Assembly: GCA_949152475.1 (NCBI GenBank)
Contig: OX424560.1
Span: 20,089,106 to 20,153,105 of the forward strand
From: Terebella lapidaria
Taxonomy: Eukaryota > Annelida > Polychaeta > Terebellida > Terebellidae
Length of the DNA: 64,000 nucleotides
Direction: 5' to 3'
The stretch's first letter is position 1. Every line of letters begins with the position of its first letter. Under the pieces are notes generated by a model. The model saw nothing but the letters and a program-made list of their open reading frames with translations, searched no databases and had not been told where the DNA came from. This document shows, in pieces, positions 1 to 64,000 of this stretch. Made by a program: the position numbers and the translations under genes.

Positions 1-145
1 TTTTCTCTCCAACATATTGACTGGAACTATAACCACACTTTGTTGTTTGGTCACTGCCTGCTTGATTAATCTTCCACCAACTCATGAGGGCTACGTGGTA
101 ATGCACGGATGTTAACAAGAAATTCTACCCCTCTTGGATGGTTAT

Positions 146-1372
146 ATGTGCAGCAACGGCTATGATAGACATAGCAAGCAAGCACATGTGCGACACCCAT
201 ACAGACGATGCGCTGGAGGGAAGCGACGCCGGGTCAAGGTGCAGATATCTTCCAGAAAGCAGATGAAAGCTCACGGTAATGTGAACTTCAATAACCTTGT
301 GTCTGTACCCATGACTCCAACAGATCCAAGCAATCATCTCGCTAAAACAAAACACTGCAATGTCGGTGTCTGGAATGCTCGTTCAGTAAAGAACAAATCA
401 GACTGTGTCACTGATTTTATTTTGACATCTAATCTGGATATATTGTGCGTGACTGAGACTTGGCTAACTGGTTCTACTTGTGATGATCCAGTTCTTGCTG
501 ACATTCTGCAGACGCTCGGACACTACGACATCAGACACCGGCCACGTAAATCTAAAGGTGGTGGTGTCTGTATCATATTCAACAAGAATTATGATGTTGT
601 ACTGAATAACAGTGGCGATTATTCATCATATGAATACATTGATGCGTCCATTTCACTAGGATCACAAGCTTTGCGCCTGATGACAATTTATCGTCCACCT
701 TCTCAGTCAAAAACGGGGCAGTCCATCGGAACATTCTTGAAAGAAATGTCTACCTTTCTGGAATACCTGACCATAAGTCCAGGAAACTTGCTACTAATGG
801 GTGACTTTAATATCCATGTTGATAATCAGATGAACAGTGACACTCGGAGATTCAACGAACTTTTAGAATCCGCAAATCTCACTCAGCTCGTGACAGAGCC
901 CACACACACCAGTGGTCACTGTTTGGATTTGGTGATCACTCGCAAATGTGATTCGACTGTTATCAGTGACATATCAGTCATACACAATCTCCTATCAGAC
1001 CATATGGGCCTAAAATGTGCACTGTCATTCGTTAAGCCACTCGCAACCAGAAAACAGGTCACTCTACGCAAAATACATGACATGGATAAAGCCGCCTTCA
1101 TTCAGGATCTCACTAACAAAGTGCCACATCCTGATGATCTTCCACTGGATTCACTAGTGGATCACTACAAAAGCATTTTGCAGGACTCACTGGACCTGCA
1201 TGCTCCTGAGATTACAGGCACTGTCAGTGAACGACCAAATGCACCATGGTTCAACGATGAACTACGTGCTGCAAAAAAGTCCGGAGGAAACTGGAGCGGA
1301 GATGGCTTAAATCAAAACTTCAAGTCGACAGGGACATTTATCATGATCACTGTAATAAGTACATCACGATGA
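146..1372 (+). pseudogene. LINE ORF2, endonuclease domain (APE type)
   Basis: This is the N-terminal part of ORF2, which would nick target DNA for target-primed reverse transcription. The motifs come in family order: an N-A-R-S block near 374, the catalytic Glu in ETWL at 455-457, a Tyr-Arg-Pro-Pro block near 690, GDFN at about 799-811, a CLDLV block near 920, and Ser-Asp-His at 995-1003. All expected catalytic residues are present. The open frame extends left to a TTG at 134, but the first ATG is at 146; the true family start could lie elsewhere because an in-frame stop occurs just upstream. The frame is lost in an A run near 1275, just after the P-W-F-N-D-E-L-R linker typical of this group. 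Confidence 0.9.
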
Positions 1373-3169
1373 TCAGAAATGCCAAAAAGGCTTATCTTCG
1401 ATCAAAAATTGCTGCATGTGACAGCAAGAAGCTCTTCAAGATGGTGGATACCCTACTGACTGGCCCACAATGTGCAGTGTTGCCGTCAAATAGGAGTACA
1501 TCAGAACTGGCCCAGTCATTTAGTGACTTCTTCCGAGACAAGATAAAGAAACGCTGTGACCAATTCGATAGTGTTTGTGTTGATGACCACCCAGGGATCG
1601 ACGTTCCTGTTTGTGAATCTACCATGATGAATTTTGAGGAAGTGACAGTTGACGACCTTTCTCGCCTGATAGCAAAGACTCCATCCAAATCTTGTGGACT
1701 TGACCCTGTGTCCACGTCTTTGTTGATGGACACTCTCCACGTCATGCTTCCAGTCATCCAGGAGATCATAAACAAGTCTATTAGCACTGGCACCGTGCCT
1801 GATGTCTTCAAGCAGGCACTGTTGACACCACTGATAAAAAAGCCATCACTTGTCTACAGAACTACAGGCCCATTTCAAACCTGTCTTTCTTGTCCAAGCT
1901 GCTCGAGAGGACAATTGCAAAACAATTGCAATCCTATCTGACAAGCAACGAGTTATATGACATGATGCAGAGTGCATACCGTTCACAGCATTCCACAGAG
2001 ACGGCCCTACTCTGTGTGAAGAATGACATTCTTCTTTCACTGGACAAACGATCGGACGTGGTACTAGTGATGCTTGATCTTAGTGCCGCGTTCGATACGG
2101 TGGATCATGCCATTCTCCTGGATCGACTTGACACCATGTTCGGTATTCGAGGAACAGCACTACAATGGGTTACCTCATACCTGTCAAACAGGACACAGCG
2201 TGTTGTGATAGCCTCAGGAACATCACTTCCACAATCTCTGGAGTACGGAGTGCCTCAGGGTTCCGTCTTAGGCCCTTTCCTATTCTCATTATACATTGCA
2301 CCTCTGGGTCACCTCATCCGAAAGCATGGAATTTGGTATATGATATACGCGGACGACAAGCAGTTATACCTGAAACTGGACCCGTCTGACACTGAGCTTG
2401 CAGTGTCTAGGCTGGAACGGTGTGTTCGTGACATCAGTCTGTGGATGCACACAAACAAACTCAGACTGAATGACAACAAGACCGAGATTATGATTTCTCT
2501 TCACGTTTCGGTCCTGTCCATTCTGTCGATCGGTGATACCACAGTGGGTGCCTCTCAAATGTCAAGGACTTTGGTGTAGTACTCGACTCCACTCTGACGA
2601 TGAGTCCTCACATCAGCCATGTTGTGTCCACTGCCTCGATGGCCATCAGAAACACTGGCAAGCTACGGAAATACCTGGACACTGCAACTACTGAAAAGCT
2701 TGTCCATGCGTTTGTATCCAATCGATTAGACTATTGCAACAGCTTGCTGTACGGGATATCAAAAACGGAGCTGCAGCGCCTCCAGAGGGTACAAAACTCG
2801 GCTGCTGAACTGGTGACCTGTGTTAAGAAAAGGCAGCATATAACACCGGTTCTTAACAAATTACATTGGCTGCCAGTAGAAAAACGTGTCTTGTTCAAGA
2901 TCTCACTGCTCACCTTCAAAATCCTTCAGCATCAACAGCCGGGCTACCTCAGAGATCTCCTTCAGGATTACAACCCTGTACGTACCCACTGATCTGCCGA
3001 CAAGAACCTTCTGGCTGTTCCAACGTGTCGAACTGCAGCATACGGTGGTGCTGCATTTGCATGTGCAGGACCTCGTATTATTTGGAACTCTTTACCTCAA
3101 GACATTAGAATGTGTACTTCACTGGCAGCTTTCAAGTCAAGATTAAAAACTCACCTATTTCGTGTGTAA
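1369..3169 (+). pseudogene. LINE ORF2, reverse transcriptase and C-terminal tail
   Basis: The rest of ORF2. It contains the linker ending in IRNAKKAYLRSKI, the 'SCGLDPVSTSLL' block, 'NYRPISNLSFLSKLLER' in a shifted frame near 1860, the palm motif LDLSAAFDTVDHA near 2077-2115, 'GVPQGSVLGPFLFSLYI' near 2250-2300, and the catalytic Y-A-D-D at 2346-2357. The tail carries the family's 'LHWLPVEKR' block near 2862 and 'GPRIIWNSLPQDIR' near 3070, and ends with TAA at 3167-3169. The frame is interrupted by shifts near 1855 and 2555 and a stop near 2990. No RNase H or LTR was seen, as expected for CR1/L2-type LINEs. Confidence 0.9.
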
Positions 3170-3287
3170 CATCTAGTCGTAACTAATTGTTTCATTCTTG
3201 CATGTTCTAGTCAAATGTATGTCTTTGTCACTTAATCTATGTAATTGTAATTAACTTTTGAAAATATACATTTGTTTAACACTGTAC

Positions 3288-3357
3288 AGCGCATTGGGAA
3301 TATTGCCATGTTGTAATGCGCTATATGAGTAATAAATTTTATTATTTATTATTAGTT
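3288..3357 (+). other. LINE 3' stem-loop, poly(A) signal and tail
   Basis: A perfect 8-bp stem (AGCGCATT at 3288-3295 with AATGCGCT at 3315-3322, 19-nt loop) is followed by AATAAA at 3331-3336 and a short ATT repeat. In several CR1/L2-type LINEs the reverse transcriptase recognises a 3' hairpin followed by a short repeat tail; here that role is inferred. Confidence 0.6.
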
Positions 3358-5150
3358 ATTGGCATGTTCAAATATGAATTCATATATGACGATTTGGGCA
3401 GTGACCTTGAGTTTGATCTTGAAAGAAAAGCACTTCAGACTTTGGAAGGTTAACACTTGACAGTTCTCCGGTAGTCTTTCTTAGCCCTTGGGCTATTTTT
3501 TTTCTAAATTAATGTGACAGCTGTCCTTGGAAATTGTATGCATCTGCGAGAACTGTATTGGTAAATTAGGCACTCATAATATATGAGTGCGACAATTCAA
3601 CCAAATCATTGGCATGTGTAGTCGAATGAAACATGATAGTTCATGACAAGAGAAGAAAAAATCTATTGAATAAACGAATACCATGAATGTGCTTGGAATA
3701 TCAAAGATTGCCAGAGCGTCACGAATATTTCTGACCTAGTTGTTTCAAATGATTTGTGCCCACGTTCCATCGCTAATCCCCTGTCGACATTCATATTGTC
3801 AATTACTTTGATGGATCTCTATCGGAAATGACAAACGGTCAAAGGATACGAGTTAATGATATAAGATTTTTGCGGCTTCATTCGTCAAATATGAAACAAT
3901 TAAAAACAGATACTAGAAATTGTGAACACCTCATCTTATGATGTTGACTTTGAAAATCAAAGTGTGTTTTTCTCTAGATAAAAATGGAAGTTCTTGCATT
4001 GACTAATAATGGTTTAGTCAGAATTCTTCTTTTTTTTCTTCTGCCGTTTTCGTTTCCGCGCGACAACTCCAGAATTGATGGATCGACTTGAAAATTTCAC
4101 CACGGTTTAGACATATTATGTAGATGTCCTGTATAGTTTTTGAGCCCGATCAGAGGTCCGTGAAGTCCGTGAGGATGAAATCGAAGTCAATTTTTGGACT
4201 TCGTTTCAGCGCGATAACTTCAAAATATTCAGGCAATGGTTGCATAACTGGAGTTCATATACCACAAGAGAACAACCCTATCGATTTTGGGGTCATATGG
4301 TCAAACGACCTATGACCAAGAGGTCGAAATAGTTTTCGCCGAGTCATCCTTGAGGCTTCTAACATATCTCTAGAGCGAAACGGACGATATCTTTGGACTC
4401 GTCGCCCTATACAAACTTGTCTCAGGGCTTATTTGGGATGAACTTTGACCTTGACCTCAATTTTTTTGCTGAGTCGGCATTTTTCATTTTCACTGATATC
4501 TCGGAAATGGTGCGTCATAGAGCGAACCGGACGTTTTTTCCATAATCGCCTAACATGTCTAAATCAGTTTACTTGGATTTATAATAGCGCGAAGTTGGGT
4601 GAAAAGTTTCCTTGAACCTTTCAAATAAGCATTTGTTTGATGGTACCGTGGAAAATAAAAACAAAACCGTGCGAAAAGACCCACAAAAATGTTTCCCACC
4701 CGATATTGCAAACAAGCCTTCCGTTTCCCAGTTGTATATTAAATACCGTATTCGATATGACTGAGAACGCCGTGATATTACGCATTGGTTCCACTCTCAA
4801 TCAACCTCTTGCAACGTTTAACTCGACGGGAGTCGCAATAAACTTTGTGGTCATTCCAATAATTACAAGATGCTGTCGACTAACAAAACTCAATAGTGTA
4901 TGACTAGGTAAAATATAAATTGCCGAACAATTGTGCTGGAGATGCCAGTGACTTCTGACGGATTTCTTTCCGTATGATTTGTGCTTACGCCTCATGGCTA
5001 ATCTACTGTCAAATTACAGTTTGTTCATCATTTTGATGCTTCAATAAAATGGTAAAAATGACAGCATGACTCACAAGTAAGCGAGCATGATGTGAAATGT
5101 TGTTGCGTTGCTTGTGCCCAAATAAAATACATTCCTTCGGGTATTTCATT
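3358..5150. other. Non-coding flank right of the LINE
   Basis: No convincing coding frame. At about 4020-4580 the sequence reads as an interspersed element with an internal partial repeat: 'GCGCGACAACTCC' near 4058 and 'GCGCGATAACTTC' near 4208, about 150 bases apart, and two 'AGAGCGAA(A)C(C)GGACG' blocks near 4373 and 4520. The rest shows no structure I can name. Confidence 0.4.
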
Positions 5151-5159
5151 CAATAAATT

Positions 5160-6160
5160 TATGTCTCCTTGTACGGCTGGTTTCTTTTTGAGTTGTGGCT
5201 CTATATCATGGCGGGACGTACATCATCAAATATGACTGAAATGCATGAAAATATTTCAGTCATACAATACACGTGCTTATCGAAATACTGCTTAGTACAT
5301 ACTTGGAATATACTCGAAGCCCGACCAAAGATTCACATCCAAGTTACTGTTGAAGGGCAGACAGTGTCTGGATAAAGTTTCTACTGTTTTCCAGATTAAA
5401 CTAATGCACAAATACCTGATAAAGGCTTTTCCTAATAATCTACTTGTGGATATGGTGTTTCTTTTTACGAATTATGCTAAGGTGTCCATGGCCAAGCTAG
5501 TCTCGCATCCCATCGCTTATTCACTGTCGGCTCACATATTATCAATTACAATGATGTACATCCTCTGGGAATGCAAAAATGATAAAAATCGGATATTGGT
5601 GCATGAACGGAAAATACACACAAATGCACTGTATCGGAACAGGTACGTAAAAATGTTGGGTTGAAAAGGGACTATAAATTGATGAGTTTCATATAGAAAA
5701 CCAGGAAGTACCAATTACGATTATTGATAGGCCTATCCACATGCAAAGATATGGATATTATGTAAGGGATATGACGGTCTGTATGACGCAGTGGCAACGC
5801 TGTCCGAAATTGAGGATATGATTACCAAATTGCATTTTGCTATGAGTATTTGCAGCGGGAATCGCAAAAAGCGAGAAATAAATAAGACACTGATGAAGAT
5901 AAGTACATAAACGTGGTTGATTATGATGTGGAGATGTTGTTTAGTGGCTTGCGCTACTAATAACCTATTAGTGAATCATTCCGTGCTGGAAATATGATAG
6001 GAAGGCAATATAAGGAATCACAAATTGTGTATTTTTCCATTCTGAATCGTCTGCATTCTTCTTAATCTTTGTACAACTGGTTCCTACCTGAGACGTGGAT
6101 TTATTTTATGGGTCACATATGAAGAGAAGACCATCATCGGATATGCCCGGAATGGTTTTC
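5160..6160 (+). repeat. Old direct repeat, about 0.9-kb period
   Basis: Sequence at about 5163-5245 resembles that at about 6065-6155: a 'TTGTACNNCTGGTT' start, then a GAG-rich piece, then 'CATCATCNNATATGNC(T/C)G'. The copies are clearly diverged and collinear, about 900 bases apart. This could be remnants of an interspersed element or a local tandem duplication. Confidence 0.35.
5231..5264. repeat. Perfect 12-bp inverted repeat
   Basis: TATGACTGAAAT at 5231-5242 and its reverse complement at 5253-5264, separated by 10 bases. It lies inside the first copy of the 0.9-kb direct repeat. No function can be assigned. Confidence 0.5.
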
Positions 6161-9100
6161 ACCTAGCCCATTCACATTATTCTGGATTATCAATTTATTA
6201 GCACCAATACAACTAGATTTCCATGATGTTAATAGCAAATGTAAACAAGCGTAGTTTTAAAAAATATGGTGGAAATATCTAATCATATATATGAATATGT
6301 TCAATCATGTTCGGATGTGTTATGATTGACCAGTGTGATCAAAGAGTTCCCCGACCGGGAGAAGAAAGTGAGAACAGATAGGGAAACTCTAAAAGACAAT
6401 ATTTCGGAATAGACACAATGGCGTCACCATGGACAGACAGTATGTGAAATGTAGTTTATTTTACTGTGTATCTGATGAAATTAGTATTAGTAACTAATAT
6501 TATGATGATTAGTCACTAGATGTAGTATCACAAGATAAAATGGCTACTGAATCATATTGATATTTTACCACAATGTATGTCTTTATAACTAACAGCATTC
6601 CGGAACATTCTGTCGAACATGAGATGTAACGCTTCACTGTAGTTCAATAATGTTCTGCTCAAGAACTTCAGTAAATCGACTCCAGTGGATGTGTGCATCA
6701 TGATATTAACAATATGCACTGGGATATATGAAAGTTCGAGACGTTTTGACATCATAATGGATGCACGAAAGTTCGTAATGTGTGTCCAACACGGGAACAC
6801 AAAAGGACATTGAAAGGCGCGGAATTGGGTACACTCGTGGTCGAAAAACAATGCACAAATACTGGTCACTGGAGTCTTTTCAAGTCAGTTCGGGAGTTTG
6901 GTGCTTTTCGCATGTATCGGACACCAAAATGAGCTGTTTGTCGTAAACGTGGAGATGTATTGACAGTACCAGACTTCAACCCTGGGCTTCTCTACCATAA
7001 TGTTTTTTATGTATATTTAGAATAGGGATGTGCCCTGTCAGCTTCAAAAGTAGGCGTCTAAAGAGCGGCCCAGTGCCATAAGGGGGTCTGAAGGAGCAGC
7101 CCAGAGCCAAAGAGTGTGTGTGTGGGGGGGGGGGGGGGGGGGGGGGCAGGGACGAGTGATAGCGCGGGTGGGGTGGTTGGAGGTCTTTTTCGTTGTCATA
7201 CACAGTCCATAACATAATTATGCACATAAATAATTATGCACATAATAGTTTATCCCCTTTTTGTAAATTTATGATTGGGGAATTGACACATGACAATACA
7301 CATGCGAGCTTTGATGCCTCACAAATTTAACTGCCGAGATGCATCTGATCTGGTCGTAATTTCATGAACCGAGAGGATATGTCCGTGCTAATCATAGGGT
7401 TTGCTAATAGATTTTCATGCATATTATTGACGCTGATGTGAACTTGAATGACTTGAAATATTCGCTAACAATGAATCCCAATTCGCTCTCATAGAAACAC
7501 CAATAATGTCAAAATCTATGGCCTGACCTGAAAATTGACATCGGGCGTGACTGGTGATACAATCGTATCCAATCGTAAACATATAAGCATTACAAAGTGA
7601 ATAACATAAACAAATATTCCTCCAATCGGGGAATTATGGGACATCATACAACTGGAACATCACGTCAATTGACCCCCATCGTCTCCCCATCAATGACGTC
7701 ATATCACTGGCATATACATGTACCAATGTTTCTTTGGATGGTGCGGGCGGGATATTTGATATAATGACATGTCGCCAACCTTGGCTGTTTTTCTTCACTC
7801 AAAACAAAAATAAATCTCAAGGAGATAATGGTTTGCCACTCGCCTCGGTTCAGTTGCCAGGTATGTGGTAATTAAAGCTTTTTTCTGGCTCCTGCCTTAG
7901 ATAGGCCACAAGATAACGAATATAGGAAGTTAGCTAGAGTTCACCATTCACAGATATTTTTTCTCAAATATTTCACACTGAGATGCATAATACTAGTATG
8001 TGACATTTCAGGGGAAGGGGGGGGGGGGTTGAAATCACGAGAAACTCAAATAGAGCATTCATCGATGGTATATACTTAAGGCATATACTTAAATTACCTT
8101 TATATGATATGCATGTATATACCTTAGTTCTGTTAGCCATCACAGATAACTGTCCATTAAAAAATTATATGGACCTTTACGAATATAATGTTGAAGATGT
8201 CTTCATGTGTAGTTGCGTAGTCTTTCTGCGAGATGAAACATTTGAATCACAAGGTAGGAATTCCATCCATTTTTCTTCACGAACTAACATATAACATTGC
8301 CATAAACTTGAGCTATTTGGTATCATAAAACATTTCAACAGGACCCCGGGAGATATTTTTCTCACAGATGGTTGATCAACCATAAAAAATGTGGATATTA
8401 CTGTCAGTGATAAAATACCGTGTATGTCTTAAATTGTAAATAACAATATATTTATGCATGAATTTTAAAAGTGAAATCGTTGTAGCAACGAACAGTATTC
8501 CTTGAGCTTGAATAAGTACAGGGGAATTTATCTATATATTTTGCTCATTTTGTATGATAATTTCCAGATGATAATAAATAATTGTGGTTGTACATTCCTT
8601 TAAATTATTTTGTCTTTATGAACGGTTTTATGCCATCCATGTTGTCTTTGTGAACGGTTTTATTCCTTGCCGTGGCGAGTAGTTTTTGTTGATGTGTGAA
8701 AGTCTTTGTCCGATCCAGCTTTGTTAAGGAATAGTTTATTGATACTTACATTGTTAATTATATCAATTTGATAGCATCAATTTAATGTCTACTTCCTTCA
8801 CATGTTTATACTGGATATTGAGAAAACGGTGTAGAAATAATTCAGATTTGGGTAGTATTTGGAAAAAATGTATTTGAATATTTACGTCACGGAACATGTA
8901 CCACCATGTCCTGGATATTGATACCACAGGAAATGTTACAGGCGGGGTGTGTGGTTGCATATTCCAACCAATATCTCATAGTTTGCGATTAAAATACCAA
9001 CAATTGAAATGAATAATCTTGCAGGAGGGCCTGATGTAATAGTCAAGGGTCAAAATGCAATCAGTGCCATATCCCCCCCCCCCTCCCCTTTCACAGGAAT

Positions 9101-11990
9101 TCCCGCCAAATACGTGTATTTACGAAAACTGAAAACGTTCTGAAGGAATTTGAACCATAATTTCACAAACTCGCGGCCCATTCATGGGTGCATCTATTTG
9201 GTCAGCAGAATTGATCCGAAATGATGAGACGGAGGCGTCACCTATCGAACCCTGAGGTCAACACAACTGGCAAAATGCATGCACACGTGAGCTTTCACGT
9301 TGGGAATATTCAGTAATGAAGTCATTGATTGTTCGTCAAATACTTATCACCTATGTTCGCTCAGTATACAGATGAAGTATTGTAGAGATGAGGCAACAAT
9401 TGTGGAAGATTTCAATGTAATCGTGTCAATCAATTAATCGCTCAGGCTGTGGTCCACTCAGTTCCCAGCCAACGAGAGATATTTCTTGTATCACGAAAAG
9501 TTACGGCTGTGGCTATACACCTGACTTTTATTCTATTTATGAAGTATAGATATTGTCTTGTTGTGTAGTTATGTATCATAATGTGCAGTATTTTGTAATC
9601 ACAGTGTTGGAACATCGCATCATAATGTAGAGGTTTATAAATGTTTTTTTTTTTCAAGATTACAAACTGATTTCGTTGACATCATGACGAGTGGTATGAA
9701 ATAAGTCATCAGTGACACTGAAATGTTCCAGTAAATACGAAACGTGTTTTCTGTATCATAGTATGTATTTTCATTATTTCACTTGTGTTGTTTCGTAGAG
9801 CTTGAAAATGAGGCAATTGTCTATTGTGAGATATACTAATTTATTTGTTGAGCACAATTCATTGTTATCAGGATCAGGACACGACATGTATCCTCAATAC
9901 CATGACGAAGCTATATGTAGGGCAAAAACGTGCACAGCGACAATATCTTGTGATTTCTGTTTGTGAACATTGAAGGGGAACAATAGTACGCTCATAACTA
10001 ATTTCCACTATCATATACACATAGATTTAAATCTTTCAATCATATTCATCTGATTTGTGCCTGTGATCATCAAAAAGGAACAACGTATAAAACGTATTTC
10101 ACCAACGCCACACTATTTGGGGGATTCAATGATATCGCTTGTGATTTCTGTTCGTAGCCATCAGAAAAACAATAATTCATTTCTGTTCATAGTCAAATTG
10201 GATCATGATACAAAATCATGTTTGTACAAGGCCACATCTGCCAGTAACATATCAGATGATTTTGTGTCAATTGTCTGGATGTGGATTATTCAAAATGAAA
10301 CGTAATGATCTGATGTGAGGTCTCGGTCACAAGTTCTGCAGTTAACTGATTTATCACAACACAATTAGGATTCGTCGTTAGTGCATTTTTTGTGTGGTTG
10401 TTACTCCGTTTGAACATCTACCAAAAGTCATCATTTCGTATTTTGATACATCCATGGTGACACCTGTAGTCCATCCACCGATAAAACTTCCAACACAATT
10501 AGCGATATATTTCGTGGACATACACTCAAAAGTACAAATTTTGCAGAAAAAAAGAGACATTACACACAATTTGTCCTCTTCAGTCATCCATTACAACGCA
10601 CACAGGGCTGTAAAGTCTGAAATTGACTTTTATTGGAGAGCTATGCTGAGCCATGCATATTATATCTGCTTACCCCCTCTGGGTCAGAGGGCTAACAACT
10701 ATTGCCCGGTTCCTAAGTACATTGTCCATGGCCAATCAGTCTGTGAAAGCATACAATGAACAGTCAAGTTGACAAAGCAATTGTGTACAAACTGGGGACA
10801 ACATGAAAAAGTACTGGGCCTTCATAGAGTTGAATTTGCGTAAATTCTAAGAAAAATACGCGGAATAAATATTTGAACATTAGGCCTACTTTCTTTGTAC
10901 CGCAAATGACACGCAAATTTTATTTCAGTGTGAAAATCTATCACCTGCATGATGATTCATTAAAAATCATTACAAATCGATCATCAACTGATTATGTGTG
11001 ACGAGCATCTGCTCTATACAAATATTTCGTCATGATGTTCACTACATGATGACTCCATAAGCCCGTTGGTTTAGTCCCATGTCTTCTGCAAAAAGGTACA
11101 CGTACTGGAAATACGTTCAAGAATATCTAGCACTGAATGGTTCGTTATGATTGCATAAGTTGTACCACATATTACAGAGTGTAGTTGCTAGAAATGAACA
11201 TTATGATCACAGCCCTGCATTCTACTGAAGTACCATTCCTCCATTGTCTGTTGACAAGTGTCACTCTTGCGGGCCAAAAAAATTTGCAATATCAAAACAT
11301 TCACATGAAAATACTACAACGACAATTTTCATTTTATTACAACATTTTTATTGACCTTTCATTGCTACACACGTTCAATTTCTCGCCATAAAGAGACAAT
11401 CCGCTGGAATATCTATGGTACTGCATGGAGGTTTTGAATACTAATAATTTATAATGATATTTCTATTTTTACATCAGTTGATTGCAACATTCAGCCATTG
11501 ATATGTCCCGTGGGAAGTGATTAATTAAAACCGGGAATTATTAACGGGAAATTCCACGGGTTTAGCGGCTTGAAAACACCAGATATAAGCTCTGTTGTCC
11601 CCAAGGGTACGATCATTCATGACATATTTCTGTTTTTTGGAGGCGTGAACTTTTGGAAATGGCAGGCAGACCAAGTGGGGAGCATGTCTGTCTGGATGTT
11701 GTTGAAATATTCAGTTTGAACTGCGAAATACCATTCTGGAAGCATGGGCAACGAATGAATTACGCTATAAAACTGGTATAAATGATTGATCTATATTTAA
11801 TATGTAATGTAGAAAAATAAGTGTCTTCACAAATGAATTATATTATGTGCCAGTGTGTTTTGCTATTTTAATCTGTCTGAAAAATCTATGTCTCCCTATT
11901 AATCCCGAGCTCTAGAATAAACATACATACATATGCATGTTTAGATACTGGCAGGGAACAATAGACTCATACATTCAGCTATTCCTATTT
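6161..11990. other. AT-rich non-coding stretch
   Basis: I see no gene, RNA gene or clear transposon. It contains a GT repeat running into a G tract (7111-7146), a 12-G run at 8017-8028 and an 11-C run at 9073-9083. Open frames here are short, lack recognisable motifs and overlap on both strands, as expected by chance. Confidence 0.5.
7111..7146 (+). repeat. (GT)n followed by 23 consecutive G
   Basis: A short GT repeat runs directly into an unbroken run of 23 G at 7124-7146. Such a tract is prone to length change and to assembly error, so the exact length should not be trusted. Confidence 0.85.
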
Positions 11991-14900
11991 ACGGCCCGAT
12001 ATACTCGGTTTTCGCTGCAGGATAAGCATTCTGTTTGCACAAGGAATGTTCGGCAAATCACTGCAGGTGTTCTCTGATATGAAGTGGCCGACTGAATGTC
12101 GAGTGGGTGGCACTGAATAGAGTGGATTTGAATTTGGCGACGAGCTCACGAGTATTGAACCCGGGAAGTTAGATCTCGTGGAAATGTCCAAAAATAACTA
12201 TCGCCGACTACTATATTCGTAATATATTCTTTTGATGGAGCATCGTATCATAACATATCACCGCCCAGGATCATACACGTATAACTCTCCCCTAAGCTCG
12301 TTGGACGGGACGTAAATTATACGTGTTATTGATGACGCGGGAGATTTCGGCAGCTCCTATATCGGTGGAATTTGGTGGTCGGTCGCCGAAGGGCTATTGC
12401 GTATAAAAGCATGGTGTTCGGGTTGTCAAAAGGTGATAATTTCTCGGACGCCAAGTAAGGAAATCTCGATCCTCGCGTCCAATAAAGAAGGTCATTCAAT
12501 CGCAGTCCGCCAAAGCAACCTGATTTTAGCGGCTGACGAAGACCCTGATATAATTGTGTCCCGTTCCTTTTATTAGGGTGCGAGTTGCGTGGACAGAAGC
12601 GAACGCGGGGATGCAGGGCCCTATCCCGGCTTGACACCCGAGTCCGCGCCCCCAGAGGACACCTTGAGAATCGGTAGCAGTGGTCAATAAAACCGGACAT
12701 ATACACGTACGCCTTGATGTTTATACCTCACGGGGCGGAAAACGTTACGTTCCTTGTGTTGTCAGGAAATTATGAATAAATTATACGCGGGCATCAATCA
12801 ACGTAAGACGCGAGTTTAATTAGCTGACAGGCGCCGGACTGAGGAAGCGATTGCAGGGTCGAAAGAGGCCAGTTTGGGTCGTTTCATCCGCCGTGGACGA
12901 TATGGCTGTGGAAACATTGTAATATTTATATAGTAGACCATTATCTCGTGAAAAGGCTCGAGCTGAACCATGCCCCTTGACAACGTATAAACGATTTATG
13001 GCGCGGGACAATAGATTTTGTAAGCAATGTTATATATCCGGCCCTGTTATAATCTGTTATTATCGTGGGATGGGATTACTGATATAGCCTTGTGTGAGGC
13101 CCTTATTGAACGCAAGCTAGTGCATCGTGACGTATCAAGTCCGGGATATTGTATATCGGGCTGCTTTCGGTATTGATGCTGAATACCTGGTACAATAAAC
13201 CTACTCTGTCATTGGAAAATATTTTTATCCCGCAGATACACAGCTGTGTTATGTCGAATATTTAAGCACTGTTCAAGTTCCGTTGACCCAGTCTGAAAAT
13301 CGTGTCATTTTGACAATGCCCCGTGACTCGGGTAACGTTCTCTTATTCATGACCAGTGGGCCTATTGGTTGTGATGTATACGTAAAAAAGGAATGCTATT
13401 AGAGCACTGACTGTTTCCGTCAAGGTCACAAACGATATTTCCATGTAATATTCACGATGTATTCAAATGAACGACCTTACGGCGATTACGATTTAAAGCA
13501 AAGTAAACAACCACCATGTATTATATCATGGCGTAACAGTCTGCCCTCTTCTATCATTGAAGCGAAGCCCAAACTTGAAATCCTAACAAAATAGTGCCTA
13601 AAAATTTACGCTTCCGCCAAAACTACAGCTCCAACATTCATAATAGAGACCTGTAAGGCAATGATGCGAGACGAGTGCAAACATCTCGATAATATCCGCA
13701 GTGAATATCTCGGTTGATGACGGACTATCCCGGGCATTTTTTTTCTCATTTGCGTCACTGTTCTGGCGGCAGCGGGAATTTGCACATCTCTCTAGATTTC
13801 GCAAGAGGATTAGCATATTCATGCGACTTGAGACAGGACCGAAATCAGTTTACTTTTGAGATCTAGCCGCGGTATTATCATGCAAAGTGATCCGCCGATC
13901 GATATCGATGTTATCTCCCCGCAAAATGCATTAGACGTTATGAATTCCATTGTTATGTTTGGCGAGAACAATAAACAGTGACAGCAATCATTAATATGAA
14001 TAATTGTTTATTATGCTTGTTCATGCTTTGTATGAATCAGCAAGACGAATTTACAATCTATATCGAATAAAATTATTTTGCTTTAAAATACATTGGTTTT
14101 TCCCATAAGGGTATAATGTCACTGGTTGGCGAGGAACAAAACAAAATAACAGTCGACATTAATACACATTGTTGTTTTTTGTGATGAGTTTAGTTTTGCA
14201 ATGTTGATTGCGTTATATAATATGTAGATATACGGAGTTCCACGGCAGTGCGTGGGTTGACGATTGAATCCATCAGGAGATATTTGTAGGAGTTGTGATG
14301 TAGTTTCTCATCATTTGTCGTACGTAAAAATAGAATAGTCATGGGCATAATAAATGAGAATTGCCATGTGAAATATCATGTCGATTTGGTAGATTTCATC
14401 GCTCGAATCATCCCCGCGATAGGCACGAACATTATTGTTTGGGTTAGATTGATACGCATTAATAATTGCAAAGTGATGTCCATTAGGGCATTAAATTATT
14501 GCTGATCATCTCTCAAAATATCTTGGGGGTCATGACTAACGCGTATAGTTCAGTACAGTTTACTATTGAATAATGCAACGTCATCTCAAGGCGCCCGTCA
14601 TGAAGCAATTCGCTGTATATTTGTCCACGATATTTGATTGACAATGGAGAATATATCCATTGTCCGTGCTAATTACACTAGATGCACTAGTTTTGCACCG
14701 GAAAACATCTTGGCTGAAAAGACACCGCCGAATATCACAGACACAAAAAACAACAACAAAACAGGTGGCTAAATATTTGCGAAAACACACGACAAATTAT
14801 TAAACTCCATTACATTGGATGTGACGTTTCAGACACGTGCGATAGGACAGGAACTCTCGTGCGGATGAATAATTAGTGGTGTGACGTCCTCGTAACTATT

Positions 14901-17900
14901 GACGTATTTGCGTGTGGCCGCTTCACAAAAAGAAGGATAGCTCCGTATCAGGCTGGTAGCAATTGAGCATTGGTTTCGAATTCTTTGCACCTTTCAGTAT
15001 TTTGTTGCGGTTTTTTCCACGGATCTTAGGCTATCGTATGGCCCATTAATACATGGCTGAATTACATTTTTATGCTTTATGTTGCCGCTGAACTTTCCTA
15101 TGAAGGCAAACGGAGAAGGGGATCGTATGCAGTATGAATGCGGTTGCCATTTCGTTCATGACTGCCAACCAGCACGCTGGCATTTCTGGCGGTAGCAAGA
15201 TAGGTAGTCGGGACTTTTTGTTAGCCGGTGAAAAAAGCTAAGAAACTTCTGAACAAGATCTGAAAGATCAAATGAAATTTGACAAGGGTTAACACGCGCC
15301 CATTTCCTTTGCGAATTTTTGTCACCGAGAAATTCCTGAAGAATGAGTTGTGAGTCGGGAATCGATATCGAATTAAGACAGCTATCCGGAGCGTGCAGAC
15401 CAACTATGAGGAGATTGGCCACTGGCGGTCGCCACTGACAAAGAAGCAACAAGAAGTAACAAGAAAAAAAACTCACAACGTAATCTCGAAATCCAGATGC
15501 AGTCGGAAGAAATCGGGTTGAAAGTTGTTTACTACCTGTGCATGCCCGATAACCAGTATAAATGTACGCAATTCCCTTGGAACTGACTTGAAACGCGGTA
15601 AGATCAAGACATATACCACTTCGTAGCTTGAAAAGTAAATGAAGTCTTTCCATTCTGAACCTTTCACGCTGTCTCGCTGTGGTGATCATTCAAATTGACA
15701 CCGTCTTCTAAATGCTAATTGAAAATCTCTTGAACACTTGAAACCAGCCATTTGCAGGGAACATGTCCCATAAAATGCTTTCTCGTAAGCTGAGAATGGG
15801 ACTTGTCGTCCTTATAAAAACGATGAATGAAATTGAATAGTGGAAGTTATGTCTGGGCGTCACTATAAAATACGAGATGGCACGTGATAAATTTGAAATT
15901 ATTTTTGTGACTGGTGGCAATATAACGTGAGAACAAAGTTTGTCATATGAAGAGAAATAGTGTCGGATACCAATTATGATATTTGATATCATCTCATTCG
16001 TTGTAGATCCTGCAATTACGTTTAGTGTAAATTCCTGACATGAAATAAGATACATTACGTTCGGAACGCTTTGTTCAGAAAGTTACAAGCAATTAACCGA
16101 ATGATTAGGCAATATCACCCGGCGAATTTACATAAATTTCCGGATGAACAAAAACATTAGCATAGCTTATTGTCCTTTGATGTCACGTGGAAATTGCGGG
16201 AGTTCCTAAACGCATAATTCTTGCATTTGTTTTGCAGACGACAACGAAAGTCATAACGCTAATTATGCGGCAATATGCTCCGCAATCAAACCCCCCTCTG
16301 AAATACTTGTCTCGACATGACCAAGCCAATCTTCGTTTTATAACCTAGTCCATCTCCACATCATCCTATCAAATGCGAAATTCTTTTACTTTTGTTTGTA
16401 TTATGTAAGTGGGAATCGTATATTCTGCTCACCCCTAAGCGTCAATCCTCTGAGATATCAGTGACTTCACATAGCAATTATCATTATTCATGACCTGTAT
16501 GCAACTGTCTCACCAGAACATTCTATAAAGTGTGATTCGTGATGCGTATTGGTGGCATAAGAGAATCACACAAAAGGTTGATGTTACTAGTTGCATATTT
16601 CTAATTTCAAAAGTTATGTTGCGGTCATGTTGTTCGTGTTTCCAAGATATGATAGGATGGTTGCGTATTGCAAACTTACTGCACGATTGGTGAGGAAAGA
16701 AGTTAGGGAATCGTTCTAGAAAAGCACGAAACTCTCTGGAAGTTAGTGACAAAATGGAATTTTCAACTTCTAATGTGTTTACGATCCAGCAAATCTTGAA
16801 TATCAACTGTAAACTGAATATTTCCGGTCTCAAAGTAGAATGGTTTGCTGTTGGAATTTAATATCGATCAATTGGTCACTATATGTATCGATCCTAATAA
16901 CAACAGATTCACCAACAATCTGGTGACACTGCAGTGAAGTTTAAATATATCATACTATTAGCTATTGAGTAGTTTCACACAATAACCGACAATGCAAATT
17001 TTAGAGGGTGTTGTTGCAGGATACTCGGTTAATTATTTCGCGCGGGTCACTATTACCGACCCAGCAAATAAAATCAGAAAATGACTTACAAGAACTCGTA
17101 CAAACAAGAACTATACTCTCCATTGACCAATTTTATATTGGGAGTAATATATTACAGAATTTCAGTTGATGCAATTAATGGTAATGGGACATTCCATTCC
17201 TTGTCTTCTTGTTTTGGAAGATTTTTTTTCGAAACCATCTACAGCCAGCAATTACATTTTACAGTGTCTGATTTTGCTGAAATTACACACATCACCCTAA
17301 AAATAGACTTAGCAGTGCTTAAATCTTATTGCAGCAAATAAACGAAAGTCGTTGGTTGTCTGAGTTAGTTTACACGATAAAACTACGTTTAACCCCATTG
17401 CAAATTAGTTTTTCTTGAAGCAAACCAAAGATGTTGAATGAAACAGTTACATTGCAAGACAGAGGTAATACAAATGTACATATTGTGTATTTTCTTTTCC
17501 ATTCGAGACTTACCAAATAAATATTACACTGGTTGTGATTGAGTTGGACGTTTTTCTATTTTCCAAAAAAAAAAATCAATCTTCAATAAATATGAACAAT
17601 ATAATAAAAGATATCGATTGGTATAAAAAAAATGAGAAAAAATTGTGAATTTTTTTTCCACTCCAACGGCATTTCGAAGAGGATCAAAAGTAAAAATTCA
17701 CAAAGCCGCTGCACAAAGAAGCAGTAACGTCATGAAGGAATGGTTTCGAGCAAAACACCTGCTCTCGGGGTATTCAACTAAATTTTACCGCTGTCTTTTC
17801 CTGAGTGGATACCGGCTAGCCATAAACAATGACAACAATGCTGTGTTGTTCATTTCGCTTCTGGGACCAGCACTCAAATGAGCACTTAGTTTAGGAGCAC

Positions 17901-18950
17901 ATGTACGCTTTGGTTAGTAGTATATTGCCAACCATGGAATCCTGACAATGTGAGAGCCTCTTTGGCATATTACCTAACCCCTCCGATATTGCCAGTTCAT
18001 GTAGGACATCATTGAGCCAAATATAGACGTATATCGTTGGTGTCGTTAGTGATTTATGACAATTATTGGCCCCTTGTCTCGTGTGCAAGAGACAAACCTT
18101 ATATCACCATCGCGTGAGCTACCTCGGTGTGATTAGAAAATTAATGTCGCACGGTTCTCAAAACGTAGTTACATAAGAAATCACACTAATTAATTCCGTA
18201 TTAACTTCCGTTAGTTCGTCGATCTTCACCAAAATTTTTCCCCGGCAAAATAATACGGAGTGTATCAACAGGAATGTGGAGAGGTACATAATATCGTTAA
18301 TTTACAAACAGACCAGACGTGTACACGTATATATCAAGCTGTGAACAGACTACCATGGGCTCCCCCCTCCCTCCATATATGAGAGCGAACGTTGTTTAAA
18401 AGAAAAAGGGAAACGACCGAGGCATGCTAAAAATGTTATTTGTAAACTAACAGGGGGCCAAGAATTACATTACATCGATTTTTTTTTAGCTTATCTCCAG
18501 CGCCTTGGATGGCGAGCTTCTTACGTGATTGTTCGAAAGGCCTTGGCGAAAACAAAGTTTGAAATTCGTTGATGAGACGATTTACCAGCGCTCTGAAGTA
18601 TACGCGTTGTTCCTGATTGGGACATCTGAATGGTATATGTCAATAGTTCCTAGCCCGTTTCAAGGTCCGTGGCTGATCTTTTAGCCGCGGGGAAACCTTC
18701 GCAGATATTGTTACATCAATATACATGCAGGATGTTGGTTTTTCCCTTCACTAGTCAATTCCCCGCCTATTTAAAAGATGGCAACGAAGGAAACAGTATA
18801 TGCTACCCATGCTTACATAAGGAGTGGACTTTCGGAGTTTCGTATAATGTAAAGATGTGTTCCGTATGTAGAAAAAAATGTTACTGTTTTCTGGAGACGC
18901 GATCCGATTCTTGTAAATTATTATGATGATATTCAATTGGCTCTCTACAT
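11991..18950. other. Gene-free region, partly GC-richer, downstream of the receptor
   Basis: No supported coding region. The part from about 12.0 to 16.5 kb has more CG dinucleotides and fewer poly-A/T runs than its surroundings, with many TAAT/ATTA cores, for instance around 14450-14510 and 16255-16280, and a ClaI-like ATCGATATCGAT string near 13900. That could be an enhancer-bearing stretch for the nearby receptor, but composition alone cannot show this. A 10-bp inverted repeat (ACACGTATAA near 12275 and TTATACGTGT near 12320) was also seen. Confidence 0.35.
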
Positions 18951-18975
18951 AAACAAACAGCTATGCGTTAAACAT

Positions 18976-18981
18976 TTTAAT
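18976..18981 (-). terminator. Candidate AUUAAA poly(A) signal for the receptor
   Basis: On the minus strand the variant signal ATTAAA lies about 255 bases past the receptor's TAG stop. No canonical AATAAA was found nearer. This is only a candidate for the 3' end of the mRNA. Confidence 0.2.
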
Positions 18982-19234
18982 TATACATTTGTGTTCGATT
19001 ATACATTTCGATCAAATTATATTATCAAGTGAAACCAATCAATATTTAGTATTTCGTCATCGACATACGTATAAATAATAGACACTACTTTGTGAAAGTG
19101 ACAAACCTGTACTATTTGATTGACAAAATGTCAGGTGGGTATACAATAACACAGTAAGCTAATCGACTGTCACTGACTTCTATATAGAACCTGTCAGCTG
19201 GTCAACTTAACGATACCAATTATTCGCTCCCGTT

Positions 19235-20488
19235 CTAGTATATAGCAGTACATCTGATATCACAAGTCAGGAGCTTTTTAAAGGACCGCCTGAAGTTTTT
19301 ATCCCAAATGGCGTAGATGGCTGGGTTAAGTAGCGAGTTTGAGTAGCCCAGCCACAGCACGACGCTGCCGACTATGTGGGGCGGATCGCACGTAGAACAG
19401 AACGGTATCACAGTAGCCATGATAAAGAACGGGAGCCAACACAGCACGAAACAGCCGATGATCAAACCCAGCGTGCGCGCGGAGCTGCGCAGTCTCCCAC
19501 GATAGCGCGCGTTATTCCTGCTGTCACTGCGCATGTTCCTGAGTCTGCGCAGTACGCGGTTCCGACTGCTTGAAGACGACGGCTGTCCATTCATCTCGTG
19601 GTTGGGCGTCTCCCCTGGCGAAGCAGGGGGCGAGTCGCTGAGTGAACGCCTGGAATACTGCGGGTCGACCGTGCTCTTGGGTGGCATTTCCGTCAGCAGG
19701 GTGGAATTAACTGACGGATGGACTGCGCGTGCCTTAGCTCGCGTTAAGGCACGCCTCCGTGCAATCTTGAAGATCTGTATGTACACAATAATGATTAATA
19801 TCAATGGGCACCAGAAAGCGCCGAATGTCGAAAACACAGTGTATCCTATATCCTGGCTGATTAGGCACATCGCCGGATCATCTTTCTCATTTCCTTTCCT
19901 CCACCCAAGCAAAGGGGAACTCGAGATCACAAGCGAGGCAATCCATGCGACGGAAGCCATCAGTGCGCATGCGCGTCGCCGTGGCATCGTGACGCTGTGT
20001 GTGTACTTCACGTGACGTGTTATCAACCAATAGCGATCGACTGCAATCACGACAATATTGAGTATTGATGACGTGCAGCAAAACACATCGGCGGTGATCC
20101 AGAAATCGCAGATGTGACCGCCCAACGTCCACTGTCCCATAACCTCGTGGAACAGAGATATAGGCAGCACAACCACTGCGACTAACAAGTCCGCACTCGC
20201 GAGCGATACTATCAAGCCATTAGTCAAAGTGCGCATGTCCCGGAAGAGACACACAGACAGAATCACGAAGATGTTTCCGATGACGATGGCACCGATAAAA
20301 CCCGAGAGAAAAACGACGATCGCGATTTCAATGGGCGTCAGCACGACGACAGACTCGAGGAAACAGGCGCTGTTATTGTCGCTCAAGTTATCAAGGCAGA
20401 GCGATATGTTGTTGTCGTCATAGCTCGCGCTGAAGTTGTACAGCGTGTATGGAAAACTAGAAATGTTGGCGAATGATTCGCTACTCAT
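19235..20488 (-). CDS. Serotonin 5-HT1-like G-protein-coupled receptor, single exon
   Basis: A complete 417-residue class A receptor. The first in-frame ATG is at 20488; the frame stays open up to 20578 but only through a GTG. Before TM1 there are five N-glycosylation sequons (N8, N18, N27, N34, N38). Class A landmarks, numbered from that ATG: N72 (1.50), D100 (2.50), C127 paired with C208, D134 (3.32, the amine-binding acid), DRY at 151-153, W182 (4.50), S220/T221/A224 in TM5 (5.42, 5.43, 5.46), P228, CWLPFF around 350-355, W379 and Y382 in TM7, NPAIY at 388-392, and Cys 409/413 after helix 8 as possible palmitoylation sites. 'DVFCCTSSI', 'STFGAF' and 'WLGYSNSLLNP' match the 5-HT1 family closely, with 5-HT5 next. 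5-HT1 receptors signal through Gi/o at the plasma membrane and lower cAMP; that role is inferred. Loop 3 (about 241-336) is rich in Ser and Arg. Position 6.30 is Leu333, not the usual Glu. Another amine ligand cannot be excluded. Confidence 0.9.
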   Translation of the reverse strand: MSSESFANISSFPYTLYNFSASYDDNNISLCLDNLSDNNSACFLESVVVLTPIEIAIVVFLSGFIGAIVIGNIFVILSVCLFRDMRTLTNGLIVSLASADLLVAVVVLPISLFHEVMGQWTLGGHICDFWITADVFCCTSSILNIVVIAVDRYWLITRHVKYTHSVTMPRRRACALMASVAWIASLVISSSPLLGWRKGNEKDDPAMCLISQDIGYTVFSTFGAFWCPLILIIIVYIQIFKIARRRALTRAKARAVHPSVNSTLLTEMPPKSTVDPQYSRRSLSDSPPASPGETPNHEMNGQPSSSSSRNRVLRRLRNMRSDSRNNARYRGRLRSSARTLGLIIGCFVLCWLPFFIMATVIPFCSTCDPPHIVGSVVLWLGYSNSLLNPAIYAIWDKNFRRSFKKLLTCDIRCTAIY

Positions 20489-20507
20489 ACTGAATGAGTA
20501 GCTTGGT

Positions 20508-20553
20508 CTACTGCCACTCCTGCATTGGTCAGTCACACACGCACATCTCCCAT
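20508..20553 (-). promoter_or_regulatory. Two tiny upstream ORFs ahead of the receptor start
   Basis: Reading the minus strand toward the receptor ATG, an ATG at 20553 opens six codons ending in TGA, and another at 20525 opens five codons ending in TAG at about 20508. If the mRNA 5' end lies upstream of 20553, both would precede the main start at 20488 and could lower its translation. The transcript start is unknown. Confidence 0.35.
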
Positions 20554-20579
20554 GGTCAACTACTGTCGAATCTTCAAAT

Positions 20580-23570
20580 CAAAATTTATCCTTCTCTTGG
20601 CAACACTGGGAAAACACTTCCACTATCGTATATTATCCATAACACATGTCTCAAATTTCGACAACACCCCTGTGACGTCACGGGATCGGGTTGCTTGACA
20701 ACACGTGTCCGAGGTATTACCTCAGCTGTTCTTTCTCGCTCCGTCGTTATGTCCGTGTTTGACTAGTACCTCCCAATGTTTCTTGGGAGGCGCTTCCCTG
20801 GATAATGTAGTGGAAGAAATCCTCCTGTTTAGCTACACACTACACCTCCTATGCGCCATTTCCGGGTTAATGTCAATTTTCTTTGAAAACACACAAATTC
20901 TCGTTGTTTGCCTGCCTGTTTTAACAGTTGCAATGGGACGGGAAGTATAAGCTCTCGAAAGGTGCACACGTGAGACGATCCTTTTGTTTGTTATCACCCT
21001 CCAGGTAGAGCGGGTGTCTAGGTAGAGGGGTTAATTACGGGCGCAAGACCCCCTTTGCACGGGGGATGGGGGGCGACGGATCCCAGACGGGGCAGCCGGA
21101 CAGACGGACGGGGCAGGCAGGCAGACGGACGGACGATTGGAGCGAGCAGCTAGCACTGGCCACTCCGCAAAAACACGACCTGTTCCTCCTCGCTTTGCAC
21201 GGGCTGGCCGACCCCGGCGTGCAATCTCGGCTCAACACTCGCGAGCTGGGCCGACCCGACTTGTCATGGCAGCGTCTCCGTCGGTCGGGTCACCAAGAAA
21301 ATCCGAAATTCCCAGCGGGTTTTCGCGTTGATCCAACATCCAAAGGTCCCGTGTTCCTCTTGTCCATTGAAAGTCATTTATCATGTTTGACGGGACACAC
21401 TTAGGGGAGGGGCGTGGGCTTTGAATTCCGCTAGATCTGTCGCTCGGTCCCAGGGGGAGGGGTGGCTCCGCAGCTACGGTATTGATACCCCCGAAAAGTT
21501 CGGCAGGGTTGATCCTTTGCTTTATAAAGCACGGATCTAGCCAGTCGCAGCTGTCGCCCGTCGACTTTAGACCCGGCGCCGAGACAGGTTAAATGTCACT
21601 GCGGCTGAATACTACGGCTATCCTTCAGGTCTCCAGACGCCGCCCCTGACACGCGGAAGGCAATTCGTGAAAAAAACCACTCGTAATAATATATATCTCT
21701 CTAGATCATGTCGACTTCGAGGAATTGACATTATCCGTATGGCGGCCACTCAGTCACCCGGCCGTAATTGTTGCTTAGTAGCCTATATTTGGCACGTAAA
21801 ACACCAGGGGAATGATCCGACCGGCCACTTTTGTCAATGTGTAACAACTATCAGACTGCACTCAGTGCGGCGTATATATGATGCCATATCCCAAAACAGA
21901 TCCGGTGTCGTAAGTTCAAGTGGGTCCAGTTAAAAATGATATTTAGGTGAGAATATATGTTTTTATGCTGATGGGTCACTGGTTAGTGTAACTCGGCCCG
22001 TGCTATCCACTTTATCCTCGCGTGAACTGTGCATCCTGTTCGAGTTCGTCCTTTCTCGATAAGCAGCGGCCTTTGGAAGAGAAACTGGAAACCATCTAAT
22101 TGTAATCAGCACGCCGTGCTCACTCCATTGCGCATTGGAAATTTTGTAGATTAAAATGAAAAAAATCCGGCAATATTACGCATGGTTTTACCTCACCTTG
22201 CCCGGTATGGCAGCTGTTTGGAATATCTTCAAAGTGAGCGGGCGTCCTTGCCAAGTACACAGAGCAGATTATAAAGTGCGTACACTCGCCTAAAACTCCA
22301 CACCCTGTTAGATATTACACGTGATATTCCACTTTCAGATCCAGGGGGTTAGTTAAAGCATCGTACTTGTGTCTCTCGTCAAACGATCACCCACCGTGTT
22401 CTTCTGAGCTCAAGTGGACGATATAAGAAAACCGAGTGTCTCTCCAAAATTTGATCGCTCCAGAAGTAAGGCCCCTTATTTGCAGAGTTGAATGGGGAAC
22501 ATAAAAACTGCATATACGCGTTGGTTTTTTTTTCTTCACTACTTGAATTGTGCAGTGGGGGTACTCCCCGCCTGTTCAGGACCGTGGCAGTGAGCGCCCG
22601 ATCGGCAAATATCTGATGATATTCTGATGTCGTCCGAACTGCGAATATTTTGTCCCCGTCTGTGTTTTAACATCGATCGTCACGGCAAATGCTAATACAG
22701 GGACAGAGAGTGGGGGACGGGAGACGGGCCGCGGGCAAAATGGGATATCGTTGAATAGTCTCCCTTTCCGCACGTAGCTGCTTCCCGCATCGCCAAGTCA
22801 CGATTCATTACCGAAGATTTCCTCCTTTACAGGCTTCAAGTCCCCGTATTTGTCCTTATTGATTCCTTTATTCTCACTGGTAGACAGCCAGTGAATGGCC
22901 AGATTGCCAGGAACGTGTTCCCGAAGTGCCCGCTGAAATAACACGGGCCGGCATCTCTGGATGGACCGAGAAATTGGGCTCCATAATCGTCATGGTCCTC
23001 TTGGACCCTTGGACATGTGCCACTCTCTCCCTCTCTGTCACCACTCTCCAGAGAACATGTGTAGGTCTGAAAGGGACCTGGACAGTTGTCTGCATTGATT
23101 AATCAGATCGGAATTTGATCGGGAGTGAAGTGGAGCGCGGAGATGGGGGGCCTTGTCGAGGCAGTGGCACCGGTTGCGGTCAGTTTTGACGGGCGGTGCG
23201 GCACGTGGGATGGCATGCCGTCAGTGTGTGTCGGTCGGGGCCGAGGCAGGCTAAGTGATCGGGGCGGCTGCGCCAGTCTCTCGCAATCAGTGAACAGGGA
23301 TCTCAGCTAATGGCATATCCTTGTGTCCGACGTCTTGACTCCCGAATACGTTCGCCGTGGCATTACGATTTGTACGGGGTAATTACTAAACCGTATCACT
23401 GACAAACTCTGCATTGGGGAGTTTTTCCCGCCTCTGAAATTACGCAAATAAATAGACGAATGGTGTGCGCATGCATCATAAGTTATGTACTGGATCGTGG
23501 GTCGAGACTGTGGCTAGAGACGGCTTTGCCTCAGGTCTAGGTCTTCGCGTCCGCTAACTGTGCATTAAAT
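20580..23570. other. GC- and CpG-rich 5' flank of the receptor gene
   Basis: No convincing coding frame on either strand, but a marked rise in G+C and CG dinucleotides compared with the AT-rich DNA on both sides, densest at about 21000-21660 and 22560-23560. It includes a GC-box-like GGGGAGGGGCGTGGG at 21404-21418, a perfect palindrome with a TATA core (GCTTTATAAAGC, 21519-21530) and an imperfect GACG/GGCAG simple repeat at about 21090-21137. The position suggests promoter and 5' UTR sequence for the minus-strand receptor, possibly with an upstream non-coding exon. No exon boundary can be fixed. Confidence 0.45.
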
Positions 23571-23575
23571 GGAGT

Positions 23576-23847
23576 GGTTTCACGCTTGTGTTCGGAGGAC
23601 ATGCAATGGTAAACATGTAATCACATTAAGAACATACCCGGCCCAAAAAACCCTATACCGTGTTCCTAATGTTAGGCGATATCTTCGTTGACGTCCGGAG
23701 AAGGGGACTCCATTGGTTTCACGCTTGTGTTCGGAGGACATGCAATGGTAAACATGTAATCACATTAAGAAAATACCCGGCCCAAAAAACCCTATACCGT
23801 GTTCCTAATGTTAGGCGATATCTTCGTTGACGTCCGGAGAAGGGGAC
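23576..23847 (+). repeat. Near-perfect 139-bp tandem duplication
   Basis: The block starting GGTTTCACGCTTG at 23576 is repeated from 23715. Copy two matches copy one up to 23847, with a single substitution seen ('AGAACATACCC' against 'AGAAAATACCC'). Either it is very recent, or it has been homogenised, or it is an assembly artefact. It lies about 70 bases left of the large AT-rich array. Confidence 0.95.
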
Positions 23848-23919
23848 AGTTGATCATGGCGGCATTGTCGTAGAGTAGGACCATTAGCACATCATCAATT
23901 CCAAGCAAGCGGCGCCCCG

Positions 23920-26900
23920 TTTTGTTTTTATTAGTTCACCGTCGTTTTAGACGAAGAACAATGGCTCATTATCTCTGGATTTCTACTTTCTTAAGGAGAT
24001 TCCCGCTGTGAGATGTCTATTGTTAGCGTTGAGACCCCAAGTGAATGGCCTGTTTATGACAGACATTCAGCTAACGCGTTTTCCGCTTTGGTATTTGGTA
24101 TGCTGTTTAAACTCTTCGAAGCAAAGATCACTTGATCACATTCCTTCAATTGTTTATTGACAATTCACTTTTCCATTCACATGCCGGTCGGAAATCGTTA
24201 CCTTGCAGTAAAAACCCAGCGTGGATTCCACTTTCATATCAAGTTTATGTTTTACTACAAAATGTTTTTACGTATCGCACAAAACCCAGACGCCAATCAA
24301 TTGTCTTAACGATATTCAATTTGCCTGGCGCACGTTCTGAAACCTAACCCCTTTTTTATCAAGATAGATAATAGTTTTCTGGAAGAAACCCTCATGCTCC
24401 CAACCGAAAAATAATAATATGTGGATGATATCTGAAAAGCGAAATAAATTGATGTAAAAATACATGTTCTAAGATACTTTGCAGAGATACATATATGTAT
24501 GATTTTCCACGAGAGAAAGGAATATACAAGTAGGTGAAAAGAAATCATATATAAAAGAAATAAAAAAGAATAAATACTAGATGGAAAGAAATAACATGTA
24601 AAAAAATATCGCGAAATTTGATATGTGGCAATCAATATTCTACAATCACCAGAGCTCGCATAACATATATACATTGTATATCACATAGTGCAGGATATAT
24701 AAAAAATATACAGAATTCTTCTGTACCGGATCTTGATACAATTTCCAAGTACGATTATGGAGCCGACGTTTTTACATAAATAACATACGATAACATTTGC
24801 GACGAATATCGATGTTTTGATCATGATGCTCCGCCTGATCATGCAAGTTGTGTATTTTTTCGCCACATTCACAAAAAAGAGAGTTTATATTAACACGAAG
24901 AATCTTCACTTCGACCACTCTGCGTCCATGCCTGTTATTCGGCCATATCAGCGGGCTACAGATCCGCGTTTACAGGGGGTTCGACATAAATTTCCCAAAC
25001 GCTCTTCTGGATAAGTTCAATGAACGATGAAATCAGCAAGTAAGCAAGCCCGGTAGCATGACATTCCTCATGTATCCATTTTGAGTTTTTTTCATTCTAT
25101 CGATAGTGTATGTGGTGGGTCCCATAAACAAAACCAAATTATACACTCGAGTTCCGTTCGGAACTCAGACAACAAACAGATGTCTGATATATATGTTATT
25201 TTGGTGGAGATGATAATGGTATTTTCTTTTCATTATGGTGTCAGAACAAATTGTTAGTGGAAACAGTGTTTATCTAGCGGTTTCAAGCACAATATCCCAC
25301 ATAACATGGTACGCAACGTAATACTCCATGGAAATTGTTTTGGTTTTTTTGCCAATTCCAAATTGAAATATCTTGATTTTTCACGGTATATGGAGATGCA
25401 TTATGTATCTGAATGAATGGCTCTTGTGAATCTGAACTAAAATACTACTAACTTTCTTCCATTCTGATGAATAAAAATGGAACCCGTACGAAGTATAAAG
25501 TCCAGAGTCAGGGAAAATCCAAACAATTGTATGAAATTGTATGAACCTCCATATATGGCCGTAATAAAGGATGTGAAACCAGGTGTTCCGTAAAGAGTGA
25601 GCATTTCCTGTTCCACATGCGGCACCTGTCATGAATTTCAAACAAAATTAATGTACAAACCAGTCCTGCTGTGTGTTTGTCACGATGTTATATGGGATTG
25701 GTGTCGGTTGAATGAGTGGCATTTGGCACTTTGGTACCCATTCAGAGGGCTGAGTTATGACCTTTTTTTATTTCTCTCGGATCCTCAAGCAATCATCAAT
25801 ATGATATTATGCATTCGAAAACATAAACGTTGGATTGAATATTCTCTTCAATGAGGAATTATGGGTAAGTTTGGATCATTTTGTGTCATTGTTATCGAGA
25901 TAAAGTTTCAAGAATAAAACAAGATATATCGTTTCTGGAATTTCGTTCATTCATGAGCGAACTGATGTGCATCTTTCTGATCTGCAAGAATGTGGGGGTT
26001 CACAACCTCTCTGCTATATGTTGTCACGGTTGTAAAATTCTGCGAATTGGAAAAGGTTCAATTATATTAAATTCACAAATCTGAAATTTTATGGATTTTT
26101 TATTCTAAAGAAATTTGAAATGGTAAGTACGGTAAATGGGAGTATGGTAGAGAAATCTGACATGAAAAAATCCATTATATGGATTATATGGATGCTTGTG
26201 GCTAATCTGAAAGTATATGTGTTTCATCCATTATCGAACGGATATAGTATGGTATGGAATTTGATATAAAATATCCATTATAATACTGAATAATATGGAT
26301 GCATGTAGCGCGAAAGCGACCATGGTGAATCTCCATATTTTTTTCATATGGAATCATGCAAACCAATTCATTAGTGAATGAAAACAACTTTAGAAGAATA
26401 TATGAATCTTGTTTGTTTTCAAAATTGATTGGCCTGAAAATAATTACCCATTTTTTTGGTATGTATGTAAATCTAACCATACATAATGGTTGTTAAACAT
26501 GATGTTATTCGTTGGGTTTTTTTTTTCAAAGAAAAATAATGTTGAAGGTATATGAACATTTATTTGAGACAATTAAATCAGCCAAGTGGATTTCATCTCT
26601 CTCTTTCGTCATGTTCCTTGGTTGAAAGGCAAGTCTGACCAGTGATTTATATGAGGGCATACCGAGAACTGAATGAACATTTACATGTAGACTCAATGAT
26701 CTTTTTCGAACATGAAAGGCATGTTGTTAGTATATCAATATTCATAAATCAATTCATGATTCAACGCCTACACATTTACCATGGTCATTCGGGGACTCAT
26801 CTATCTGATAGGGATGTAATTGAAAAAAATAATGAGGAAGTGGGCCGTAGAGTGTGAGCACATTTATCAATCGAGAATAATGAGGAATTAGTATTATATC

Positions 26901-28800
26901 ACACATCTTTACGTTAGAAACATCTTTCACTGCAAAGAACCGCCTGGCATGCATTATCAGTATACGTTCAAGTTACTGAATTGCACACGATGAATAAATT
27001 CGCATTCTTACATTTTAGTTTTGTAGTACTTTTTGTGGTGTTGTAGTGGAATTTATGATATCAGAAAGCAGCTGTGGATCTACCATGGTGCCTACATTTA
27101 TTATATACGATAGTAGGGTTGATAGTGACTGTCATATCTTATCTCTAATAAATCATTATTATAAATATGATGTTATTTTTTATATCTAGATTAGACTCAT
27201 TTTCACATAGAGTATCGTCTTTCATTGATGAAACAATTGCCTCTGATGGATTCGGTTCCTTACATCGAACCAATTTTCATTTGGAAGTTTCAAGTTTGTA
27301 TCACACATGACATCTGAGTCATCTTGAGTGGACTGTAATGGAGACGAGATGATTCATGACCAACAGACAAAACAATGGCAGATAATGACCATAAACGTGT
27401 ACCATATGGTCTCGAGATAATTTGGATTAATTGAGTCACACATGACATTAATGGGATATGTCAACACTTAATGCACCGTTGTATAGATGGATGATGGTTC
27501 ACACATTTGGGGGTATTTGTACTCACATAAAACATTGAGATCCATTGGCTGAATCTGTTGAAAAATAATAATACGACCATCACGCCTCTGCCCAATTGAT
27601 GTAGAGCATGATTATTTGTTATCCGAATTCGCAAGAAGCAAACAACAGTGTTCAGATTAAACGGAAGGTTGAGAAACAGTTAATGGCGATCATAAGACGA
27701 TCATTCATTCAAATCCACCCTAATCATTATTGATTTTTATTAATGAATAGTACTGCTGCTCGTGATTTCATACTCATATACAATACACATACTGGTATAA
27801 TATATGCTGGTTTTAAAGTTACTGGAAGATCAATATTAGTGTATATATGTGAATATTGTAATGTGGCATGTAAATGAAACAAAAAACGTGGAAATATTCC
27901 AGTCTCCTAATATCTCCATGTTCCGTACACATGAATTGCCATGATTCATCGCTCACATTACTACTTACTACAACTTATGAAAAACAAGAATTTCTTATCA
28001 TCATAAACATCACATACCCTAACATTTTCATTCGGGAAGATTAATGGAATTGTTAACGACGTGAATTTTCGTCCATGGTTGGTGTTTTCGTGGTTGTGGG
28101 AGCTTATAATCTCTTCCATATGTGAGATGTTATGAAAGAACACACTGGTGAAACGCTAAATCCAATCATAACTTCAATAGAATAAGATTCATTCGAAGAC
28201 ATTCACAATCGTTCAATGAAATCGTACACTTTGTCATGTACGTGTTCTATATACGATAATGTAAATAATAAGAATTCTGAGCGATGAATGCAGTGCATGG
28301 TATGTTTCGGCATAATTTGTAAACACGCACATTTGCTGACTAAACAAGTCATGATTCGGACCTTGGATGGTATGAATTTATCCAGCATCAATACAGTGTT
28401 TAATTTGAAAAAAAAACGGCTATAAAGCCCCCAGCATTGCCAAAAGATACCAAGGTTACCGAGGTTCAAAAATACTTATCTGCTACAAGGCTAATTGTTG
28501 CAAAATGAGATACCAGGCCAAAGTCTGTGTATGTACATATTCCAGCAATCAATCTCGATCCTGGAAAAAAAATGTCAATGCACAAGGACAGTTTATTGAT
28601 GATTAGCATTATCTGTCAGGCAAATGTACAACTACAATCCTATGCTGAATTACAGTAGTTGAGGAATTACAGTAGTTGAGACCTACTGAGATGGATATGT
28701 TTTGCGGTGAACCTCTTTGTTAATTTTCAGATCATGTGACACTGTGTTCATTATCAAGTACACGACCATAAACTATAATAGCTTTCACATTCTCACTTAT
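23920..28800 (+). repeat. Array unit 1, old and diverged
   Basis: Segments in order: A (23920-24350, closest relative at 61160-61720), CDE (24704-25307), G (25710), K (26600-27090), L (27120-27500), M (about 27960-28150) and N (28290-28490). About 4.1 kb separates this CDE from the next. It lacks a clear H segment. No coding region was found; the open frames present are short and without motifs. Confidence 0.7.
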
Positions 28801-31390
28801 AATATCAGAGATGTCGGATAATCGGTGTAGATGCTTTTACAGAAATAACGTATATATCGATGTTCAGATCATGATGCTCCACGAGATATACGCGTTAACA
28901 AATATGTATGTCCGTTTGCTACAGTCAGAAAGAGAGATTTGATACGAATACAGAACATCCTACAATTCGACATTTGTTATGCGATAACAGCATGCTGCGA
29001 ATCCGAGTTTACAAGGGATATGGGAGAAATATTCTTCTAGAGTTCAATGAACGATGGATTAAGTAAGCAGGCAGTGCAGCGTAACATGTATCCGTTTTTT
29101 AGTTTTCTCTATTATGTGTGGTGGGCCCTATAAACAGTAGCAAATTATACTCAAATTTCGTTTGAAAATTTTCAAAACCGTTTACTGATATAATGTATAT
29201 GGTATTCTGGTAGGCATGATAATGGTATTTTATTTTCATTATGGTGCAAGAATAACTCGTTAGTGGAAACAGTGCTTGACTAGTGGTATCCAGTACAATA
29301 TATCACAAAACACTGAACAAAACGATTACGTTATGAAATATGTTTGTTTACACCGATTAATTTAATCATAAAAGTGAGCATAGATGAGATAAAACTGATT
29401 TTGATTGAAATGTATGACAGGTAATTTGAAATAAACAATGCTTGGATGAGTATTAGACAACAGCTGGATAGATCGGTGGGCCACTACGTAAGTTAAAGGT
29501 ACATGCTGTATAAATAATATTCATGGATATTATAAATAAACGAGTGGTGATTGAATGAGTGGCACTTGGCATTTTACCACCTGGGTCTGCACATGTTATA
29601 TTCATAATATCTCAACAAAAATAATGTGTTTGACAATCCACGAAAACACCGATGAGGGGTTAGGAATACACTCAATTGCATTGTGTTCTAAACACTAATT
29701 GCATGTGTCGGTCGATCAGTGCATGATTTTGATGATACCTATCGAGAACGTAACGTTAAACACATTTGGGACAGACACGAAACCCGACCAAACATTCCTG
29801 TCTGAAAATTCCTGTCTGAAGCCACATGGGCGTCGTCAGGGCAGACAGTGAATAGAAAAAAAAATTTGGCTCATCCTCAGTTAGCTGTCCTCCAATAAAG
29901 CTAGTAGTGGTGAAATAATAATGACAGTAACCTAACCTAAAAAAACAAGGAAATAAAAAACCAAAAAAAATTAAAAGTTGTGTGTAAAAACATGTAACAC
30001 AAGTTCAAGTTAATATTATAACAATAAAAATATTCAGCTGTCAATGAAATTATATCCATGTTGTATAGATATAATAATTTTTTTCAAGTCTAATTTGTTG
30101 TATTATGTGTCACTACGGATGTACTGAAATTTGCTCATTATGCACTATACAGGTCACAATAAATTGCATAAGATATAAGGTAATTCTGGTGATGTACAGA
30201 GAGGCAGTTGCGGGCCTTTCCCCATTCACCCACGTTTTGACGTAGACTGCAAGATACTTTATCAGTACGTCAATATTCGGTGCTATATTATTTCATTCCA
30301 GCACAGATACAAATTTGCAAAAATATAATGTTAGTATTCACCAAATGTAACATTGTCTATGTAAAGACATGTTTTGTCCACACAGGTCACTGGACTATTC
30401 CACGAAAGCTCGATTGTAACTGGTGGTGAAGGGGATGTTAGAGATACATGTGTGAGAGGGTTGGACATAATGAGGTTGGCGATGATGAATTATCAGCAGG
30501 TATAAAAATGACACGTAATTAGATACCCAGCATAATTTGTGTTATTAAACCACACAGCACATTAACGGTATACACCAATCTTAATGAATGGGCCTCTGTA
30601 TGTAACGATGCATCTGTATGTAACGATGCCTTTGTATGGAAGGATGTATCATCTGTCGAATATGATCCTTCCGGTGACATCAAAAACAAAATGATCTATT
30701 ATTGAGAAAATAATGACACTCACTAACAAGGTTATGTTTGTATTGTATAACCGAAAACAAATAGTTCTCGTCTTTGCATATGTATTATACTTATTTACCA
30801 TACATATATATTGCTGTCATTGATGTTTACGTGATGTTAGTTTTTTTCAATACTGCTAAAATAGCGGCAAACCACAACTTACCTGCTCGAAAACTGGTGT
30901 TCTGATATATTCTCTCATTCTCTCATGCAATTTTAACATCATATTATACACATGTAAGTCACATAATCACCACGTTGTCGATTGCGAAAGCGGGGGGCAT
31001 CAACTCTCATTGCCCTAGAGGAGTTGCAGGGTATGGAACATGTCTGAGACCACTTTCAGACTTTGAATGTTATGAAAGAACGCACCTGTACACTGATGTG
31101 CTTCACTGAATAATCCACACAACTTTCAAATGTATAGTAATATCCACTATGTTACTGCACAAAAACGTCTACAGTGGATGCGTTGGGACTAAATCAAACA
31201 CAAGCTACATGTAGCATAGGTTTTAAGTATTGTCGTTAAATTTATGAACACGTGTTCGATTCCCATCTCTGTAGCAATTCAGTCAGGTGAAGTTCACCTT
31301 TTTGCAAATCATCATGTTTTTGGTTTATTACAAGTCTGAAGGATGATCTCTATGATGACATGAAGAGTACTGGTTCTGGACTCAATCATC

Positions 31391-32350
31391 ATCTATGGGG
31401 GGGGGGGGGGAGGTTATTGCATCACGACTTGACTCATGTCTGTCTGTCTGTCTGTCTGTCTACCCGTCTGTATGTCTTCGCGCAAAACTTGAAGACAATT
31501 GTTCTGCTCAAATTGAAACTTATGGGAATGAAGTGGTATGGTAGTGGCTCAGGCCTCTTCATTTTTTTGTGAAAATCGATTGTTATGGCTACTGAAAAAG
31601 TGAAATTTACATAATTGGCTACATAATTGATCAGAACTCCGGTTCTAATCAAAATGATATTTTTTTTACAAATAGTTTTGTATTTTCCTATGGCCAATTC
31701 TTTATTCCGTCTCGAGATAGAGGGACCTTATGGAATATAGAGGAACAACAGCATAAGTCACGAAATTTCGTCTTGTGGGCCAGTTTATAATCCTTTTGAA
31801 CCATTTTCGTTCAGAAGAAGTGCCTTGATAATACGAACATTACTGTGAAGTTTCAGACTTCTATCAGAATTAAGCGATAAGTTCAAGGTTATAGAAAATA
31901 AAATTGCAATAATTGAAAAAAAAATGCAATAACTCCACTTTTATCTGTGATCACTTTTTCCTAATATTTTTGTGTTTTTCTCTTGCCAATTCGCCCATCA
32001 CTTACTATGTGACCAACGGTCGTAAGGCCAAAATTTTCTATTATCGCCCTAAGTCGAAAATATCGGGGGTCATCAGGTGAAACGACCAATTTGTAATATT
32101 TCAAGTAGTTGTAATTCATGAACACGCTGACGATAATCAAAAGAATAATGAAAATTATGTATGCAAATCTGAGAAGGCATGCTAAATTTGGGAGATCAGC
32201 AACAAGAGTTCAGGTCATCGTCGAGATTAAGATCAAAATCGCCCAAAATCGAAAATGTAAGAGTCCTCCGGGTTAACTATTGTGAGTACTAAGTAATACT
32301 TAGCGGCAATGGTTTGCAATTTTTGATTTTTGATTGTCTTGTTTTAAACA
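31391..32350 (+). mobile_element. ~0.96-kb insertion of unknown type splitting a K segment
   Basis: The K segment runs normally to '...ACTCAATCATCATC' at about 31390 and resumes at 'ATTCATAAATCAATTATCG' near 32373; other K copies lack the DNA between. The insert opens with a 14-G run (31397-31410) and a (TGTC)6 repeat (31437-31460). It contains 'GGGGTCATCAGGTGAAACGACC'-like sequence near 32066, related to a block near 4228. No terminal inverted repeats, coding frame or clear target duplication were seen, so the class is unknown. Confidence 0.55.
31437..31460 (+). repeat. (TGTC)6 microsatellite
   Basis: Six perfect TGTC units near the left end of the 0.96-kb insertion. Confidence 0.9.
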
Positions 32351-34525
32351 CGAAATATCTCTCATAGCTCTAGGTATATTCATAAATCAATTATCGTCCG
32401 TGATGATACCAAGGTCGATATTTCAGCTGTCTGCTATAGATATACTTGTAGAATAAAGAACAAGTGGACCAAAGCAAATGTACACATTTATCAATCGCAC
32501 ACAATTGTGGAGCCAGTATCATACTTCGCATCTTTCTTTCACTAACATTTGTTACTGTCAAGCATTATCAGTATAAAGTTGAAGCTTCTAAACCACACGA
32601 TATCTGAACCACTATTATATGGTAAAGCAGCTGTCGACCTGCTGTAGACAGTGCCTATATTTGTGTACTTTTAGCATGATAGTGAATGACGTCTCTGACC
32701 TCTGATGAATAGTTATTATGAATAGGTTGTTATGTTTTTTATAGCTAGACAAGACCCATTTTATTCATAATATCGTCTTGCACTGAAGAAAAAAATGTCT
32801 CCCATCAAACGAATTCTAATTTGAAGGATTGTATCTTGATATTACACAGGTTGTCTGACTCAGGCAGAGTGCACTGGGGGTGGAGAAGAGATGATTTTGA
32901 TAGAACATTGGCAGATAATGTCCATAGCAGAGTACCATACGGCGTCCAGATAAGTTGTGTTAATTGAGTCACGAATGACATTAATGATAGTTGTTAACCT
33001 TAAAGGACCGTTTTATAGATGGATTATTGTCCACATTTGACTCACATATGTCAATGGGAGTACCTCAAGAACTGAAATGATATGTTTTGGCATAATTTGG
33101 AAATAACAAGAACATATGATGACTAGTCTATGATTTGGACTCCAATTTTCTCAGCATCAAAATAATGTTCGCACTGTGAATACCAATATAAAGCCCCTAG
33201 CGTTGGGAAAGATACCAAGGTTCAGAAATGTTTGTCTACTACAAAGATAATTTTTGCAAAACGAGATACCACGCCAAAGCTTATGTACATATTTTATCAA
33301 TCAGTCAGACCGGATCATGATAACAAATACAAACACGATTAGGATGTAGCTGCTTTTACACAAATAATGTGCAAAACATTCCCGATGGGTATCGATGTTT
33401 AGGTCTTGATACTCCGCTAGGTATACACTTCATGAAAATTGGTATATTTTTTTGTTACAGTTACGAAAGGAAAGTTGATACGAACAGAACAATTCTCCAG
33501 TTCGACCACGTTGCGTCCATGCCTTTAGTTCGGCGATAACAGCACGCTACATATCATCGTTTTCATGGGATATGACAGAAATGCTTTTCTGGATAAGTTC
33601 AATGAACGATGAAGTAAGTGAGCCCTGGCAGCATAAAATTTCTCACGTGTCTATTTTTGGTTTTTTTTCTTATTATGTGCGGTGTGTCCCATCAAAAAAG
33701 CAAATTACACACTCGAGTTTCATTCAGAAAATTTCAAAACTGTTCACTGATATATATATGTTATTTTGGTAGAGATAATAATAATGCTTTCTTTTCATTA
33801 TGGTGCAAGAATAAATCTTCAGTGGAATCAATGCTTATCTTGTGATATCCAGCACAGTACCTCACAAAACACTGTTAAGAAAAGATTGCTTTATGAAATC
33901 TGATTACCGATTACTAAATTGAAGCACCTTCGTTTACAGGTTGCCTAATTTGTTTACTACAAGATGCATAGATGAGATGAATTTTTTTTGGAAAGCATAC
34001 TTGGAAGTGAATGAAAAATATTTGGATGGACCAGTGGGTGTGTATCAATGTATGTGAGCTAAACGTTGCTAAGGCATGTAAAAAATGTTCATGGCTATTA
34101 CATGAATAATGGTCAAATGTATGGCAGTAACCTGATCGAAAAACCACGCATTACATCTATGTGATACATTTTATTGATATATTGCAGAATCAAATCGATT
34201 CTTGTGAAATGAATGATAATTACTTTTGTGTTCTCAAAGTGAGAAACCGAGTGTTGGATGACTGAGTGGCACTTGATATTTTGGCACATGGGTCTGCACT
34301 TGCCATATTAATAATATCAAAACAATGATAATGTATGGGACAATCCCTGAAAACACCAAGGAGGAATACAGTCTAAATTGTATTTTGTTCCAAACGCAAA
34401 TTGCGTTTATCGATCGACCTATCACTGCCAGTGCATGATTCAAATGATATCTGTATAGAACCTAACGTCAAACACATTTGGAACAGAGACAAAGCCCCAC
34501 CAAACATTCTTGTCTGAAGCTACAC

Positions 34526-34762
34526 CACAGTCCCTTGTTACGAAAATGCCTTGGTTATTGCTGTATATTTTTCCGAAGGAAAAGTTACGAAACTCTGCGC
34601 GGCCGCTACAATGTACGATTTCATTCCGTTTGCTTTATCCGACGTTGCCGAAAATTAGCTCGGCAACGTTGGACAAGGAATATACACATTCACGTAGTTT
34701 CATAACTTCTCGTTTCTCGCCAATGAGAAACACTAGAACATTTTATGTAACAAGTGACTAAG
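34526..34762. mobile_element. 237-bp MITE with ~23-bp terminal inverted repeats
   Basis: The ends are inverted copies: CACAGTCCCTTGTTACGAAA at the left against CTTAGTCACTTGTTACATAA read inward from the right, 23-24 bases with about four mismatches and one gap. It is flanked by imperfect 8-bp direct repeats, AGCTACAC (34518-34525) and AGCCACGA (34763-34770). The matching stretch of unit 2 near 29820 has only one such site and no insert, giving an empty-site control. A central palindrome lies at about 34638-34671 (stem CCGACGTTGCCGA). Eight-base target duplications suggest a hAT-type non-autonomous element; that class call is inference. No coding frame. Confidence 0.75.
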
Positions 34763-35894
34763 AGCCACGAGAGCGTCATCAGCACCGACAGTGAATAGAA
34801 TCGAAATAATTTTGACACCCTTAACTGTATTTACATGAGGATAACAAAAAATTATATAGAAGTCCGGACTTCGCATATCCTCAGTCGGCGGCCCTCCCAT
34901 AAAGCCCCTACTGGTGAAATAGTTATGGCAGTAACTTAATTGAAAAGCAAATAAGAGGAAAAACACCGAATAGAAATGGATGAATAAGCTTTCGAAACTA
35001 ATGTGTAAACTAATGTAATATATTTGTAATTCAATGTTGTAACAATACGAATATTCAGCTGTCAATGGAATTATTATCCATGTTGTATATATGAAATGAA
35101 TTAATTCAAGTCTAATTTGTTGCTGTATTATGTTTTACTATGGATGTACTGGAATACACTCATACTATCCATTACGGGTCTACAATATATCACATAGTTG
35201 TGATAGTTGCTATTCTTGTGATATACAGGGAAGCATCTGTGGGTTATTAACCTGTAACCTACGTTTCAAAGTTCATGTACTTGGTAGGCAATTTGAAAAC
35301 GTAGAGACACTGAAAAGGTAAAACACTTCATCAGTACGTAAATTTTCTGTGCTACATGTATTTTTCATTCCCATGTAAATACAAATTTGCAAAACGATAA
35401 TATTAGCACTCAAGGATTTAACACTGCCTATGTTAAGATATGTTTTGTTCATACATGTCATTGGAGTTGAGTCACTATTTCATGATAGCTCCTGCTATCA
35501 TGTAACTGGTAACTTGGGGTTACGCTGTTGTTAGGGATACATGTGCGAGAGAGATTGACATGATGAGGTTGGCGATGATTAATTACCAGCAGGTATAAAA
35601 CCGGCACGTAATTAGAAACCTGAGTTAATTATTTTGTGTTATTAAATCACACAACACATTAACCGGATACATCAACCTTAATGAATGTATCACTATATGG
35701 AAGGATGTCGCATCTGTTGAATAATTCCCTTCAGTGACAACAATACCCAAATGGTCAGTTATTGTTATATATGTTATATAGGTATTTATTAGCGTTATAT
35801 CTGTGTAACACCGAAAACAAATAGTTCTTCTTTCTGAATAGTCATTATTCAGTGCCTTAGAATTTTCAACTTCGCAATGCCTATCTATCATTGC

Positions 35895-36515
35895 CGGGCC
35901 CCCCCCCAGGGCCGCGGCTTACTGGAGATACATTGAAAATTTACGTGGAAACTGGTATTATCGCCGGGAAGTTCGATGGGACTATTCAAACCCGTACGTT
36001 GTTTTCTTACTGCAAGTTTCAGAACTTCTACCACCATTCGATAGATGTAGACACTCTACAGGGAAACACTCATGCACGTCAAATTTTACTGTTGATCACT
36101 GGTTCAACATCTGATATGGCACTGTGATCAACATTCGATATGGGGACCCTATATCAATAATTTCACATACATACATTAAGTATTGCTTACTGTTAAATAC
36201 ACCCGTTTTAAGGCATTGATTTACTTAAATTGAAAATTTGGAATATTAATTTGTTATAGATCGATTTGGTTTATAATAATCTATATAGTTTCGATTACAG
36301 TAACTGTATCACTGATGCCAATTCATTTAACTTTCTTTGTCAATATCAATATTTATTCTGTGTAAATTATAACATGGGCTAGTGTAAAAGAGCGCACAGA
36401 CTAGACCTAGCTAGGCCTACTGTTCTCAAAATCATTTATTCGAATCAGTCACGTATCCCTTTCAACTGTGAATTATACGAATCATGGGCCCCGGTTATTC
36501 TTGATGCCTAGCATC
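35895..36515. mobile_element. ~0.6-kb insertion private to unit 3
   Basis: Unit 3 aligns with unit 2 up to about 35870 (unit 2: about 30790) and again from about 36540 (unit 2: about 30830), so roughly 620 bases are extra. The insert begins with 'GCCGGG' and a 9-C run and ends near 'GGGCCCCGG', so both ends are GC-rich. I could not establish terminal inverted repeats or a target duplication. The short open frame at its left end has no recognisable motif. Confidence 0.5.
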
Positions 36516-37082
36516 TGCGGTTTTACTTGTTATATCTTGCCGTTAACCTGATGTTATTTTTTGTCAACACTGCCACAATAGCAGCAAAATACACCATATC
36601 TCCTTGGAAAATGGTGTTCTGACAAACTGCCTCAAGAGAATGAGCTCTTTACCATATACTAACATGAAGGTCGAATGCAATATTAAAATAAGCATTGCAA
36701 GTCACTTAATCGCCACCTGTTCGATCGCGAAGACAAGGGGCAGAAACCGGCATAGTCACGGGTGAGCTACAAAACACTTGGCATGTCTACGATATCTTCC
36801 TTAGGTTGAATGATAAGGAAGAAAACACCAGCAGACGGAAATGCTTCACTGGTAAACCCCACAATTTTCAGACCAATTTCCTCAATTTCACTTCACAAAC
36901 GTCTACAGTCGATGTGCTGGGACGAAATCATCCAGAAACTGCAGAAGGTATGGTAGGTTTTCAAAGTCTTTAAATTTCTAAACGTAAAATTCGATTGCAA
37001 TCTAATCTTGGTATCAATTTAGCCAGGAGGACTCCATCTTGTTTCAAATCATCACGTGTATGCTGGAACGAAAACCTGAATC

Positions 37083-37124
37083 ATGAATAACGAATAATGA
37101 ATAATGAATAATGAATAACGAATA
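37083..37124 (+). repeat. 7-bp minisatellite (AATAATG-type, about 6 copies)
   Basis: Six near-identical heptamers, varying between GAATAAC and GAATAAT, at the left edge of a K segment. The related K copy at about 48613 has a single such unit, so the run has expanded locally. Confidence 0.85.
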
Positions 37125-39080
37125 GTACTCGCTCTGGACTCAATCATCCTTTCGAACATGAAAACAAATAATCTTGCTGTTGGTATAATAATAAATCAAT
37201 TAACGCCTAGAAAGTTACCAAGGTCAGCCATGAATTCATCTATCTTCTACGGATATAATGAGAATAATGCAGAAGTGGCCCCTCGCATATGTACACATTT
37301 ATCAATTGCACACAATTATGGAACCAAAGTCATATTACACATCTTCATTTAAAAAAAACAAAAAAAAAACATTTGTTCCAGGAAACAACCACATGTCATG
37401 AATTATCAGTATATGTTCAAGCTAACGAACAACACGTGCATATATAAATTCACATTTTTCGTCAGCAGATGTGTAGTACTCATACCATCTACGATATCAG
37501 CAGCTGTGGATCTGCCATAGTGCCTATATTGATATGCACTGGTAGGGTTGATAGTAACTGTCGTGTCTGATCTCTAATAAATCATTATTATAAATACGGT
37601 GTCATATTTATAGCTAAACTACATATCGTCTTGCAATGATGAAACAATTGCCTATATCGGATTGACTCCTTACGTCGAACTAATTTCAATTTGACAGTTT
37701 ACAGGTTGATATCACACAGGTCGTCTGAGTCACTGAGATTGAACTGTGGTGAGAAAAGATGATTTATAACAATCAGACAGTCCAATTGCAGATTATGACC
37801 ATAACAGAGTACCAAGATCTAAAGATAATTTGGATTATTCAAATCATACTTGACATCTATGTAGAGTTGCACGGGTGGATGATGGTCGACAATTGGCAAA
37901 TATAGATACTAAATTCAATGACTAAAATATGAACAATCACTTGTGATTTTGCTATAAAAAAAGAATAACACTTCTCACCACACCTCTGCTCAGTTGATCA
38001 TGAATTATGACCATGAAGTTTCGTTATCAAAATTTGTCAGAAGAGAAACATTGTGTTCCGATTGAAAGAAAAGCTGAAATACAATTAAAATTGGACATAA
38101 GCTCGTCACTCATTGAAAAACATTCTACCCGCGTTAGAGTTTGTTATCATCATTAATACTAATAATTGAGATGTCATACACAAACACCATAGACACACTA
38201 ATATATTTTGGTTTTAATAGCATCAATGGGATATTGGTATTAGTGTATGTATGGAAATACATGTTCATGAAACAAAGGGTAGGAATATTGTTACTATTTG
38301 AATGTTCTATCTACACGAATGGGCATGATTCATTGTTCACATTACTATATGCTGCACATTATATAGGCGTCAGAATGTCTTATCATCATAAACATCATAT
38401 GCCCTAACATTCTCGTTCATTTGTTCAGGCAGTTATATGGAAATGCTACCGACGTGATTATTGTCCATTGATGGTTTCTACAGATATATGGGAAGCCCAT
38501 AAACTCTTTCGTATCTGAGGTTTCATGGCAGAATACATCCTCCAACATCTAATCATGGGCTGAATAGAACGTTTCATGGTTGCCGCATATATGTTTGTGT
38601 CCGCTCGAAAAAAAAAACAGAAATAAGACAGAGGAACACTATGTAGGCTCTGGTAGCTGCTTGTCCAATCCGAGGTAATCATATATAATTTGAATCATTC
38701 ATCGATTATGTACAAACTCAGATACATCACTGTCACTAAGAGTACTTTTATGTCCATATCCAAGCAAGGAAATTCTCCCATATGTGTATGTATTTCCCAC
38801 ATCCTAGTCTTCAATTCATATGCATGCTTTGGCATAATTTTGAAGCAAGAAACGTATGGTGACTGAAGGAGTTACGGTTTGTACTCAGTTAGCTTTCTCT
38901 AGCATTACAGGAATTCCAGAACCATAAACAGTGCTATAAAGTACAATACGTTTAGAAAGATACCGACGTGCATAATTATATCTGCTGCAAAGATAATCGT
39001 TGCAAAACTAGATAACAGGCCAAAGTTTTTGTACATATGTATCAATCAGCCTTGGCCGTGAAAAGAGTATCATAACACAA

Positions 39081-41219
39081 AGATGGTTTATCTTGTAAAC
39101 ATGAGGATCAGAGGTACAAATACAGTGGTATTCCTAATGCTCGACTACACCTGGAAGAGTGATACCCAATGAAAAAACTATGTGTTATGGTTAACCCTCA
39201 CCCTGACACCATAATTCATCGAGTACAATCAAAGTCAAAACATCACAAGCACACCCATAAGAAAACAAAATAATATATCGATATATCGATCATGTTCTGA
39301 TATCAGTCCAGATATTTTTCTGTTAGTGTTAGTGGAACTTACGCACCAGAGATGCAACATGAAGATCTATTTTCATTTCTATATTTATTCATATGACACG
39401 TTCCATATGGACATTAATTATCCTTTAATAGAGAGATGGTGTATACAGCCTGACAAAAACTATGACGTATCAAAATAAGCAGTGCCAGTTATTACACTGT
39501 CATTTATGTAGTCTGGAGATTTACATGAATGTCATTGACATTAATCGTTTGTGGAAGGTAACTCGATCAGGTAGGGGATATAACTAGACAGTCGTTTCCA
39601 TGTTCAAAATGTTATCGGCACCGCTGCCATTCAGTGTTGTGACCTACATGTATAGTTAGGAGCGTATTATGTGCAGTTTGTTATCGTAACATTTAATATG
39701 CAAGGTCAACATCCTGCGGGAGAACGCAGTCAGAATCATATGTTTTGTTCTCTGTTATCGATCTATCCTTTTACTCATTCAAGCAAGCATATGGTCAATG
39801 ATTATTTAATCATGTTGTGTTAATTGTACACATCCCATATTGCAAAACTCCAAATTGCAATCGAATGAGTGTTATGCACGCTTTCCAATGAGGTGGCTGT
39901 GACTTACATACATTAACTGCAATCATATACCATGAAAACGTGACAGTTCTGATTTCAGATTGAGCATAAATTGAAAATCAGACCCACTACATCTATGGTG
40001 CTGTGCAAACCTCGCACTTTAGACGCCATTATAATTGTGGAACCTTCAAGGTGTCTTAGAGCTCTAAATACATCCATAAATCAAACATGATAACATGTAC
40101 TCTGATTTTTCTAACTCGTTTACATTGTTTTCCGCTGGCATACTCGCGATGCTAAAAGGCATCGTTCTATAACTTTAATCATACTTCACCGGGAAGTCAA
40201 AGGGTATTTTCTACCGACTTCCATTGCGAAAATTAAAAAAGCAACACTCTTGATCCTGATGGTTGTAAACAGGACCATATTCTCAAATATGCTCATATTC
40301 TCGTATTCCCGTTTTGGGCTGAAATTTAACATCGGGGTAGGTTGTAAAAGTCTTCAATTTTCGCAACAGAAGTCCGAAATTTGGTAGAAAATTGTCGTTT
40401 CGCTCCCAGGTGAGGAATGGCAAGTTATAGATCGATAACATTTATACTCAAGTTCAGCGCAAAATCTCATATGATTTTTGGCTATAACTTCGTTTAGGAT
40501 GATCGGATCAATTTGAAATTTTATATGTTTACATTTGGCACAAATCCATATTTCAGACTTCTATCTTGAAAACTGAAAAAGTTGGCAATCTAACCCAATG
40601 TTAAATGATGGACATGAAACGGACCACAGGAAATCAAGTAAATTTGTGGATTTCACGATCTTCATTTAGCTGAGAAACGTAATATGAGGAAAGTTTTTGA
40701 TTTGGTAGAATCATATAGGTGTATTCCAATAAAATATCATGCTTACAAAGTACTGTGCAACGCTAACATCGAACAACATACCAAATTCTTTTCAGACTCG
40801 CAAATTCCCTGTTTGATGTGAAATTTAACATTGGGGTAGATTGCCAACTTTTTCAGTTTTCAAGATAGAAGTCTGGAACTTCGTGAAAAAATATGGATTT
40901 GTGCCAAATGTAAGCATATAAAATTTCAAATTGATCCGACCATCCTAAACGAAGTTATCGCCAAAAATCATATGTTTTGTGCTGAACTTTACTTTAGCAC
41001 CGCAATATAATCGTCAAAAACAGGAGTGAACAAGTTACAATATAGTTGTCGCAAATCAGACACCAGACAGAAGCATGTGTACAATATCTATGACCAATAA
41101 CCGTAAAAATATCATCATTAGATAATAATAGTCTCTTGCACACACAAATTGAATGTAAAGCCTATGGGTGAGAGGATGCCTGAATTATGGAAACGGTTTT
41201 GACAAAAGACCACTTTGTC
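39081..41219 (+). repeat. Irregular array segment before the 7.1-kb duplication
   Basis: Begins with array sequence also seen at 59320-59450. At about 39850-40000 it matches 47870-47990 and 55320-55450, and a trace of K ('CATCCATAAATCAA') lies near 40070. The rest to about 41010 is the fold-back element, followed by about 200 bases I cannot match to any other unit. No gene seen. Confidence 0.55.
40120..41010. mobile_element. Fold-back element with ~155-bp inverted arms
   Basis: The left arm (40451-40606) and right arm (40823-40988) are reverse complements over about 155-165 bases at roughly 90% identity, with a 216-bp loop. Both contain GATTTTTGGC(T/G)ATAACTTC and CAGACTTCTATCTTG. A third, diverged copy of the right-arm start lies directly at about 40310-40400 and a further inverted scrap at about 40210-40250, so the element is built from repeated modules. 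No coding frame. It resembles non-autonomous fold-back transposons in form only; the outer boundaries are approximate. Confidence 0.65.
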
Positions 41220-44200
41220 TTTTGGTTGATATGATTTTGAAATCATAATCATGATTTCATGTGCAGATCTCTCGAGACATGTGTCAAAATCTTACACCAG
41301 CTGTAAAATACGAATTGAACACAAGAGTGAGCACACAGTCACAAAACATCAGCACATATGATAACAATTCATTACATGTTAAGTTTTTATTCAACTCGTT
41401 TGTGAATTGGTATTTAGTATGCTGTTTAAGTAAATCGAAGTGACAACTACTTGATTACATTCCTTCCATTATAGCCTTTTCTGTTTTAATATCAATAATG
41501 TTCACTATGACACAACACCCAGACACGATATTTTTCTGGTGCAGATTCCAAAACCTAACCTTTTTTATGAAACTAGTTATATGGAAGCCTCAAGGCTCGT
41601 ATTGAAAATGAAAACTATTTTTTGGATGATAACTGAAAGGGAACAGTCCTGGTCTAAAAAGGTTTTTTTTAAGATTGGTAAACAAATTATGATAATTTTG
41701 TATGATACTTATGATTTTCGTTGACTCAAAAACACTGTATACACCATTGAGCATGATATATAAAAATATACATAAGTTTCCTGTACCGGATCTTGGTGGC
41801 AAGTCTGAACACGATTATGGTGTAGATGCTTCTACATTAATAACGTGCAAAATCCTTCACAACAGATACTGTTATTTTCTGCTAGATAATCACAACCCCA
41901 GAAAAAAAGTATATTTGTTCGGAAGTTAAAAACAAGAGTTGATACGAACACAAAGATCCTACAGTTCTGCCACGCTGCATTAATGCTTTTCATTTGGTGA
42001 TAACAGCACGCTACATCTATCTGTGTATAACATAAATTCCAGGAATGTTTTTTTCTGGATGAGTTATCCGTTTTGGTGATTTTTATTATATGTGGTAGGT
42101 CTCATAAACAAAAACAAATTATACACTCGAGTTCTGTTCAGAAGTCTTCAAAACAGTTGTCTGATATAAATTATTTCGATGGAGATGATAATGGTGTTTT
42201 CTTTTCATTATGGTGCGAGAATAAATCGTTAGTGAAAACACTGTACATCTCGCGGTTTCCAGCAAAATATATCACATAACACTGGATTTACCTGGGGACT
42301 AAATGTGAATACATATATACTATCTGGAAATATTTGTGCTTGCACATCATATAATGTATTCATGGTAGAATGCCTAAATAAGATTAAATTTTTTTCTTGA
42401 GTAAGACGGACACTGAAATATACTTTAAAGTCCATTACATTGTAGTGCGAATGCGTACAATAAATTACGAAGGCTATAGTTGTCATTATTGTGAAATGCA
42501 TCGAGGACACAGCAGGTCATTGACCAATTACCCACGTTTCGACTTTTATGTACTTGCCAGAACAGGTTGAAAATGTGTAAATCATAGCACCTGAATATTC
42601 AGTGCTGAATAATTTTTTTCTATTCCAGCACAAATACAAAAATGAAGAGCCACTGGGTAAATGTGGTTACAAGCAAATAAAACCACAGTATTGCCTTCGC
42701 GTGAAAATAACACCAGCTTGAAGTCGGTTAATGGATAATGATCGTCATTATGTAGTTTTTTTAAATATATCTTGATATATTTCGGAATGTTTTTGGAGTA
42801 TAATGTTTTTGGAGCAAGCAACATTAGTATAATTTTCAGTCAGAAACAACTAATGTGGTCTACATGACCACGTTCTGCCCAAATGAATAATTCCTTCCAT
42901 TACTCACATTGCTATATACCCCCACACTACATAAAAATCCCTACACGTACTTATGTGGTCGGTCAGATTTATAGAAACGCTGACGATGTGAACTGTCGTC
43001 CATAGGTGAATCATAGGCCTATATGTTTGTATATGGGAAACATAGTATTTCTTCCATATCCCGAATGTTTTGAAATAACGCATATTTGCAGTGTTTAATA
43101 GAATGTTTCGTTGATCAAAAACTGCACATAAAACAATCAGGCTTTGAATTAATAATCCTCGACTATATATAGATTTACATATATATTTACTTATATTTAC
43201 TTATTTACTTTAATGAAATTTACTTCCTCATATTCAAGCCTTCAATTATTGTCTGTTTTGGAATAATTTGGAAGCAAAAGCAACAATACGTGTGATGACA
43301 GGACAGTAAACTGACTGTGTTTTGGGCTCATTCCGTTCTGCATCTGGAGAATTTCAGAATTGTAAATACGGCTATAAAGCCATAAGTGTTGAGAAGGATA
43401 GCCAGGTACAGATAAGTTTATCTGCTACAAACTGTTTAGTTTCGAACGTCATATGAGGATAATTTGAATCTGTTTGTTTTCTTTGATTGCGTCTGGCAAT
43501 ATGTATTTTTCGAAGTACAGTCAAAATCAAAACATCATACATGCAGCCCCCAAAAGTGTGCATTATTTAAATGTATCATGTGTAATATATATTATTCTTT
43601 TGAGTTGTATTCTATCTCAAGGGGAAAAGGGTAATATTCAAGGGAAATGGGTAATATTTATTACAAAGGCTATAGTTGTCATTATTGTGAAGTGCATTGA
43701 AGAAACAGCAGGTTATTGATCAATTACCAATGTTTCTGCTTTTATGTGCTTGCCAGAACAGGTTGAAAATGTGTAAAACATTTTATCAGCAACTGAATAT
43801 ACGGTGCAAAATATTTTTTTTTATTCCAGTACAAATACAAGAATCAAGATCCACTGGGTTAATATGGTCAAAAGCAAATAACACCACAGGATTGCCTTTG
43901 CGTTTAAATAACACCAGCTTAAAGTTGGATAATGGATACTGTTCATCATTATATAGTTTTTAATATATTTTGAAATGTTTTTGGAGTATAATGTTGGGCA
44001 GACAAAATCAGTAAGCGAATGGATAAAAAACAACTAATGTGGTCTACATTTTCACTTTCTGCATTCATCAATGATTCAGTCCATTACCACGCAATACATA
44101 TAAATCGGAATGTGTCCATACACATTCACTTCTGTGGTTGGGCAGACTTATAGAAATGTCGACGACGTGAACTATCGTCCATATATGAATCATATACTGT

Positions 44201-44424
44201 ATGTTTGTATATGGGAAGCATAATACCTATACCATATTCCATATGTTATGAAATAATGCATATTTGCAGTGTTTTATAGAATGTTTCGTTTATCCTAAAA
44301 ACTGCACATAAAAAAATCAGGCTCTGATTGCTCATTCTGAAAATTCTTTAGCTAATTTGAATTATTAATCCTCAAATATTTAAAGATTTACATATATATT
44401 TACGTATATTTACATATTGTTTTA

Positions 44425-44526
44425 CTTTAATGAAATTAGTTTCATGTCACTGTTCACGAAAGACAATTCATCTGTCTTTAATGAAATTAGTTTCATGTCA
44501 CTGTTCATGAAAGACAATTCATCCAT
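44425..44526 (+). repeat. 51-bp tandem duplication (copy 1 of the large repeat)
   Basis: A 51-bp unit starting CTTTAATGAAATTAG at 44425 is repeated at 44476 with very few changes. The same doubling is present at 51980-52081 in the other large copy. Confidence 0.85.
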
Positions 44527-44710
44527 ATCCATATGCTGATGGAACAGTAAACTGGGTGTGCTTTAGGCTCATTCCTGTCTGCATCTGGAGAATTTCAGAA
44601 CTGTAAATACGGCTTTAAAGCTTTTAGTGTTGAGAAGAATATCAAGGTACCGATACGTTTATCTGCTACAAAGATAATTGTTTAGTCTCGATCGTGAAAG
44701 AGTATCTTAA

Positions 44711-45503
44711 AGGTCACTCGAACGGGACGTATCAAAAACTCATGATTCACTGCATTGACACTGTTCACTGCAAATTTGTTTGGATAGACACGGAGTGCGC
44801 CCATACGGATAGTAATTGTCGGCGAATTCAATTCATTTGTTGATGCCCATAAATGCATGTAGGTCCCGACGTTCACCCCAAAACAGTACAAACAGCAGGG
44901 CCATCTCTCCGACAGTGATAGCTCTGCCCAGGCCCTCGACAAATGGCCGCAGCTTCTCCTCGGTCTCTGGAACTGGCTTGAGGAACTCAGGTCCAACGGC
45001 TTGTAGGCTGGTACAGAGTCCCTGGGGGTTGGGGGCCTCCGAGGACTTCGCCTCTTGTCGCTCCTGCTTGGACTATGGTTCCTCCTCGCTGTTAGGCGGG
45101 TCATCCTCAGGGCTGTCTCGGGGCGTCCGCCTGACTGGGGGCGTCCTCTCGGGAATTCGACGGCTGGGGGCTGGTCGTCGGGCTGGCCGTAAAGCTCACA
45201 GTCTCCAGCTCGGGGGCAGGCACAGTAGACGGTCCATCCCGGGGGTCGGACATGGGCGTGTCGTTCACCATCCTCCTCCGTCCCAGCTTCAGGGCGTTGC
45301 CGATCGCATGAGACACCTCATACCTGTCTCGGTTCGCTCTGCGGTGAACCGCTAGGTGCGAAACTTGCACAGGTGCCGCCCCTCCTTCTGGCTGTGCTTG
45401 GTCACCATGTGTCGGCTGAAGTTGGACGCCGTCAAGTGGATCCGGCAGGTGCTGCACCAACGTCGTCCTCTCTTTAGGAAAGGCTTCCTGGCAAGGAACC
45501 GTC
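44711..45503 (-). pseudogene. GC-rich broken gene fragment with a C2H2-type finger, copy 1
   Basis: A ~0.8-kb GC-rich island in AT-rich DNA. On the minus strand it shows, in order, a C-x2-C-x11-H-x4-H zinc finger (W-C-S-T-C ... N-F-S-R-H-M ... K-H, at about 45390-45455), a 'RYEVSHAIGNALKLG' block, a Ser/Pro-rich linker, an acidic stretch (PEDDPPNSEEEP), and a C-terminal block containing 'EEKLRPFVEGLGRA'. These lie in different frames, so it is broken and non-functional as a protein gene. I do not recognise the parent. The single finger followed by a low-complexity linker suggests a mobile-element-borne or zinc-finger host gene; neither is shown. It replaces normal array sequence between an N segment and the next A segment. 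Confidence 0.6.
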
Positions 45504-47568
45504 CACTGTGTCTTTTGGATGATATGATTTTGAAAGTATAATCATGATTTCATGAACAAATCTCTCGAGACATGTGTCAAAATCTTGCACCAGCTGGTAA
45601 GACACGATATGAACACAAGAGTAATCACACAGTCACAAAAAATCAGCTATATGATAATTCATTACATGCTAAGTTGTTATTAAACTCGTTTGTGAATTGG
45701 TATTTAATATGCTGTTAAAGTAAATCGAAGTGACAACCACTTGATCACATTCCTTCTATAATAGTTTTTTTCTGTTTTAAATATCAATAATGTTGACTAT
45801 CACACAACACCCAGACACGATATTCGTCTCGTGCAAATTTGCAGATTTACCTAACCATTTTGTAGGAAGCTAGTTATATGGAAGCCTCAAGGCTGGCAGT
45901 AAAAAGAAAACTATTTTATGGATGATAACTGAAAGGGAACAGTCCTGGTCTAAAAATGAATGTTTTGATATCAGTTAACAAATTATGATAATTTTGTATG
46001 ATACTTATGATTTTCGTTGACTCACAAACACTGTATAGACCATTAAGCATGAGATATAAAAATATGCATAAGTCTCCTGTACCGGATCTAGGTGGAAGTC
46101 TAAACACGATTATGGTACAGATGCTTTTACATAAATAACGTGCAAAAACAGTCACAATAGATACCATTTTGCACTGCTAGATAATCACACACTTCCAGAA
46201 GAAGTATATTTGTCCCTAGTTAAAAACAAGAGTTGATACGAACACAAAGATCATGCAGTTCGGCTGCGCTGCATTAATGCCTTTCATTCGGAGATAACAG
46301 CACTCTACATACATCCGTGTTCACAGAGGGTATGACATACTAGTACATTCCTGTTATGTTTTTTTCTGGATGAGTTCAATGAAGGATAAAGTATCCGTTT
46401 TTTGTGATATTTATTATATGTGGTAGGTCTCATAAACAAAAACTAAATTATACACTCGAGTTCTGTTCTGCTATCTTCAAAACAGTTGTCTGATACATGT
46501 ATATATTATTCCGGTGGAGATGATAATGGTGTTCTCTTTTCATTATGGTGCCAGAATAAATCGTTAGTGAAAACACTGTTGGTCTCCAGCATTAAATATT
46601 ACATAACACTTGTTTTACCTGGGGATTAAATGTAGACACCTAATGTATATACTAACTGGAAATATTTGTGCTTGCACCTCATATAATATCTTCATAGTAG
46701 AATGCATCAATTATATGAATCTTTTTTTTCGAGTAAGACGTACGCTGACATAGGCCTATACAAAGTCCATTACATTGTATTGCGGGGGTGTACAATATAT
46801 TACAAAGGCTATAGTTGTCATTATTGTGAAGTGCATTGAGAAAACAGCAGGTCATTGACAAATTACCCACGCTTCAGCTATTATGTACTTGCCAGAATAG
46901 GTTGAAAATGTGTAAACATTTCATCAGCACCCGAATATTCGGTGCGAAATATTTTTTTCTATTCCAGCACAAATACAAAAATCAAGATCCACTGGGTGAA
47001 TGTGGTTAGATGCAAATAACATCACAGTATTGCATTTGCGTGAAAATAATACCAACTTGAAGTTGGTTATTGGATATTGATCGTCATTATATAGTTTTTA
47101 ATATATTCTTGAATGTTTTTGGAGTATAATGTTGGGCAAGCAAAATTAATGTAATTTGCAGGGCAAATGGATCAAAAACAACTAATGTGGTCTATATTTT
47201 CACTTTCTGTCCTCATGAATGATTCAGTCCATTACCACGCAATGCATATAAATCGAATGTCACTGTTCATGCAAGACATATAATCCATATGTGATATCCC
47301 ATATGCAAGCCTTAATTTATCGTTTGTTTTGAAATAACTGGGTTGCAAAAATGTGATGAATAAACAGGCTGTGATTTACGCTCATTTAGCATCCTTGTGT
47401 TTCGGAAGAATTTCAGAACTGTAAATACCGCTATAAAGCCATTAACTTTTATCTCCTTATCTCCTACTATGATAATTGTTTAGTCTCGATCGTCAAAAAG
47501 TATCGTCACATAAGGACAAATTATGGTGAATCTGTTTGCTTTCTTCGAGTATGTCTAATAATATGTAT

Positions 47569-47655
47569 TTATTAAATAATAAGTATTTTTTAAAGTACAG
47601 TTAAATATTTTATTAAATAATTAAATAAATTTTATTAAATAATATGTATTTTTTA
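47569..47655 (+). repeat. Local AT-rich expansion
   Basis: Repeats of 'TATTAAATAAT' and 'TATTTTTTAAAGT' add about 80 bases here compared with the otherwise matching site near 55080 in the second large copy. It therefore arose, or was lost from the other copy, after the large duplication. Confidence 0.6.
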
Positions 47656-48595
47656 AAGTGCAGTGAAGTTCAAGACACCATACATGCAGCCCTAAAAACG
47701 TTTGCTCTTTCATGTATCGTGTTCGACATACATAGACGTATCTTTCTCTTTTTCGATCCTATTGTGCTAATATAGTTTCAAATTAATTTGCAGTCTAATG
47801 AGGAAATCTACCGCTACAATATGAAAAAGACACAAGTTGTAATAATTTGGTAAATATTGGTCTGCTATGCACCCTTTCCAATGCTAACTCAAATACACCT
47901 ATACTCGTTAACTGCACCGATATACCACGACAATATGTCAGTTCTGACTTCAGATTGAGCATTGATTGAAAATTAGAATGACGACAAATCTGATGGCATG
48001 AGAACAACCTAATCTGGACCTAATTATCATTGTTCAATATCAAGTGAATCCTAGCATTATAAAGACAAACCACAAATAATGCATTGTTTGGTTCTTCTCA
48101 AGAGAAACAAATAAACAGAGACGTGAAGAGGATTCAGATATAGAAAACAATATCGAGAAACTCGATATTCGTATCTGAACTGCCATATCACCATGTGACA
48201 GACTTATATACACTGTATATTCTACAGATTGCATAATATAATATAATACATAGAATCCGTCTGTACCGGATCCTGAAAGCAAGTCCAAACACGATTATGG
48301 TGTAGCTGCCTTTACATAAATAATTTGCAAAAATATTTACAACGGATAACGATGTTAAGATTGCGATACTCCGCTAGATATACTCCAGAAAAATCGTATT
48401 CTGTTTGCTACATGTAGAAAAAGAGCATTGATAGGATTACAGAGATTGTCGGGTCCGACCGCGCTGTGTCCATGACTTTTATTCCGCGATACGAACGCGG
48501 TACAGATCCATGTTCACAGGGGGTATGCATTGACATAAACCTCTCAAATGCTATTCTGGAGGAGTTCAGTGAACGATGAAGTCAGCAAAAAACCG

Positions 48596-48905
48596 AAAAT
48601 CAGCCTGAATAATGATATATACGATAACATGAATAGTACTCGCTCTGGACTCAATCATCCTTTCAAACATGAAAACAAATAATATTGCTGTGGGTATAAT
48701 AATAAATCAATTAACGCCTAGAAAGTTACCAAGGTCAGCTAGGGATTCATCTATCTTCTACGGATATAATTCAGAATAATGCGGAAGTGGCCCCTAGCAT
48801 ATGCACACATTTATCAATTGTACACAATTATGGAACCAATATCATATTACGCATCATTTTTTAAAGAAAATATTGTTCCAGGAAACAACCACAAGTCATG
48901 AATTT
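48596..48905 (+). repeat. Isolated K fragment between the two 7.1-kb copies
   Basis: About 300 bases match 37110-37405 of unit 3 at roughly 94% over the part I compared, much better than any neighbouring K copy. It begins abruptly after the CD segment at 48590 and ends abruptly where copy 2 begins in the middle of an A-B segment at 48906. It marks the recombination junction of the large duplication. Confidence 0.7.
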
Positions 48906-51900
48906 TTCACGATATTTGTCTGGTGAGATTCCGAAACTTAACCATTTTGTATGAAGCTAGTCATGTGGAAGCCTCGAGGCTCGTAGTGAAGAACAGCTAT
49001 TTTATTGAAGATAACTGAAAGGGAACAGTCCTTGTCTAAAAAGGAATTTTTGTAGATAGGTAAACAAATTATGATAATTTTGTATGATACTTATGATTTT
49101 CCTTGACTCACAAACACTGTATACACCAATAAGCATGAGATATAAAAATATACATAAGTTTCCTGTACCGGATCTTGGTGGCAAGTCTGAAAACGATTAT
49201 GGTGTAGATGCTTTTACATGAATAACGTGCAAAATCGTTCACAACAGATACTATTATGTTCTGCTAGATAATCACACCCCTAGAAAAAAAGTATTTTTGT
49301 TCGGAAGTTAAAAACAAGAGTTGATACGAACACAAAAATCCTACAGTTCGGCTACGCTGTATTAATGCATTTTTTCATTTGGAGATAACAGCACACTACA
49401 TATATCCGTGTATAACATAAATTCCAGGAATGTTTTCTTTCTGGATGAATTCAGTGAACGATAAAGTACCCGTTTTTGTGATTTTTATTATATGTGGTAG
49501 GTCTCGTAAACAGAAACAAATTATACACTCGAGTTCTGTTATGCTATCTTCAAAACAGTTGTCTGATATAAATTATTTCGGTGGAGATGATAATGGTGTT
49601 TTCTTTTTATTATGGTGCCAGAATAAATCGTTAGTGAAAACACTGTTGCTCTAGCGGTTTCCAGCACAAAATATCACATAACACTGGATTTACATGGGGT
49701 ATAAATGTGAATACATATATACTCACTGGCAATATTTGTGCTTGCACATCATATAATGTATTCATGGTAGAATGCATAAATAAGATGAAACTTTTTTCTC
49801 GAGTAAGACGTACACTGAAATATACTTTCAAAGTTTATTACATTGTATTGCAGAGGTGTACAAGAAAAAAACAAAGGCTATAGTTGTCATTATTGTGAAG
49901 CGCATTGAGGAAACAGCAGGTCATTGACCAATTATCCACGTTTCGGCTTTTATGTTCTTTCCAGAACAGGTTGATAATGTGTAAAACATTTTATCAGCAC
50001 CAGAATATTCGGTGCGAAATAATTTTTCCTATTCCAGCACGAATACAAAAATCAAGATCCACTGGGTGAATGTGGTTAAAAGGAAATAACATCACAGTAT
50101 TGCCTTTGCGTGAAATAACACCAGCTTGATAATGAAGCTGGTTAATTGATATTGATCGTCATTATATAGTTTTTAATATATCTTAGAATATATTTATATA
50201 TTTTGGAATGTTTTTGTAGTATAATGTTGAGCGAGCAACATTAGTATAGTTCTCAAAGAGAATCGATCAGAATGGATCAAAAACTAATGTGGTCTATATG
50301 ACGAAGTTCTGCCCAAATGAATAATTCTTTTCAATACTCACATTGCTCACATTACCCCATACTACATATAAATCGCTACACTTACTTATGTGGTCGGGCA
50401 GATTGATAGAAACGCTGACGATGTGAACTACATGTATCGTCCATAGGTGAATCGTAGGCCTATATGTTTGTATATGGGAAGCCTAGTATTCTTTCCGTAT
50501 TCCGAATATTATGAAATAACCTATATTTGCAGTGTTTAATAGAATATTTCGTTGATAAAAAAAACTGCACATAAAACATCAGGCTCTGATTATTCATTCT
50601 CGAGAAAAATATAACTAATTTGAATTAATAATCCTCGATTATATATAGATCATTACATATATATTTACTTATATTTACTTTTTTTGAGATTAGTTTCATG
50701 TCACTGTCAAGCAAGACAATTCATCCATATGTATTTGTATTTCCCCATATGCAAGCCTCCAATTATTGTTTGTTTTGGAATAATATGGAAGCAAAAGCAA
50801 CAATACGTGTGATGACAGGACAGTAAACTGACTGTGCTTTGGGCTCATTCCGCTCTGCATCTGGATAATTTCAGAACTGTAAATACGGCTATAGAACCCT
50901 TAGTGTTGAGAAGGATACCGAGGTACAGATAAGTTTAACTGCCAGAAACTGTTTAGTTTCGAACCTGAAGGAGTATCGTCATATGAGGATGATTTATGGA
51001 GAATCTGGTTGTTTTCTTTGATTGCGTCTGGCAATATGTATTTTTTCGAAGTACAGTCAAAATCAAAACATCATACATGCAGCCCCAAAAAGTTTGCTTT
51101 ACTTCAATGTTTCATATGTAGTATGAAAGAGAATACTCTTTCATCTTGCATCTTTTGAGTTGTATTCCATCTCATTGCATATTCAAGGGAAAGGGGTAAT
51201 ATTTATTAAAAAGGCTATAGTTGCCATTATTGTGAAGTGTATTGAGGAAACAGCAGGTCATTGACCAATTACCCATGTTTCTGCTATTATTTGTTTGCCA
51301 GAACAGGTTGAAAATGTGTAAATTATTTTATCAGCAACTGAGTATTCGGTGCAAAATAATGTTTTTTTTTATTCCAGGTCAAATACAAAAATCAAGATCC
51401 ACTTGGTGAATGTGGTTACAAGTAAAATAACACCATAGGCCTTTGCGTGAAAATAACACCAACTTGAAGTTGATTATTGGATATTGATCAATATTATATA
51501 GTTATTTGATATATTCTTGAATGTTTTTTATAGTATAATGTTGGGCAGGCAAAATTAGTATAATTTTCAAGGCGAATGGATCAAAAACACCTAATGTGGT
51601 CTATATTTTCACTTTCTGCTTCCATCAATGATTAAGTCCATTACCACGCAATACATATAAATCGGAATGTGTCCATACACACTCACTTATATGGTTGGGC
51701 AGACTTATAGAAATGCCGACGACGTGAACTATCGTCCATATATAATCATATACTGTATGTTTGTATATGGGAAGCATAATACCTCTACCATATTTCAAAT
51801 GTTATGAAATGACGCATATTTGCAGTGTTTAATAGAATGTTTCGTTGATTCTAAAAACTGCACATAAAACAGGCTCTGATTGTTGATTCTGAAATTTTTT

Positions 51901-51979
51901 TTAGCTAATTTGAATTAATAATCCTCATATATATATATAGATTTACATATATATTTACGTTTATTTACATATTGTTCTA

Positions 51980-52081
51980 CTTACATGAAATTAGTTTCAT
52001 GTCACTGTTCATGAAAGACAATTCATCTGTCTTTAATGAAGTTACTTTCAGGTCACTGTTTATGAAAGACAATTCATCCAT
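51980..52081 (+). repeat. 51-bp tandem duplication (copy 2 of the large repeat)
   Basis: Same 51-bp doubling as at 44425-44526, here with more differences between the two members. Its presence in both large copies means it is older than the large duplication. Confidence 0.8.
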
Positions 52082-52266
52082 ATCCATATGCTGATGGAAC
52101 AGTAAACTGGCTGTGCTTTGGGCTCATTCCTTTCTGCATCTGGAGAATTTCAGAACTGTAAATACGGCTATAAAGCTTTTAGTGTTGAGAAGAATATCAA
52201 GGTACCGATACGTTTATCTGCTACAAAGATAATTGTTTAGTCTCGATCGTGAAAGAGTATCTTAAA

Positions 52267-53047
52267 GGTCACTCGAACGTGACCGTGTCAATTCATGATT
52301 CACTGCATTGACACTGTTCACTGCAAATTTGTTTGGATAGACACGGAGTGCGCCCATACTGAATTGTCGGCGAATTCAATTCATCTGTTGATGCCCATAA
52401 ATGCATGTAGGTCCCGACGTTCACCCCAAAACAGTACAAACAGCAGGGCCATCTCTCCGGCAGTGACAGCTCTGCCCAGGCCCTCGACGAATGGCTGCAG
52501 CTTCTCCTCGGTCTCTGGAACTGGCTTGAGGAACTCAGGTCCAACGGCTTGTAGGCTGGTACAGAGTCCCTGGGGGTTGGGGGCCTCCGAGGACTTCGCC
52601 TCTTGTCGCTCCTGCTTGGACTATGGTTCCTCCTCGCTGTTAGGCAGGTCGTCCTCAGGGCTGTCTCGGGGCGTCCGCCTGACTGGGGGCGTCCTCTCGG
52701 GAATTCGACGGCTGGGGGCTGGTCGTCCGGCTGGCCGCAAAGCTCACAGTCTCCAGCTCGGGGGCAGGCACAGTAGACGGTTCATCCCGGGGGTCGGACA
52801 CGGGCGTGTCGTTCACCATCCTCCTCCCTCCCAGCTTCAGGGCGTTGCCGATCGCATGAGACACCTCATACCTGTCTCGGTTCGCTCTGCGGAGGAACCG
52901 CTAGGTGCGAAACTTGCACAGGTGCCGCCCCTCCTTCTGGCTGTGCTTGGTCACCATGTGTCGGTTGAAGTTGGACGCCAACAAGTGGATCTGGCAGGTG
53001 CTGCACCAACGTCGTCCTCTCTCTAGGAAAGGCTTCCTGGCAAGGAA
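52267..53047 (-). pseudogene. GC-rich broken gene fragment with a C2H2-type finger, copy 2
   Basis: The duplicate of 44711-45503, offset by 7548 bases, with about 18 substitutions in the roughly 640 bases I compared plus small length changes. The zinc-finger pattern, the Ser/Pro linker and the C-terminal block are all retained, again spread over different frames, so it is equally non-functional. Both copies were already broken when the 7.1-kb segment duplicated, since they share the same overall frame pattern. Confidence 0.6.
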
Positions 53048-56047
53048 CCGTGTCTTTTGGATGATATGATTTTGAAAGTATAATCATGATTTCATGAACA
53101 AATCTCTCGAGACATGTGTCAAAATCTTGCACCAGCTGGTAAGACACGATATGAACACAAGAGTAATCACTCAGTCACAAAAAATCAGCTATATGATAAT
53201 TCATTACATGCTAAGTTTTTATTAAACTCGTTTGTGAATTGGTATTTAATATGCTGTTGAAGTAAATCGAAGTGACAACCACTTGATCACATTCCTTCTA
53301 TAATAGCTTTTTTCTGTTTTAAATATCAATGATGTTGACTATCACACAACACCCAGACACGATATTCGTCTGGTGCAGATTTGCAGAGTTACTAACCATT
53401 TTGTAGGAAGCTAGTTATATGGAAGCCTCAAGGCTCGCAGTAAAAAGAAAACTATTTTATGGATGATAACTGAAAGGGAACAGTCCTGGTCTAAAAATGA
53501 ATGTTTTGATATCAGTTAACAAATTATGATAATTTTGTATGATACTTATGATTTTCGTTGACTCACAAACACTGTATAGACCATTAAGCATGAGATATAA
53601 AGATATGCATAAGTCTCCTGTACCGGATCTAGGTGGAAGTCTAAACACGATTATGGTGCAGATGCTTTTACATAAATAAGGTGCAAAAACAGTCACAATA
53701 GATACCATTGTGCGCTGCCAGATAATCACACACTTCGGGAACAAGTATATGTGTTCGGTAGTTAAAAACAAGAGTTGATACGAACACAAAGATCATGCAG
53801 TTCGGCTACGCTGCATTAATGCTTTTCATTCGGAGATAACAGCACTCTACATACATCCGTGTTTACAGAGGGTATGACATACATTCCTGTTATGTTTTTT
53901 TTCTGGATGAGTTCAATGAACGATAAAGTATCCGTTTTTTGTGATATTTATTATTTGTGGTGGGTCTCATAAACAAAAACAAATTATACACTCGAGTTCT
54001 GTTCTGCTATCTTCAAAACAGTTGTCTGATATATATTATTCCGGTGGAGATGATAATGGTGTTTTCTTTTCAGTGTGGTGCCAGAATAAATCGTTAGTGA
54101 AAACACTGTTGGTCTCCAGCATTAAATATTACATAACACTGGATTTACCTGGGGACTAAATGTAGACACTTAATGTATATACAAACTGGAAATATTTGTG
54201 CTTGCACCTCATATAATATATTCATAGTAGAATGCATCAATAATATGATTTTTTTTTCCGAGTAAGACGTACGCTGACATAGGCCTATACAAAGTCCATT
54301 ACATTGTATTGTGGGTGTGTACAATAAAAATCAAAGGCTATAGTTGTCATTATTGTGAAGTGCATTGAGAAAACAGCAGGTCATTGACCAATTACCCACG
54401 CTTCAGCTATTATGTACTTGCCAGAATAGGTTGAAAATGTGTAAAACATTTCATCAGCACCCGAATAATCGGTGCGAAATAATTTTTTCTATTCCAGCAC
54501 AAATACAAAAATCAAGATCCACTGGGTGAATGTGGTTAAAAGCAAATAACACCACAGTTTTGCCTTTGCGTGAAAATAACACCAGCTTGAAGTTGGATAA
54601 TGGATATTGATCGTCATTATATAGTTTCTAAATATATTTTGGAGTATAATGTTGGGCAAGCAAAATTAGTATAATTTTCAGAGCGAATGGATCAAAAACA
54701 ACTAATGTGGTCTATATTTTCACTTTCTGTCCTCATGAATGATTCAGTCCATTACCACGCAATACATATAGATCGAATGTCACTGTTCATGCAAGACAAT
54801 TCATCCATATGTGATACCCCATATGCAAGCCTTAATTTATCGTTTGTTTTGAAATAACTGGGTTGCAAAAATGTGATGAATAAACAGGCTGTGATTTACG
54901 CTCATTTAGCATCCTTGTGTTTCTGAAGAATTTCAGAACTGTAAATACCTCTATAAAGCCATTAACTTTTATCTCCTTATCTCCTACTATGATAATTGTT
55001 TAGTCTCGATCGTCAAAAAATATCGTCACATAAGGACAATTTATGGTGAATCTGTTTGCTTTCTTCGAGTATGTCTGACAATACGTATTTTTTAAAGTAC
55101 AGTGAAGTTCAAGACACCATACATGCAGCCCTAAAAACGTTTGTTCTTTCATGTATCGTGTTCGACATACATAGACGTATCTTTCTCTTTAGTTTATCAA
55201 GGAAAATAGGTAATTCATTCGATCATATTGTGCTAAAATAGTGGCAAATTAAATTGCAGTCGAATGAGGAAATCTACCGCTACAATATAAATTTGTAATA
55301 ATTTGTTAAATATCGGTCTGCGATGCACCCTTTCCAATGCTAACTCAAATACACTTATACTCGTTAACTGCACCGATATACCACGACAATATATCAGTTC
55401 TGAGTTCAGATTGAGCATTGATTGAAAATTAGATTGACGACAAATCTGATGGCATGAGAACAACCTAATCTGGACCTAATTATCATTGTTCAATATCAAG
55501 TGAATCCTAACGTTATAAACACAAACCACAAATAATGCATTGTTTGGGTCTTCTCAAGAGAAACAAATAAACAGAGACGTGAAAAGGATTCAGATATAGA
55601 AAACAAAATCAAGAAACTCGATATTTGTATCTGAGCTTCCATACCATCATGTGATAGACTTATCTACACTGTATAATCCACACATTGCATGAAATAATAT
55701 ATTATATAGAATTCGTCTGTACTGAGTCCTGAAAGCAAGTTCAAACAGGATTACAGTGTAGCTGCTTTTTCATAAATAATGTGCAAAATTATTTACAACG
55801 GATAACGATGTTGAGATTGTGATACTCCGCTAGATATACTCCTGAAAACTCGTATTCTGTTTGCTACATGTACAAAAAGAGCATTGATGGGATTACAGAG
55901 CTTGTCGGGTTCGACCACGCTATGTCCATGACTTTTATTCGGCGATACGAACGCGGTACAGATCCATGTTCACAGGGGGTATGCATTGACATAAATCTCT
56001 CAAATGGTCTTCCGGATGAGTTCAGTGAACGATGAAGTCAGCAACTA

Positions 56048-56518
56048 AGCAAGCAGGGCAACAACAAAACTCCTTTCACACCCATTTTTGTAGACCTGTA
56101 TCATATGTGGGCAAAAGCAAATTATACATTCGAAAATCTTCAAAAAGGTTGGCTGATATATATGTTATTTTGCTGGAGATGATAATCGTATTTTCTCTTC
56201 ATTTTGGTGCTAGGATAAATCGTTTAGTAGAAGCACTGTTCATCTCTAGCGGTTTCCAACACAATAACTCAGTCTCCCTGTCATTTTTGTTTTCTCTCAC
56301 TTCGTATGCCCGATATGACTTTCTATCCCCGGACTATGAGATTGGATAATGGACCCTGTTGTGTTCGCTCGGAATACTTAATACTGGGTATTGATTCACA
56401 CACGCTTTATGAAACAATATACCATACCATATACCGTGAATACTATACTAACCGTTGTCAATTATTAATGAAATATATATGTTTAAACATTTCATACCTA
56501 ATTGATTATGGAATGCGT
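56048..56518 (+). repeat. Array sequence: E segment and unmatched flank
   Basis: The E part continues to about 56265 ('GTTTCCAACACAATA'). The next 250 bases are AT-rich, without gene, and I could not match them to another unit. Confidence 0.45.
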
Positions 56519-57660
56519 ATGTAATGTAAAGTAATGTAATATTTATTTCAAAACCTGTACATGCAAGAAATACATATTTCGATACATATAAGAAATATTT
56601 GGTGCAGAAAGGCTTTGGGGATACGACAAGGTAATTCATTACCTGTAATCGTTGTACCCCGTACACATTAATTACCTATTATAACTATTGAGGAGTTACC
56701 ATGAACCAGTGATCAGTTGACGGACTACGTTAATATACTACAAATATATGTACATACAAATGTTTATATACTCAGCCATTGCGTTGCAGCATAGCTATAC
56801 TAGTGTAATTGTTACCCTACTTGCATGGGGTTATTTTTTCGTTATAATTAATGAGGAGATTGGTGTTTATTCAATACGTATTCATATAGTAGTTGCGTAT
56901 ATTACGCATAAAAATTGCCATAGATTTCGAAGTTCGTATTGATAATGGGAGAGTAAGCCACAGTTTTGGGCCTTGAAAACTAAAACATGTATACGCTCTG
57001 GCTGTATTATGTGATTCGATATGCGGATCACTTCAGTGACGGGTGTTGTGTCCATGTACACAATCATTTGCCGTGAACGTAGTGAGTAAGGGTGGTGGCA
57101 GGCTCTGGCTATGAAAACGAAACATCAATTTTCCTAGTTGAATATTGTATAGATCGGAGACCTTAGGTATATTTAATTTTTTGAATAAAAGAGTTGCGTG
57201 AGAATTGTATGGTGCCTTCATGATATTTCGAACGCACCTTTTTGCAATGTCTCTACTCTATGAAGCTTGGATTTAGTTGCAGATCCCCATAGTATTAACC
57301 CATACAGCAAATGCGGATGTACAAGTGAGAAGTATAGAAGTCGAAGGTTTTTCGAGGATAAGATATGTTTTGAAGCAGTGAGTGCATATGATCCGCTACA
57401 TATTTTGCGGCATATATAATTAATTTGTTCGTTCCAATCGAACGATTCGTCAATGTAAATTTCTAGAAACTTTGTACAGGTCACTCTGTTAATTGTTTGT
57501 GATCCTAGTCTTAGCTGTTTCATATAAGTTGTTTTATCTTTCGACATTTTGTTCTGAAATATAACAAAGTTAGTTTTCTGTACGTTAAGCGATAATTCAT
57601 TTGCAGCAAACCATTCAGCAAATGTGATACGACATTTGTTTGGTTTAAGGTTCAAAAAAG
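56519..57660 (-). mobile_element. 5'-truncated LINE of the CR1/jockey group
   Basis: Only the 3' part of a non-LTR retrotransposon, inserted on the minus strand in the array. The RT C-terminus is followed by a 3' UTR, an AATAAA signal (56542-56547 on the minus strand) and a short ATTAC-type repeat tail at about 56519-56541. Array sequence resumes at about 57690 with a K segment. It is a different lineage from the LINE at the left end of the window. 5' truncation is usual for these elements. Confidence 0.8.
56871..57655 (-). pseudogene. LINE reverse transcriptase, C-terminal fragment
   Basis: Family blocks in order: 'WFAANELSLNVQKTNFVIF' near 57600, 'YIDESFDWNEQINYICRKI' near 57430, 'LRLLYFSLVHPHLLYGL' near 57310, 'YNSHATLLFKKLNIPK' near 57190, 'YNIQLGKLMFRFHSQ', then 'HGHNTRH' and, in another frame, 'SFQGPKLWLTLPLSIR', ending at a TGA at 56871-56873. 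At least two frame changes break it. The palm domain with the YADD motif and the endonuclease are absent because of the 5' truncation. Confidence 0.85.
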
Positions 57661-57689
57661 TATTTTTTTTTATTTATACATACAAACGT

Positions 57690-59680
57690 GGGTAAATCAT
57701 CGTGTTTCTTGGATGAGCGAAATCAAGGCTGAATGATGATTTATATGGGGACATGGAGACTAACTGAACCTAGACTGAAATATCATTTTCATACATGAAA
57801 GGCATCTCAGCGCTGTAAATTGATCCATAATTCATAAATCAATTATCTTCCATAAAGATACCAAGGTTGGTAATTCATCTTTCTGCTACGGAGATAAGTC
57901 GGAGTGTATTTTATCAATCATGTATAATTGTGTAATTCATATGTATTGAATTAGCATATATATTAACCTATTACCGCCAGTAACAGAAGATTTTGGTGAT
58001 TTTGATGGAGATAGTCCTCAAAATGTTTTTATTCAAAACACGCATGTCACCAGACAGTGTGTAAATTTAAATGTTTCTTCTGCACACGTCATGGAATTAG
58101 TATACCACTACCTAACAGCCGATTGAACAATCTCCATTATTACAAATTCGGTGCTATTTTATATAATATTCAGAAGAAGTCTCGTTTAATAGCGGATATC
58201 ATCCAACACTGTTGATACCTTTGTCCATGAATTCGGTTCATTAGCTGGTACTAATTCGATTGAGATAGTATCCTGCATATTACATAGGGCGTTTATTTTA
58301 CAGGGAATTAACTGGGGGTAGAAATATGATTCATAATACCAGACGGAAAGTTGATTATAATAACCATAACAGAATACCAACTGGTCTCAAGATAGTCCGA
58401 CCACAAGTTGCAATGGTGAGAATTTGTGTTTTGTTAAAATGAACAATTAAGATACAAATTAGACAGGGGTCATAGGTCGATAGAGCATTGAAATAAAATG
58501 ATACAAATCAAGGAAAATACTTAGATGCAATAAGAATGCCATTGTATTTTGCACTGATAAACATACTGGGAAAACATTGGTGTATTATGTCATGTGCATG
58601 AACAAACTGAGCGATGCGAATACCAGTTCTTGTGCTATTTGCACGTTTTGTCCACGTGATTGAACATCACTCATTATTCACGATGTCATATACTACACTC
58701 TACATAGAAATCATCATAAACATCACGTGCTATTACATTCTCATTTATTTGGCCAGGCAGATTGATGGAAATGTTAACGACCTGAATTATCATCCATGGA
58801 TGGTTTATTCACGTGTATGTGGGAGCCTTATATCCTCCTCTATATTTCAGATGTTATGGTAGAACGCACCTGTGCACTGCCAACGTCCATTCATGGGTTC
58901 GATAGAATACTTCACGGTTGGCAGTAGGTGTTTCAATATGTCCTAAATAATCAGAATTCATTAAGATGTTAAGATGTTGACTTCAAAGTAAATGTTTCCA
59001 ATCCAAATTAATACTCATCGATGTACTCATTTATTTCACTGTAATTATTTCCATGTCATTGTTCAAGCAAAATGATTCATATACAATGTGTACGTATTTT
59101 TCACTATACACATAATTGAATTCTTATATGCATGTATGTTCGGCATAACGAGCTATGATTTCAACTCAGTTAAATCTCGGCAGCATCTAAAGACTTTCAG
59201 AACTGTAAGTATCTATGCAAAATCGTTGGTGTTGAAAAAAAGACAGAAAGTCTGCCAATTTTATGACAAAACGATATACCAGGTCAAAGCTCATCTACAT
59301 CCTTTATCAACGAGCTTTGACCATGGAAAGAATATCATACCATGAAGAGTTTATATAAACATTGATATGAGAAGGCAATGCAGTGACATTCCTAATACTC
59401 CACTACAGCCGTTAAAAGCGATACTTGATGAGAAACGTATTGTCGTGAACATGTCTAATTAGAGTTTATTTTTTTCCTGACGATTGTTTATATGTATTTC
59501 ATCAAAACAATAAAAATGGACACACCTTATACTCAGCTGCGACAAATAAAATTATATAGCAAAATATTCCGATATAAGTGTAGATTTGGCAAACATATCA
59601 CATATCGAATAAATGGTGTAAAATTTGTGTAATTTCAACCTTGTATGAATTCAGCCAAGCAAATTTTTTTTCTAAACCTT
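57690..59680 (+). repeat. Array unit with K-L-M-N
   Basis: K (57700-57960), L (58150-58420), M (58560-58950), N (59130-59340) and the segment also found at 39050-39200. It lacks CDE and G. It is much diverged from the 42-56 kb copies and closer to units 1 and 3 in order. No gene seen. Confidence 0.65.
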
Positions 59681-62460
59681 CATGTTTCTTGGTTGAGCGA
59701 AAGCAAGTCGGAACAATGATTAATATGAGGACATGAAGAGTACTGACCCCAGACTCAATTATCATTTTCAAACATGAACGGCATCTCAGTGCTGTACATA
59801 CATTATATCCATAATTCATAAATCAATCATCGTTCATAAAAATAGCGAGATCGATAACTTATCTTTCTGCAACGGAGATAAGCGGAAGTTGGCCAAGCGT
59901 GTGAGCATATTTTATCAATCATGTATAATTGTGGAACCAGTACCACATTACCTGACTTTATATTAGAAACATTTGTTCCTGAAAACAACCATATGATATG
60001 ATATCAGTATATGTTCAGGCTTCGGGAATTTGTACGAAACCGCTCATGGATAAATCAATTCTGTAGTGCATATACTATTTTTGGTATCAAGAAGGCAGCT
60101 GTAGAAACATAGTTGAATACGAGTAGCTACAAGTTTGATCATGAACGTTATATTCGATGCCTAATATATCATCGTTACATATCCGATATTAAGTTACTTA
60201 GTAAGCATACGTCTTAAATGATCCAATATCTTACAACAATATCACTTGACCGCCCATGGATGTTGCTCATTAACTGGACCACATTGCTACTGAAACTTTG
60301 ATTCATACAAGGAATGAACAGGGTAAAGAAAGTCAGAAACACAGACAGAAAGGGAAACTCCGAAAAAGGGAAAGAAAGAAAATAAAAGTTGATAGATAAT
60401 GACATAACAGTGTATCATATGGACTCCAGATAATTTGTATTATTATATGGCATTGATGGAATATATCAAGCTTATTGCACTGCTGTTTACATATATAGTT
60501 GTCCTCATTCGCCAAATAATACCCACCACAAGAAATGAAGGTGGGGTCAATCAGGAAAGTGCAACTAACATCACATTGACACATCGACCTGGTGTGTGCG
60601 CACCATGACAGTTCTGCCAACGACAAACATCTCTGTGCTTTATTTGAATGAACAATTAAACTTATGTACGGTAAATGCTTAGGACCTCTCCCAATTTCAA
60701 GTGTTATGGAATGAATCAGTGCACTGATGAGATTCAGTTTTGTGCAAATATGCATTATCTACTCCATCTGTACCAAAATCTACATGTGATTCCTAATATT
60801 CGCGAGATGAGATTCAATTTGTGAATAGGGAACGTTGAGCTCGTAGTGAATGTTTCAGATCTTTCAGTGTTGTATTCGAGTTTTTTGTGATTGATTAGAC
60901 GGGCTGCGGACATACGTTTAAACGTCGAAAACCATTTATTGCTATACATTTTCCGCAGTCCTTTTCCTTAATGAACACAATAAATTCACTAACAATCCCA
61001 TACATATAGTCATAATTATATTTATTTCCCCATTTATGATTTCATTGACACAAAAGAGAAATGACACCAGTTGATATTTATCATGTATATTTTTCATATC
61101 GAAAGGTGATAACGTTTCTAAACAAGATTAACGATAACCCTAGTGATTCTGTCCTGTAGCGATATTTGCTTGTTTAGTTATGATTCCATGAATGGACCTG
61201 ACTAGAGATGTGTTAAAAAAATGGCTGTCAGTCTAAGCATGACCTCAAGAGAACGTGATTGAACAGACGAATAAAACACAGTCAAGTTACTATGGAAACA
61301 TGTGTTTTCATTAGATCTCCCTTGATTTATTATGGAAGACTGGGTCGTTATCACTGAATATCTTACTCTTAAAGAGATTGTCACTGTGAGAGGCTTATTG
61401 TTATCATCACGATCCCAACTGAATGCCAGTTTTTGACAGACATTGAACAAACAAGTGTTTATTCGCGTTGTTATTCAGTATGCTGTTTATGTTCTTCGAA
61501 GTAAGAACAACACTTGATCTTAGAATTGTTTATTGACAATTCCCTTTATTTTATTCACATTCTGGTCGGAAATCGTTACCACTTTCAAATAGCCCAACGT
61601 GAGTTTACTTTAATATGAAGTTTATGTCCTTACCAAACAAAAAGTTTTCGCATACCACACAAGCCTCAGAGAGGAATGAATTGTTTTGAAGATGCCTGTT
61701 GCAAATTCTAAAAGCTTTTACTTGTTACCAGACCTGTTATCGGACCTATCGGTACATACTCCCTTAGCTTTTCGTCCATTTTCCGTCTGTCAGTCTTTGT
61801 CCACATTTTACTTCAAGTCTACAGATCCTTTGTGACAATTTGGAATAAAAATCTGAATAAAAATCAAGAGGTATTCTTTATTTTATGAAATTCTCCAAAT
61901 GGCCTTTCCAAAAATGCCCAATTTTAGACTTCAGATGAATCTATTTGCACGGTCACTCAGGATTATGTAGTACTTACAATTCGTACGATATCAATAATGC
62001 AGCTGTAAATATGCTACACACGTTAGCTTTTCGTGCACTTGAACAGTTAAAGTGGAATAATCGGTTTTTGGTTTTCTGGTTGAATTGATCAACAGCTGTC
62101 CCCAGAGCAGCTGTATAGTGCAAAAGTTCCAATGCGAACACGAACTTGTCTAAATTTGACATTGAAAATCGGATTTCAAAAATAGTTTTGCACGGACCGG
62201 TTCCCATGCAGTGATGCAAAATTTGATGCAAAATTTAAAAAAATAGCTGACAATATAGGAAAATACGCACCCCTATCACTTGAAAAAGTATATGTATGGT
62301 ATATTATAGTGATGCAACCCCAAATATTCAGTTTGATTCTTTTGCGTTGCACATAAAGAGAATATATAGGGAAATTCATGTCTTTGTTTATGTTAGCGCA
62401 GATGTTTCGGTATCTTCAAACTCCACTGTATGGTCATCCGGACGTATTTTGGGGGTTGTA
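59681..62460 (+). repeat. Array unit with K, partial L and A
   Basis: K at 59685-60100 matches 57700-57960 well. A reduced L lies near 60380-60490. A lies at about 61160-61720 and matches 23920-24350, including 'AATTGTTTATTGACAATTC' and 'GGTCGGAAATCGTTACC'. The stretch 61720-62460 has no match that I can see and no gene. Confidence 0.6.
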
Positions 62461-62462
62461 AC

Positions 62463-62770
62463 GGTGTTATATCAGCTATTCTAACATGGTGACGTCACAG
62501 CGCTCTTAGCATTTCAGTCATTTCAAAAGGTGTTATATCAGTTGATATACGGCCCAAGGGCCTATACCAGATTCACGTTTCCAGGAGCAACGGCGTACAG
62601 AAACATCACGACCGCAACAAACACATGTAGCCATGGTAATGTTTGTTTGCTCACAATCATTCACCATTTGTCGTAATTGTCTGCGATAAATTTCTCGGGA
62701 CAGGTGATATAGCCCTCGACGCCTTCGGCGTCTCGGGACCATATCACCTTGCCCTCGAAGTTTATTGTGC
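62463..62770. mobile_element. Cluster of palindromes, MITE-like
   Basis: GGTGTTATATCAG occurs at 62463 and again at 62529. A palindrome with a GGCCC/GGGCC stem lies at 62546-62566. A long imperfect palindrome at 62702-62749 pairs AGGTGATAT with ATATCACCT around a GACGCC-TTC-GGCGTC core. Together with its higher GC content this suggests a small non-autonomous element; no flanking target duplication was identified. Confidence 0.45.
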
Positions 62771-62849
62771 GACAATTACTCCAAATCTATACATTATTCC
62801 TTAAATATATGCTAACCAATTGATTGATAACGAATTCCAGAAACCGATT

Positions 62850-64000
62850 ATTCCACTTATAGTGCATTATAGTGCATTTTATCATCGTGTTTCATGCTTG
62901 ATAACTCATCATCTTTTTTGTGCTGTCGACACAATTGTCTGAGGATTCAGTTCATTACCTCGAACAATTTTATATGAAATTTCATACCAGGATCAAATAG
63001 TTCGTCTGCTTTCAGGAGTAGATGATTCATAACAACCAGACATAAAGTTGACAGATAATGACCATGGCAGCATTTATTTGATAATATTTATCAATTAAAT
63101 CACATATGTCATTAATGGACTATATCAACCTTAATGCACCGTTGTATGTCAGCTGATGGTCCACGTTTGGCAAAGACTGACACCAACCGCACAGAGTGTG
63201 AAGCTATTGGGAAAATCTGGGTAAAATGGTATTTCACATTGTCGCCTCTTAATACGGAATAAAACACTATAATTACAAATTGTTGAATGGACAATGGCCA
63301 TCGTCATGTATATATTTTCCAATACCCGGTATATTTTGAAATATTTCACTGAATAATCAACACACAGTATCACACACACGAGGGATAGCACAAAAACAAC
63401 TTGTGTTCTTGTTATTTCCACGTTCTGCCCACATGAATTTGTACATTGAATTATTCACATTATATATGCTATAAGCTACCTGGAGACTGGAATGCCTTAT
63501 CATCATAAACACCACGTGCCATAATATTCTCATTTATTTGGTGGGGAAAGTTTATGGAAATGCTAACGACGTGGATTATCGTCCATGGATGGTTTATCTA
63601 CGTGTACCTGGGAAGCCTACAACATCTTCAATATTTCAGATGTCATGGAAGAAAGCACCTGTGCACTGTCAACATGAAATGATGTGATCGATAGAACAAT
63701 TCACCGTTTTGATGCATTGATATACTCTGATTAATCTGGAATCAGACAGAGTATGCATACTTTTTTTTTCGTATATGGTTTCAAAGTGTGTAATTAAAAA
63801 GTCAATGGAATAAATACACAAGCACATATATGGAAAGATATCTTCATGTACATAATTAGCATTTGTGCCACATTTTACGGGCATAATGGAATCTACATGT
63901 ACATATATGCAATACTAGTTATTCGTTTTTATCCATAATGACATACAACCAATAGATCATAAGATCAGATGACAGTGAGAGTATATCATATTCATATAAT
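62850..64000 (+). repeat. Last array unit, cut by the window edge
   Basis: L (about 62900-63200) and M (63430-63720) in the usual order; the sequence continues as AT-rich array to the end of the window. The true right boundary of the array is not in view. Confidence 0.6.

Follow-up and report, generated by a model that had tools for sequence, protein, structure and literature searches.

Satellite higher-order repeats arise when diverged monomers become fixed into a composite unit, which is then amplified. Much larger units have been described in humans: according to PMC2588610, arrays with units of more than 2 kb include DXZ4 as well as arrays whose units carry transposable elements, and such arrays display highly visible repeating patterns and are mostly variable in copy number. 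Here, we describe an array of kilobase-sized units in the annelid Terebella lapidaria, located in a window of 64,000 nucleotides (contig OX424560.1, positions 20,089,106 to 20,153,105). Judging from its sequence, the array is probably an old, locus-specific, layered, poorly homogenised, and non-genic megasatellite that arose by unequal crossing-over. It looks passive and ageing, rather than like a gene cluster or a transposon. Among the papers listed in our literature search, we noticed no description of such an array in an invertebrate, which is not proof of absence.

Organisation of the direct-repeat array

The first-pass annotation had proposed a 40-kb tandem array in one orientation, with largely conserved order and at least nine copies of a segment termed CDE (C below). 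Direct repeats indeed cover most of this region, while parts of it are inserted dispersed elements. The array leaves the window as suggested, but rather than being far longer it ends ~5.4 kb beyond it, and thus spans 23,920 to ~69,400 (window numbering; ~45 kb). When the entire window was compared with itself by BLAST (E<=1e-10, unfiltered), 77 pairs emerged, 76 of them direct; the lone inverted pair, 40450-40606 and 40989-40823, corresponds to the terminal inverted repeat of a MITE-like insertion. Comparing the array with itself, low-complexity filter on, gave 114 direct and 0 inverted pairs covering 32,949 of 45,481 bases (72%). Profiles of ten segment classes produced 91 matches at E<=1e-3 in 164 kb, many of which are the copies used to build the profiles; what is informative is that all 91 lie on the + strand and inside 23,921-69,428, and that the other 118 kb are silent. 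The array therefore consists of head-to-tail units of more than 1 kb, as in locus-specific megasatellites, and the orientation, the largely kept order, and the number of C copies first proposed are upheld. Repeats on the same strand keep a largely fixed cyclic order, Y-C-H-F-G, with deletions:

23920-64000, + strand: array within the window, continuing to ~69,400
23921-24506, + strand: segment Y, leftmost copy and left edge of the array (profile match)
41216-41722, 45509-46018, 48908-49104, 53051-53559, 61300-61716, + strand: further Y matches (profile)
24663-25306, + strand: segment C, first of 9 matches (profile)
28823-29315, 33293-33874, 41723-42284, 46019-46610, + strand: further C matches (profile)
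48201-48588 (truncated), 49105-49686, 53560-54141, 55657-56271, + strand: remaining C matches (profile)
26573-28292, + strand: basic module U, made up of F1 and F2 (1480-position model)
37016-38793, 57693-59142, 59648-60745, 65321-67471 (two matches), + strand: long U copies; partial copies occur elsewhere
28295-28765, + strand: segment G, first listed copy (14 matches in total, 11 long)
28295, 33080, 38788, 43224, 44489, 47294, 50740, 52031, 54814, 59146, 67345, + strand: starts of the long G copies
29538-31392, + strand: segments H1-H2-H3, recurring at 34245-37039
41524-48588, + strand: duplicated block, second copy at 48908-56044 (88.8% over the alignment)

Segment C has nine profile matches, one of them truncated, and successive matches start 4160, 4470, 8430, 4296, 2182, 904, 4455, and 2097 bp apart. 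The unit of ~4-5 kb originally suggested thus holds as one layer but not as the sole unit, given the range of these distances and a module of ~1.5 kb beneath the composite units. Some G matches weakly resemble the start of U, and 30491-31118, within H1-H2-H3, matches U positions 703-1320. Older copies are ~60-75% identical, with many differing at a third of their letters, and alignment indels are mostly 1-2 nt long (2137 of 3516, each alignment being counted in both directions). Short-period tandem repeats were rejected as the make-up of the array by a tandem-repeat search. CpG observed/expected ratios (0.83 in the array, 0.89 to the left, and 0.74 to the right) were uninformative.

Identity between the two copies of the ~7-kb block runs in steps of ~90, 97, and 90%, with ~97% in much of 44.5-47.5 kb and ~90% in the outer parts. 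Eight sister pairs are expected from this duplication. Six have starred support (C at 46.0/53.6 and 48.2/55.7 kb; G at 47.3/54.8 and 44.5/52.0 kb; F2 at 42.8/50.3 and 44.1/51.6 kb), one has support of 93/90 (G at 43.2/50.7 kb), and one gave no resolved pairing (C at 41.7/49.1 kb).

Confinement to one locus and RNA structure

When the 761.6-Mb genome was searched, all 11 matches of the C query and all 11 of the F-G query fell within the array, with every first-look candidate scored (10 and 8, respectively); the evidence is weaker for H and Y, where scores were obtained for 40 out of 150 candidates and 40 out of 5323, and X was queried only together with other segments. Restriction to one or few loci, as expected of a megasatellite, was therefore observed for C and F-G, and no dispersed copies of the kind that mark a mobile-element family were found for these two queries. 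Among the options of the first-pass annotation, this outcome backs a megasatellite and speaks against a very large non-autonomous element.

Confinement to one locus is also a feature of long non-coding RNA (lncRNA) loci with local repeats, and the array, with its locus-only repeats and other DNA between them, fits the published definition of local repeats given in PMC4820808. Under this alternative, which we regard as rather unlikely, the region would be an lncRNA or chromatin-anchor locus comparable to Firre or DXZ4, and its units would carry blocks that bind RNA or protein, for example the right half of C. With the 8 pairs that involve the truncated copy set aside, this half is less diverged than the left half in 26 of the 28 pairs, a hint of constraint or conversion; the close pair at 41.6/49.0 kb shows the opposite, its right half being more diverged (1.19), and the recent ~7-kb block as a whole shows no reduced divergence. 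Strong single hairpins occupy 0.66% of array windows compared to 0.31% in the right flank, partly due to inserted elements: 11 of the 25 listed hairpins, including 6 of the best 7, lie inside inserted or dispersed elements. Two of the remaining listed hairpins occupy matching sites in two C copies, and the site was folded in all nine copies against shuffled sequences. The hairpin beats the shuffles at 28.7 kb (z -3.4 to -3.8) and at 33.2 kb (z -2.2 to -2.7) and reaches z -1.8 to -1.9 at 24.5 kb; however, the six remaining copies do not preserve it (z -1.3 to 1.4), and the consensus energy at this site is 0. Consensus folds are likewise weak: 2 of the 27 pairs in C and 1 of the 8 pairs in F2 show double changes. 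The array may still be a repeated non-coding transcription unit, the third option of the first-pass annotation; neither these folds nor the C hairpin site revealed a fold common to all copies. The tRNA search gave 0 matches, as did Rfam both at the gathering threshold and at E<=5. Transcription, if it occurs, would make the array an invertebrate counterpart to lncRNA loci with local repeats.

Coding potential and inserted elements

Codon-substitution scores over the array stay at the level of the reversed control and thus provide no coding signal, although they would not pick up exons shorter than ~30 codons or genes that have decayed completely. The highest peak (7.4; minus strand, 33732-33821, in the right half of C) exceeds the maximum of the reversed control (6.9) and those of three smaller neutral simulations (5.8-6.8), while simulated 40-codon exons with a dN/dS of 0.2 reached maxima of 8.0-10.9 in three runs. 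Six-frame Pfam searches of 25.7-70 kb returned no match better than E 0.035, and the weak values obtained (0.035-0.41 and 0.14-0.28) were taken as chance. When ORFs of 30 aa or more were compared with the array, the matches listed fell on both strands and tracked the DNA repeats. The codon scores and their simulated power, together with Pfam over 25.7-70 kb and Rfam, indicate a unit devoid of genes, as in a megasatellite, and the conserved open frames under selection that characterise a tandem protein-coding cluster were not seen in the codon scores with their simulated controls. The absence of a conserved coding frame, noted at the outset, is thereby borne out. Unit length and single orientation would be typical of a tandem gene cluster, and a receptor gene (7tm_1) lies 3.4 kb left of the array, outside the repeat. 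Nevertheless, we consider it improbable that decayed or tiny-exon genes underlie the array and that their introns and spacers are what repeats, given codon scores at control level where simulated exons stand out and the empty Pfam search.

Five stretches of the array are inserted dispersed elements, one of which was copied along with the duplicated block:

25497-25684, unstranded: short dispersed element that is also present on many contigs
~40442-40997, unstranded: MITE-like element whose inverted ends measure ~170 bp, with copies on many contigs
~44896-45506, unstranded: dispersed element of ~0.6 kb, with a copy near 52.4-53.05 kb in the duplicated block
56519-57621, unstranded: 1.1-kb dispersed element; other contigs carry several copies (96-97%)
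62045-62858, unstranded: adjoining or nested dispersed elements

The array contains two ORFs of at least 150 aa, both overlapping the copies of the ~0.6-kb element, and two places in the right flank match 56271-56397 at 94-95%. The many dispersed elements inserted into the array might suggest that it represents the nested remnants of a single, very large non-autonomous mobile element; this is highly improbable, as C and F-G have no match elsewhere in the genome, all copies share one orientation, and no common ends were noticed in an informal look.

Growth of the array and relation to known systems

An assembly artefact, that is unmerged haplotypes or repeat mis-joins, is very doubtful: the 7-kb block pair (89%, 97% in the middle) could in principle represent two haplotypes in tandem, but older copies that are ~60-75% alike differ far beyond the usual allelic difference. 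The array probably grew as a megasatellite, in steps. A ~1.5-kb module without coding signal would have been tandemly duplicated at a single chromosomal place, diverged neighbours (of the F1-F2 and G-C-H types) would have come to alternate as composite units, and a ~7-kb block would later have been duplicated again. The direct orientation and order, the duplicated block, and the steps in identity suggest that growth was most likely driven by unequal crossing-over between direct repeats, or by replication slippage between them, and that gene conversion acted occasionally. Homogenisation would have been too slow, and older copies would therefore have drifted to their present identity, acquiring small indels and transposon insertions. 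High similarity between units, which is typical of megasatellites without defining them, is lacking (~60-75% in older copies, 89% in the recent block), and we therefore class this one as aged. Function is not needed to explain the array, and the analyses revealed no clear constraint on coding or on RNA folding.

The array is not isolated. Another large direct-repeat array, with no segment in common, begins at ~70.4 kb; a further array occupies -19 to -2 kb; and smaller repeat sets continue rightward, whereas three 40-kb samples from elsewhere (120 kb of background) contain mainly short-period repeats. The present array is the longest seen in this neighbourhood. These adjacent arrays suggest that something local favours array formation, a factor that our preferred explanation leaves unnamed. 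It is conceivable, though rather unlikely, that the region from ~-19 kb to beyond 166 kb forms one neighbourhood in which several local-repeat arrays without a detected common segment arose side by side, be it a domain that organises chromatin or gives rise to lncRNA, or a tandem-duplication hotspot, in an invertebrate animal. Comparison with sister species would make the clustering of such arrays testable.

Three known systems resemble the array in part. It shares composite units, built from diverged modules and then amplified, with satellite higher-order repeats, but its module of ~1.5 kb is not nucleosome-sized, there are only about ten units, and it is not known to be centromeric. Like Firre-type local repeats, as described in PMC4820808, its segments are repeated in one locus and nowhere else, with other DNA between; unlike those loci, they stand in tandem order and make up 72% of the array. 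Human megasatellites and macrosatellites without genes, as covered in PMC2588610, are likewise tandem with units of more than 1 kb; some contain transposons inside their units, and expansion presumably took place by unequal crossing over. While the large-unit arrays in that literature are regular and often variable in copy number, the present one is irregular, layered, largely 60-75% alike, and situated beside other arrays. Being old and restricted to a single locus, with layers that can still be read (1.5-kb module, composite unit, and 7-kb block), it allows the growth of higher-order repeats to be ordered step by step.

Direct, ordered repetition at a single locus

The array is a direct, ordered repetition restricted to one locus, with copies of different age, a block duplication and an insertion that was copied along. 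From 23,920 onward direct repeats abound: of the window's 77 self-matches at E<=1e-10, all but one are direct (76), and the sole inverted pair corresponds to the ends of one inserted element. When flanks were added (80 kb right, numbered beyond 64,000, and 20 kb left, numbered negatively), the right end was placed at ~69.4 kb, for a total length of ~45.5 kb. The array therefore does cross the window's right edge, as the first-pass annotation had it, while the suggestion that it might be far longer fails. Profiles of ten segment classes, run against the 164 kb of window plus flanks, yielded 91 matches, all on the plus strand and inside 23,921-69,428, and none in the remaining 118 kb. Given that many of these matches are copies that built the profiles, the informative points are strand, order and the silence of the other 118 kb, which uphold the annotated one-orientation direct repetition. 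A 139-bp unit in two tandem copies (23575-23847, 99%) ends 73 bp ahead of the array start.

The segments follow the cyclic order Y, C, H1-H2-H3 (or the related H2p), F1, F2, G, X, and then Y or C, with many deletions. We counted nine copies of C (the CDE segment of the first reading, which gave the same number), one of them truncated. The cyclic order of the proposed 4-5 kb unit was largely retained, but C copies are spaced 904 to 8430 bp apart and the unit seems to be put together from diverged modules: a 1480-position profile of the F1-F2 module (U) also finds some copies of G and X with its start and part of H2-H3 with its end, several of these matches being weak. Outside the array, U gave two weak matches at E<=1 (69972-70050, 9e-4; 95260-95340, 0.01).

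A recent block, 41,524-48,588, was copied to 48,908-56,044 (88.8% identity). Trees of C, G and F2 recovered seven of the eight sister pairs expected from this duplication (six starred, one at 93/90), the exception being the C pair 41.7/49.1. Identity between the two blocks rises from ~90% to ~97% near 44.5 kb and drops back near 47.5 kb, steps which suggest a second exchange in the middle of the block; single 150-bp windows range from 76 to 99%.

The genome search, with the window at C6:20089106-20153105, covered 761.6 Mb in 438 contigs, skipping very common words. Queries from C (1420 bp) and F-G (2029 bp), chosen without dispersed elements, each produced 11 matches, all inside the array, with every candidate scored (10 and 8, respectively), so that the one-locus check proposed in the first reading came out positive for both. 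The single-locus statement is weaker for H and for the query that includes Y, which were scored on the best 40 of 150 and of 5323 candidates, respectively.

Coding sequence, RNA structure and constraint

The absence of a conserved coding frame, noted at first pass, agrees with codon scores at the level of reversed controls and with Pfam, which gave no good match (best E 0.035 in six frames of 25.7-70 kb); very short exons and fully decayed genes would escape these tests. Over 300 pairwise alignments, each pair entered in both directions, codon-substitution scores averaged 0.01 and peaked in every frame on both strands. Windows above 5 numbered 67 of 69,262 in the real and 63 of 69,165 in the reversed alignments, with maxima of 7.4 and 6.9. 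Simulated families of nine copies each (mean identity 66.6-74.1%) reached maxima of 5.8-6.8 when neutral (three runs), 8.0-11.9 with exons of 40-120 codons at dN/dS 0.2 (nine runs), and 8.1-9.7 with 120-codon exons at dN/dS 0.5 (three runs). The best peak of the array (7.4, minus strand, 33732-33821) hence lies between neutral and coding simulations, a comparison in which the array offered more windows than any one simulation. Indels are mainly of 1 nt (1490/3516) and 2 nt (647/3516).

No RNA structure common to the copies is visible. Rfam returned no match in 23,900-64,000 even at E<=5, and RNAalifold gave -7.4 kcal/mol for the C core (double changes at 2 of 27 pairs) and -3.65 for F2 (1 of 8). 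Mean folding energy is -13.8 in the array vs -13.7 in the right flank; windows with a strong single hairpin make up 0.66% of the array and 0.31% of the flank, a roughly twofold difference, and inserted or dispersed elements hold 11 of the 25 hairpins listed. One hairpin, in C's left half, folds better than its shuffled versions in two copies out of nine (z -3.4 to -3.8; -2.2 to -2.7), is marginal in a third (z -1.8 to -1.9) and is lacking in the remaining six; the consensus energy at the site is 0.

There is a weak hint of constraint on the right half of C: among 28 pairs, which are not independent of one another, 26 show less divergence there than in the left half (the count excludes the eight pairs that involve the truncated copy; exceptions 33.2/55.5, 1.05, and 41.6/49.0, 1.19). 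Indels are more numerous in the left half and may make it seem more diverged than it is. The recent block shows no better preservation of the right half overall (0.918 and 0.973, vs 0.938 and 0.958 for the left).

Neighbouring repeats and inserted elements

The neighbourhood itself looks unusual. Bases under direct matches >500 bp apart, counted in 40,000-base samples, amount to 25,919 at 20,001-60,000 of the window and to 8310, 3263 and 2443 in one sample each from contigs C1, C9 and C3 of the same genome; regularly shifted starts identify the longest matches on C1 and C9 as short-period tandem repeats. Four further repeat sets lie nearby:

Repeat sets flanking the array
About -19.4 to -2.2 kb: direct-repeat array, spacings ~5-6 kb among others, 60-88% identity
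70.4-104.6 kb: direct-repeat array, one 2-kb pair at 88%
113-119 kb: small set of two or three direct copies, offset ~3.3 kb, parts with inverted relatives at 133-144 kb
123.5-130.5 kb: small set of two or three direct copies, offset ~3.6 kb

The profiles of our array match none of the neighbouring arrays at E<=1e-3. Searched against the genome, a unit of the array at 70.4 kb gave 15 matches, all at 20.16-20.26 Mb of contig C6, three of them inverted (149.5-166.5 kb). Codon scores, computed for three of the four sets, show no strong coding signal, though coding pieces may be present in the last two of the three: maxima in the real and the reversed alignments were 5.3 vs 4.8 for -20 to -1 kb, 6.5 vs 5.3 at 70-105 kb (42 vs 6 windows above 5), and 4.8 vs 3.3 at 123.5-131 kb (20 vs 0 above 4, from only six alignments). 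Two minisatellite blocks of ~50-bp shift and opposite orientation occupy 120.6-123.4 kb.

To the left of the array, the minus strand carries a rhodopsin-type receptor gene with a single open frame at 19235-20536 (7tm_1 in Pfam, E 3.7e-62), which looks aminergic. Farther left, 116-2989 is a retrotransposon-like stretch of several overlapping frames, with an endonuclease domain by Pfam, a reverse transcriptase by look, and few genome copies above 90%. Together with the receptor gene, these frames mark the DNA as that of an animal, probably an invertebrate.

Genome searches, which scored roughly the 40 best candidates and so give copy counts as lower bounds, located the following:

Dispersed elements within the array
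25497-25684: dispersed element
About 40442-40997: dispersed element
About 44896-45506: dispersed element
56519-57621: dispersed element
62045-62858: one or more dispersed elements

In addition, 29726-29850 (~125 bp) shows 70-78% similarity to a dispersed family, 29875-29947 is matched at 81-82% by two other places in the genome, and 56271-56397 occurs twice more in the right flank (94-95%). The 1.1-kb element of 56519-57621 has older copies (83-85%) at 20.37-20.57 Mb of contig C6, 0.2-0.4 Mb away, and many others at 96-97%.

Growth and classification of the array

We think it rather likely that unequal crossing-over or slippage was the engine of array growth, that gene conversion produced the 97% patch of the recent block, and that the array lacks function. 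Its sequence fits the local repeats of lncRNA loci as PMC4820808 defines them, a definition that also asks for a transcript. We file it as an aged, newly found member of the locus-specific non-genic megasatellites; it resembles those described in PMC2588610 in the size of its units, their tandem arrangement and the presence of transposons, and differs from them in regularity.
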